DNA from: Apostichopus japonicus
Lineage: Eukaryota; Echinodermata; Holothuroidea; Aspidochirotida; Stichopodidae
DNA length: 64,000 nucleotides
NCBI RefSeq assembly: GCF_037975245.1
Contig: NC_092571.1
Span: forward strand, 27,542,564 to 27,606,563
Reading direction: 5' to 3'
Made by a program: the position numbers and the translations under genes. The first letter of the stretch is position 1. Each line of letters opens with the position of its first letter. Under the pieces are notes generated by a model that ran no database searches, was not told where the DNA came from, and was given only the letters and a program-made list of their open reading frames with translations. This document shows, one piece after another, positions 1 through 64,000 of this stretch.

Positions 1-336
1 GTCTCTCGTGGTCCGTTTTACCCAAAAAAGCAATGACAACGATATAGGGAAAGAAAGAAAAGAAGTCATATACCCATGACGAGAGTCGAACTCGCGCCTC
101 GCCGCAAGCGACGTATCCTAACCAATTAGACCACATGGGCTACTCGTGAATCAGTGAAGATTTTAGGAATATTATACACTTAAATAAGGCATCTATTTTA
201 CATTTTTTTGTCAGAAAACGTTGTTTAAATGCTTTCTTGACCTTCAACTTTTCAGAAATCGAAATCTTTCATCACAAACGATTGTTTAATTCGAAGATTT
301 CCTTCATGTTTTAAGAGAAATATTTGTACTGATTGA
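1..336. repeat. Direct repeat, first copy (cut by window start)
   Basis: This stretch recurs at 1541-1876, exactly 1540 bases downstream, without net length change and with only scattered substitutions. The match stops at the same base in both copies (336 and 1876). It contains the tRNA-like sequence at 71-140. The left edge lies outside the window, so the true unit may be longer. It may be a tRNA-derived SINE or a tandem duplication of a tRNA locus; the sequence does not decide between them. Confidence 0.85.
71..140 (-). tRNA. tRNA-like sequence, isotype uncertain (possibly tRNA-derived SINE head)
   Basis: Read on the minus strand, positions 140 to 72 form a 7-bp acceptor stem (GCCCATG with CATGGGT, the first pair being G-T), a D arm with TGGTCTAATTGG that fits a Pol III A box, and a T arm with GAG-TTCGACT-CTC that fits a B box. 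The body resembles eukaryotic tRNA-Glu. The anticodon loop reads CTTGCGG, formally UGC, but the anticodon stem has one mismatch and the variable loop is about three bases too short. It is therefore probably a degenerate tRNA or SINE promoter rather than a working tRNA gene. Confidence 0.5.
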
Positions 337-1037
337 ACCAAGCTATATCTAGGAGTTGACCTTTTCTCTTTTCTTTTCCATGCTTCAGTAGACAGCTGTA
401 CTCCTTATTTATGTACTTAGACGGACGTTAGTGACAACCAGCTACTATATACAATTGTATACAAGTTTAACCCCCGATAAAGACGCACACACCATATCCG
501 ACATTGCCGCGTGAAATGGTAGTTAGCTGACCTACAAACAGAATGTGGATATCAATGGGACACTTGTGCATATACTTTCATTCGATGAGCTCTCCTATGT
601 ATAGGCCAAATTTGATTACTTCACAAATTTCTCTCAATTGTTTGAAAGATATGTACTCAAGTCATATAATTCATGAAATAGTATTTTCTTATGAACCCTC
701 ACCATTCACATTCTCTTCCTCCTTGGTATAAACAGAATGAGGAGATCAATAGGGGGACGCTCGTGTTTCTTCTGTTGTTTGAAAGTTACTTACTAAAGTC
801 ATATAATTCATGAAATGATATTTCTTACAAAGTTTCTTTCTTCTTCTTTTTTCTCAATTACTTGGTAATTGTACAGCTATTATAAGTCAATGCCAATATT
901 GGTTCAGTTTTTGAGAAATAATAGTTAAAAATCTGAGTCTCGAAAGTTAAATGACTGAGCTGGATACTTCCTTTTTACACAAAATATGGACTGTTTGGTA
1001 CGATAATGTGAAATTGTAAATATTTAAGGACAGAAAT
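337..1037. other. Gene-free AT-rich spacer
   Basis: Short open frames are present but none resembles a known protein and none has convincing splice context. I see no repeat or RNA structure here. Confidence 0.5.
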
Positions 1038-1491
1038 TGTTGATAGATCTTATAAGCAGTTGGCAAGGCCTCATCTTAAGAATGATATTCAGGCTTGCAG
1101 TCTTTACTTTTATTAAGACAAGGAACTATTGGAAGAAAGTTCAAAGACGAATGGGTCGTACTTATAGTTCTATTCAATCACTGACGGGTGTTTCCAATCA
1201 TGATAGGCATGGCATTCTCAATCTCATTACCCTGGGAATGAGAAGGTTGCGAGGGGAATTAATTCAAGTGGACAAGATTGTCCAAAGTTTTGAATACTTG
1301 GCTTTTAGTGACTTTTTCGTTTTCAAAGGGTAGGAATACCAGAGGTCATTGTCTTAAGTTGTAGTAGATTAAATGTCGGGAAGAACTCTTCTCAGAGACT
1401 TGTGGATGAATGGAATGATTCGGTGTTCCTTTCTTAAAAGGAAGTGTTAATGGTTCCAAGAACTATTTGAGAAAGAGCGATTTAATTTGAA
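1038..1491 (+). mobile_element. Decayed non-LTR retrotransposon, C-terminal reverse-transcriptase fragment
   Basis: Conceptual translation in shifting frames gives the typical C-terminal region of CR1/L2/Rex-like LINE polymerases. It contains YKQLARPHLKNDIQA (about 1038-1085), then KVQRR with RLRGELIQVDKI (about 1135-1285), then SQRLVDEWN (about 1395-1420) and KNYLRKSDLI (about 1459-1488). Stops and at least two frameshifts separate these blocks, so it is a dead 5'-truncated copy. The fragment ends just before the second direct repeat. Family assignment rests on motif recognition, not a search. Confidence 0.7.
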
Positions 1492-1540
1492 GTTTCTGTG
1501 TTAAAATATATTTTTATATTGTCGTTGATGGGGACTTAAT

Positions 1541-1876
1541 GTCTCTCGTGGTCCGTTTTACCCAAAAAAGCAATGACAACGATATAGGGAAAGAAAGAAA
1601 AGAAGTCATATACCCATGACGAGAGTCGAACTCGCGCCTCGCCGCAAGCGACGTATCCTAACCAATTAGACCACATGGGCTACTTGTGAATCAGTGATGA
1701 TTTTAGGAATATTATACACTTAAATAAGACATCTATTTCACAATTTTTTGTCAGAAAATGTTGTTTAAATGCTTTCTTGACCATCAACTTTTCAGAAATC
1801 GAAATCTTTCATCACAAATGATTGTTTAATTAGAAGATTTCCTTCATGTTTTTAGAGAAATATTTGTACTGATTGA
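1541..1876. repeat. Direct repeat, second copy
   Basis: Near-identical to 1-336. After 1876 the sequence diverges abruptly, which marks the right boundary of the repeated unit. Confidence 0.85.
1611..1680 (-). tRNA. tRNA-like sequence, second copy
   Basis: Identical over the tRNA-like body to 71-140, including the shortened variable loop and the UGC-reading anticodon loop. Retention of the same irregular fold in both copies suggests either recent duplication or propagation as a SINE-type module. Confidence 0.5.
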
Positions 1877-3817
1877 ATAAAAAATGCCAAATTTTTCATT
1901 TTAAGTGCTAGAAGTCCCAATTTTGGATCAAAGTAGTTGCTATGGTGTTTAAAAATGGTTTTCAAGCAAACGTCAGAAAATTTCAAGCTTGGGTGATTTT
2001 TACGCATAAATTAGTATTACAGCCTTAAAGTACCACAAAGAGCATGTGCGTTTCCATACATTAGGCTAGAATAGCCTTCTGAGCATTTCTAACCAGTTTT
2101 CCTCCCCAACAAATATTGGGTCATTAAGCCTTGACCTACCAAAGCTTCCGTAGTATGATTCCTGCCTTGAATCTGCTAAGTAGGTGCCAAATGCACGAAA
2201 TTCAAAATCCTTCAGAATCAGACCAAAATGCCTGCAGTGTGTTTGACGTGAACGACTAAGTTCAGTGAAATTTGACATCTGTGGGCACCTAAAGAACATG
2301 GTAATCATACTTTGGGTTATTTTTGCTAAAGTTGGAAGTACCTGGTGTTTAACTAAGGACAAAAACTCAGTTTCAATGCATGAAATACCCCTAATGTTGT
2401 TAGCTTAGGCCTAGGCCTCAGGTTCATAATGGCGCTACGTTAGTATCCTAGACCAAGTCTACACCAGCTGTAGCACAATGTTGTATGAGGTCTGTATCCT
2501 AAGTGGAGTGGCTGCTGAGGGCTAATACCTTGCACAGAGAATGTTTTGAGTCTTATTTAGCAAATAATCCACAAAGGTATGCATTTTCTGCTTCTGCCAA
2601 TGTGCATCAAGGTGTTTTTGAGCCTACTCACTCCTCATTAGTTTTCTGTTGTTTTGTCAATTTCAGAGAAAGTTGATGTGATAAGTCTTCAGCATGCACA
2701 GCGATATACTTTGAATGGGTGTGGTATCAATGGACTCAACTGGTTAGATGAGGTAACAACAAATCCCAAACAACTCTGACAGCAGAAAGAGATATCCTGA
2801 TGCTTCCATGGGAGATCTACTGTAGTAACTATAGGAACCAGTGCTTGCCACCAATAGAGAATAAGGTAATTTGACGTTGTTGTTCTCTGCCGAGCAACAA
2901 ATTTGAATGTTTTATCATGAAATATGCCCCCCCCCCCCTTATCCACCTCTCTTCTCTTATAACTGTCTTTAATACATTGTAACAACCTATGCACAAACCT
3001 TTAAATGGACTGGATATGCTATTGAGGTGAACAGTGTATCTAGATAGCATTCCAGTAAGCTTTCCTTTTGACTACTGTAATACTGTTACAGCGAGGCTGT
3101 TGTTTACAAATCCCGATGATCCAGTTTTGGCAAAGAACACCTTCAATTCTCTTCTTTTATTCTTAGTAACTTAACAGTTGCACTGGAGTGACATGCAATA
3201 TCAGTTTAACATGTGCCAAACAGTTCAGGAATACATTGGGGTATGTCCTGTGGGTCAGTTTGTGAGGAATCTGCTGAGCTAAACAAAAGTAGTTTTCATC
3301 ACTTTTCAGAGCCAGAGACGAAAAAGCCCTCACCGCTAACCCTTCTATGGATGATGTTTCTGCAGGTAGGGCAAGCCAGACTAAGTGGACTGTGATCAGG
3401 GATACCAATCATACCTGCAAGAATCATAGATGCACCCAAATTGGTCAAGCTTATCAAAATTGGTGACTGGAAGTGTTGTTGCAGACATAAAGTTGCCATG
3501 AAGAAATTTTGAAATGTTTTTCTGTCATAACACAGTCAACAGGAGTATCTATCATAACACGTAATGAAACTACTAAATACTATCTGATGAGTATTAAATA
3601 GGATGGAATGGAATGTATGATGCATTTTCAGGATTATTTTGAGCTCTCATCCTCCTTGATTATCTGAGCCATGTATTCAAAATTTGAGTGTTCAAGAAAA
3701 ATTGCTTACCTATTCCACAAACGTAGATATGTATACTACAACATTAGACTGATAGCATGTTGAAAACTGACACTTCTTATTTTTAGGCCATGTCCCCTCC
3801 ATCATGGAATTGCCCAT
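1877..3817. other. Gene-free region with possible exon relics
   Basis: No confident gene. A stretch at 2667-2752 looks exon-like: it follows TTTCAG, stays open on the plus strand (EKVDVISLQHAQRYTL...) and ends GAG before GTAAC. A second open stretch at about 2787-2865 is in another frame. On the minus strand 2066-2362 is open for 98 codons but resembles nothing I recognise. These could be remnants of a decayed mobile-element gene. Confidence 0.3.
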
Positions 3818-3842
3818 ATATAGATATGTATAGATATATATA

Positions 3843-3940
<98 letters not shown>

Positions 3941-3948
3941 CATATATA
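3818..3948. repeat. (TA)n microsatellite
   Basis: Almost pure TA dinucleotides with a few TATC and TACA interruptions. It lies on the 3' side of Ig pseudogene A, in the same relative position as the larger (TA)n block at 32789-33237 beside gene C, so the tract predates the duplication. Confidence 0.95.
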
Positions 3949-3949
3949 T

Positions 3950-4604
3950 TACCACATGTATCAAAATTACATGATCATGTTTGCAATAATGCCAGAAATT
4001 GTATTAATTTGTTTCTTTTTTATCAATCCTCAAGTCATTATTCTATTCTCTTAATGTGTCATTTCTCTGGCTGCTAGCGTCGACAGTGCGTGGTGATTCG
4101 CAATTGCATAGTTTCAACAAATGAGACCAACGAAAAGGAAATTAATTGGTTGTCGTCTTGTGCGCCTAACTCCCATTCTGTGCGTTGAAGTCAGTGTTAA
4201 TTGGCTCTGGGTTTTACAATAGGTTATATAAAATGAAGGAAATACCATGTAGTTCAAATTGCGCCTGTTGGGGTAGCACACCCACCCCCTGTGTCCTCCA
4301 CTCCGCTAACCAGGCGTGGTGGTGTGCTAACAAACAGACTATTGTTCCAAAGTTCCCAGACTACTGTACATGTAAATACAAATGCCGCAATGGAGGGATG
4401 GATATATTCAGACTATTTCCACCAATGTGTATCACGTTACATGATACAACAGAATGCCGTCTGTCATTAACTGTTTTTGAATTATCACGGTAATTTGATG
4501 ATAAAGTACTAAATACTGTATTTAACACAATAATAAAAAAAAAAAAATAATGAATCAAAACCAAAACGTAATATATGAATATAAGTTTATAACATAAAGA
4601 ATAA
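3950..4604. repeat. 3' flank of Ig pseudogene A, duplicated beside gene C
   Basis: From the ACATGTATCAA sequence onward this matches 33260-33909 at high identity, including the CTGTTGGGGTAGCACACCC stretch and the segment just after the stop codon. It defines the right-hand part of an approximately 3.4-kb duplication shared by loci A and C. No separate gene is visible. Confidence 0.8.
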
Positions 4605-5845
4605 TCATTTAACAATATCATACTGTTCATATTCTTGTAAAGGTTCGCAGGGAGACAGATAACCACCACTGTCATAAGTAAATAAAGATGAATTGATGTT
4701 CGTATAGTTATCTGTGGGTAGATTTAATGCATTACTATTATCAATCTGAGATTCAATCGGTGGGACTATGTCATCATTCATGGATGTATTTCTATCATTA
4801 GCATTATTCGTACTAGGGTTCTCTCCGGCGGAAACATTTAAGCGATATTTACATACTATAATTACAATGAGACATATTAAACAGAAGCTGATGACCACGA
4901 CAACTAATAAAACAGCTATTACTCGACCTGGATTATTGGTTGCACTGATTTGGATCGTCGTTGTGATATTTCTATTTCTGTAGTTACCAACACATGGTAT
5001 ATTCACTGGGCAAACGTCCCTTCCGGTATCCGTAACATACAGTTGAATGTATGTATCGCCTTAACTAATATAATATTTCCAATGACTAGGGATGTTAGTC
5101 CAGGTTAGGTTAACTTCACTCACATTACTGGTACAAATAAAAATATGATTCTTCACATTACTGCAAATGATATCTGATGGAGCCACCGCAACAGAGAACA
5201 ATTGGAGAAGTAGTATAGGTCTTAAGGAGCATGATCCTTGATAACTTTGATTATAAGGAGCTGGTAATTGTTGAGAGACATTATTGTTAAATGATGAGTT
5301 GAAGTACGATGAGAATGATAGAGTCTTGGAGGAATGCGGGTGAGAGGATGTTGTCTTGGTTGAGATGCTAGTGACATCTGTGGTTTTAATTCCCTGTATG
5401 ATATGGTTTGACATAGTCACGTGTGGAATTCCTTCCTCTGAAGTACAGTTCATCTCGACAAGGTCAATCTGATCCTCGAAAGTATATGGGCCGATTTCAA
5501 TGGAAGATTTACAAATAGGTTTACTGCTTATTAATGTGTAGACATTGCTAATCACAGCATATTTCTCATTACCAACTTCACCACATCTATATGTTCCTTT
5601 ATATTCTTCAGTTGCATGTTTTAATGTCAGGTTGCCCGTAGTGAGACCAATCTTATGTTAAATGGATTGTTAGCACTCTGTTCACAAATAAATTCAACTG
5701 TTTCATTCTTCAGAACGTTGATAGGGTCAGGAATAGGAGCAAATTTTGTAGTCATACGCCGAGGAAAGGAAGGTTCCAAACATGTTGTTATAACCGCACA
5801 CGATAAAAGTGTCGATAAAATATTCTCAAGTCTCATTGAATCCAT
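4605..5845 (-). pseudogene. Ig-superfamily receptor pseudogene, copy A (C subtype)
   Basis: Colinear with intact gene C (33910-35238) from its start codon to the QYDIVK terminus, but broken. About 70 bases are missing in the first Ig domain near 5653. Fifteen bases are missing near 5282, which removes the SVFVC segment and thus the second cysteine of Ig domain 2. An indel and stop near 5050 separates domain 3 from the membrane helix. The 3' part still encodes an intact helix and a tail with YTNI, YDSG, YLSP and YDIV motifs (4605-5006), and its coding sequence is only lightly diverged from C. It cannot make the full receptor; a truncated product from an internal start is conceivable but unsupported. 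Confidence 0.85.
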
Positions 5846-5891
5846 ATTGGTCTTCAGCCGTGTGATGATACTTACAATTAAGGCTATGTAC

Positions 5892-7425
5892 CTAAAATAG
5901 AAAGGACAAAAATAATAAGAGCTTTTTAATGTCTCAAATTGAATAGATATCTTCAATGTATGTATGTATGTATGTATGTATGTATGTATGTATGTATGTA
6001 TGTATGTATGTATGTATGTATGTATGTATGTATGTATGTATGTATGTATGTATGTATGTATGTATGTATGTATGTATGTATGTATGTATGTATGTATGTA
6101 TGTATGTATGTATGTATGTATGTATGTATGTATGTATGTATGTATGTATGTATGTATGTATGTATGTATGTATGTATGTATGTATGTATGTATGTATGTA
6201 TGTATGTATGTATGTATGTATGTATGTATGTATGTATGTATGTATGTATGTATGTATGTATGTATGTATGTATGTATGTATGTATGTATGTATGTATGTG
6301 TGTATGTATGTATGTATGTGTGTATGTATGTGTGTTATGCATTATTCGCATATCGATGGAATTTAAATATGCAGGAGTAGGAGAAGCCGGTTGAAAGTTG
6401 TGTTAGGGGTGGGACAAAAGTCGATTTGAGTTGTAGAAGTTACCTTGGCACTATTTCAGTTTTGCACAAACTGCGATGACCTAGACGATAAATTGGGAAT
6501 TTCAACTTTTCCTATCCACATCTCGAATATACCTGTTCTTGGAATTAATTTATCTTGTCCTTTTTCCCTGAGTAACTGCCTCCTCTTGAAGTAGCAATTC
6601 TCCTACCAACAATTAGTATTATCTCAGACAAGATTAGAAGTATATCATCTCAAACTTCGATTGGCATTATTTTTTTGCATAAAATTTAATAATTTTTGTA
6701 AAAAGACGAAAGTTCTACGAACATTTAAAATTCTCGAATAATCGCCCCAAACTACTATTTGCTATTTCAGTTCCACTTTTTCTCAACTGATGATATTTTT
6801 TAACTCTAATTTTGGACATTTATCTCAATATTTCTACTACTTCGTTCGGAATTTCTATTTGTAGAAATTAAGGTATTTCATTCACAAACTGTCGACGTAT
6901 TACTCATATTTTACATTTTTTATTAAACATCCAACTTTCTTTAAAATGCTTCACTATTCAATGTAAAAACTGAGAATGTTTACTTCCTCAAAGTCTTGAA
7001 ATGTTTCTTATGATTACAATTGGATTATTGCAATTAGTTACTTGTTTTTGTATGCCGTAATTTCGACTGTTTAATTTTTCGATATTTTGAGCAAAAAAAT
7101 GGTGAATGATGCTATATGCTGATATTAGAATGCAATGTGCCTCTTGTTCTGTTCTTATAAAATTGGGAAGAATGGGAAATGTCGAGAAAGCAACTCCTGC
7201 CTTTACTCTGATCAGTGCTAGCTCCCCTGCACCTAGTCCCTAAGCCTATACTATGTGATGCTATACTATCTGATGTGGCGTAGCGCTACATTATTGCTTC
7301 AAAGTGAAGCTAGCTTATAAGGCTTTTACAAAATTTCAACGAATAACTGATGCCCGTAAAACTAGATTCCTTAATACTTTCCTCATAGCTTGTTTAACAG
7401 TTATAGTAACATTAAGTGGACTTAC
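5892..7425 (-). other. Putative 5' UTR intron of Ig copy A
   Basis: On the minus strand TTACGTCG is followed by GTAAGT at 7425, and a CTTTCTATTTTAG acceptor ends at 5892, 47 bases upstream of the start codon. Gene C has the same donor and acceptor at 36473 and 35285. The two introns align throughout, the main length difference being the (TGTA)n block. The intron is inferred from splice consensus and paralogue conservation; there is no transcript evidence. Confidence 0.55.
5957..6334. repeat. (TGTA)n microsatellite, about 94 units
   Basis: A nearly perfect tetranucleotide array with a few TGTG variants at the right end. The matching site in the gene C intron (about 35394-35407) has only about three units. 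Long open frames across it in all phases are artefacts of the 4-base period. Confidence 0.98.
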
Positions 7426-9500
7426 CGACGTAACAAATCTCAATCGAACTTCCCGCTATTGAGGATTCAATTCACAAAAAATCCTTCAGAAATTAAACAG
7501 TATAGCTTATAGAATTATTCCAATTTATACATTATGAAAACTAGAATGAACTACAAACTTCAGCGCTTTGATCCGTGCCTGCGTTATACGTCTCTGAAAA
7601 CATGGAAATTACAACCGAGACAATTGAAAGAAAAATAAGTACTGTACCCTGGTACCAGCGTTTGAAGATAGACTTCTTTTGGAGATACTTTTACACAAAC
7701 CGAAAGAACCTGTAAAACGCACTTATTTTTGAATTGCAATTTAATTTATTATTTGCTTATCGACAAACATCTATAAATATCGACAAACCTATTTTAATAA
7801 GCATGACAAAAATCAGCATAAATCAGCATATAATCACTGTACTAACCATTCATTTCCTCAAAGGCCTCCGTGAAAACCTTGAACATGATGCATACAGTAA
7901 CTGCACAGTTCAGCAGTGTTGGAAAACCTTGTTCAATTTCCCGTGAACACACTGCCGATTTCCCGCCGGTGTTCGCCTGCCTAGCACGCGTAACGTGCGA
8001 GCATAAAGGCGTGGTGTCCAGGGGCCCGTCTTAGGGCTATGGTGGGGTCATGGGGTAGGACCCCTCGTGGGGATCCTGGGGGCAAAAGCCCCCGAAAATT
8101 GTTGTCATTTTTTTGCGATGTCTGGCGATGAAAAAATTCGCAGTTGAGGATGCAAAATAATGACAACTTTTTTTATTTAAATTGTCACGAAACTGATGAA
8201 AATTTTAAAATGACAAGTTAAAGTAGCTATATTATGTTATAAAATGAAAAGAGATTTAATGAGTCTTTCAATCTTTAAAAAGTGCAACTTACAAAACTTC
8301 CGATATTATGAAACAAACAACGTTCAGCAAAGCCCCGTTTCTAGACTGCCTAACAATGAATAGCGTGCACTATGCGTACATTTTTACAACTGCAGTGTTT
8401 AACATGTACATGTGCTTCGAATTTGCCCAGGTACCTTCCCAACAACTGTGAGCTCATCCCCTGTGTAACACCTGTTTGTTAACATTTTTTGGCACGTTGC
8501 CAGGGAACCTTTTAGTTACATGAGATCCGTAACCGCGAGGTGGTTAGGCTATTTGCTTTACACTTAACTATGGTAGGATATTATTTTTTCAGGTTTTTTT
8601 TTTCGCTATACGGTCAAGTGAATACGTTGTACATTGAGTATAAACTCAATAAATTATAACTTCTACATTATGATCGACAGTTCGTAAGTTAAGGTTTGAG
8701 TGTTTGCTCCCAAATCTGACTAGGAATTTGTATCGCACAAATCGGCACAATGTGCGATGCTGATTTGGAAACGTCTCGCAAGTTTGTCGTTTTGGATCGC
8801 ATTTTGCGATGCGATACCGGAAAAATCGAAAACTGCTTATATGGTGTTGGCATCGATATGCCTTTGACTACACACATAGACAGTTTTTGAGGCTGTTCAT
8901 CGTGGAACATGCATTTCAATGCTCACTGATATGATGTTATATCTGCTCTTTGCTTTACAAATTCGAAAAGGCGTGTAGCGAGTAATTGCCGAGGGAGGGG
9001 CGAAGCCTGTAGGCAAACTATCTAAGCGAAGCGCCACCATGCGTTGGCGCGAAGCGTACAAGAAAAATTTTGGCCAAAAATGCCTCCCAGATCGCTGGAA
9101 ATGACACTTCACAGGCCTTGTAAGTTGCATCTAAGCATTGTCTATTTTGAAATTACTAGCGATGTCATAAAGTAAATTTGCTCGGGGGGGGGGGGGGCGG
9201 TCGCCCCCTTCCCGAAATGCGTCATGTACTCCGACGACTCGGTCGAGTTCAAGACCAGCCACAGTTGGTTCCATATAGCACAATTGTACAATTGTTTAAG
9301 GCGTCCATACACACACACGCGTTATGATAGACCATATGTAGTATTTATATAGATACATTAGTGAGAGAGGAAAAATGGAAACGTCAAAAATGGAGTTGTC
9401 GGTGTAAGGGATAGGGTGAGGCGCACACCCCCTCCGTAATTCTTGATCTGTCACTGGCTACCCTGTGTATATTATAGGGATCAGCGCTTTAATTATGACT
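7426..9500. other. Gene-free upstream region of copy A with element-like GC patches
   Basis: No gene is supported. About 7480-7600 and 7640-7710 match the area upstream of gene B (24895-25000 and 26929-26990). About 7980-8110 is a G/C-rich patch of the type seen in miniature elements of marine invertebrates. About 8955-9110 contains AAGCGAAGCGCCACCATG, related to a patch at about 25445. A G-run is present at 9185-9197. Confidence 0.5.
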
Positions 9501-9502
9501 GT

Positions 9503-9711
9503 TCCTCTTTCTCTTCCCGAGGTCTTGGCTATCTTCTACTCCCTCCTTTTTTCCTTTTTCTCTCTTTTTTTCTTTTTCTTTTCCCTTCCTTCCTCTCCTC
9601 CTTTTCTTTTTTCCCCCTCCTTTTCCCTTTTTTCTTCTCTTTTTTTCTCTCCTATTTTCCTTACCCGGGGGGGGGGCGCGCCCCCAACGCCCCCCCCTGG
9701 ATACGCACCTG
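9503..9711. repeat. Polypyrimidine tract followed by G- and C-runs
   Basis: About 160 bases of the plus strand are almost only C and T, then a run of G and GCGCGCCCCC-type sequence ends at CTGGATACGCACCTG. The right end looks like a hAT-type terminus (CAGGTGCGTATCCAG on the minus strand) abutting relic G1. I could not find the opposite terminus. The lysine/arginine-rich minus frames here are composition artefacts. Confidence 0.7.
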
Positions 9712-10100
9712 ATAACAATTACAATGATAATGATAATCAACATCAAACATATTGCTGGACTGGTTGCAACGAAAGAATATGTGACTAACGTATTGTGCTG
9801 TTGTTAAGATGGCTATGTATCCATAGTAACCAACACATTGCATATAAACGTTGAATAGGCGGTATCCGTAATATTAAGTTTAATTTAGTTGTTGCGTGTG
9901 TTAATATCATATTTGTAGTAATTATTTATTTACTTCCATATCACTTTACTTCACTTAATACATTACTGCATCACTTCAGTATTTTATTCCTCACATTACT
10001 GAACTTGATTCTGGATGGAGTCAATGTAACAGAGAATAAAGGTAGAAGTATAATAGGCTTTCTTATATCAAATGATCTCGGAACAGACGGTGTGTCAGAG
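9712..10100 (-). pseudogene. Relic Ig receptor fragment G1 (membrane helix and Ig domain 3)
   Basis: No open frame remains, but the DNA aligns with gene B from its membrane-helix codons to the start of domain 3. Anchors are the CAATGATAATGATAATCA block with CATATTGCTGG (helix region), CCATAGTAACCAACACATTG (domain 3 QCVGYYG region), CGGTATCCGTAATATTAAG and TCACATTACTG. It is truncated on its 3' side by the GC-rich element ending at 9711. This is an old dead member of the array. Confidence 0.75.
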
Positions 10101-10365
10101 ACGAAGATAAAAAAGAATAAATAGGGTCTGCCATACAAATAAACCCTATCATGTGTGGCTTATAATAACAAATATTGTAAGTCTTTAGCTGTCATGACTA
10201 GATAAAGGTTATTTGATGCATTTCGTTTGAGTCCTCACGTACAGGAGCTGATTATATTAATTACATTGTTTATCACTTGTTATGTTTAGAAATGTTAGTT
10301 TCTTCTTAAGCGTCGGTTAAATTTCCAGGCTTTCCTGACATGTTAAAGGAAGATGAAAAATCGAA

Positions 10366-11040
10366 TAGAGAGCAAATAGAGAGCTTGATGTCAGTGAATC
10401 TTTCTCTGAAGTTATGGTTTTTCTAATTCAATGCATCATAGGCTTAGAGAAATATGAGTTATCCAATGCAATATATATTTTAGTAGCGTTTGATCTCAAA
10501 ATGTTTCAACTTCAATCTTAGCCTCGCTCCAAATGCAGAGTTGACAATAATGTATACATTATTGACTTGATATGACATTTCCTTCAGTTCAAACTTCCTG
10601 CACAAAATGTCAGTCTTTCGTTTTAATGTTTTTTTTTTTACAATTTGTCACGACTTGAGCAAACACTTCAAAATATGGTCTAGGCAAGAGTTGAACTATA
10701 GAGAGCAAATAGAAAGCTTGATTTCAGTGAATATTTCTCCATAGTTAAGATTTGTTTAATTCAATGCATTATAGATTTAGTGAAAATATTAATTATCGAA
10801 CGCGATGTATATTTTAGAAGCGTTTGATCTCAAAAGCTTTCTTTTACAATCTTGGCCTTGCTCTAAATGCAGAGTTGACAATAATGTATACATTATTAAC
10901 TTATACGTGACATGACAGGGACTTATATATAACATGACATTTCTTACAGTTCAAACTTCCTGATCAAAATGTCTTTCAGTTTTAATGTTTATTTTACAAT
11001 TTGTCACTTCAAACACTTCGAAAAATGGTCTGGGAAAGAG
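10366..11040. repeat. Tandem repeat of about 333 bp, two copies
   Basis: Unit starts are marked by AGAGAGCAAATAGA at about 10366 and 10699. Each unit contains GTTTGATCTCAAAA, then AGAGTTGACAATAATG with a palindrome, then TCAAACTTCCTG. Related copies occur at about 47597-47960 and, in roughly three units, 55960-56860, always upstream of an Ig gene's 3' flank. A diverged trace lies at 38590-38700. No coding potential. Confidence 0.85.
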
Positions 11041-11227
11041 TTGTACTTGCATTGCTCAATTAGTTTCAGGAAATGCTTTTCACGATAAAATAATCGAAAC
11101 TGAACATTGACATACTTTAAACGAGTTCTGTATCCGCAGAAAGCCTGCGTGTAATGAGAATATATAGGTTGCTCTGTGATTTACTTTCCTTTAAAAGATG
11201 ACTTCAGACAAACTGTTAGACATGACA

Positions 11228-11420
11228 CACTCTTAAAACGTTGGGCAAAAATTTGTTGGGTAGAGATGTTTTAAGAAAATGTTGGTTAATTCTTTAACCA
11301 TTATGGGTAAAATGATGTTGGAAACATTTATCCAACGTTTATCCTGTACATATACGAGTCCATTTGCCCAACGTCTGGGCAATGTTCCCGCCAAAATATT
11401 GTCGTACAATTCGCACTGCA
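11228..11420. repeat. Left terminal and subterminal repeats of the CACTA element
   Basis: Contains repeated GTTGGGCAAA, GTTGGGTA, CCATTATGGGTAAAA, TTATCCAAC and TTTGCCCAACG motifs in both orientations. Such clustered short motifs are the presumed transposase-binding sites of this transposon class. The function is inferred from the class; no transposase binding was shown. Confidence 0.75.
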
Positions 11421-12785
11421 ATGTGATCATTGCTTACGTACATCCGTATACTAACTACGCTGGAGTACCAGCGAAGGCATGTTGCGCGCTGCGACGTGAT
11501 AACAGCACACTTTTACTAGATACGGTACATACGATCGAATTGCAATAGAATGTTCTTGAGTATATTCATGAGTATATTTTGAATTATGTCTTTCTCGTCG
11601 CCGGTTGATGATGGTGATGTGTTGACACTTTAACGAAGTTGAGGTGTAGAAGACTTGAAGGAATCATTTGAAGGTATAGTATAATGTATTTATACCCCCC
11701 CCCAAACGGATTGGCTTGTATTACTTGGCCTAGCCTAACGTTAGGCTGTGTCTGTCTACAGACTTGGCAATTTCCAAACGTTAGGTCAACAGTATATATT
11801 GTGTTCGTAGCCCAGACTACCCCGTGCGTAGGCTAGGCCTAACTCTGCTGCACAAGATGGAGCGCGCTTTGCGTGTACGTTAGGCTACGGAGGTAAAAAG
11901 TTATGCTTGTGTTTGGCGTGGGATAAGTAATGTTGATGAAACTTGACCAGTCCTAGTCTCACATTTGTCAGTTTTCTGAACAAAGTTAAGAAAACTATTA
12001 AGAGGTCACTAAGGATAGGCCTAACTTAGTCCACTTCATACTAGCTTGCAGAAAATTGTTTTGGAAAACTTAGTTTGAGTGTCATATATTACTTACTATT
12101 ACAAATATAGTTGTGTCATATATTACAAATATAACTTAAATAAATGCTAGTATTGCCTGGGCCATATTGATCACATTTGTATAAATTAAATAGTTTCTCG
12201 TCCTAACTGTTCAGAAAAAGTGAGGGTGCAGGCAATTAACCTACAGAGAGTGCGACCAGAAGGGGAATTTCTGTGGTAAAAATTTGGGTAAATTGGTTGT
12301 TCAAATTTGAAAAATAAAAAAGGGAAGGGAAATTGACCCAGTGGGCAAAAGGATGCAGGCAGGACAAGAAACTACTTATTTATACCTCGCCTTAGTATTA
12401 CGAATTTTGATTTTTATTGGGGCTCACAATATTCATAAATTTATGATTTAAGTGTAAATCCTACGTCTGCAAAATTTTCACAAAATGGTACAGTAAGCGT
12501 ATCTGTAGTCCCGAGACTATGTGATAAGAAAGACAAGATTTTGACATGTAAAAATATGTCTCCTCATTCTATCATTTTCTTTTTCAGGTATAAATGAATT
12601 GAGTGATAAAACTTAAAGGGGCCTATGCTAAGGCTAGGCGTATGCCAAAAAAAATCACTACTTGATGAAGGTGCAACAATTTTTTTTAATGAATTCTCCC
12701 CTCCCTTATTGCTTTTTGGCACTGTTTTGATTTTGAAACTTTATGCTATTTTCTTTAAATGCTAGTTTTTTGTTGTTGTTATTTC
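11421..12785. other. Non-coding left arm of the CACTA element
   Basis: No exon could be assigned with confidence. A GAAG/GTATAG junction near 11673 could be a first-exon donor. The region is AT-rich and carries GCCTAGCCTAACGTTAGGCT-type short palindromic sequence near 11730. Confidence 0.4.
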
Positions 12786-13379
12786 AGAGAATGAGATAGA
12801 CAATGCTGCATTGTCCTTGTTGGATGAAGGTACTATAAAGGAGCTCATACCAAAGATTGGCACCATGATGACAGTTTTGAAGGGTTGGTGACAGAAGGTA
12901 CTTTAAAGAAACTAAATGGGATATACATTTTCAAGTGTCTCAGGGTTGTAGATGGCAACATTAGGACTTCTTTCTTTCACTTGAAACATGCCCATGGCAT
13001 TAATGCTCAACATAGGTCAAATATTATTTGTAGTCAGGAAAACTGTAAATTAAAATTTGGAACATGCTGTGGTTACAAAAGGCATCTGCTCACAAAACAT
13101 AGTTTGCCATCTGAACTAACAGTAAATGAAAACAATGTTCAAAATGAACTTGAACAATTGGAAGAAACTGAGAGTGGTGATGATGCATATTCATGCGGTG
13201 ACATAGAAGATAGAGATCTTGAAATTGACCAAAGTAATGACCCTGCTGCAATTTTCATTGAGAGATTGAAAGCCTCAAATATACCATCATCACTTGTACA
13301 GACCATTATTTGTGACACAAAAGTATTGATAGGCAATTTTGTTGATGATGTGGAGAAACATATATCAGACATTTTATAG
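12786..13379 (+). pseudogene. CACTA-borne gene, 5' exons: SAM-like segment and C2H2-type finger
   Basis: After a TTATTTCAG acceptor, 12787-12880 encodes ENEIDNAALSLLDEGTIKEL and more, which resembles a SAM-like segment common in marine invertebrate transposon proteins. From 12885 a second frame runs 164 codons to a stop at 13379. It contains a C-x4-C...H-x4-H finger-like array (CSQENC, then RHLLTKH) followed by an acidic linker and a helical stretch ending VEKHISDIL. Animal EnSpm transposases commonly begin with such fingers. The two parts are in different frames, and a LINE has landed immediately downstream, so the gene is broken. Confidence 0.5.
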
Positions 13380-13401
13380 TGATGAATGTTCTTACCTAAA
13401 A

Positions 13402-14031
13402 ATGTTCTTACCTAAAAACTGCCCAAAGTACATATGCCGAATTTGTAATACCCAGGGTCATAGAGAAGCAAGTTGCCCTTCTGTGGTATGCTTTAACTGT
13501 CAGGGACTCGGGCATAAGAGCTTTAATTGTCCGGAAAGAACAGAAGTAGGCGACGAATACAATAGCGATGAGACCGATGAACAAGTCAATCCCAAGACAA
13601 CCGCAGACAGATCTGAGCACACAATAGAGCATGACCAGGCTAATACAGATCTTAACAGAATGGACCCGCCCCAAAACATCCAACAAAAGACATCCTCAAT
13701 GGAACACAGCCGAGCAAACACAGACAAACAACAGGAACCAAAGACTGGTAAGAAAACTTGGCAAAAGGAACAAAAGGCAGCCACACCGACACAAAGAATA
13801 CCAGGAAGCAGGCAAAATGCAGAGGTTTCAGTCACTAATCAAACCAACAAGACAACAGAAAATCCACAACCCCCAAAAAGGCAAATGTCATCATGTGATG
13901 CAGAGCAGTTCATGACGGTCAAATACAAGAAGAAAACGCTAATCCCAAACCTGAGTAGAGCGAGGAATTTCAAACCAGGTGAGACCAAGGTGACACCAAG
14001 GGCTAATCCAACTGGAACTTTGCAGAAATGA
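13402..14031 (+). CDS. LINE ORF1, zinc-knuckle nucleic-acid-binding protein
   Basis: A 209-residue frame starting at the ATG inside the second ATGTTCTTACC copy; an upstream in-frame ATG at 13339 belongs to flanking transposon sequence. Two CCHC zinc knuckles (C-x2-C-x4-H-x4-C) lie at roughly residues 12-25 and 31-44: CRICNTQGHREASC and CFNCQGLGHKSFNC. The remainder is polar, rich in Gln, Asn, Lys and Thr, and predicted disordered. LINE ORF1 proteins coat the element's RNA. Its stop overlaps the ORF2 start as ATGA, suggesting coupled re-initiation. The N-terminus is probably truncated relative to a full-length element. Confidence 0.75.
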   Translation: MFLPKNCPKYICRICNTQGHREASCPSVVCFNCQGLGHKSFNCPERTEVGDEYNSDETDEQVNPKTTADRSEHTIEHDQANTDLNRMDPPQNIQQKTSSMEHSRANTDKQQEPKTGKKTWQKEQKAATPTQRIPGSRQNAEVSVTNQTNKTTENPQPPKRQMSSCDAEQFMTVKYKKKTLIPNLSRARNFKPGETKVTPRANPTGTLQK

Positions 14032-17000
14032 ACCTCATAACAAATATATTCATTTTGATGGCGTTACCAGTTACTACTGCGAAAGCTGACCGGAGAAAAA
14101 GTACCCCGAACGAACCGGAACATACTGATAAATTCAATGCTGTTATTTTAATTGAGCACAATATCTCATGTATGCATTACGACATTACATCATTTAATAA
14201 TCTCCCTAGACATGATGATTTATCTATTTTTCATCACAATAGTCGTAGTTTGAATCAAAATTTTAATGATATTACAACTTTTCTCTCTCTACTCAGAGAT
14301 GATTTCTCAATTATCGGATTTTCTGAAACTTGGCTAAATGACAGTATCTCACCTCTGATAAGCATTAATAATTTCACGTTAATAGAACAACATCGCAGCG
14401 ACCGAAGAGGAGGCGGGGTATGTTTATTTGTTCATAATACCCTGAGTTTCAAACATAGACCGGACCTGTCGATATTCAATCCGACGATTGAATCTATATT
14501 TGTTGAGATAACAACACCTAGTAGTAAAGAGAAATGTATTATTGGCGTAATCTATAGACCACCAAGTGGTTCGATAGATGATTTTAATGTTCATTTACAA
14601 TGTATTCTTAACGTCATAACGAATACCAAATTTAAATCCTATATCATGGGAGACTATAATATCGATCTAACCAACAAACACATATCCGCTAGTTTCTTAA
14701 ACACTATTTACGCATATGGATTCACACCAACAATTAGCAAGCCCACCCGTATTAGTAGTACTTCGGCCACATTAATTGATAATATCATCACCAATGTTAC
14801 CTCTACCATTACATCAGGAATTCTGACTACTGATCTAAGTGATCATTTACCCATTTTTATCAAAGTTCCCGCAAGAAAATATATACCAAAGAGCCCTATT
14901 CACGCTAGAAATTGTAATACCAATAATATAAGACGATTTGTATCAAGCATCAAAGAAAACAATTGGGACGATGTCCTCGATAAACATGACGTCAATGTTG
15001 CTTATGATATATTTTACAATATTGTAGATTCAACTTATAATGATTGCTTTCCATACCGTAAAATAACTAAAAGAGGTAAAAAGAAACATCCTTGGATCAC
15101 AAAGGGTATACTAACCTCTATTCAAAGGAAAAATAAATTGTTCAAACGTTACATTAAGAATTCGACAGAAAGTTATAAGACTTCTTATAATACCTATCGT
15201 AATAAGCTTAATCATGTTATTAGATTCTCTAAGAGATTATATTTTAATAACAAGTTTTATGATGCTAGAAATAATTCGAAGAATACCTGGAATATCATTA
15301 ATGAAATTCTTCATAATGACCGCAAAAAATCAACATATCCTGCTTCTTTCAAAAATGGCGATCAAGAGATTACCAATGACATCGATATTGCAAACGACTT
15401 CAATAACTTCTTTATCAATCTTGGTCCTTCATTGGCAGACAAGATTACGAGCAAAGGGACGCATAACGAGTTTATGCATAAAACTAGTCACAACAATTCG
15501 ATTTTTACATTTCCTGTATGTGAGGAGGAACTCCTTAACGTTGCGACTGCTTGTCTAAAACCTAATAAAGCAGCAGGATATGATGATTTTAAGCCAGGTA
15601 TCATTAAACACATTATTCCTTTAATTACTAAGCCTTTGACTCATATTTGTAACTTATCTTTTAATACTGGAACATTTCCAGATTCGTTGAAAATTGCAAA
15701 GGTTATTCCGATTTTTAAAAAGGGCGAAGCAGATTTATACGAAAATTATAGACCCATTTCATTGCTTTCATGTTTCTCGAAAATCATTGAAAGACTTATG
15801 TTTAATCGAATTTTTAATTTTCTTAACAAATATGACATTCTATGCAACCAACAATATGGCTTTCGACCACATCATTCTACTGAACTTGCACTGGCAGATG
15901 CCGTTGACAAATTGTACAGCAGTCTTGATAATAATAGATCTTGCTTGGGTGTGTTCCTAGATCTTTCCAAAGCATTCGACACTATTGATCATACCATTCT
16001 ACTTAGTAAATTACAACATTATGGCATCAGAGGAACAACGCTGAACTGGATCGATAGTTATATATCTAATCGGTATCAATATATCTCTTACAAAAACACT
16101 CATTCTCATCTTGCAGAAATTCAATGTGGTGTTCCACAAGGCTCAATTCTAGGCCCTTTACTGTTTATTATATATGTCAATGACATCTGCCACGTATCAG
16201 AAATCGCAAACATTACGTTATTTGCCGACGACACAAATATTTTTTTCGAATCAAATGAAAATGAAAATTTATTTCATATTAAAGTGTCTTCTGAATTGAA
16301 TAAATTTAACGACTGGTTTGCCTCTAATAAGCTATCGCTTAACATTGGTAAAACGAATTATATCGTTTTTAATACATCCCGAAATTTTAGCTGGGATAAA
16401 GATATTTTTATGGGAGGTAAAATTCTCAAAGAGGTATTTTCTAATAAATTCTTAGGTGTACATATTGATCATAAACTTTCATGGGGTGATCATATTTCCA
16501 TAGTATGCAAGAAAGTTGCAAAGAATATAGGAATATTATCGAAATTGAAACACTACCTGCCACAACACATATTAAAGACACTTTATCAAACTTTAGTGGT
16601 CCCACATTTTTCTTATTGCTCGATAATTTGGTCTGGTACACGTGATACTAATCTTAAGCCACTTATTATATTACAAAAGAAAGCTGTCCGCCACATATCA
16701 CATGCTGCACCACGTGATCACACCAACCTTCTATTCAAGGATCTGAATGTATTGAAAATTAATGACATAATACGTGTAAATCTTGCCACCTTCACTTATA
16801 AGGCTTGGAATGGACTCCTACCTAATGCATTTCATAATTATTTAATCAGTAATTCGGATATACATCACCACAACACAAGACATGCAAATCATGCGCATTA
16901 TCACAACACGAATACCTCAACAGGAATGTTAAGCCTCAGAAATCGAGCAATAAAAACCTGGAATTCTATTACTGACATTATTAAAAATAAATTATCGTGT

Positions 17001-17048
17001 AGGACATTTAGAAAATGTTATATTAAAGAAATAATTGCATCATATTAA
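14028..17048 (+). CDS. LINE ORF2, endonuclease-reverse transcriptase
   Basis: An uninterrupted 1006-codon frame. The N-terminal apurinic-type endonuclease has HHNSRSL (about residue 70), SETWL (98), RRGGGV (125), GDYNIDL (207) and SDHLP (270), which carry the metal-binding and catalytic Asn, Glu, Asp and His. The central reverse transcriptase has VIPIFKKG, NYRPISLL, YGFRPHHST, FLDLSKAFD (642), GVPQGSILGPLLF and the active-site FADD (731). A C-terminal domain follows. The enzyme nicks target DNA and primes reverse transcription of the element RNA in the nucleus. All key residues are present, so it may be recently active. Length is normal for CR1/L2-type ORF2. Confidence 0.95.
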   Translation: MNLITNIFILMALPVTTAKADRRKSTPNEPEHTDKFNAVILIEHNISCMHYDITSFNNLPRHDDLSIFHHNSRSLNQNFNDITTFLSLLRDDFSIIGFSETWLNDSISPLISINNFTLIEQHRSDRRGGGVCLFVHNTLSFKHRPDLSIFNPTIESIFVEITTPSSKEKCIIGVIYRPPSGSIDDFNVHLQCILNVITNTKFKSYIMGDYNIDLTNKHISASFLNTIYAYGFTPTISKPTRISSTSATLIDNIITNVTSTITSGILTTDLSDHLPIFIKVPARKYIPKSPIHARNCNTNNIRRFVSSIKENNWDDVLDKHDVNVAYDIFYNIVDSTYNDCFPYRKITKRGKKKHPWITKGILTSIQRKNKLFKRYIKNSTESYKTSYNTYRNKLNHVIRFSKRLYFNNKFYDARNNSKNTWNIINEILHNDRKKSTYPASFKNGDQEITNDIDIANDFNNFFINLGPSLADKITSKGTHNEFMHKTSHNNSIFTFPVCEEELLNVATACLKPNKAAGYDDFKPGIIKHIIPLITKPLTHICNLSFNTGTFPDSLKIAKVIPIFKKGEADLYENYRPISLLSCFSKIIERLMFNRIFNFLNKYDILCNQQYGFRPHHSTELALADAVDKLYSSLDNNRSCLGVFLDLSKAFDTIDHTILLSKLQHYGIRGTTLNWIDSYISNRYQYISYKNTHSHLAEIQCGVPQGSILGPLLFIIYVNDICHVSEIANITLFADDTNIFFESNENENLFHIKVSSELNKFNDWFASNKLSLNIGKTNYIVFNTSRNFSWDKDIFMGGKILKEVFSNKFLGVHIDHKLSWGDHISIVCKKVAKNIGILSKLKHYLPQHILKTLYQTLVVPHFSYCSIIWSGTRDTNLKPLIILQKKAVRHISHAAPRDHTNLLFKDLNVLKINDIIRVNLATFTYKAWNGLLPNAFHNYLISNSDIHHHNTRHANHAHYHNTNTSTGMLSLRNRAIKTWNSITDIIKNKLSCRTFRKCYIKEIIASY

Positions 17049-17210
17049 TTAAAATATCATATAATTGATTTATTGTCGAAACGCTTAATTTGATCTTTAA
17101 TTTTTTCTTCTCTTTTCTTTCTTCAGGGAGTCTTCTACATTGTTAAGCTATTGTATGCTTTATAGAAGACTTCCTTTCACCTTGTATATTTGCACGTGAA
17201 AAACAAAATA

Positions 17211-17232
17211 AATCAAATCAAATCAAATCAAA
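17211..17232. repeat. (AATCA)n 3' tail of the LINE
   Basis: Four to five units of AATCA directly follow the LINE 3' UTR. Simple-repeat tails instead of poly(A) are typical of CR1/L2-group elements and mark the 3' boundary of the insertion. Confidence 0.85.
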
Positions 17233-17556
17233 GAGAGTAAATAACCCATTTTATGTGCCAAGGAATTACAAAATTCTAGGTTTTATATTTAAATTTGGCC
17301 TCATACCCATTACAGGTACTGTGCTCCAATTTATGTACATGCAATGCTCTTTTGAGAAATGTTACATGTTCTTACGTAAAACACACCAACTGGAACAGGG
17401 AAAAGGCGATAAGTAACAGGGAAACTTATTTTAGCACTCCAAAACTGGATGAAAAGCTGTGGATGGCATTATTAAACCTTTGTTGAGAAAAATTACTCCA
17501 TAAAACTTAAGTACCCACCCACAAACACTGGTAATGTGATATGCTCTAATTCACAG

Positions 17557-17672
17557 ATCAAAAGAAGAACCTTGCATTCTTCATGCTACCAATAATACTA
17601 CAAGGTGTGAAGGGTAAAAGGGGCCATAGCTCGGCACAGCAATCCATGAAAAGCTTCATCACTGTTCAGCCG
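17557..17672 (+). pseudogene. CACTA-borne gene, internal exon
   Basis: A clean exon candidate: TTCACAG acceptor at 17556, GTAAGT donor at 17673, and one open phase encoding 38 residues (QKKNLAFFMLPIILQGVKGK... ending TVQP) after a 2-base split codon. It ends in phase 0, which matches the next candidate exon at 18958. It presumably belongs to the same gene as the exons at 12786-13379, now separated by the LINE. The function of this segment is not recognised beyond probable transposase context. Confidence 0.5.
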
Positions 17673-18957
17673 GTAAGTAGTTTATTCAAAAAGGTAAAAT
17701 TTGTTGGAATCATGCATGAATTAATGGATTTTGTGATCTTAATTTGGAATTGCTTCATGATCTGATTCCCATTGCAAATTAGGTATATATAATTTGACAG
17801 AGATCATGTAGTCAACTAGTAATAAACTTTATGTTATTTGTGTTTCACTTTCATGACCAACTTTTAAGAAACTTCTTTCACTTTCATGACCAACTTTTAA
17901 GAAACTTCTCCAGTTAGATGGTCTAAAAATTGTACACATCATCCTTTTTTGAGAGGGGAATAAACAGACAACAATTAATCATAGTTTCTCAACCCTGGGG
18001 TCATTGAGAACTATTTTCCTGGGTGTGGGGGGGGGGTCTGTGAGGGCAGATTGGTTAGCCAGGGTTGCCAGCCATCCTGGAAAATGGGAGCAGAACCTTG
18101 AAAATTAGTTTCCCTTTTTCCAGTCAGGGAAAGTTAGGGAATTTGAGAAAAATGCTTCAGAAATCAGGGAAAAGCTAGGGAATTTGATTGGCCCAAGAGA
18201 GCAGTCAGTCTCATATATTGGCTGTCCAAACAGTGCGAAGACATATCACACTAGAAATAGGTTGAACTAATCATCAGGGAATATTGAAAATTCATCAGGG
18301 AACTTTGTTGTCATGAAATGCTGGGAAACCTTCCCCTCCCACCCCCACCAAAAATTTATCATGTCCCACGCTCACCTACTGTATATAAGCTACATAATGG
18401 GGAAAAAAACGAGTGGTCAAAGCCAGCCAGGAGGCGGGGGCTCAATTTCCAATCCCAGCCGTGTCTGACCAAAACTGTTAGGCATGTTGATGTCTCGCTT
18501 GACCTTCACTGCAGAGTCTAAGTATTTGGTTGAGGAAAAACTAGTAAGATTACTGTAATGTATGAATGTTCAAAGTTGCTACATGAAATTAATACTAAAA
18601 TGGCATCATGACCAAAAGTTTATTCTGAATCTGTTTAAAGTTGCAAGGTCACTTATTTTATGAATGTGAATTTATGGCTATTATGAGAGAAAATATCTCA
18701 TGCTTCATGTGACGGAAATTCCACGTTCACATAATTTGTCTTCTCTGGAATCTGGTCAGAGATGATGTTAGCTGTGTGTGCTCAGCAGTTACATTCTTTC
18801 TTGTCCTGTCTAACTAAGGCTAGTACTACTTAGTAAAAAGGTGTCACGGTCATATTCTGCATTGCATTTTCTTTGATTTGAAATGTCCCTGTCACAGATA
18901 GGAATAAATTACAGTCACAATCAAAAATAAATGGTATCTCTTCTTTCATACCTGTAG
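17673..18957. other. Intron-like stretch inside the CACTA element, with a repeat-rich patch
   Basis: Lies between the exons ending at 17672 and starting at 18958. A short tandem duplication of CACTTTCATGACCAACTTTT occurs at 17846-17902. About 18000-18330 contains many CAGGGAA motifs and a G-run, and looks like an inserted miniature element whose ends I could not define. No gene. Confidence 0.45.
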
Positions 18958-19125
18958 GAGGATGTTGACATAGAAGAATACGCAAAGGACTATCGATGTG
19001 GACATGACGCCACAGCCCTTGAAGTGCAGAGGCACCCACCTAACACCATCCCAGGCCTATGTTATTCTCGAGAGACATGCTCTGCCACAACCATCCCTAC
19101 TGACAGAAATAGGTGTTTGCTTTAA
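18958..19125 (+). pseudogene. CACTA-borne gene, terminal exon
   Basis: Begins right after a polypyrimidine TTTCATACCTGTAG acceptor and is open for 55 codons to TAA. It reads EDVDIEEYAKDYRCGHDATA and onward. Its phase 0 start fits the phase 0 end of 17557-17672, giving a spliced join TVQP-EDVD. The product is not recognised; it is cysteine- and proline-containing and short. The joined exons are the best evidence that the transposon still carries part of a once-functional multi-exon gene. Confidence 0.45.
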
Positions 19126-21039
19126 AGGGTGTGAAGACTCGCGCAAAGAGAAACGTCTAATGCCGGTAATCTGACCTAGTTTCGAATGAGGTGTAACAGA
19201 AGTGTTAGGCACCACCATCGATCCCAGAAAATACACACAAAATTTGCTACCGTCGGTAATTAGACACTAGTATACAGTCAGTACATACAGCTGCGGTCAT
19301 TACCCACAGCAGTGTATAATCGATACAGCGATGGACATCTCAGGTCCAGCTAAAGATAAAAACGTATCACGTTTTATTACTGTACTGCCTGCATTATGTA
19401 GCGACACAAACAAAACGTCACTTGCAAGCAACAGAAAGTTAACTTTTTCAGATGGTTGCACACGGTTTGGGGCGAGTCTTCAATGCATAAGGCTGTGTAT
19501 ATTTTCGATAGTGAATTCCAGCGACATTGCAAGCTGACATGGAAGTTTCTTCCAACCTTCATATACGAATTCTTGGACGCAAACATTTCAAGCAGCATCA
19601 GAGATCTTATGGTATTTATTTCTTCCAAGCAATGACTTTTCAGTGTACTGGATAGTTTAATCTGTTTGTTACAGTTTTTCTTCAAACAAAAAGTTATGAC
19701 TTACTTCTTGGATCCGAACCTTGCTGCTATTACTCATTTCATTGGTTCAATAATTAAGTTGGTTTTTGTAACTTAAAATTCTTTTACTTCTTTGCATGTT
19801 ATCATTTTTCATAAACATGCACTGACTGTATATGTCTTTATGTGAAACTTTACTTAAATATGACTTGAAATGTTTGTATACGTTTGCTTATAAAATTCAT
19901 CTTATCATTTTTTTCGATAACATGTACACATTGATGTTGTTTGATCCTACTTATGACAGAGTTGAGGGTCTTTTTTAAGACAAATGTACAGATCTGACTA
20001 TTCTTGAGAAGGGAAGCAGGCAATCAAAAATTTACACTTTAACTACTAGGGCTAGATTTCAAACAGTTTTGTGATTGTCATGCTTTTTCATGCTGTATGC
20101 AATGTTTAACATTAAAATAAGTTTTATAAAGAGAACTGGTTAGGGATTCATATTTGATATGTGTGAAAATTCCTAGGTGCCTGTGAAATATACAATATTT
20201 GATATGTTTACTATGTGCATTGGCTTGAAGAACTAGGTAAACCTGCACCATCATTGACCTTTCCTTTTATTTTCTGTAAATTTCATATCATTATACTTAC
20301 AAATTGTGCTCAAATTCCAACAATTGAGACATTAAAGACATATGAGAGGTTTGTATGTGTGATACCATGTGTGTTCCATTCAAGTCAGTTTGCATTGTAT
20401 AGGTAATATGTTTAAAAATGACGAATATGTGTAGCTGCACAAGACTGCTTATGTTGGAATTTAGCCATTGATATATCATAAATAGTCCTCCTTTTAAACA
20501 TTGAGCCATATTTGTTTTCCACTACTAGTTATATCTATATAATTATTATGATATAATTATGAGGACTTGCCATTTCCTGTTGAACTTCTTGCTTCTGTGC
20601 TCAAATTTCTTAGCACGTAATGGAGTGTCTAGTGAAAACAATCACCTATAACTGCAAAAAAGGCTCAGCTGTAAACAACACTTGTTACAAATTGGTCAGT
20701 GGGCAAGAACCAAACAACGTTGTGCATGTTAAGGTTAATTTTATCCATGAAGAGAATAGATTGTAGTTTAATGATCAACTTGTATGTCAATATTCATGTT
20801 CCAAGTCCTAAAGCAAATTTGCAAAGCATACATTGATACATTTTCATGATGAACATATTGACACAATATGATATAAAGTAAGTTAATAGATTACTGCAAC
20901 CAACAATACCATGTTGCTAAATTCTGTGAAACCATTTTATGTGTTTTTAGTTCTAGTGAAGCTTTTTGAAGCTGTTTTCATAAATAAAATGAGAATTTAA
21001 TACTATTTTATGTGTTAATATTTTTAAACCCTAGTGTAC
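19126..21039. other. Non-coding right arm of the CACTA element
   Basis: AT-rich, with no open frame that resembles a protein. An ATG-led 68-codon frame at 19331 has no supporting context. AATAAA at about 20983 could serve as a polyadenylation signal for the resident gene. Confidence 0.4.
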
Positions 21040-21428
21040 ATTTCATTTCATTCATTCATCGACCAATGTTGGGTAACAAATTGCCCAATTTAACTGTATC
21101 AATCAACCAACATTGGGTAAAATCACTCAAATATAATTAGATTCATTAACCAATATTGGGTATCAAATTACCCAACTAATTGTAACAATCAACCAACATT
21201 GAGTAAAACAATCCAATACAATTTCATTCATTAACCAATCTTGGGCAAAAAATTGACCAACTAACTTTATGGATTAACCAATAATGGGTAAAATAATTTA
21301 CCCAACTACGTGGTAAATGCATTACCCAACTGCTGTTGGGCAAACTTTGCCCATTTTTTGAGCGGTTACATATGTACCCAGTGTTGGTTAAAAGTTGGTC
21401 AATATTTTTACCCAACTTTTTAAGAGTG
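21040..21428. repeat. Right terminal and subterminal repeats of the CACTA element
   Basis: An irregular tandem array, about 60-70 bases per unit, of ATTAACCAATNTTGGGTAAA-like motifs with repeated CCCAAC and TTGGGTAA boxes in both orientations, ending in TTTTTAAGAGTG. It mirrors the left end but is longer. These are presumed transposase-binding subterminal repeats. Confidence 0.8.
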
Positions 21429-22918
21429 CATGTCATAGGTCATGGGATAGCTACTTCTGTGTTGAGAACTTGAGAGTATTCATTATCCAGGGACAATCTC
21501 AACACCCGATGCACAAATTTCGTTATTAGCATAATCGGAACAGGGAAGAGTTGAACAAAGAAGAGATTGATGATCACCTTACTTTATACAGTGGATATAC
21601 TTATTGTTATCATAATCGTAAATTAAAATCATGCGAGGATTGAAAATCAAGTCTTGACTCATGTACTACTGTTAATAAATGCACAAATTATTGGAGATAT
21701 TATATATAGCGATCATGTTTGTGATGGCGAAAGTAAACTACATTGTACGCCGTGTATAAAAGTATACATACTCTAAGTTATCCACATGTCAACTAAACAC
21801 TCCCATTGTCGAGATTTTCTTTCGATTTAATTTTGCAACAAACGACAGGGTCACTTCACAGTATTACCTGATTAGGTGTTCAACGCTCATTAGTGTGTAA
21901 AGCTTATTATCTGATGTTAGCAGGAACTTGCTTTTCCATGACAAAAGAAAAACGACGCTGTGTTAATCTATATCGCACTACATGTACCACGTCATATCAG
22001 TGTAAAGTGTATTACATGATTTCCCTTCACGTACTGTGTAACAAAGCCAGAATGTTATTAAATACTATAGATATTGTTCTATTTATGTGTAGTAGCCAAG
22101 TCATATATTGCAATTCATTACTATATACTATGTATCATTCGTGGTAGTGTTCCCAACAAATGTGACCTAAGGGAAATAATTCGTTGTCGTCATGTGCGCC
22201 TATCAGTCAGTTGTGAGACTGTGGGTCTTACAAAAGGTCATTTAAAATGGAGGGAAAACGTCATGTAGTTGAATCAGCTACACACTGGCTCTCCTCACCG
22301 AGCATGATGTCGCTAACAAACGGACTATAGTACCCAGAGTTAATCACAGCAATGGTCACTCCCGCAGTATAAATTGCAGATATGTTAATCTAATACCTTT
22401 CAGGGCAACTCGTCCACATATTGAATTTAGGAATGCTACGGCTTCAATTCCCATTTTATTCCTATCTCGGATAAACTTTCCCCTTTTCTAAAATAGGTTA
22501 CATAAATTTCTTTATTAAAGTATGCAATGCAGAGACACCGACAGACAGTCTTCCCTCGTACACAACAATTGATTAATTTTGGAACCAAACGCTTTGTTAA
22601 ACATTATGTTATCTCAGTTTAAGGGCGCTCGAATCATCATGATGTATTAATAGGTAATATTATATCGACAGACGTCCGTTCAGCTTCCTTAACACAAATA
22701 CTGCATTGAAGGGACGGGTGTATTCAGACTACCACCAAAAGTAACATATTCAATAATGTATGATACATAACAATAACTTCAGTGATTGACTGTTTTGGGG
22801 TGTAACGGTAACTTGAAAAATAGTAATATGAGTACAGTACTCATAAAAATTATTTATAAAATAACTGTAAAAAAAACTAAATAAAAGATGAAGAAATGTT
22901 TTTAAGAGAAAAGGATAC
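21429..22918. repeat. 3' flank of gene B, part of a segmental duplication
   Basis: Matches 48090-49553 (beside gene E) and about 57010-58203 (beside gene F) at high identity, including TTCGTTATTAGCATAATC, ACAGGGTCACTTCACAG and the GGAGGGAAAACGTCATGTAG stretch near 22250. No gene was recognised within it. Confidence 0.85.
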
Positions 22919-24202
22919 TCATTTAACAATATCATACTGTTCATCGTCTTGTAAACGTTCACATGGAGAGAGATAACCACCACTGTCATATGTAAGTGAA
23001 GATGAATTTATGTTCACGTATTTCTCCGTGGGAAGAATCTTCGGTAAAACGTCTACGGAAGCATCATCCATTTGAGTTGTGTCCTTACTATGTTGAGAGT
23101 TTATCACAAAAATGCGACTGAGAAGAAACGCAACAGCAACACAAGCAACAACAATGATGATGATCACCAAGGTCAAATATATTGCTACATTGTTTACTAT
23201 GACACAATGTGGAAAATATAACACGTGTGCTGTTGATGCAATGACTCTATCTCCATAGTAACCAACGCATTGTATGTCAACTAAGTAGACGTCACTTCCG
23301 GTATCCGTTACATTTAGTTCAATGTATGTGTCGCCTTCCTTAATATCATATTTCCAGTGATTAGGGATGTTACTCCAGGTAAGGTTAACTTCACTCACAT
23401 TACTGGTGCAACGTAATATTGCATTTCTAATATCACTGAAGTCGATAGTTGATGGATTCGCTGTGACAGAAAACAAAGGGAGAAACAGAATAGGTCCGAA
23501 GGAGCAAGATCCTTGATAACTCTGATAAGGTGCTGGTAATTGTTGAGAGACATTGCAGACAAAGACACTATTGTTAAATGATGAGTTGAAGTACGATGAG
23601 AATGATAGAGTCTTAGAGTGGTGCAGGTAAGAGGATACTGTCCTAGTTGAGATGCTAGTAACGTCATTGATTTCATCTCCATCTCTGATGTAAATTGACA
23701 TCATCACTGGTGGGTCTCCTTCCTCTGAAGTACAATTCATCTCGATGTCACTTTGTACCGAATCCTCAAATATGAATCGAGATCCATATGATGATGAACA
23801 AAGAGGATTAACATCATTAATCGGATGAAAACCCACGATTGTAGCAGATAGTTCCTTTTGATTGCGACATCGAAACAATGTGCCGTTTATTTGACTTGTT
23901 AATTTATTTATTGTTAACAAAATAGTTGTTGAATTAATCATGTCCAATTGATAGGTGGTAGAAAATTCATCCAGCAGTTGCGAATTTATAGCTATATTAA
24001 AAATTTCCTTACTACTGCTTAAAGCCTGTACTTGTAAGATGTTTATCTCTTGTTCACAGTAAATTCCTACAGTACTTCCAAAAGGAAAGAACGCATTATA
24101 GTTTTCCGTCCTAAAGTTCGCATATTTAATCGTCTCTTCAGAAGCAAGAATAGTCAAGAAAGCAAAGATTGCTATCAATTTAAACGTCGCCTTTGTATTC
24201 AT
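22919..24202 (-). CDS. Ig-superfamily transmembrane receptor, copy B
   Basis: A 427-residue type I membrane protein encoded in one exon. Residues 1-20 form a signal peptide. Ig-like domain 1 has Cys49/Cys112, domain 2 Cys157/Cys216 and domain 3 Cys265/Cys312. Extra conserved Cys135 and Cys233 bracket domain 2. A membrane helix spans about 336-362. The tail carries YVNI (395), YDSG (405), YLSP (410) and YDIV (423). YxNx and YxxP fit known SH2-binding types, so signalling by tyrosine phosphorylation is likely. Many NxS/T sites suggest a glycosylated ectodomain. It starts at the only ATG giving a signal peptide; a TTTTTTTCCAG acceptor lies about 35 bases upstream. Ligand and named family are unknown. 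Confidence 0.9.
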   Translation of the reverse strand: MNTKATFKLIAIFAFLTILASEETIKYANFRTENYNAFFPFGSTVGIYCEQEINILQVQALSSSKEIFNIAINSQLLDEFSTTYQLDMINSTTILLTINKLTSQINGTLFRCRNQKELSATIVGFHPINDVNPLCSSSYGSRFIFEDSVQSDIEMNCTSEEGDPPVMMSIYIRDGDEINDVTSISTRTVSSYLHHSKTLSFSSYFNSSFNNSVFVCNVSQQLPAPYQSYQGSCSFGPILFLPLFSVTANPSTIDFSDIRNAILRCTSNVSEVNLTWSNIPNHWKYDIKEGDTYIELNVTDTGSDVYLVDIQCVGYYGDRVIASTAHVLYFPHCVIVNNVAIYLTLVIIIIVVACVAVAFLLSRIFVINSQHSKDTTQMDDASVDVLPKILPTEKYVNINSSSLTYDSGGYLSPCERLQDDEQYDIVK

Positions 24203-24237
24203 TTTAAAGCTGCGAGTTATAGAAACAATATTTGGCT

Positions 24238-25266
24238 CTGGAAAAAAACTCTCTTATAATATATAGCTTCAATTATTTCAATACAAGTACCCTTTAATAG
24301 GGATGAAATGCATACAAGTGAAGGATATACGTTGATTTTCGTTCCTGAACTTGCAGAGAGTATCACATAATTCCATCGATTGTGGTTAGATTTTGGTAAA
24401 AGTAGTATCTATCATGTGTCATTTCCTTACATCAACATTTGAACTTGTACTTCAAAAGTTCCATAAATATACTCCAAAAGCATTTACTTTTCATTTTCAT
24501 TATTTATGATATGAAAGAAATGTCCTTTTATATCCGTCCGACATTTCATCTGAGAATTCGATGATCGCAAAATGTAAAAAATTATTTATTTTGTATGAAA
24601 GACGTTTGACTTTCTTAGTTGTAAAAACTGACCGTTGATGTCGAATTTGCGAGTGCCATATGTCGTAAGTTTGACATGTTGACTTCTTCTTGAAAAGAAA
24701 CGGCCGGACTTCTCATGTGACTTCTTCTATTATTTCGGAAGAGAAGGGGAAGAGCTAAATGACAATAATGTTGCTAACGGAACCCTTCTTCCTCTCGTAT
24801 CGATTTGATTCGCTTAGCATGATTTCGCTAACCCGATATCACAGTCCCGATGGGCATGCTAGTGAAATCTTATGTGAAACGTACCTGCATCATTGAAATC
24901 CTTCAGAAATTACCCAGCATAGCGTACTGTTCTAGAAAAATTAATCCATTTTCAAGATGAAAACTATAGTTAAATACAAACTAGAATTAACTCCAATGAA
25001 GGTCCTTTGCACCCTCAGGTCCATGCATGCCTTACTTATATACGTCATTTGTCCATCAGACACAAATAAGTCGATAGACAACTTCTTCAACATTTTTCTT
25101 TCCGATATTTGAATAATAATATAATTGTACTTGCAGGCTTCGGCGTTTCAACTCGTGACTCCATTAGGAAAGAAATGCTCCGTCCAGACACTTTTGTCTG
25201 AATACTATAATTGGTTTATCGTAAGGGATATAGATTCATTTGGTTGTTTAACTGAAAGAGAGCGCT
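24238..25266. other. Upstream region of gene B with putative 5' UTR intron
   Basis: On the minus strand a TTTTTTTCCAG acceptor lies near 24240 and a GATGCAG/GTACGT donor near 24892, consistent with a 5' UTR intron as proposed for A and C. The proposed exon side (about 24895-25000) matches 7480-7600 upstream of copy A. No other gene is visible. Confidence 0.4.
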
Positions 25267-25891
25267 CGGGGCGGATCCAGGATTTTGCCATGGGAGGGGC
25301 TTATAACATATAACTATAACATTCAAGAAGAAACACAGAGGCACTTTTTGTTTCATGTACTATTTCAGGCTCCTAGCCGTGTAGATAAGTCCGGTTTCCG
25401 TGTACACTTTCAGCAAAATTAAAATGACGGTAGTAACTATAAAGCAAAGCGCCACAATTAGTTGGCGCGAGCGCAGGAAATTTTACAATATGGCAACCCA
25501 ATAGCAGCCAAAATGGCAGCATCGGTGCTTCTGAAGATACCACCAACAGTCATTATTGCAAGGACACTGAGCAACAGAACCCCTTATTTTATTTTAGTGG
25601 AGTTTTCGTGTTCACTCACAGCAAAATTGAAATGACTGGAATGGTAAACTTTGCAAGTTTGTTGTTGCTTTTGCGATTAGTGATGGCCGTTCTAGGGGAA
25701 AGGTCTACAGGGAGGGTGTTTTCTTGGGTAAAATAACTAAAATTACAATTTTCAACTCGATCCAGAGTAGATCTATACGGGCCCTGTGTGGATCCTGCGA
25801 AATAGGAGGGCACTGCGTACAAGGGTAGTTTTTTTTTCTAATTCAGAAAGCTCAAGGGGTTAAACCCCCACCCCCCCTTGATCCGCCCCTG
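25267..25891. mobile_element. Non-autonomous hAT-like miniature element
   Basis: About 625 bases bounded by inverted ends: GGGGCGGATCCAGG at the left and CTTGATCCGCCCCTG at the right, the usual terminus of GGGGCGGATC-type miniature elements. No coding capacity. An 8-bp target duplication is not clear because the left terminus is mutated. Confidence 0.6.
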
Positions 25892-28244
25892 GTGCTGTTC
25901 ACGAAAGTCTAAAGGCACATACAGTGAATGATAAACCGCAAATGGTGACCGAGTCATTTTCACACAGTAGTTATGACACATATATGGTCACCCCTCCCCC
26001 TTGCGACTTAACTTCTTAGCATCATAACATTTTAGCATATTAGCATCACCAGACGCTAGTCGATATCAAAATTAAGATGCAAACATCTGCACTTTTAACT
26101 GCGTGCGATGATAAGTTTACTCTAAAACTCTATCAAACGCAGGTTGGACCTTTTCGAATCTCGATTGTCACTACAATGCTGATATTCTTACGTGCTTTGC
26201 AATATTTCTAGGGATTCCATTTCTGAATTGTCAATCTCTTGTTGCAAATATTGTTGTATGGAGCCAAAAACAAGTCTGAATCGGCTTATGGACTTCTCTC
26301 TCTGTGGGAATCACAGCGACTTCTCTTTATGTTTTGCCATTCAAAGAATACGGGAAATGAATGTGAAATGAAAATATTACAAGGTACGCGTGGTCATTTT
26401 TATTATATCTTACTGCATTAATATGTTTTTTTTTTTTGCATTAATATCATTTTCTGTTGTTGATATTTTGCATATTTCGCTAATAATAATTTAGGACAGA
26501 TGGTCAATTATAATGCGATTTCTTTCCAGCATTGTCATTGTTAGACGAAGGTCTCGGATTCTGATCATTTTTTTGCCTATTTACCATTGCATTAAACGAA
26601 TATTATTTTACACGGTTCGTAGGAGTTCGAAGAGTGATAAAGTATAATGACTTTATCAGAGAAACTGAAAAGGAGGGGTGTGAGCATGAGGCCGTTGAAA
26701 CGTATTCACATGTAGACGGAGATGGTTCTACCTCCCACTTAAACAATAATATAATGAATACATTGGCTATGAGTAGGTTTTATAGGTCTACATACATACT
26801 ACTTTAAACCTATGGGTGGGGCTGAAGGGTGAGTTGGATGGGTATACACCTCACTCTCCTTGGTCGCTACCTGCGTTCCACGTCTCTTTTAAAACAAGGG
26901 ACATTTGAAAGCAAAATTCTAACTTTACCCTGGTACCAGCTATGCAAGATAGATGTCGTTTGGAGATACTTATACACACATACTGAAAAAAAACCTTTAA
27001 TCGATAAATAAAATAGTAAACTCTATTATTACAGAAAACAGAACTTCCTTGCCATCTCCATTCTATTTTCTGGATTGTTGAAGGGATATAGTGTAACCCG
27101 GGTTACTGACGTAGGGGGCAATACGAGGCACCGTAAGGCTCTTACATTATACTGAAAAAAATAGTTGCGCCATCATTTTCTAATGACCACAAGTCGAAGA
27201 GTGTTAAAGATTAATTCGTCATTAGCCTAACGTAATATAATACAAATTGAAGCCAGATAGCCTCAATGGGCAAAATGACGCAGTCGTGGAGGATGAAATG
27301 ATGCACACTTGAATGACGCTAATATTTCATACAGATACACTTGCAAAATACTGCTAGATTTTCTTGTCCATTTTTGACATCAATATGTTTAGGATATTAT
27401 TGGTAGTATTTTGTTAAGCAATTTGACAGTTTTGACATATTACAGTTAGATTGATATTTTGTTCACCATGGCCCAGAATTTCAAGTGTTAACAATGTTAC
27501 CCTCCCGGATGTAAAATAAAAGACTTTTAAAAGAGAATTTGGTATCTTTCATTGGTGACATTTTTTAAATTTTGGTATGTGACATGGTGTAGCCTCTACT
27601 GTTTCCTTTTACTGTATCCTACTGTATCCTTTATGTGAAACAGCAAACTTTTAAAAGCATTTAAAAATTATTAAAAACATGTTTTGTTCTACATGATTTT
27701 GTTGCTTAAGGTTACCATCAAACTTTTTATATGCCTAACTCAAACTATGCTTTAAACTGTTTGCCACAATTATTACTCCGTCATTGTTCCCAACAAAAGG
27801 GGAATATGACGCATTTCACTTTTGTCACTTTGAGTCACAAAATATAACTCTTGGACAACAGTAACTAAAATTGTGTAATTACATTATGTAGCATGAAGGT
27901 TAATATCTCTATTGAACATAGTGAGTTTGAAATTGAATTCTACGTTTTTGAGAATTTGAGATATTTTTGCTTAGGTGCCTCATTCCCCCCCCCCCACCCG
28001 TGGTACCATGTACAATAGGAACCATCAAATGTGTTCTTTGTTACGAGTTGAAGATAGGCAGAACATCAAGATCTATGGAAGAAAATCATGTTATCTCAAT
28101 CATCTATGTTTGTATAAATATATTTCTTCCAGTGGTACATTTGCAACAAAGGCTACCCCAAACAAGTGAGAGTAATCTATAGTGAGCCCCTATGTGGATC
28201 AACGATAACTTCTACAGATATCTTGGTGGAATGGTAGGCCTACA
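25892..28244. other. Gene-free spacer
   Basis: No gene supported. About 26929-26990 (CCCTGGTACCAGC...) matches 7648-7710 upstream of copy A, so part is duplicated Ig-locus flank. About 28135-28240 matches 39133-39230 to the left of the inverted-repeat element. The rest is AT-rich with nothing recognised. Confidence 0.5.
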
Positions 28245-28615
28245 CAGTGGCGTAAGAAGGTACTTTTTAGTGGGGGGCTGAAGACCGATGGCCGGCCTGG
28301 GGGAGTGGTCTAAGGGGAGGGGGTGCCCCCCTCCCCTTTGGATTTTTTTGCATTTCCAGGTGGCCTCAGATGCAATTTGGTGCAATATAGCACACTTCAA
28401 CACCCACTCCATTTTGTAAACTTAAGTTTGTATTTTCACCTGGCCTTAGATGCAATTTGGTGCTCCAAATGAGACTTTTTTTTCTCATTTGGAAATGAAA
28501 AAGGGGTTTTCTGACTTGCGAAGCGGGGGGGGGGGGGGGGAATGATACTTCCGCCCCTCCACATTTTCACTGGGGGGGGCTGGCGCCCCACAGCCCCCCG
28601 GTTCCTACGCCCTTC
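28245..28615. mobile_element. hAT-like miniature element with 8-bp target duplication
   Basis: A 371-base element that starts CAGTGGCGTAAGAAGG and ends GGTTCCTACGCCCTTC, imperfect inverted termini of the CAGNGGCGTAGGAA type. GGCCTACA flanks it on both sides (28237-28244 and 28616-28623), the 8-bp duplication expected of hAT transposons. It has GC-rich arms and a poly-G run and encodes nothing. Relatives lie at 30793 and 31488. Confidence 0.85.
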
Positions 28616-28935
28616 GGCCTACATCTGGTAGGTGATGTCCCGAATTAAGTTAAAAAGGGATCATCTTTAAAAACACCGAGGTACACAAATGCATCATGTA
28701 TGACTGTGTTGCAATTATTCATCATGCAGGGACAACCTCAACAACCAAAGCACACTTTTCGTTATTGGCAGAACAGGGAGGTACTAAAAAAAGAAGAGAT
28801 TGATGTTCACGTGACATTACATTATAACTATACTTATTAATTTTCTTAGACGTAAATTCAAATCATGCAACGCGTGGGAGAGTAAATCTTCACTTATGTA
28901 GTACTGTAGCTACATACAATTGTTCGGCCTAAGAC
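28616..28935. repeat. Orphan copy of Ig-locus 3' flank
   Basis: TCCCGAATTAAG, CACAAATGCATCAT, CAGGGACAACCTCAACAACC and CGTTATTGGCA match 43378-43560 (flank of D) and 21470-21680 (flank of B). No Ig coding sequence remains beside it, so it marks a lost or rearranged array member. Confidence 0.7.
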
Positions 28936-30792
28936 ACAACCTCATCCACCGCAGGATGGATGAACGGTTCGATATAACTAAATCGCTCAGTCGCAATTTC
29001 AATGAGCAAGAGTTGTTCCAGGATGCAATCTCAGGTTTCTCTGAAGGGACATAAGGATGAGTGCTAAGAAGACTTTACTGTTCTATAAAGAGCAACTTTG
29101 TAAAAGTCTCTTCACATTTTAATCTCATCAAATCATAGTGGCTGTAAGAAATGAATATTCACAAATTAAAACTGATGGAAGCAACATTTGTTGGCGGTTA
29201 GCGGAGTATTATGTCTACAATTTATTTTAATTATTAAAACAAAAACGTAACAACGCTGCTTGGCGCTGTTTACCAACGCAGCTGTGGGAAAATGACATTA
29301 AATGAAACGATAATTATACACAATTAAAACTCTAGTGTCTCCAAATTTTGAGCAAAACATTATACATGTAGCTTAGTTCGAAACAGATATTATCTCATGT
29401 TTACACTTGGCTTAGGAGAAAATAATAATATATACAAGAATATAACTGCACTTTTCACACGATCTGTATTAATTTAAACCGTTGTCAGGCAACCATTTAC
29501 ACGCTGTATAGATTCAAGAGGAAACCGACTCGCACTTTCTGTTTCTCGTACTATTTTATGCTACGATGAAGTAAAAGAGCCACATTACAAAGCAAATATC
29601 AGGAAGCAGAAACAACATCAAATAAAAGGAGCTTTTGACCAAACCCTGCAGTATGACCATAGCAACAAAATCAACACGATGTGGAACGTTAAACACAGAA
29701 TTAACTTAACCTTATGCAAAAGAGTCTTATTTTCAATTTAGAAGATGCGCTCAATTGTATACGTGTTGAAACTTTGGTTGTAGGAGGCCTACAACTTACT
29801 TCTGATAATGAATTCAGGGATACAATGGAATTCATTACCCACTATTTCTCCAAAGCGTAGACAGAACCCACTTACAGAAGTAAGTATGGTAACTATAAGT
29901 ACAGAAGATGCTGTGACATTATGACACATTACTTTACACACTGAGTTTTAATAGGTACAGCAACGTTATTGGTATATTCAAACTATAGCCTTTTGATTAA
30001 AATTCTTAAAAACTGTAAACACATTGCAATTTGTATTGATTTCAGTCAATGATTGTTTCATGAAGTTGTTGCTTAACAATTAACAGTTTCAGACAGTTCA
30101 GTATCACCGCAGCATTATCAAAATGCTCTCGTGAAGGCAGAATAAGCGGAAATACTATATGTGACTGTATATATTGCTATATGATGATTATTGTTTCACT
30201 GAAATATCTCTTTAAATATCATACATTTTAGCATTACAGGTACTGCACTGCCTTGTATTAGCATACAATTAAGGGCACTATAACAGCTATTACAACTATT
30301 CACGTACATCTTTCTATGAATTTCCCTCTTTGAATTGTTTAAAAGGGAAATGGTGTGAAACTAAAACTGAAAGAGAACCCCCTACCACCCCCATCCCCGA
30401 TGAAGAGACTTTGAAGAGAAACAAACTTGAGCTTAAGTATTACACATCAATTAGTGCAAACGCCTAGAGTGATTTTAATAAATATTAATTGCGTACTTAG
30501 GAATGTTGAAAGGATTTCCCCTAGAATTTGATGACACAACACCACAACGGCATGACCTTAAATTTTTCAATTGCTGAAAGTAACGTTTTGGACATTTGAC
30601 GATCAAGATAAAACGCAAGTGGAAAACTGTTTTCTCACAAACAGTTATAATTTCGACAACTGATGACCGACTTCCACGTTCTTATTACGTTGAAGTCAGA
30701 AGGGCGGTAATGCGGTAACTTGCTCCGTACTTTGTCTATTTTCCTTTTAATCAATGCCCTTCTCTTAAGACTCTAAAGCATATGGTGATCAG
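28936..30792. other. Gene-free spacer
   Basis: AT-rich. I found no open frame, repeat array or RNA structure that I can support. Confidence 0.5.
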
Positions 30793-31752
30793 CAAGGGCG
30801 TAGGAACCGGGGGGCTGGGGTGCGCCAGCCCCCAGTGAAAAATATGGAGGGGCGGAAGTATCATTCCGCCCCCCCCCCCGCTTCGCAAGTCAGAAAACCC
30901 CTTTTTCATTTCAAAATGAGAAAAAAATCTCATTTGGAGCACCAAATTTTCATGAAAATGCAAAATTATATACAAAACGAATTTATAGTAGGTGCATTTT
31001 GTGGCAGGATGGTTTTATAAGATTTTTGTCACTTCATTGATCTTTTCAGTATCCCACTATTTATCCCATCTTCCAACCATATATGTATGGCGTTAGTAGG
31101 AAGGGGAAGATAGGGGTACAAGCAAGGAGGTTTTGAGAGGCTATTGTTGTATAAAATCAGTTTATTCAGCAAGAAAATATATGAAATAAAAAAAAATAAC
31201 AATCTACATTCATTGTTTTTCATAATTCCTTTGTTAAATTTGTTCCTTTGTTCAAAATGTGAAATCCTTAAGAAAATGATAAAATATAAATCACTATGGG
31301 ACTTTCAGTATACAACAGGCAAACATAAACAAACATACTATACATGTACTTCATTCCCAATTATATAAAATGGGAGAAAGATCATATCTTATAAAATTTG
31401 TTCATTAATCGCATTTTCTTGAAAGAGCGTTCTTTGCAGCTGGCCACTAAAATAAACACAAACATGCAGGTATTGCATCACAATTAGCAAGGGCGTGGGG
31501 ACCGGGGGCGCCAGCCCCCCCCCCCCCCGCCCAGTGAAATATATTGTGGGGCGGAAGTATCATTCCGCCCCCCGCTTCGCAAATCAGAAAAACCCCTTTT
31601 TCATTTCCAAATGAGAAAAAAATCTCATTTGGAGCACCAAATTGCATCTGAGGCCACCTGGAAATGCAAAAAAAATCCTTAGACCCCTCCCCCAGGCCGG
31701 CCATCAGTCTTCAGCCCCCCCCCCCACTCAAAAGTACCTTCCTACGCCACCG
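30793..31752. mobile_element. Composite hAT-like element: truncated copy plus full copy, shared target duplication
   Basis: GTGATCAG flanks the outer ends (30785-30792 and 31753-31760). Inside, a left end CAAGGGCGTAGGAACC runs to about 30949 with similarity to the reverse of 28245-28615. Then come about 540 unrelated AT-rich bases, and then a complete copy (about 31488-31752) in the same orientation, ending CCTACGCCACCG. The outer duplication shows that the whole block inserted as one, or that a nested event and deletion produced it. Confidence 0.7.
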
Positions 31753-31760
31753 GTGATCAG

Positions 31761-32394
31761 GGTGTCTTCGATGAGTAACTTCAAATAGCACGCAACGTTT
31801 AAGTTGAACACTGAAGGTCAAGACCACATTAAGTGGTTCAAACCATTATTGCATAGGGTATTGAATTGTTTAACACATAATGTGTATTATCTATAGCCAA
31901 TGTCCCTTTCGTATTTTGTTAAAATTACCACCTATTTTTATGATATTGTAGCAGAAAAAATATTTCCACTTGCTTTATTGATATGTGGGTTAGGAGTGTT
32001 GTGGTTCCTTTATTATGATTCTTGAAAGGATGAAATACCCGTATGTCGATGAAAATATCACGTTATCACGTGACAACATGTAAGTGACCAAGGCCACAAT
32101 TTATATTACAATAAGAAAATCGATTTGATTAAAATAGTTTTTATGGTTCTTTGTGTTTCTTGAAAAAAAGTAGTGGTGTTACGGATCAAATAATCCTCTA
32201 TAACATTAACTGAGGAAGATTCTTTGTATTTGTGCTTTCATTTATTTTTATTTTTATTTTGTGTTTTCATTTTCACTGTAAATATTATTTGCACTTTGTA
32301 AAGTTGATCATCATACGCATGCTGCTCTCTATCTAGATCGTGTTTAGGTAAATACCGACATCATCATCTTTATCGTAAAGATCTTGTGTTACTG
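31761..32394. other. Gene-free spacer
   Basis: AT-rich sequence with a TTTATTTTTATTTTTATTTT stretch near 32241; nothing else recognised. Confidence 0.5.
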
Positions 32395-33909
<1,515 letters not shown>

Positions 33910-35238
33910 TCATTTAACAATATCATACTGTTCATATTCTTGTAAAGGTTCGCAGGGAGACAGATAACCACCACTGTCATAAGTAAATAAAGATGAATCG
34001 ATGTTCGTATAGTTATCTGTGGGTAGATTTAATGCATTACTATTATCAATCTGAGATTCAATCGGTGGGACTATGTCATCATTCATGGATGTATTTCTAT
34101 CATTGGCAATACTCGTACTAGAGTTCTCTCCGGCGGAAACAGTTAAGCGATATTTATATACTATAATTACAATGAGACATATTAAACAGAAGCAGATGAC
34201 CATGACAACAAATAAAACAGCTATTACTCGACCTGGGTTATTGGTTGCACTGATTTGGATCGTCGATGTGATATTTCTATTTCTGTAGTTACCAACACAT
34301 TGTATATTCACTGAGCAGACGTCACTTCCGGTATCCAATACAGTGAGTTCAGTGGATGCATCGCTTTTCTTAATATCATACTTCCAGTGAGTTGGAATCT
34401 TAGTCCAGGAAAGGCTAACTTCACTCACATTACTGGTACACTTAAGAATATGATTCTTCACTTTACTGCAAATTATTTCTGATGGAGTCACCGCAACAGA
34501 GAACAAATGGAGAAGAAGTATAGGTCCTAATGAGCAAGATCCTTGATAACTCTGATAATAAGGAGCTGGTAATTGTTGAGAGACATTGCAGACAAAGACA
34601 CTATTGTTAAATGATGAGTTGAAGTACGATGAGAATGATAGAGTCTTAGAAGGAAGCGGGTGAGAGGATGTTGTCTTGGTTGAGATGCTAGTGACATCTG
34701 TGGTTTCATTTCCCTGTATGATATGGTTTGACATAGTCACTTGTGGAATTCCGTCCTCTGAAGTACAGTTCATCTCGATGAGGTCAATCTGATCCTCGAA
34801 AATATATGGTCCGATATCAATGGAAGATTTACAAATAGGTTTACTGCTTATTAATGTGTAGACATCGCCAATCACAGCATATTTCTCATTACCAACTTCA
34901 CCACATCTATATGTTCCTTTATATTCTTCAGTTGCATGTTTTAATGTCAGGTTGCCCGTAGTGAGACCAAAAATTTGAAAATCGAATATATTTGAAAATT
35001 CCTCTACTACCTGCTTGTTTTGCACAAGTACAATGCCTTTAAATCTTATGTTAAATGGATTGTTGGCATTCTGTTCACAAATAAATTCAACTGTTTCATT
35101 CTTCAGAACGTTGATAGGGACAGCAATTACATCAAATATTGTAGTCATACGCCGAGGAGAGGAAGGTTCCAAACATGTTGTTATAACCGCACACAATAAA
35201 AGTGTCGATAAAATATTCTCAACTCTCATTGAATCCAT
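33910..35238 (-). CDS. Ig-superfamily transmembrane receptor, copy C (second subtype)
   Basis: A 442-residue single-exon frame. Signal peptide about 1-22. Ig-like domain 1 has Cys54/Cys112 with the classic EYKGTYRC strand-F motif, domain 2 Cys158/Cys217 and domain 3 Cys267/Cys314. Cys136 and Cys235 flank domain 2. An additional Cys257/Cys308 pair is specific to this copy among the intact ones. Membrane helix about 338-360. The tail has YTNI (410), YDSG (420), YLSP (425) and YEQYDIV (435, 438). Domain 1 is unlike that of B, E and F, whereas domain 2 and the tail are nearly the same. Likely a surface receptor with phosphotyrosine signalling; ligand unknown. It is the intact parent type of pseudogenes A and D. 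Confidence 0.92.
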   Translation of the reverse strand: MDSMRVENILSTLLLCAVITTCLEPSSPRRMTTIFDVIAVPINVLKNETVEFICEQNANNPFNIRFKGIVLVQNKQVVEEFSNIFDFQIFGLTTGNLTLKHATEEYKGTYRCGEVGNEKYAVIGDVYTLISSKPICKSSIDIGPYIFEDQIDLIEMNCTSEDGIPQVTMSNHIIQGNETTDVTSISTKTTSSHPLPSKTLSFSSYFNSSFNNSVFVCNVSQQLPAPYYQSYQGSCSLGPILLLHLFSVAVTPSEIICSKVKNHILKCTSNVSEVSLSWTKIPTHWKYDIKKSDASTELTVLDTGSDVCSVNIQCVGNYRNRNITSTIQISATNNPGRVIAVLFVVMVICFCLICLIVIIVYKYRLTVSAGENSSTSIANDRNTSMNDDIVPPIESQIDNSNALNLPTDNYTNIDSSLFTYDSGGYLSPCEPLQEYEQYDIVK

Positions 35239-35284
35239 ATTGGTCTTCAGCCGTGTGATGATACTAACAAATTAGGCTATGTAC

Positions 35285-36473
35285 CTACAACAGAAAGGAC
35301 AAAATATAATACACGATCAAGACTTATATCATATCTATAGTTGATCATTTAAAAGAGCTTTTTAATGTCTCAAATTGAATAGATATCTTCAATGTATGTA
35401 TGTATGTTATGCATTATTCGCATATCGATGGAAGTAAAATATGCAAGAGTAGGAGAAGCCGATTGAAAGTTGTGTTAGTTGTGTTAGGGGTGGGACAGAA
35501 GTCGGTTTTGAGTTGTAGAAGTTCCTTTGGCACTATTTCAGTTTTGCACAAGCTGCGATGATCTAGATGATAAATTGGGAATTTCGACTTTTCCTATCCA
35601 CATCTCGAATACCTGTTCTTGGAATTAATTTATATTGTCTTTTTTCCTGAGTAACTGCCTCCTCTTGAAGTAGCACTCGTACCAAGATTAGTATTATCTC
35701 AGACAAGATTAGAAGTATATCATCTCAAACTTCGATTAGCATTATTTTTTACATGAAATTTAATAATTTTGTGAAAAGACGAAAGTTTTACGAACATTTA
35801 AAAATTTCGAATTATCGCCCCAAACTACTACTTACTATTTCAATTCCTCTTTTTCTCAACCTATGATATTTTTTAACTCTAATTTTTGACATTCAGCTCA
35901 ACATTTCTACTACTTCGTTTGGAAGTTTTATTTGTAGAAATTAAGGCATTTCATTCACAAACTGTCGACGTATTACTCATATTTTACATTTTTTATTAAA
36001 CATCTAACTTTCTTTCAAATGTTCCACTATTCAATGTAAAATCTGAGACTGTTTACCTCCTCAAAGTCTTAAAATGTTTCTCATGATTGCAATTGGATTA
36101 TTGCAATTTAGTTACTTGTTTTTTAATGCCGTAATTTCGACTCTTGATGTGTTCGAAATTTTGCGCAAAACAAAATAATTGGTGAATGATGCTATGCTGA
36201 AAGAAGAATGATATTTGCCTCTTGTTCTGTTGTTAAAAAATTGGAAGAGTGGGAAATGTCGAGAAAGCAACTCCTGCCTTTATTCTGATCAGTGCTGGCT
36301 CCCCTGCACCCGTCCCTTAGCTTATACTATGTGATGCTAAACTATCTGATATACCGTAGCGCTACAATATTGCTTCAAAGTGAAGCTAGCAGACAGTGCT
36401 TTTAAAAAAACTTCAACGAAACATTGATGCCCATAGCTTGTTTAACAGTTATAGTAACATAAAGTGGACTTAC
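35285..36473 (-). other. Putative 5' UTR intron of gene C
   Basis: On the minus strand TTACGTCG precedes GTAAGT at 36473, and CTTTCTGTTGTAG ends at 35285, 46 bases before the ATG. Splicing would place TAG in frame just after the junction, so the upstream exon should be non-coding. It is conserved with the copy A intron (5892-7425), which supports function at the time of duplication. Confidence 0.55.
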
Positions 36474-37820
36474 CGACGTAACGGTTGAAGCAGTATTTGT
36501 GTCTCTTTGAGCTTGACAATATGATATTGAATGCATATAGTTCAGTAACTAGAACCTCAGTAATATCGTAGGCGGAAGTGAGCTTATTACAGTTACAACC
36601 TTCTAGCCGGCTTGCCAATGTTTTCTGCAAAGTTGGCAGATGAAGCCATTTCAACTTTGTAAGGTCGCCTTTCCTTCAAGGGGTGAACAGCAGATCGATG
36701 TTGGGACTGATTAGCTTTCTTTAGACCGACCGCAGTGACTGGCCGACAACGTTTGAAATATTAATCCAACAAAGTGATAATTTCTGTTATAATTACAGCT
36801 TTATATTCTGATATGACAACTCTATATTATAAAATTCGTCTATTTGGAGTTGTACGTGATTGTCATTCTGTTTCAAATGTGTAGTGTGGCGCTGTTTAAG
36901 TAATGAAAAAATATGTAATGGATTTTCCAAGACGTTCTCAAGAGGTCAAATTGTTTGAAGATACATTTAATTAAGTTCAATGGTAGCTATTAAACACTGT
37001 GGTTCGCCCTAGTGTCTCTCCGTTCAATGCATTTCATTCAGACTTAATTCAAACGTAATTTAGTTTCAAAGAGACCTTAAAAGTGAATAATATTTTATCC
37101 ATTATACACTGAGCCTTGAAAATAACGAGTCGAAAGCGCGATAGATTGAAATTTGTGAAGAACAACTGGCAACAGAAGGATCAATAGTTGGCCCTAACAA
37201 TCTCTTTGAATAATCAAAAGTGACTGCATATGCTTAAGAGAGGGCTAGATCTGTAGGGGGGGGGGGGGGGGTAATACATCTGGAGTAAACTTGGGAAAAA
37301 GGAACTGCAATTCACCTCAATGCGTCCACAACTGAATTCACCAACTGACAGGGACGTCGATTTGTTTCCAGGGTTAGCAGGTCAAACTTACCGATTGAAG
37401 TAAATGTATGAAAATGCAGTGGGACACAAGCATACTCAAATTGGCTGTACGATGTAACTACTTCTTTTTGTTATATCTTCATGACGAAAATAAGATTAGT
37501 TGCATTTATTTTAATAATTCATCAACACGATTAATAAGCCAGATTCTAATGCACATGGATGTACGTCGCTCTGCTCGCTGGGAATACCTTTGCAGATGTA
37601 ACTCAAAATCAGTAAGGTGAAGTTGCGCTGAGATCAGTTAGCGCTTTGTACAACTCAATTACTAAGTTTATGATAACATGTGCTTCATAATTTAAGGTAA
37701 TCCTTGCCGCATATGACTAAATATGTCAGAAAGACTGGAAAATGAACTTAAAAATGAAACTTGGAACTACAACTGATTTAAACTCCTCTTTTATTTCTAA
37801 CTACAGTTAACAGACTTTTA
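36474..37820. other. Gene-free upstream region of gene C
   Basis: Similarity to copy A ends about eight bases upstream of the proposed donor, so A and C have different promoters or first exons. A 70-codon minus frame (36442-36654) reads through the donor and has no support. A G-run occurs at 37256-37271. Confidence 0.5.
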
Positions 37821-37839
37821 CAGCAATCATATAATCAAT

Positions 37840-38535
37840 CGATCGATCCATCGATCGATCCATAGATCCATCGATTCATCGACCCATCCATCCAACGATT
37901 CATCGACCCATCCATCCAACGATTCATCGAACCATCCATCGATCAGTTCATCGATCGATCGATCGATCGATCGATCGATCGATCGATCGATCCATCCATC
38001 CATCCATCCATCCATCCATCCATCCATCCATCCATCCATCCATCCATCCATCCATCCATCCATCCATCCATCCATCCATCCATCCATCCATCCATCCATC
38101 CATCCATCCATCCATCCATCCATCCATCCATCCATCCATCCATCCATCCATCCATCCATCCATCCATCCATCCATCCATCCATCCATCCATCCATCCATC
38201 CATCCATCCATCCATCCATCCATCCATCCATCCATCCATCCATCCATCCATCCATCCATCCATCCATCCATCCATCCATCCATCCATCCATCCATCCATC
38301 CATCCATCCATCCATCCATCCATCCATCCATCCATCCATCCATCCATCCATCCATCCATCCATCCATCCATCCATCCATCCATCCATCCATCCATCCATC
38401 CATCCATCCATCCATCCATCCATCCATCCATCCATCCATCCATCCATCCTTCCATCCATCCATCCATCCATCCATCCATCCTTCCATCCATCCATCCATC
38501 CATCCATCCATCCATTCATGCATCCATCCATCCTA
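37840..38535. repeat. Compound (GATC)n / (CCAT)n microsatellite
   Basis: Begins with imperfect CGATCCATCGA repeats, passes through about nine perfect GATC units (37953-37990), then about 136 CCAT units with rare CCTT variants at the right end. Frames reading MDGW repeats on the minus strand are artefacts of the repeat. Confidence 0.98.
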
Positions 38536-39230
38536 AATCAATGCGTTATCGACTAAGCACACATTTGGCCTAATGACTAATTCTAACAATAAGTTTGCTA
38601 GTATCGTTTGATCTCAAATTCAAGTTTACATCCAAATGGCTTGGATTTTGGTTTTGCTCTTAATAGAGAGTTGGTAATACTGTGCAGTGTTTACATGACA
38701 TGATATTATACACAGTTAAAACTTAGCGATTGAACGGTCCTTCAATTTTGATTTAATCCCTTGTGTTTGTAATGGTTGAAACAATAACACACCGGAAAAT
38801 GTCCGGGGCGGGAGTTGTACTTTCTATAATGTTTATATATAATCCTAATTAATCCCAGTATATGCTTTTCACAGAAGTTTACCTGAAACTTCCATTAGTT
38901 CAGTGTTCGGATGACACGTTAACAAATATGGGTCATAACGAAAATTATCGAAAAGTCGTGATGAGATGCGTCGCTTTCAATATTTCTCACACGGTAAGTG
39001 TAGCTGGTTCTAAATGTGTTTCTTTGTTAGTTTCGTCGCGTTGAATATAATAAAAGCAGAACTCCAAGATATATGGCTGTTGATCATGGTAATATAACCT
39101 GTATCTCAATCAATTGTACATGTATAGCCTACAATATCTTCCAGTGGTAAATTAGCATTTTTTCCCAAACAGGTAATCTATAATGAACCCTTGTTCTTTG
39201 TGGTTCATTGATAACTTGTACAAATATAGG
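38536..39230. repeat. Diverged Ig-locus spacer
   Basis: About 38590-38700 is a diverged member of the 330-bp repeat family (GTTTGATCTCAAA, AGAGTTGG). About 38860-38895 (ATGCTTTTCACAGAA) resembles the 11070-11100 flank. About 39133-39230 matches 28135-28240. No gene. Confidence 0.55.
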
Positions 39231-39298
39231 TAGGCCATCAGCTGAAGCTCAAAATGTGGCTGTAAAATCAGTTTCGTTCCAGCAACACCGGGTCTAGA

Positions 39299-41114
39299 CT
39301 TTTAATGCATTTTTGGGTAGTTTAATGCATCACAAACATTATATCAAAAGTTCTCCAAAAAATTTCCTGCAGTATTTTTGTAACGCACCCTTGAAATTGG
39401 GTATGTTATGTAGACATTACGTGCTACGATGCTATGTATTAGGAACACATGTGCTAACGTTAGATTTGGTACAGTGGTGCATACATACCACTCTTTTCTT
39501 ATATGTTTAATGACGACTGATATATTTTTTTGTATAATAGTTGGGTCAGGGTTACAAGAATGGTGGAAGAGGATTCTGGTCTAAGGGTCAGTGAGGGTTG
39601 TTTTCAGGCATTACAAGTTGTGCCCTTCCCCCCCCCCCCCCCCCTCCATTTTCGCCAAAATGGTAAAAAATCACATTTTCAACTTTGAAATATGAAATAC
39701 AATTTTTGAACATTATAACTTAAGGGTTTTAATTATAAAAATGTACCACTTTTAATAAACTCAGATATAATGCTTTGTAATAAATCAAATATTTTTAGAT
39801 TTTCCCCCTATGTTATGAATGCATTTCGTCTGTGCATGTATGCGTAAATATACACATATAATGAAAAGTTCCTCTCCATAATTGTTACACTCCCCATCCA
39901 AACTGTTTTACACATGTGACCCCCTCCCCTTCTACTTTACATGTAGCTAAATCCCTAGTTACAGTGAGATGTGCCAATGCCCCAAGACCAGTGAGTTATT
40001 TCCTTTGTATAAATCAATATATAAGTTGGCACACTAAGACATCATGGCATATCGTAGATGTGAAATAAAGTTAGTCGGTATATATCCGTTACCTTAGTAC
40101 TCTTTCTACAGTCTTCTGCAAAACTAGGTACTTTCTCCTTGTTACGGAAACGACATGTTTATAATTCGTATTCCTGCAAAAAGTGTTTCCAAGGGAGTTA
40201 ACGTATAAAAGAAAAGATCGACAAGGTTTCGAATGGTATTTTGAATAATAATAGTTCTATATTCTACAAATAATATGAATAATAAAGGTGAATGGTACAA
40301 ATAAGTGAATAACGAAGACAGTTAACTTAAGCCCCAGATAGAAAGAAATAGTGTATCTATTAAGACTGGGTCGATACACTCAATGGTGTAGTAGAGCTGG
40401 GCCTTTGCGATGATTCAAGATACAGGTTCTTCATCAAAAGGCGCGGCGAGGAATTAATAAGTGATTAAAAGTTCATCCAAGGACAGTTGTACTAGTTATA
40501 ACAGGATCCACTTCAATTCACTGCATGGAAGTCAGATATGGTATGGAAAAGGGAAAGTCCATTCCGTAGTAGAGGTGAAGATAATTAGATGAAATAAAAG
40601 TCACTAAAGACTTGAATATCCTTCAGTCAAAACTTGAACAGATGCACAAAACGTGTTAACAATATGAATAAAACAGATAACGAAATGTTACGGCAAAACA
40701 ATAAAGAACCGTGATATTGGAACAGGGTCAGGGGCGATGGTTCCCCAACAACAGTATATAAACCTCTGACTGGTTTCAGGACGCGGTATTTGTGTCATCG
40801 TCATCAGTAAATGTAGTTGTGAATATGCAAGAGGTAAAGCATGCCCATAACACCCTCCTCCCCCCTCCCCTCTCAGCAAAAAAAGTGTGATTTGAAGAAA
40901 ATGTGGATATTTATCATAAGGTGTCTGGTAGGTAGGGTAATCTACGTAAAACTACCAATAGCTAAAATGAATATATGAATAAGATCATGTTTTCTGGTGC
41001 CTTTAAACTCTGGGGAACAAAATAATGACAACATGACTTTGAAAAAGTTAACCCTCTTCACAAACTTCAAACTTGATTAAAATTTCAGACTAAGATATCA
41101 AGATTAAACACCAT
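39299..41114. other. Non-coding part of the inverted-repeat element
   Basis: No gene. A C-run lies at 39628-39644. AT-rich otherwise; nothing matches the Ig loci. Confidence 0.45.
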
Positions 41115-43072
41115 CACAGTTCATCCTCCAAATCATCTTCCCCTGCATCAACAATCTCAACATCTTCTTGGAAGTTGCTGCAATTTCTATATTTACATAG
41201 GTCTGTACACGGTAGCTGTGCATTCATTCAGGAACATCTTCCTTTAAGACATTTGCCGACTCTACAGCTACTGCTGACACACTGAAGCAAAACATCTGGG
41301 TCAGGTGGCTTCGACATCCAAGTGATTATAAGGTCATCATTTTCAAGTTTCCATCCATGTCCCTCTGGTGAGAGTGCATCAATCCTTTGCTGCAATGCCC
41401 TACTGTGAATAGCAGCCTGGTTGGTGCAGCGCTTAACATGCTGGATCAGAGCATCTTTTGTTGGTGGTAAACTCTGCTCTGAGGAGGAGATGAACAGAAC
41501 ACCTTGTACCATGAAATTGGATATTTTTGTGTCTCACATTTTATGATGGGGTACCAATATAATTACAATTCAGCTAGAAATATGTTGCAAATTACTTTAA
41601 TAATTTCAATGGAAAGATTAACCTGATATTGCATCTCAAAGCGTTTAGAGAATTTTTTAATTTTCCTTGGGGGAGGACCCCCATATTCCAAAAGTCCTAG
41701 ATCCACCCCTGAACACTCAATGAACCACACATTGAAGAGAGTACTTTACCTTTCAAGATCTGTATGTCTTCCTTGTCAAGAATTGTATCTAGTTTCTTCA
41801 ACATAGAGAGTGGTACCTCACTTCAATGGCAGCACGGTCTTTTCCTCTAATATTCATAAAATCTGGGCTCATCTTTTTTCCGCTCTGCTGCTTGTCGAAG
41901 CAATACTTTAATAAAATGAAATAAAAAAAGCAAATTGTTTTGCATTTTCTGTTGATCAAAATGTAAGTTTGAACAAATAAGAACTAAGACAATTTTATTT
42001 ATATACCATGTGATATGCTCATCTTCTATGGACAAACAAAGACACATTCAAATTTTGCAAACCAGTGTCATGCAAAAAAGAATTAAAACAGGCTTTTTTT
42101 GACAGTACAGTACATTATCTCTTAATGTTATGGTTTAAATTATACAATGGTAGATTATATCTGTTACTAATAATAAAGGAGACAGATACTTGTTCATTTT
42201 GGTAAAGCTAGACAGGCTGACCATAAGACCTTGCAAACCTAACCTTATTGCACCTTTGTTACACTTATTTTTCTAACTAATATAATATCTCTATCATTCA
42301 AATAAAGGGCCACAGTAAGAAAACTATGAAGCCTGTATTTAACACTTAGGCTAGTGCCCCAGATGGAGAATTTGAAACAAATTTCCGTTCCTACCACCTT
42401 ATAACAAAACAAATCAGATGACCAAGCCACTAATTATATTATGTTCAGGTCCAACACTGTGCCCTTTGACTTGGATTCTATCCCTCAAGAGCTACTGATC
42501 TTGCATTATGCAACTTCTCTTAACACTTCAACTATGCCACAGAAGTACAAGTAGAGTTGTGTAGTATGCTTAGGCTTACCTCCATCGAAAGTCTCTGCCT
42601 GCTGCAGCTTGTCCTGCACCCGTTTGCAACGCCGAGTAATGTATTGTTTCTTTTCCCACATATAATAAATTGAACAGGCAATACACCAGAGCTTCTGCTT
42701 GGTTTCCTCGATCTTTTCCGTCAATTCTTCGTTTAAAATCATATGGGGTCTCCTCTGGAACTGTTCGTTTTCTTGCAGCAATATGCTTGCTATCATTATC
42801 AATGAACCGCCTGTAACACTTATCGTGGAACCCCATCATACTATGCTGTTGAACACACGCTTGATCGTAGTAGGCCATGGAGTAATCAGTAGTACGGCGA
42901 TATCACTGTCTCCGCCGCTGAGATTAAGCCAATCTTTAGCGCAGGAAGTAACTTTAGTCCATCGTTTATTCGTCAGTGCCTTGACTGCTTCAAATTTTAC
43001 AGATTCAATGTGCACTGAGCACTGTAGATTTCCGTGTGTCGGAGACTGACTGGCGCCCGTGGGAGCCGCCAT
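41115..43072 (-). pseudogene. Decayed, internally deleted gene of a transposon-associated cysteine-rich protein family
   Basis: Exon 1 (43072-42580) starts MAAPTGASQSPTHG and is followed in two further frames by HDKCYRRFIDNDSKH and RCKRVQDKLQQAETFDGG up to a GTAAGC donor; two frameshifts break it. A middle exon (about 41905-41750) reads RQAAERKKDEPRFYEYI and AAIEVRYH, with another frameshift. The last exon (41512-41115) has LPPTKDALIQHVKR, then C-rich SSSCRVGKCLKGRCS, a TGA, then PCTDLCKYRNC and an acidic end. I recognise these N- and C-terminal modules from an uncharacterised protein family repeated in marine invertebrate genomes; the large middle part is missing. Function unknown. Confidence 0.65.
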
Positions 43073-43376
43073 GTTTGTTGTTTTCTACAAAGATTGCACA
43101 CAGAACTCATGGCTCATTGGACAATTCATATCACATGGTACAGATATTTCACTGGCGCACAACTTTTGAACGTAAAACGGCAGGTTTCTTAACATACGCA
43201 ATAAAAAATATAGTTCGATCTTTCGAGCGGAATTGCAAAAAAACTGCAGGAAAGTACATGGAGAACTTTTGGATCATTAATCTTAGTTAATTTATGTATT
43301 CAATGCTGTAGAGAAATTTTAGACCCGCAGTTGCTGGAACGAAACAAGCGAATTTCGACCTTCAGCTGATGGCCTA

Positions 43377-44697
43377 AGGAAGGTGATTTCCCGAATTAAG
43401 CACAAACGGGATCATCTGTACAATAATTGTAGTACACAAAAGCATCATATATATTACTGTGCTGAGAGTATTCATCATTCAGGGATTATCCCAACAATCA
43501 ATGCATAATTTCGTTATTGGCATATCCGAACAGGGAGATTGTCGTCCACGTGAGATTATATTGTTTTATATCAACTTTTGCATAAACGTAAATTCAAATC
43601 ATGTCATGAATTGTAAAGCCATCTAAACGCTCTCATGATCGAGACTTTCTTTCGATTTTAGTTTGCATCTCTTGACTTTGCAAGTATAAAGATAGGGTCA
43701 CTTCGCAGTGTAACATGTGATCAACGTTTATAAGTGTGTAACGCTTGTTAACTGACGTGAGCAGGAAATGCTTTCCCATGAAAATTACGACACTAAAGTT
43801 ATCAGTATAGTTCAACATGTACATATCAATATCGTATCAGTTGTTACTTGATTTTGCTCCACGTATTACCATACGTGCAGCAATCCAAGAAAATTATAAT
43901 TTTGTGTAGGGCGTACTTGACGTCCAAAATTGCAATTCATTATATACTTTATGCTCTATTAATGTATAATACTGTCTGGTAATTGGCAGTCTGTAGTGGT
44001 TCACAAGTGCATTGTCTCAACAACTTTGATCAAATAAGAAGATTTTACATGTGACGTAAACGAGTTGCCCCCCTTAAGAAAAATCTTGCCCTCCTAACAA
44101 TAGAATGCTGACTACGCCACTGCTGTAGTACCCAGAGTCAATCACATGAATGCTAACCCAAATGTATGTCAACTCTGACATTGACATGTTATATGTTACC
44201 TTCAGGACAGCTCGTCCACATATCGGATACTAAATATAGTAACGCAACGACCTCCACTTTATTATATTCAGTATCTCGATTTAATATAGTTAACACCTTT
44301 TCTATATAAGCTTCATGTATGTCACTAACAATTGCAAAACAGAGACTTTGAAAGTAAACATCCTCTTGCCCAGACTCCATAAAAGTCCTCTCTAGTACAA
44401 ACCAATGATCAATTTGGAACGTTATTTTTGCTTAAATTAAGGGCGAGCGCATCGTTGTGCTGTAGTTATAAATAGTACATTATTTTAAGACGTCTGATCA
44501 GCTGTCAAATGCGAATGTAGCATTAAAGGGGCGGATATATTCCGACTACTGCAATCAATGTGCATGTGTTACATAATACAAAAGAAATACTGCCTGTCAT
44601 TCACTTTCCTTTATTGTGCAAGGGTAACTTGACAAATATTAGTAAATACAATAATCAAAAACAGAATGAATCAAAAACGGAGGTAAAATAGGAATAT
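43377..44697. repeat. 3' flank of Ig fragment D
   Basis: Matches the flanks of B, E and F (TTCGTTATTGGCATA, GTCACTTCGCAGTGT, TTACCTTCAGGACAGCTCGT). A GTTGCCCCCCTTAAG patch near 44066 is unique. A minus frame of 63 codons at 44189-44380 has no support. Confidence 0.75.
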
Positions 44698-45137
44698 TTA
44701 ATTAACAATATCATATTGTTCATCTTCTTGTAAAGGTTCGCAGGGAGACAGATAACCACCACTGTCATAAGTAAATAAAGATGAATTGATGTTCGTATAG
44801 TTATCTGTGGGTAGATTTAATGCATTACTATTATCAATCTGAGATTCAATCGGTGGGACTATGTCATCATTCATGGATGTATTTCTATCATTGGCATTAC
44901 TCGTACTAGAGTTCTCTCCGGCGGAAACAGTTAAGCGATATTTATATACTATAATTACAATGAGACATATTAAACAGAAGCAGATGACCATGACAACTAA
45001 TAATACAGCTATTACTCAACCTGGGTTATTGGTTGCACTGATTTGGATCGTCGATGTGATATTTCTATTTCTGTAGTTACCAACACATTGTATATTCACT
45101 GAGCAGACGTCACTTTCGGTATCCAATACAGTGAGTT
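44698..45137 (-). pseudogene. Ig receptor 3' fragment D (C subtype)
   Basis: Retains the last part of Ig domain 3, the membrane helix and the full tyrosine tail ending EQYDIVN, nearly identical to C. A C-to-T change creates TGA at 45016-45018 in place of the Arg codon before the helix. The gene is cut at 45137, where sequence switches to the spacer block beginning TTCAGTAGGAGG; gene C also has TTCAGT at this point, so the junction may have used that microhomology. It cannot encode a receptor. Confidence 0.9.
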
Positions 45138-45139
45138 GG

Positions 45140-46819
45140 TTCAGTAGGAGGATTTTTTATTTGGACCACTACTACGGCTGTAGGCTACCCGCCCCACCCC
45201 TCTCGTTTTCTACTATATACCTAAGTATTTATTACCAAAACCTTGCGTTTAGTGCTACATCAATAGACCTAACTGATGGCCTAAATATACACAACAGAAT
45301 GCATCATTTGACATCTAAATTATTTCGGTGATATCCCACAACTCGAGAAACACACGAGATTACCGCAGGACAATGCTCCATTCATTATAAAATCATTCCT
45401 TCGTCTCTAGCCCTCCCATTATCAGGTTTAGGCTTATACCTTAATCAGTCGATGGCACATCTGGCCCTGCCAAGGCTGCCATAAAGGTTCATGTAACTAT
45501 CTAAACCATACAGGGAATTTAAGTGAGTCATTTATTAGCACAAGCTTGCATTTAGAGCAAATGTAAGGCATGTTACAAGATCATGATTACTAAATCAAAA
45601 TCGCCACCCAACTGTTTTGGCTAAAAATATAAATGACCGGGTCATTTTGTAGATGATCTGATAGTACAAACATGGTAGTTATTTGATCTTGTTTTGTTCA
45701 TTGGAAAGCAGAATGATACATAATTTAAACTACATGGACTTAAAGAGAATAAGTAAAGGTATTCCAAATTATCCTTAATATGTGAAACAGCCTTACTATG
45801 CATCATACATTCAAGTTGTCAAGTTGATAGAAAATGTCACTTGAAAATGTAATATTAATGGCTGTAATGTTATTATATGATGTCCAACTAAACTACTTTT
45901 TTAGCTCTTGAATACCATATTACTGTACCACATAACATATGTATACAGCATGTTAGGCCTACATGCAAACTCCTGCCTCTTGCAACCATGCCTTCCGCGC
46001 GGTAACTTCAAATACATTTCTGTAAGACTATATAAGTGTCTTGTCTTTATTTGAACAATTCCGATCCTCATACTTCGTCAGTAACATAACAATGCCCAAT
46101 GTCTTCAGTATTATATGTACAGTATGTTGTTTGTTTAAGCCTCAATTTGGTTGCAGTCGTCTCGTCAGTAGATGAAAATAAAATGTCCATTTAAACTGCT
46201 GATTTAACAGTATGGCCTATTCGTTTTAGTTTAACGAAAAATAACAGCGAACACAGTCCACTAACTGATTAACAGTGTAACATATGTCTATATTTTGTTT
46301 TACTATTGTGGCTTAAGCAAGGGGTGGAAGATAGGGAGGGTGAGGCACTGTCTTACAGAGAGAGCATTCATATAAGATACAACAGTGTGTTGTATTAATA
46401 ATGACTTATGTTGTGTAGGTTCTAGCAAATCACATCTGACGGGAATCACGAGATCTTCAAATTCGTATGCGGTCGTTATATACGTCAGGTTCAGAGTTAC
46501 GTGCATCAAGTAATATGGGCAGCATATAGACATATCGTAAGAGTGCTAGCTTACATGCTAAATTTCATGCAATAAAGGTAGTAATGGTTCAACATAAGGA
46601 GCCACTGTTGATGCAATATAGGCGTGTTAATTAAATGTCTTTTAATACCCTGGGGCAATTTATAATATTGACGTTGTTTTGTTATCTTGTGGCATGAGGA
46701 TTATAGTACAGCAGTAGCTCTAACGCTTGTCGCAGGTATTTAATAGAAGACGGCACTGATAACAGAGGACCTATTTTAGATTGGCGAAACAAATCAGTGC
46801 ACAAATTTCACGATTGACA
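45140..46819. repeat. Spacer block, first copy of E/F duplication
   Basis: Matches 53254-55172 at about 90% or better, with indels. Shared landmarks include CCAAAACCTTGCGTTTAGTG, TTTGATCTTGTTTTGTTCA and CTCTTGCAACCATG. It has no coding capacity and no clear terminal repeats. Confidence 0.9.
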
Positions 46820-46870
46820 ATAATTATATTTTATTATTGTGCAAAAGACATTGTGCTGCACCCCAACCAC

Positions 46871-47125
46871 TATGTATGACTATATATCCATAGTTCCCAA
46901 CACATTACATATACATTAAATAGGCGTTATCCGTAATATTAAGTTCAATTGATTTATTGTCTGTGTTAATATCTTATTTATAATAATTAGCCTTATTTTT
47001 CTTCCACATAACTTCATTTCACTTAGTACATTACTACAACACCTTATTTCTGACGTCACTGAACTTGATTATGGATGGAGTCAATGTGAAAAAGAATAAA
47101 GGGCGAAGTATAATAGGCTAACTTA
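46871..47125 (-). pseudogene. Relic Ig receptor fragment G2 (Ig domain 3)
   Basis: No open frame, but CCATAGTTCCCAACACATTAC, GTTATCCGTAATATTAAG, ACTGAACTTGATTATGGATG and AGTATAATAGGC align with relic G1 (9818-10060) and with domain 3 of gene B. It is absent from the corresponding place in the F unit (about 55420-55750). Confidence 0.7.
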
Positions 47126-49553
47126 TATCAAAAGATACAGAAACAGAAGGTGTGTCAAAGACGAAATGAAAAAGAATAAATAGGATCTATCATACAAACC
47201 CTATCATGTGTGGCTCATAGATGGCAAATACTTAAAGTCTTTAGCTGTAATGACTAAAGGAAGGTAATTTAATGCATTTCATCTGAATCGTCACGTTCAA
47301 GAGCGGATTAAATTAATTACTTATATTTCCTCGTATTTTACACTTGTTATATTACAAAAAATGTGAGATTCTTGGAACGTCGGAGACATTTCCAGGTGGC
47401 GACCGTGCGGAATTATGGAACTATTAAACTGGTGATGTTTAATCGACTGACGGAATCATGATACCACATGCAACATTTGCATTTCGAGTTTACTCACGTT
47501 TTTCTATTGACTGAGGTGTTTACGTATCGTTCATATTAGCAAAAGAGGTTTCAGTAAATGCAGTCTTGTCAATATGTTAAGGAAGATGTTAAAACGAAGA
47601 GAAAAAATAGAAAGCTTGATTTCAGTGAATCTTTCTCCATAGTTTAGTTTTGTTTAATTCAATGCATCATAGACTCCGTGCTCGTATGAATTTTTAGTAG
47701 CTTTTTGATCCTCAAATCAAGTTTTCAACTTCAATCTTGGCCTTGCTCTAAATGACGAGTTGACAATAATGTACATTATTTACTTGACATAAACTTTCTT
47801 TCAGTTTAAACTTCCTGGTAAAAATGTCCTTCAGTTTTCGTGTTTATTTTTAAATTTGAAACGACTCAAGCAAACACTTCACAGAATGGTCTGGGCAAGA
47901 GTTGTACTTGCTTTAATGTAGCATTGCTAAATTAGTTTCAGGAAACGCTTTTCACGATAAAATAATCGAAACTGAAAATTTACATACTTTAAAGGCCTAC
48001 GTGTAATCAGAACATAATAGTTGTTGTTGTTGCTATGTGATTTACTTTCCACGAAAAGATGACATCAGACAAACTGTTAGACATGACATGTCATAGTTCA
48101 TGGAATAACTATTTCTGTGTTGAGAGTATTCATCATTCAGGGATAATCTCAACAACCAATGCACAAATTTTGTTATTAGCATAATCGGAACAGGGAGGAG
48201 TTGAACAAAGAAGAGATTAATGATCACCTTACTTTATACAGTGGATATACTTATTTCTATCATAAACGTTAAGAAAAATCATGCGAGGATTGGAAATCAA
48301 GTCTTGACTCATGTACTACTGTTAATAAATGCACAAATTATTGGAGATATTATATATAGCGATCATGTTTGTGATGGCGAGAGTAAACTACATTAGTACG
48401 TCGAGTATAAAAGCATGCATACCCTAAGTTATCCACATGTCATCTAAACACTCCCATTGTCGAGATTTTCTTTCGATTTAATTTTGCAACAAACGACAGG
48501 GTCGCTTCACAGTATTACCTGATTAGGTGTTCAACGCTCATTAGTGTGTAAAGCTTATTATCTGATGTTAGCAGGAAATGCTTTTCCATGACAAAAAAAA
48601 AACGACGATGTGTTAATCTATATCGCACTACATGTACCAACGTCATATCAGTTGTAAAGTGTATTACATGATTTCCCTACACGTACTGTGTAACAAAGCC
48701 AGCATGTTAATATATATATACTATCAATAATATTCTATTTGTTTGTAGCAGCCAAGTCATATATTGCAATTCATTACTATATACTATGTATCATTCGTGG
48801 TAGTGTTCCCAACAAATGTGACCAAGGGGAATTAATTCGTTGTCGTCATGTGCGCTAATCAGTCAATTTTGAGACTGTGGGTCTTACAAAAGGTCATTTA
48901 AAATGGAGGAAAACGTCATGTAGTTGAATCAGCTACACACTGGCTTTCCGCACGGAGCATGATGGCGCTAACAAACGGACAATAGTACCCAGAGTTAATC
49001 CCAGCAATGGTCACTCCCGCAGTATAAATTGCAGATATGTTAATCTAATACCTTTCAGGGCAACTCGTTCACATATTGAATTTAAGTATAGGAATGCTAC
49101 GGCTTCCATTCCAATTTTATTCCTATCATGGATAAACTTTCCCCTTTTCTAAAATAGGTTACATAAATTTCTTTATTAAAGTATGCAATGCAGAGACACC
49201 GACAGACAGTCTTCCCGCGTACACACCAATTGATTAATTTTGGAACCAAACGCTTTGTTAAACATTATGTTACATCAGTTTAAGGGCTCTCGAATCATAA
49301 TGCTGAATTTATAAGTAATATTATATCGATTGACGCCCGTTTCAGCTTCCTTAACATAAATACTGCATAGAAGGGACGGATGTATTCAGACTCATACCAC
49401 CAAAGTGACATGGTTTTTAATGATATATGATACAAAAGTATACCTTCAGTGATTGACTGTTTTCGAGTGTAACATCACAATTACACAAAAGCACCGTAGC
49501 GAATAAAATGCAAACATTAAATATGAAGAATTGTTTTTGAGAGTAAAGAATAT
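47126..49553. repeat. Spacer and 3' flank of gene E
   Basis: Contains one copy of the 330-bp repeat (about 47597-47960). From 48065 it follows the same flank sequence as beside B and F. The uninterrupted GACATGACATGTCATAG at about 48080 is the empty version of the CACTA insertion site at 11227/21429. No gene. Confidence 0.85.
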
Positions 49554-50831
49554 TCATTTGACAATATCATACTGTTCATCGTCTTGTAAAGGTTCGCAGG
49601 GAGAGAGATAACCACCACTGTCATATGTAAATGAAGATGAATTGATGTTCACATAGTTCTCTGTGGGAAGAATTCCCGGTAAAACATCTACGGAAGCATC
49701 ATCCATTTGAATTAAGTCCTTGTTTTTTCGAATATTTGTCACATAAACGCGACTGAGAAGAAACACAACAACAACACAAACAACAACAATGGTGATGATC
49801 ACCAAGGTCAAATATATTGCTAGATTGGTTACTAGGACAGACAGTGGTGAATATGATAAATGTGCTGTTGTTGTGATGACTCTATCTCCATAGTAACCAA
49901 CACATTGTATGTCAACTGAGTAGACGCCACTTCCGGTATCAAATACATTGAGTTCAATGGATGCATCGCTTTCCTTAATATCATATTTCCAATGAGTTGG
50001 GATTTTAGTCCAGGATAGTTTAACTTCACTCACATTACTGCTACAACTAAATACTGCATTTCTAATATCACTTAAGTCGATAGATGGAGGTGTCGCTGTG
50101 ACAGAGAACAAAGGGAGAAACAGAATAGGTCCGAAGGAGCAAGATCCTTGGTAACTCTGATAAGGTGCTGGTAATTGTTGAGAGACATTGCAGACAAATA
50201 CACTATTGTTAAATGATGAGTTGAAGTACGATGAGAATGATAGAGTCTTAAAGGGGTGCGGGTGAGAGGATGCTGTCCTGGTTGAGATGTTAGTGACAAA
50301 TTCATCTCCATATCTGATGTAAGTTGACATCATCACTGGTGGGTCTCCTTCCTCTGAAGTACAATTCATCTCGATGTCACTCTGTACCGAATCCTCAAAT
50401 ATAAATGGAGATCCATATGACGATGAACACACAGGCTTACCATCATCAATCGGATTAAAACCCACGATCTTGGCACTTAGCTGCTTTGGGTTCAGACATA
50501 TGAAGGTCCTGCCATTTATTTCAGTCGTAAAATTCTTGATCTTAAACAAAGTAGTCGTTTCATTAATCACTTGAAACTGATACGTGTTTGAGAATTCCTG
50601 TTGTAATGTTGAATTTTTCACTATTTTATTAGCAGTGTTATCAGTGCTAAAGACTTCAATCCCTTTGTTTGTTCCCTGTACACAGTACAAGCCTACAATA
50701 CTTCCAAAAGGGAAGCCGATAGCAGCATTTCCCGTTTCAAATGTTTTAAACTCTCCATATTTGATCTCCTCTTGAGATGAATTAATGACAAATAAAGCAA
50801 TGATGACACTAAGTTTGAAAGCTACATTCAT
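49554..50831 (-). CDS. Ig-superfamily transmembrane receptor, copy E
   Basis: A 425-residue single-exon protein if started at the ATG that aligns with gene B (MNVAFKLS); the frame is open upstream to an ATG at 50888 but that adds a non-signal-like leader. Signal peptide 1-19. Ig-like domains with Cys50/Cys112, Cys156/Cys214 and Cys263/Cys310; flanking Cys135 and Cys231. Helix about 334-360. Tail motifs YVNI (393), YDSG (403), YLSP (408) and YDIV (421). Domain 3 shares the KIPTHWKYDIK and SDAS stretches with gene C but its end with B and F, a mosaic pattern. Likely a cell-surface signalling receptor; ligand unknown. Confidence 0.9.
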   Translation of the reverse strand: MNVAFKLSVIIALFVINSSQEEIKYGEFKTFETGNAAIGFPFGSIVGLYCVQGTNKGIEVFSTDNTANKIVKNSTLQQEFSNTYQFQVINETTTLFKIKNFTTEINGRTFICLNPKQLSAKIVGFNPIDDGKPVCSSSYGSPFIFEDSVQSDIEMNCTSEEGDPPVMMSTYIRYGDEFVTNISTRTASSHPHPFKTLSFSSYFNSSFNNSVFVCNVSQQLPAPYQSYQGSCSFGPILFLPLFSVTATPPSIDLSDIRNAVFSCSSNVSEVKLSWTKIPTHWKYDIKESDASIELNVFDTGSGVYSVDIQCVGYYGDRVITTTAHLSYSPLSVLVTNLAIYLTLVIITIVVVCVVVVFLLSRVYVTNIRKNKDLIQMDDASVDVLPGILPTENYVNINSSSFTYDSGGYLSPCEPLQDDEQYDIVK

Positions 50832-50888
50832 TTCCATTTCTTTTACAAGGTAAATGGAAGATCGGCAAGCAAAGGAAACAATAGTCAC

Positions 50889-51492
50889 TTATTTGATCCC
50901 CTTCAATCTCACTGAGTCTTCTTTGTGAGATTTAATTCACTACTCATTTAAGAGTGCTTACTGGTTTATCGCACAATATAAATGTAGCTGTTACACAAAG
51001 ATAATGAATGATAAAAATTGATTTCTCAAACCAGCGACATCTATGATTTTTTTAAAGTTGTATTGAAGTGTTTGATGTCTTTCTCGTATAGTTTACTCTG
51101 GAGGATGCACTCCAACCTTCAGTTTTTCTTCAACATCCAGTAAGGATAAAACTAAAGTAAAGGAAAGATAAATAAGTTAACAGTTGCACTGCGATGATAA
51201 TAATGAACTTTTAAGTGTCGTTTGTGTTGGATAAAGCAATCTTTTCAAAACTTTTTTTCTGGCTGTAAACCTTTTTTAATAGATACGTAAAGTGTAAAGC
51301 AAGTGAAGACGTTAATCCTAAGCAGGAATTTCAATGTTGGTTTTTGTCATCATTTGAACTGTTTATGAGGTCATATATATCTCTATTGCTGTTAGTTGAA
51401 GTTCACTTTGCTAAAGTGGCCGTTCATATTGGGTACATCATAAGGTTAAAATTATAAGCAGGTGCGTAGAGTATGGGGGGAGGGGGCTTAGA
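50889..51492. other. Gene-free upstream region of gene E
   Basis: AT-rich; no convincing promoter element or exon could be assigned. Ends in a G-rich patch beside the element at 51493. Confidence 0.5.
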
Positions 51493-52037
51493 CAGACCTG
51501 TCAACCTGTTTGACCCCAAAATAGGGAGAATAACATTTTTCAGGGCCAAAAAATAGGGAGACTAAGGAGAAAATAGGGAGCTTGGTAATTTTCAATTGAA
51601 ATGATATAAATACTCCTAAATAAGTATAGTCTACTTATGCAATACAGTGAGAGAATCATACAATCAGTGTTTCTTGTTGTAGTTTACAACAGCTCGCTTC
51701 GCTTTCTACAGGGTTTCTTTAGTAGGCTTCCATTTGAAAAAGGGAACAGTGGAATCTGGGTACTGTGACTTCATGCCTAGTATGCTAGATAGTCCCATCA
51801 AGCTTGAGACTTGACCGACTGTCTGTCTTGTTCTTGCGAACTACACTACTTAGACTTTCCTGTTCAGCGTTACTGTGGGAATTACTAAGAATAGGACTAA
51901 TTGTTGGCTATTTTCAGAAATGTCGCAAGTGATGAAACATTAACAAACCGGGAGAATAGAATATGAAACCGGGAGGCCGGGAGATTCGGGTAAAAACCGG
52001 GGGTCTCCCGGTAAAACCGGGAGAGTTGACGGGTCTG
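51493..52037. mobile_element. 545-bp non-autonomous DNA transposon with 6-bp target duplication
   Basis: Inverted ends CAGACCTGTCAAC and GTTGACGGGTCTG, 13 bp with one mismatch. CTTAGA lies immediately outside both ends (51487-51492 and 52038-52043). The interior is rich in AAAATAGGGAG at the left and CCGGGAG at the right, and has no coding frame of its own. The six-base duplication differs from the eight bases usual for hAT elements, so superfamily is left open. Confidence 0.85.
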
Positions 52038-52043
52038 CTTAGA

Positions 52044-53253
52044 GGCAGTGTCGGACACATAAACCCTCTGAAAAGGTGTGCCTACTGAGGACGGAATCAT
52101 TGTCCTTTCAGTTATCAACTTATCTTTCGCTGATAAATGAATACACTCGGATTCTCTCGATCTTGAAGATTTGACAGAGACATGATTCAAATTACTGGCC
52201 TATTCCGAAATGGTAGAGTAGTCACACAGCATAATAATGCACGATTCCATAAAGAAACGGTTCTTATTATAACAGTATCAAACAGTTTTAAATTTTCCTT
52301 AATTTAATATAGGTCGCATTGGTATTGCACATGCAACAAAATATCGATAAACAGTGAATCATTTTACGACAAATACTTACATAGTGTTACCACAAACACT
52401 CAGTCCGTGACGACATACTTTAGATAAATCAATGATATACCAATTCGTCCAATGAGAAAACTTCTTGTGTGAAAACACTGTGTAACTATGAAGACTGGCT
52501 TATATAGCTCAGTCGCCATTATCAATTTTCGAACATATATAAGCAATATGGAAGCTTGTAGGGAACATGAAGTAGTGTTCTACGGAAGCGTTCAAAGGAC
52601 ATCCACATTGAGAGCTTATACACATTGCATCTGAAAAAGACCGTTTGCACACTACTTCCTGTAAAAACGTTACAAAAATGAAAATAAATTTCTATACTGG
52701 CAAAGCAGTAAAATTGTCATTTACACACATGATTCCAAGTACTAGTTCGCAAAACTATAGTTTTTTTTTGAAAGATTTTGTGCCGTTTTGCAGAGTTAGT
52801 ACATCTGTTCATGACGGTAATGTTCAGAAAATTGAAATTTGGTAATATGATGTCCGTTCCACTCTTAGGTAGATTTCTATTAACTAATTATACTTTTAAG
52901 GTCACAATCACATGCAAATAATTTCCGTGATTAGTCGCATAATTTTGTCGTGCGACCTGTAGGACCGTCGTCGGACTACCAATCGGGAAATCGAACTTCC
53001 AACTTCCCAGTCGAGAAAAACAATTTCGCAACTATCATGTCCGACTGAAGGTCTAGCTACGAATTTTCAGTAGGATCACACAGAAAATGACTAATGTCCA
53101 TTAATATATCTCCTACTTTTCGAAGGTTCAATTGATTTACGTTGTATTTAGTTAGGTATTTTGTATCCAGCTATGTAAATCTGGAAGTGTTACAAGATGC
53201 ATTGGCGTGCATATAGAGAGGTTGGCGGGGTATGTAGGGGGAGGAAGAAATGA
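52044..53253. other. Gene-free spacer
   Basis: No gene or repeat recognised. Unlike the neighbouring blocks, it has no counterpart elsewhere in the window, so it marks the boundary between the E and F duplication units. Confidence 0.5.
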
Positions 53254-55172
53254 TTCAGTAGGAGGATTTTTTATTTGGACCACTATTACGGCTGTAGGCT
53301 ACCCCGCCCCACCCCTCTCGTTTTCTACTATATACCTAAGTATTTATTACCAAAACCTTGCGTTTAGTGCTACATCAATAGACCTAACTGATGGCCTAAA
53401 AATACGTAACAGAATGCATCATTTGACGTCTAATTTATTCCGGTGATATCCCACAACTCAAGAAACACATGAGATTACCACAGGACAATGCTCCATCCAT
53501 TATTAATCATCCCTTCGTCTCTAGCCCTCCCATTATAAGGTTTAGGCTCACACATTTTGAATTTATCGTTATTGATTAACACGACCTTCCGTTTGAGCTG
53601 CATATAGAAACTTATAACTTATAACCTTAATGTGCCTCAAAATGCACCATTTAGTGTCTCATTTGTGTCCGAGGAAGACCCAAAGACACCAAGGTTGTTG
53701 ACTTCAATGACCCACATCAGCACTCCTTCCTTTATATAATACTTCATTCACATCTGGCCCTGCCATAAAGGTTCATGTAACTATCTTAACCAGACTGGAA
53801 ATTTAAGGGAGTCATTTATTAGCACAAGCTTGCGTTTAGAACAAATGTTATGCATGTTACGAGATCATGATTACTGACTCAAAATCGCCACCCAAACTGT
53901 CTTGGCTAAAAACTGCTGTTTATGATGGCGCTCTTTTGTAAAAGTTTTCAATAATGGTTCGCTAGAATCAATGTATACATTAATATAATATAAATGACCG
54001 TGGCCAAATGGTCATTTTGTAGATGATCTGATAGTACAAACATGGTAGTTATTTGATCTTGTTTTGTTCATTGGAAAGCAGAATGGTACATAATTAATAT
54101 ACATGGACTTAAAGAGAATAAGGACAGGTATTCTAAATTATCTTTATGTAGTATGTGAAACAGCCTTACTATGAATCATACATTCAAGTTGTCAAGTTGA
54201 TAGAAAATGTCACTTGAAAATGTATTATTAATGGCTGTAATGTTATTATATGATGTCCAACTAAACTACTTTTTTTAGCTCTTGAATACCATATTACTGT
54301 ATCACATAACATATGTATACATGTAGACTCCTGCCTCTTGCAACCATGTCTTCCGCGCGGTAACTTCAAATACATTTCTGTAAGACTATATAAGTGTCTT
54401 GTCTTTATTTGAACTTTCCCGATTCTCATTCTTCGTCAGTAACATAACAATGCCCAATGTCTTCAGTGTGTACAGTATGTTGTTTGTTTAAGCCTCAATT
54501 TGGTTGCAGTCGTCTCGTCAGTAGAAGAAAATAAAATGCCCATTTAAACTGCTGATTTAACAGTATGGCCTATTCGCTTTAGTTCAACGAAAAATAACAG
54601 CGAACACAGTCCACTAACTGAATAACAGTGTAACATATGTCTAGATTTTGTTGGCTAGTGCGGCGTTAGCAAGGGGTGGAAGATGGGGTGGGGCACTGTT
54701 TTACAGAGAGAGCATTCATATAAGAATGACTTATGTTGTGAAGGTTCTAGCAAATCACATCGGACGAGAATCACGAGATCTTCAAATTCGTATCGGATTG
54801 CTATATATGTGTTACTTGCTTGGTCGCAACGCTAACTTCAGGTTCAGAGGTACGTGCATCAAGTAATATGTGCAGCATATAGACATATCGTAAGAGTGCT
54901 AGCTTACATGCTACATGTCATGCAATAAAGGTAGTAATGGTTCAACATAAGGAGCCACTGTTGATGCAACATAGGCGTGTTAATTAAATATCTATTAATA
55001 CCCTGGGGCAATTTATGATATTGACGTTGTTTTGTTATCTTGTGGCATGAGGATTATAGTACAACAGTAGCTCTTACGCTTGTCGCAGGTATTTAATAGA
55101 AGACGGCACTGATAACAGAGGACCTATTTTAGATTCGCGAAACAAATAAGTGCACAACTTTCACTATTGACA
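53254..55172. repeat. Spacer block, second copy of E/F duplication
   Basis: Counterpart of 45140-46819, longer through several indels, including about 150 bases near 53550-53740 that the first copy lacks. It is followed by about 215 bases (55173-55388) absent from the first unit, before the ATAATTATATTTTATTATTG sequence that both units share. Confidence 0.9.
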
Positions 55173-55388
55173 TGTCAGCTGATATATTGATTTCGCTAAG
55201 CAGGACCTATTAAATTTGGCATGAATAATATTTTCCAAGCAAAGAAAACGCATGTCGAAATAACCGAGACTTTGTCTGTCTTGTTCTCTATAGTTCCCCC
55301 TTCTCAATGACATATCACTTGCAATGTGTATTACGTGATTTCCCATCACGAATGCCACCGTGCATGCAAACTGTGATGTAATGATCAA

Positions 55389-58203
55389 TAATTATATTTT
55401 ATTATTGTGCAAAAGCCACTGTGCAGCACCCCCAACCAAATATTTTTATGACAATTCGGTCAATATGCACCAGGCTACTGAAAGAAAAATAAATTGCAAT
55501 GTGTCTTTTAATGGCTAATCTTATATCATTATTTTCATGATTATTGTAACGACTTGCCCAAAAATGATAACCAATATGGAAGGGTAATAACACGGCAAAT
55601 GATTGTATGTAATTGGCATGCGATGTAATAACCGATGCATGTCTACATGATATTCACATTAACACGTTGTACGCGCGCCGAGCGTATTTCAATATGGTAA
55701 TATTTTTGGGTTAAGTCGTTACAGCCCCCAAATCAAATTGGGCTCCTATATGTGGCGACCGTGCGGAATTATGGAACTATTAAACTGGTGATGTTAAATC
55801 GACTGACGGAATCATGATACCACATGCAACATTTTCATTTCGAGTTAACCCACGTTATTCTATTGGCTGAGGTGTTTACGTATCGTTTCATACTCTAGCA
55901 AAAGACGATTTAGTCTTGTCAAATATGTTAAAACGAAGAGAACAAAAACAAAGCTAAGTGCAAATATGTATTATTGAATGCAATATAAACTTTAGTAGCG
56001 TTTGATCTCAAAAGTTTTCGACTCCAGTCTTGGCCTCGCTCTAAATGCAGAGTTGACAATAATATTCATTATTGACTTGACATGACATTTCTTTCAGTTC
56101 AAACTTCCTGCTCAAAATGTCAGTCTTTCAGTTTTAATGTTTATTTTACAATTTTTCACGACCCAAGCAAACACTACAAATAATGGTCTGAGCAAGAGTT
56201 GTACTATAGAGAGCAAATAGAAAGCTTGATTACAGTGAATCTTTCTCCATAGTTTAGTTTTGTCTAATTCAATGCATCATACACTTATTGCGAATATGAA
56301 TTATCGAACGCATTAAGTTTAGTAGCGTTTGATCTCAAAAATTTTCAACTTCAATCTTAGCCTCGCTCTAAATGCAGAGTTGACAATAATGTACATTATT
56401 GACTTGACATGACATTTCTTTCAGTTCAAACTTCCTGCTCAAAATGTCAGTCTTTCAGTTTTAATGTTTATTTTACAATTTAGTGCAAATAGAAAGCTTG
56501 ATTACAGTGAATCTGTCTCCATAGTTTAGATTTGTCTAAATCAATGCATCATACACTTAGTGCAAACATGAATTATAGAACGCATTATATATTTTAGTAG
56601 CGTTTGATCTCAAAACGTTTTCAACTACAATCTTAGCTTCGCTCTAAAATGCAGAGTTGACAATAATGAAGACATTTTTTACTTATATATGACATGACAG
56701 GGACTTATACATGACATGACATTTCTTTTAGTTCAAACTTCCTGATCAAAATGTGTTTCAGTTTTAATGTTTATTTTACTGTTAATTTGTCACGAATCAA
56801 GCAAACGCTTCAAGAAATGGTCTGGGCAAGAGTTGTACCTGCATTGCTCAATTAGTTCAGGAAATGCTTTTCACGATAAAATAATCGAAACTGAAAATTT
56901 ACATACTTTAAGCGCGTTCTGTATCCTCATAAAGCCTACGTGTAATGAGAACATATGTTGCTCTATGATTTACTTTCCATTAAAAGATGACTACAGACAG
57001 ACTACATGACATGTCATAGTTCATGGAATAACTATTTCTGTGTTGAGGACTTGAGAGTATTCATCATCCAGGGACAATCTCAACAACAAATTTCGTTATT
57101 AGCATATTAATCAGAAAAGGGAGAAGTTGAACAAAGAAGATATTAATGATCACCTTACTTTATACAGTGGATATACTTATTTTTTATCATCAACGTAAAT
57201 TAATATCATGCATACATGCAAAAAACGACGCAGTGTTCATCTATATTGCAACACATGTACCACGTCATATCAGTGTAAAGTATATTACATGATTTCCCTT
57301 CACGTACTGTGTAACAAAGTCAGTACGTTAACATATAATATAGATAATACTTTATTTGTGTGTAGTAGCCAAGTCATATATTGCAATTCATTACTATATA
57401 ATATATACTATGTATCATTCAGTATGACAGTCGGCCGTGCAAGGTAGTTCGCATTTGCTTAGTCCCAACAAATGCGACCAAGGGGAGATTAATTCGTTGT
57501 CGTCATGTGCGTCAATCAGTCATTCTGTGTGTGGAGGTCAGTTGTGAGACTATGGGGTCTTACAATAGGTCACTTAAAATGGAGGGAAAACGTCATGTAG
57601 TAGAATTATGCCACACAGGCTCTCCTCACCGAGCATGGTGGCGCTAACAAACGGACTAATGACCAGAGTTAATCACAGCATTGGTCACTCCCTGCAGTAG
57701 AAATTGCAGATGTGTTATATGTTACCTTCAGGACAACTCGTCCACATATTAGAATTTAAGTATAGAAATGCAACTGATTCCATTCCAATTTTATGCCTCG
57801 ATTACAGTTTTCACTTTTTCTGTGTATAATAGGTGACATGAATTTCTTTAAAGTATGCACCAATGCTTTGTTAAACACATGTTACCTTAGTTTAAGTGCG
57901 CTCGAATCGTTTGCTGTATTTATACATATTATACTATTGTAAAACGCCCGTTTAGCTTCCTAACACAAATATCGCGTTGAAGGAACGGATGTATTCTGAC
58001 TTATACCACCAAAGTGGAATGTATTTTGAGTTGATGATAAATGATACAAACGTACACCTTCAGCAATTGACTTCTGGGTTAACGATAACTTGACAAATAG
58101 TACTATGAGTACAGTATTCCTAATAATTACACACAGACAAAATATGTAACGAATCAAATACAAACATTAAAGATGAAGAATTGTTTTTGAGAGTAAATAA
58201 TAC
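55389..58203. repeat. Spacer and 3' flank of gene F
   Basis: About 55757-55900 matches 47399-47540. About 55960-56860 holds roughly three units of the 330-bp repeat, each with TTTGATCTCAAAA and AGAGTTGACAATAAT. From about 56990 it follows the common 3' flank. The CACTA target site is again uninterrupted (ACATGACATGTCATAG near 57005). No gene. Confidence 0.8.
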
Positions 58204-59505
58204 TCATTTAATAACATCATAATACTGTTCATCGTCTTGTAAAGGTTCACAGGGAGAGAGATAACCACCACTGTCATATGTAACTGAAGATGAATTTAAG
58301 TTCACATATTTCTCTGTGGAAAGAATTCCCGGTAAAACGGAAGCATCATCCATTTGAATTGTATCCTTGTTTTTTCGAATTTTTATCACATAAACGCGAC
58401 TGAGAAGAAACACAACAGCAACACAAGTAACAACAATGATGATGATGATCACCAAGGTCAAATATATTGCTAGATTGTTTACTTGGAAAGACAGTGGTGA
58501 ATATGATATATGTGCTGTTGATGCGATGACTCTATCTCCATAGTAACCAACACATTGTATGTCAACTGAGTAGACGTCACTTCCAGTATCCGTTACATTA
58601 AGTTCAATATATGTATTGCCTTCATTTATATCATATATCCAGTGACTAGGGATGTTAGTCCAGGTCAGGTTAACTTCACTCACATTACTGGTACACATAA
58701 TAATATGTTTCTTCACCTTACGGAAAATGGTTTCTGATGGAGTCACCGCAACAGAGAACAAAGGCAGAAACAGAATAGGTCCGAAGAAGCACGATCTTTG
58801 ATAACTCTGATAAGGTGCTGGTAATTGTTGAGAGACATTGCAGACAAAGACACTATTGTTAAATGATGAGTTGAAGTACGATGAGAATGATAGAGTCTTA
58901 AAGGGGTGTGGGTAGGAGGATACTGTCCTGGTTGAGATGCTAGTGACGTCATTGATTTCATCTCCATCTCTGATGTAAGTTGACATCATCAGTGGTGGGT
59001 CTCCTTCCTCTGAAGTACAATTCATCTCGATGTTACTTTGTACCGAATCCTCAAATATGAATCGAGATGGATATGATGACGTACACATAGGATTAGCATT
59101 ATCATTTAGCCTATGAAAGCCCAAGATAGTGGCAAATAATTGTAGGTCGCTTTGTAGGTCGCTCAGACATGCAAAAACTGTGTCATTTAACTGACGGGTT
59201 AGGTTATTTATTGTAAACAGAGAAGTCGTTGAATTAATCACTTCAAACTGATAAGTGTCTGAGAACCTATTCAGTAAAACCGAATTTTCAACTATGTTGA
59301 TAGTACCTTTATCGTAGATTTTGATGTCTGTCCAGTTGCTTGTCTTCTGCACACAGTAAATCTCTATCTTACTACCGAAAGGGAATTGTTGTACGGGATC
59401 ATCTATTATCTTTCGAAATTGTGCATATTTTATCTCCGCTTGAGAAGAATAAGCAATCAAGAAAACAAAGATCAGCAAAATGTCAAAAATAACCTTTATT
59501 GCCAT
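58204..59505 (-). CDS. Ig-superfamily transmembrane receptor, copy F
   Basis: A 433-residue single-exon protein from the ATG aligned with gene B (MAIKVIFD); an in-frame ATG nine codons upstream (59532) is less consistent with a signal peptide. Signal peptide 1-21. Ig-like domains with Cys51/Cys113, Cys163/Cys222 and Cys271/Cys318; flanking Cys141 and Cys239. Helix about 344-368. Tail motifs YVNL (400), YDSG (410) and YLSP (415), and a changed end EQYYDVIK with an extra Tyr in place of EQYDIVK. The start of domain 3 (AVTPSE...LTWTNIPSHW) resembles A and C, the rest resembles B. Likely a signalling surface receptor; ligand unknown. Confidence 0.9.
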   Translation of the reverse strand: MAIKVIFDILLIFVFLIAYSSQAEIKYAQFRKIIDDPVQQFPFGSKIEIYCVQKTSNWTDIKIYDKGTINIVENSVLLNRFSDTYQFEVINSTTSLFTINNLTRQLNDTVFACLSDLQSDLQLFATILGFHRLNDNANPMCTSSYPSRFIFEDSVQSNIEMNCTSEEGDPPLMMSTYIRDGDEINDVTSISTRTVSSYPHPFKTLSFSSYFNSSFNNSVFVCNVSQQLPAPYQSYQRSCFFGPILFLPLFSVAVTPSETIFRKVKKHIIMCTSNVSEVNLTWTNIPSHWIYDINEGNTYIELNVTDTGSDVYSVDIQCVGYYGDRVIASTAHISYSPLSFQVNNLAIYLTLVIIIIIVVTCVAVVFLLSRVYVIKIRKNKDTIQMDDASVLPGILSTEKYVNLNSSSVTYDSGGYLSPCEPLQDDEQYYDVIK

Positions 59506-59532
59506 TTTAAAGCTGTATTTTTCTACCTTCAC

Positions 59533-60803
59533 ATAAATGGGCCAATGTCTTTTAGCAATGTCCGCTTACAACTTTAATAACCTATTTATAATCAGCTATT
59601 TAGCTGCAATCAAAAGACGTGATAGCTAGAATGAGTCTTTAATGGTTATTCTGATGCACTAAATAAAATGTTATTAAGTTTAATACTAGTCTGACCCTTT
59701 ATGAATGAAAATTGCAGCACATATTTCTCGCAGAGCGGTGGTATAGTACACTGTTAATGCGCTATTAAGTACGTATATATTTGTACACATAATATTATTA
59801 TGAACAATCCTTTGTCGATACGCCATGTAAATATTGATGTATCCTTGGTCCAATAAAAACAAGAAACAAATCATATGCGTGGCAGTCTCAAGCACTGAAT
59901 CCCAGAAGAAACAGCAGTAATGTGCTAGTAAAATCCCTGATCCCTCCGTTCAACACACAAATATTGTGTACTGGATTCATACATCACCACTGGCTTTACG
60001 ACGTACTCACTGCCTTTGCGTTAAGAAAGGTAATAGCAGTGATGTATAGGTGAGAATTATATATTATAAATTATACTTAGAGGGCGTTTTCGAGAAATTG
60101 CGGCAGTTGCAATGTATGGAACTTACAACAGCAATTAAAGCCATCGTTTTCAAATCGAGCTCTCTTTCACAGAGCTGTTAGAGCTTCGAACGTTATAACA
60201 CACCTGCTAGAGCTCCCTGTCAGCGAGGCTCCGCGTCCACCGACCTAAAACAGATTTTGTGCATCTTGGTCTTCTATTCAGTCTTGTTCAATCCAGTTTG
60301 ATGGCACCGCGAATAATCAAGGTACACCTGGTTCTGAGCCCGTGGCCATGCTACAGATAGAACTGCTACAGCACGTTCGCAAAAGTAGCTTCAAATATGC
60401 CAGAACGAGGGATCCAACGAGCCCACGAACCATAACAAGAACAGGTAGACAGACCACAGTTTTCTTGACTGCTACACCAGTTCCCCAAATCCGATCTCAA
60501 CCGGTTCTCAAACTGCCAAACGATAACTGATATTGGTCCGCGAACTAGAACAGTTGGAAGTCAGCGCAAGACAACCGCAACTGTCCGCTGATTTACGTCC
60601 GTAAATGGAGTGTCGCGACGTCTGCTCCATATCCACAACATTATCTTCAGGTTCTGAACGTGCACGAACTACTTGTTTGCTGGCTGGACAATCGGCACAT
60701 ACAAACATATCAATCTCCATTGTCGCACTTTGGAATCCGATTTTGTTCGTGAGATCATTTAAGTTTGCAAGGATGCAGATCAATTCAAATGAAAATTTTT
60801 CTT
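59533..60803. other. Gene-free region upstream of gene F
   Basis: No gene supported. Open frames of 62 codons (plus, 60342) and 99 codons (minus, 60508-60807) overlap on opposite strands, lack recognisable motifs, and are rich in Ser/Thr/Arg. No TSS signal is identifiable. Confidence 0.45.
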
Positions 60804-60922
60804 TCATTCATTCATTCATTCATTCGATCCTTTGTTCGTTCGTTCCTTCACTCATCATGCATTTAGTTATTCATTCATTCATTCATTCGTTCGTTCATTC
60901 ATTCATTCATTCATTCATTTTC
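60804..60922. repeat. (ATTC)n microsatellite, interrupted
   Basis: Runs of CATT repeats with GTTC and CTTC variants, interrupted at about 60826-60870. Confidence 0.95.
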
Positions 60923-61293
60923 AGTAAGTAAACACTTGTACAGAATTAGAATAGAACAAACTAGTGAGTACATTTACAAGCATATTTACATGTTCACATA
61001 CTACTGGTATCTTTATTGTACCTTTATTGCATGGAAGAGGAGCAAACAGAAGTGCAATACTTATTCAATCGTTTCCTCTACGCTCTCCCAATAATTCTCA
61101 GGAAAACAGTTGCTCGAGGAAAGAACTTGACAAAAAGTAGGCATTAATAACCAATGAAATCATTGTGAAAAGGAAGGATATTACAAAAGGCGCTCAGATA
61201 ATACTTTGGCGCGTTGTAACAACGCATCGACGAAACGTCTGTTAGCAACAGCTGAAGGATATCAATGTAACGATAATTATACACAAGAAGGAT
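60923..61293. other. Gene-free spacer before the satellite
   Basis: Nothing recognised; unique sequence up to the abrupt start of the 164-bp array at 61294. Confidence 0.5.
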
Positions 61294-64000
61294 AATAGCT
61301 GTAGAGCGAGACTCTCTTTTGCACGCGGTGGCTCGAACCCCAGTGATGACGTCTTTTGCCGATCTTTTACAACTCTGGCTTGCATTAGGAGCCTTAACTA
61401 TTAAACAATCAGCCAATATCTCAGCCGATACAGTGGCCGGACGGCGTGGCGCACTGTAATAGCTGTAGAGCGAGACTCTCTTTTGCACGCGGTGGTTCGA
61501 ACCCCAGTGATGACGTCTTTTGCCGATCTTTTACAACTCTGGCTTGCATTAGGAGCCTTAACTATTAAACAATCAGCCAATATCTCAGCCGATACAGTGG
61601 CCGGACGGCGTGGCGCACTGTAATAGCTGTAGAGCGAGACTCTCTTTTGCACGCGGTGGTTCGAACCCCAGTGATGACGTCTTTTGCCGATCTTTTACAA
61701 CTCTGGCTTGCATTAGGAGCCTTAACTATTAAATAATCAGCCAATATCTCAGCCGATACAGTGGCCGGACGGCGTGGCGCACTGTAATAGCTGTAGAGCG
61801 AGACTCTCTTTTGCACGCGGTGGTTCGAACCCCAGTGATGACGTCTTTTGCCGATCTTTTACAACTCTGGCTTGCATTAGGAGCCTTAACTATTGAACAA
61901 TCAGCCAATATCTCAGCCGATACAGTGGCCGGACGGCGTGGCGCACTGTAATAGCTGTAGAGCGAGACTCTCTTTTGCACGCGGTGGTTCGAACCCCAGT
62001 GATGAGGTCTTTTGCCGATCTTTTACAACTCTGGCTTGCATTAGGAGCCTTAACTATTAAACAATCAGCCAATATCTCAGCCGATACAGTGGCCGGACGG
62101 CGTGGCGCACTGTAATAGCTGTAGAGCGAGACTCTCTTTTGCACGCGGTGGTTCGAACCCCAGTGATGACGTCTTTTGCCGATCTTTTACAACTCTGGCT
62201 TGTATTAGGAGCCTTAACTATTAAACAATCAGCCAATATCTCAGCCGATACAGTGGCCGGACTGTGGCGCTGTGGACTGTGGCGCACTGTAATAGCTGTA
62301 GAGCGAGACTCTCTTTTGCACGCGGTGGTTCGAACCCCAGTGATGACGTCTTTTGCCGATCTTTTACAACTCTGGCTTGCATTAGGAGCCTTAACTATTA
62401 AACAATCAGCCAATATCTCAGCCGATACAGTGGCCGGACGGCGTGGCGCACTGTAATAGCTGTAGAGCGAGACTCTCTTTTGCACGCGGTGGTTCGAACC
62501 CCAGTGATGACGTCTTTTGCCGATCTTTTACAACTCTGGCTTGCATTAGGAGCCTTAACTATTAAACAATCAGCCAATATCTCTGCCGATACAGTGGCCG
62601 GACGGCGTGGCGCACTGTAATAGCTGTAGAGCGAGACTCTCTTTTGCACGCGGTGGTTCGAACCCCAGTGATGACGTCTTTTGCCGATCTTTTACAACTC
62701 TGGCTTGCATTAGGAGCCTTAACTATTAAACAATCAGCCAATATCTCAGCCGATACAGTGGCCGGACGGCGTGGCGCACTGTAATAGCTGTAGAGCGAGA
62801 CTCTCTTTTGCACGCGGTGGTTCGAACCCCAGTGATGACGTCTTTTGCCGATCTTTTACAACTCTGGCTTGCATTAGGAGCCTTAACTATTAAACAATCA
62901 GCCAATATCTCAGCCGATACAGTGGCCGGACGGCGTGGCGCACTGTAATAGCTGTAGAGCGAGACTCTCTTTTGCACGCGGTGGTTCGAACCCCAGTGAT
63001 GACGTCTTTTGCCGATCTTTTACAACTCTGGCTTGCATTAGGAGCCTTAACTATTAAACAATCAGCCAATATCTCTGCCGATACAGTGGCCGGACGGCGT
63101 GGCGCACTGTAATAGCTGTAGAGCGAGACTCTCTTTTGCACGCGGTGGTTCGAACCCCAGTGATGACGTCTTTTGCCGATCTTTTACAACTCTGGCTTGC
63201 ATTAGGAGCCTTAACTATTAAACAATCAGCCAATATCTCAGCCGATACAGTGGCCGGACGGCGTGGCGCACTGTAATAGCTGTAGAGCGAGACTCTCTTT
63301 TGCACGCGGTGGTTCGAACCCCAGTGATGACGTCTTTTGCCAATCTTTTACAACTCTGGCTTGCATTAGGAGCCTTAACTATTAAACAATCAGCCAATAT
63401 CTCAGCCGATACAGTGGCCGGACGGCGTGGCGCACTGTAATAGCTGTAGAGCGAGACTCTCTTTTGCACGCGGTGGTTCGAACCCCAGTGATGAGGTCTT
63501 TTGCCGATCTTTTACAACTCTGGCTTGCATTAGGAGCCTTAACTATTAAACAATCAGCCAATATCTCAGCCGATACAGTGGCCGGACGGCGTGGCGCACT
63601 GTAATAGCTGTAGAGCGAGACTCTCTTTTGCACGCGGTGGTTCGAACCCCAGTGATGACGTCTTTTGCCGATCTTTTACAACTCTGGCTTGTATTAGGAG
63701 CCTTAACTATTAAACAATCAGCCAATATCTCAGCCGATACAGTGGCCGGACTGTGGCGCTGTGGACTGTGGCGCACTGTAATAGCTGTAGAGCGAGACTC
63801 TCTTTTGCACGCGGTGGTTCGAACCCCAGTGATGACGTCTTTTGCCGATCTTTTACAACTCTGGCTTGCATTAGGAGCCTTAACTATTAAACAATCAGCC
63901 AATATCTCAGCCGATACAGTGGCCGGACGGCGTGGCGCACTGTAATAGCTGTAGAGCGAGACTCTCTTTTGCACGCGGTGGTTCGAACCCCAGTGATGAC
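61294..64000. repeat. 164-bp tandem satellite with 1489-bp higher-order period
   Basis: At least 16 units, more than 97% alike, beginning AATAGCTGTAGAGCGAGAC and extending past the window end. Two units (around 62265 and 63754) carry an extra 13 bases, GTGGCGCTGTGGA-like, giving 177. Unit-specific variants recur exactly 1489 bases apart (GATGAGG at 62001 and 63490; TTGTATTAGG at 62200 and 63689), equal to eight units of 164 plus one of 177. Each unit contains GGTTCGAACCC, close to a tRNA B box. Reading frames of 83 codons repeat with the unit on the minus strand because of period and base composition; they have no independent support. Confidence 0.97.

Follow-up and report, generated by a model that had tools for sequence, protein, structure and literature searches.

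A stretch of 64,000 nucleotides from the sea cucumber Apostichopus japonicus (the window) holds a cluster of Ig receptor genes in which neighbouring copies are more alike in the second Ig domain (D2), the tail and the 3' flank than in the first domain (D1) and the 5' flank, with the third domain (D3) intermediate. Read together with their relatives, these genes may represent a clustered, recombining set of type I recognition receptors of A. japonicus that would act through adaptors, probably on actin and perhaps in phagocytosis, a reading that we favour tentatively and hold at slightly under an even chance. The cluster possibly has an immune role. Echinoderms adjoin the chordates and do without antibodies; the cluster offers a concrete candidate, open to test, for the means by which they recognise microbes or self, in a farmed species that is subject to Vibrio disease.

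Gene content and protein architecture

The initial annotation had described a minus-strand array of eight loci in an invertebrate deuterostome, four of them intact, two broken and two reduced to relics. Open reading frames and tblastn recovered every one of these loci within the window (Table 1), and the host is indeed an echinoderm. Each intact gene is a single reading frame. Its product starts with a signal peptide, continues through three Ig domains and a single membrane helix, and closes with a short tyrosine tail; hydropathy called the signal peptide and the helix. The G3 and G5 proteins are identical to the database proteins P0013 and P0002, respectively. The broken copy G4 keeps only the 3' part of the gene, namely the end of D3, the membrane helix and a tail of type T2. 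A block matching the tail end of G2 also closes G3, G5 and G6, the G6 version carrying YVNL and YYDVIK. In the list of open reading frames, G5 and G6 start at upstream GTG codons, at 50888 and 59532. An alternative splice donor at the junction of D3 and the membrane part was considered for the T2 genes and rejected. Judged by eye, the junction sequence would make a poor donor, and for this reason splicing is not claimed for the window genes.

Table 1. Receptor genes, broken copies and relics in the window
Feature	Position	Strand	Evidence
G1, broken copy, nearest G3 (85-86%, two frames)	4605..5845	-	tblastn
Relic of domain 3, spread over several frames	9793..10060	-	tblastn
G2, intact receptor, 427 aa, domain-1 type A, tail T1	22919..24202	-	ORF, tblastn, AlphaFold model
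G2 tail end, last 38 codons + stop (YVNI, YDSGGYLSP, YDIV)	22919..23035	-	
G3, intact receptor, 442 aa, domain-1 type B, tail T2	33910..35238	-	ORF, tblastn, model
G4, broken copy, 94.5% to G3	44698..45138	-	tblastn
Relic, domain 3 + beginning of membrane part	46809..47117	-	tblastn
G5, intact receptor, 427 aa, domain-1 type A, tail T1	49554..50837	-	ORF, tblastn
G6, intact receptor, 433 aa, domain-1 type A, tail T1	58204..59505	-	ORF, tblastn

Structure prediction, which had been suggested as a check, gave an Ig-fold ectodomain in the models of both G2 (AlphaFold) and G3. Hydropathy, the two models and the fold matches identify the window proteins as type I receptors of the Ig superfamily, with the V-C-C ectodomain of nectins and nectin-like proteins. 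The V-C-C or V-C fold is shared with nectins, nectin-like proteins, SIRP, RAGE and butyrophilins, at 9-19% identity in the structural alignments. When the whole three-domain ectodomain was compared, the best fold matches were mostly adhesion ectodomains (nectin-like 4, nectin-1, IgLON and SYG-2). These matches argue for an alternative that we regard as possible but rather unlikely, in which the family serves adhesion or self-recognition and the D1 of one copy binds the D1 of another copy or allele, so that tissue or coelomocytes aggregate and microbes are not the target. Such a family would work on the principle of nectins, Dpr/DIP and Hydractinia Alr. Many V-C-C and V-C proteins have this fold, however, and some of them belong to immunity (butyrophilin, PD-L1, SIRP-gamma and antibody chains). 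The cluster moreover shows copy loss and several tail types, both of which are less usual for adhesion molecules. Whereas nectins carry an afadin-binding C-terminal end, this end was not found in the window tails, which close with DIVK or DVIK and differ in their tail motifs.

The distribution of D1 variation bears on the same alternative. Type-A variation is in excess on the front sheet, through which homophilic binding usually takes place (p = 0.003; 0.024 using the G3 strands), in a test on D1 picked after looking at the data. The excess did not replicate in type B (p = 0.44) or in four outgroup proteins (p = 0.85), and it was not seen with types A and B taken together (p = 0.13). Loop hypervariability of D1 was not found when loops were compared with strands (p = 0.41).

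Several other assignments were rejected. A receptor tyrosine kinase with an overlooked kinase part, a class expanded in the A. japonicus genome according to PMC5638244, is excluded by tails of 66-83 residues, which are too short, and by a Pfam search that returned no kinase. The same tail length and a Pfam search that returned no NACHT domain exclude an Ig-NACHT receptor. The match to 8h2i chain P22 (E 1e-4; profile 2e-8) was dismissed, since it consists of many 1-3-bit stretches in a repetitive protein. CD4 matches in the profile search, at E 0.3 and weaker, were not significant.

Divergence and reassortment of the domains

In the three comparisons between type-A genes, identity steps up at about nt 400, the D1/D2 boundary, from 53-71% to 89-95%. 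In these comparisons identity does not rise above background in the 5' flank (34-49%) and is mostly 70-99% over about 0.9-1.2 kb of the 3' flank. For the pairs G2-G5, G2-G6 and G5-G6, respectively, dS is 0.97, 1.34 and 1.06 in D1; 0.14, 0.10 and 0.16 in D2; 0.27, 0.47 and 0.37 in D3; and 0.18, 0.13 and 0.09 in the membrane part plus tail. The contrast between D1 and the rest of the type-A genes suggests that the lower half has been converted or exchanged. Support for exchange also comes from one 100-nt bin of D2, in which types A and B themselves are 96-98% identical and which adjoins bins at 64-79%. Against it, identity within the lower half is uneven, the nt 700 bin going down to 66-67% in comparisons with G6.

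The cluster could instead be an unstable tandem duplication of recent origin that has little function, its lower halves being alike only because they were copied recently. Of the eight loci, two are broken and two are relics, which would fit such a history, and the resemblance extends to the 3' non-coding flank; much of the lower-half likeness can therefore be put down to nothing more than recent copying. The membrane part plus tail, taken whole, is also weakly constrained (dN/dS 0.62-1.14 in six pairs), and the G2/G5 helix alone has seven non-synonymous changes and no synonymous one. We nevertheless consider little function improbable. The reading frames are intact despite a D1 dS of up to 1.3, and the pairwise dN/dS of type-A D1 is 0.32-0.42. 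The dN/dS of the tail end is 0.11-0.66 in five of six pairs and 1.01 in the remaining one, and the core tail motif is retained in the distant paralogues P0016-P0018. Because dN/dS in type-A D1 is below 1 and dS is close to saturation, the pairwise values show no positive selection in this domain.

The family had been proposed to be lineage-specific and undescribed, and the searches are consistent with both proposals. Three protein searches, in which only relatives sharing exact words were detectable, returned 18 family entries, of which 15 were named A. japonicus, two were the window's own and one came from an ENA contig. Among the matches listed, which came largely from freely readable literature, there was no description of the family. 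Phylogenies were built with 15 of 20 proteins. In the D1 tree, type B is a clade with 100/100 support and the tail groups are rejected (p-AU 0.00086 for T1 and 2e-92 for T2), whereas in the tail tree T1 is a 100/100 clade and type B is rejected (p-AU 5e-5). The D3 trees reject neither T1 (p = 0.45) nor T2 (p = 0.24). Judging from the conflict between the trees, the D1/D2 types are reassorted with the tail types across the wider family. Ectopic gene conversion or unequal exchange is the simplest cause of both this reassortment and the pattern of likeness among the copies. P0003 and P0009, named as isoforms X1 and X2, have identical C-terminal 152 residues and different D1 domains. Either a single gene has alternative exons for the ectodomain, or a recent conversion made the two tails the same; the names fit both.

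Tail motifs and a proposed route to actin

None of the four window tails contains an ITIM, ITAM or ITSM pattern, ITIM/ITAM signalling being rejected for them, and no charged residue was seen by eye in the membrane helices of G2, G3, G5 and G6. All four tails carry a YxxP site in the form YLSP, and they end in YDIVK (G2, G3 and G5) or YDVIK (G6). The core motif YDxxxYLxP is present in 14 of 20 family proteins, including the four window genes, and missing from six; the P0018 tail contains ten YLxP. Shuffling the G5 tail produces at least one YxxP about 27% of the time and at least one YxN about 35% of the time, so single sites of either kind prove little. YDxxxYLxP appeared in 1 per 5000 shuffles of the G5 tail, the pattern having been picked after the sequences were viewed.

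The variety of tails raises the alternative of paired receptors modelled on KIR, LILR or SIRP, in which shared ectodomains would be joined to alternative tails (YLxP versus the NPxY/YESY class) with opposite or different outputs. Two broad tail classes do occur on closely similar ectodomains (P0003, P0004, P0008 and P0009 versus the window type), with NPxY in three of 20 proteins, and P0003 and P0009 join one tail to unlike D1 domains. However, ITAM and ITSM are absent from all 20 family proteins and an ITIM-like pattern occurs in just three of the 20 tails, and the window helices lack the charged residue for adaptor pairing. We judge paired receptors unlikely.

In the favoured reading, that of adaptor-coupled recognition receptors, each protein has a variable, membrane-distal, V-like D1, below which come D2, D3, the membrane helix and the short tyrosine tail. 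D1 would bind a ligand, and clustering of the receptors would lead to phosphorylation of the tail tyrosines by kinases of the Src-family type. YLSP could then recruit Crk, and YVNI or YTNI could recruit Grb2, resulting in actin remodelling, for example during uptake by coelomocytes. In PMC2689226, YxxP is given as the Crk SH2 consensus, at least three such sites in one protein are called rare, and Crk-DOCK180-Rac is described as working in phagocytosis. A tail motif of Crk type, in place of ITAM/ITIM, suggests another wiring of an Ig receptor to the cytoskeleton.

A more specific and speculative reading, on balance unlikely, is that of a germline recognition system made of three exchangeable parts: the variable D1 together with the 5' flank particular to it, a stalk that varies less, and an adaptor-docking tail, of which each receptor would have one of several types, with YLxP leading to Crk-DOCK-Rac. 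The parts would be reassorted by conversion, perhaps also by splicing of whole-ectodomain exons to a shared tail as in P0003/P0009. P0018 would be the extreme case, its ten YLxP forming a Cas-like array within the receptor itself. If true, this would be a non-ITAM/ITIM route from an animal immune Ig-receptor cluster to engulfment.

Comparison with known systems

In KIR, LILR and NITR clusters, Ig receptor genes stand in tandem and vary in their outer domain, some copies are broken or mosaic, and the tails are of several types; the window cluster is like them in each of these respects. It is unlike them in that its coding sequences are uninterrupted, and ITIM/ITAM motifs and charged membrane residues are lacking. 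The proposed comparison with KIR, FcR and NITR thus holds for clustering and turnover and fails for the tails and the helix. No sequence relationship of the window genes to KIR, LILR or NITR was found.

The Sp185/333 proteins of the sea urchin are not Ig receptors. They form a clustered, unstable echinoderm immune family according to PMC5103432, and in being clustered, unstable and of an echinoderm the window family is like them. In A. japonicus, the Ig-bearing AjNLRC4 and AjNLR-new mediate phagocytosis of Vibrio via actin, according to PMC8699970 and PMC13133943, a point in favour of the adaptor-coupled reading. AjNLRC4 has its Ig ectodomain on the membrane of coelomocytes, where it binds Vibrio and drives phagocytosis based on actin (PMC8699970). 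The Ig domain of AjNLR-new is reported to be intracellular (PMC13133943), a point against that reading. As described there, these proteins share the species with the window proteins and differ from them in carrying a NACHT domain where the latter have a tail of 66-83 residues. AjNLRC4-type relatives were not recovered among the best 7991 candidates by shared words, a weak negative that covers proteins of about 473-1505 residues.

Tandem YxxP sites for the Crk SH2 domain are present in the substrate domain of p130Cas/BCAR1 and in choanoflagellate YxxP membrane proteins, as given in PMC2689226 and PMC5043372. With its ten YLxP, the P0018 tail resembles the Crk-binding region of p130Cas. Unlike p130Cas/BCAR1, P0018 is an Ig receptor, and the window tails hold one YLSP each, a putative Crk site.

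Receptor genes and their relatives

The array of Ig receptors claimed in the initial annotation held up within the 64-kb window, with four intact reading frames (G2, G3, G5 and G6), two broken copies and two relics, all on the minus strand. In every intact protein a hydrophobic N-terminus precedes an ectodomain with eight cysteines, placed alike in all four, and a single strongly hydrophobic helix leads into the tail, which measures 66 residues in G2, G5 and G6 and 83 in G3. Possible N-glycosylation sites number 9-11 per protein. The Ig domains give weak Pfam matches. AlphaFold models of G2 and G3 (mean pLDDT 67 and 68, with the bulk of G3 domain 1 at 83-92) predict that three Ig-like domains are followed by a membrane helix and that the tail is disordered. 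The best three-domain fold matches of these models are ectodomains, e.g. nectin-like 4, nectin-1, IgLON and SIRP-gamma, as well as RAGE for G3; matches to butyrophilin and PD-L1 cover domains 1-2 of G3. Two-domain matches to many antibody chains are nearly as good as the best ones, and the three-domain rmsd is large (10-14 Å against nectin-like 4).

Eighteen family proteins (P0001-P0018) were found among the protein-search matches listed: 15 named A. japonicus, two that are the window's own (P0002 and P0013, identical in sequence to G5 and G3, respectively) and one other (P0014, from a 21-kb ENA contig). G2 and G6 are absent from these ids. P0001 and P0010 lie on a 971-kb contig of a different A. 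japonicus assembly, and the thirteen remaining named relatives on a contig of 28,441,223 bases. Together with 16 further proteins, the four window genes made up the analysed set of 20 distinct proteins.

Variable top and probably exchanged bottom

G2, G5 and G6 share a membrane-distal domain (D1) of type A. For the pairs G2-G5, G2-G6 and G5-G6, protein identity is 48, 48 and 43% in D1, 87, 89 and 86% in D2, 73, 75 and 63% in D3, and 76, 74 and 83% in the membrane part and tail. The respective synonymous distances are 0.97, 1.34 and 1.06; 0.14, 0.10 and 0.16; 0.27, 0.47 and 0.37; and 0.18, 0.13 and 0.09. Adjoining domains within a gene would not be expected to show such unequal distances if all parts were of the same age. 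DNA identity between type-A genes steps where D1 meets D2, near nt 400; the 5' flanks show background identity and the 3' flanks are alike over about 0.9-1.2 kb, for G2/G5 to the end of the examined stretch. Identity in the lower half is uneven, dropping to 66-67% in the nt 700 bin of both G6 comparisons, and between types A and B a single 100-nt D2 bin reaches 96-98% amid neighbouring bins of 64-79%. The simplest explanation of these sequence patterns is that the lower half was converted or unequally exchanged between copies. Non-synonymous change is not in excess in D1 (dN/dS 0.32-0.42 within type A, the G3 comparisons being saturated), and therefore we read its diversity as old, with selection unsupported. 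The membrane part and tail, taken whole, is under weak constraint (dN/dS 0.62-1.14); constraint is stronger at the tail end, where five of six pairs give 0.11-0.66 and the remaining pair 1.01.

Domain and tail trees were built from 15 proteins, excluding the five distant ones (P0014-P0018). Type B (G3, P0006, P0007, P0010, P0011 and P0012) forms a 100/100 group in the D1 and D2 trees, and tail type T1 (G2, G5, G6, P0001, P0006 and P0007) does so in the tail tree. The tail groups T1 and T2 (the type of G3) are both rejected by the D1 tree (p-AU 0.00086 and 2e-92) and by the D2 tree (1e-9 and 7e-6). The D3 tree rejects type B (1.5e-8) and does not reject T1 (0.45) or T2 (0.24); the tail tree rejects type B (5e-5) and does not reject T2 (0.22). 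Mosaic proteins are P0006 and P0007, with tail T1 on B-type D1-D2, and P0005, with tail T2 on A-type D1-D2. P0003 and P0009 are identical over their last 152 residues and differ in D1; judging by sequence, whole-ectodomain exons are possibly spliced alternatively to one tail. Both proteins lie outside the window and are named isoforms X1 and X2; their ectodomains differ.

Tyrosine tails and a proposed output

The window tails contain YVNI, YTNI or YVNL, which we take to be Grb2-type (YxN) sites, together with YDSGGYLSP, and three of the four have YDIV near the C-terminus, resembling an Nck-type site. Fourteen of the 20 proteins contain the core motif YDxxxYLxP, among them the distant P0016 (YDKEDYLVP), P0017 (YDKDDYLDP) and P0018. 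The motif is absent from P0003, P0004, P0008, P0009, P0014 and P0015, which have other tail sequence, with NPxY in three of the six. The P0018 tail (about 356 residues) contains ten units, each about 30 residues long; YLVP closes nine of them and YLAP the other, and six hold the full motif. This A. japonicus protein, located outside the window on the contig of 28,441,223 bases, is a receptor with a Cas-like array of ten YLxP.

Some YxxP occurs in 27% of shuffled G5 tails, and a lone YLSP in a short tail would be poor evidence by itself; it gains weight because it is conserved and because of the P0018 array. The Crk SH2 domain has YxxP as its consensus; p130Cas carries 15 such sites, and at least three in large intracellular proteins are termed rare (PMC2689226). 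Repeated YxxP is described in pre-metazoan membrane proteins, and a choanoflagellate Crk SH2 domain bound two phosphopeptides from one of them (PMC5043372).

We propose that D1 would touch the ligand, held out to it by the stalk, that receptor clustering would lead to phosphorylation of the tail tyrosines, and that Crk and Grb2 may couple the receptor to Rac and actin. A strong rival is that the family serves adhesion or self-recognition. Phagocytosis is the favoured output by analogy, because Crk-DOCK180-Rac serves phagocytosis (PMC2689226), and because two other A. japonicus Ig-domain receptors, AjNLRC4 and AjNLR-new, drive actin-based Vibrio uptake (PMC8699970, PMC13133943). Unlike the window proteins, these two are described there as carrying a NACHT domain (PMC8699970, PMC13133943), and the Ig domain of AjNLR-new as intracellular (PMC13133943). 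Neither was recovered as a relative among the protein-search matches listed, and for these reasons the likeness is one of analogy, not homology.

Clustered Ig receptors are an already known kind. What appears new from the sequences is the variable top with an exchanged bottom, the several tail classes and the putative YLxP wiring. Term searches of the available text found neither "immunoglobulin" nor "Ig domain" in the main text of the A. japonicus genome paper (PMC5638244), and neither "immunoglobulin" nor "Ig-like" in the H. glaberrima genome preprint (PMC13228809).

Other elements in the window

Repeats, mobile elements and tRNA genes in the window
Feature	Position	Strand	Remarks
tRNA gene	71-140	-	Rfam score 48 bits
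tRNA gene	1611-1680	-	Rfam score 48 bits
Simple repeat ATGT x95	5956-6335		immediately upstream of broken copy G1
LINE-type retrotransposon	12885-17048	+	zinc-knuckle ORF (13339-14031), then reverse transcriptase ORF
Simple repeat AT x234	32790-33254		
Simple repeat ATCC x175	37834-38533		
Satellite	61293-64000		164-bp units, 16.4 copies, 97% match; reaches window end

Both ORF frames of the LINE-type element are open, and the second ORF encodes 1006 aa in which Pfam recognises a reverse transcriptase domain (E 5e-36). The long simple repeats sit between receptor copies. The two tRNA genes, equal in score and spaced by 1540 bases, suggest a tandem tRNA repeat at the left edge of the window. 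The satellite has a GC content above the rest of the window, and its unit holds a stretch, GGTTCGAACCCC, that by eye resembles a tRNA B-box.
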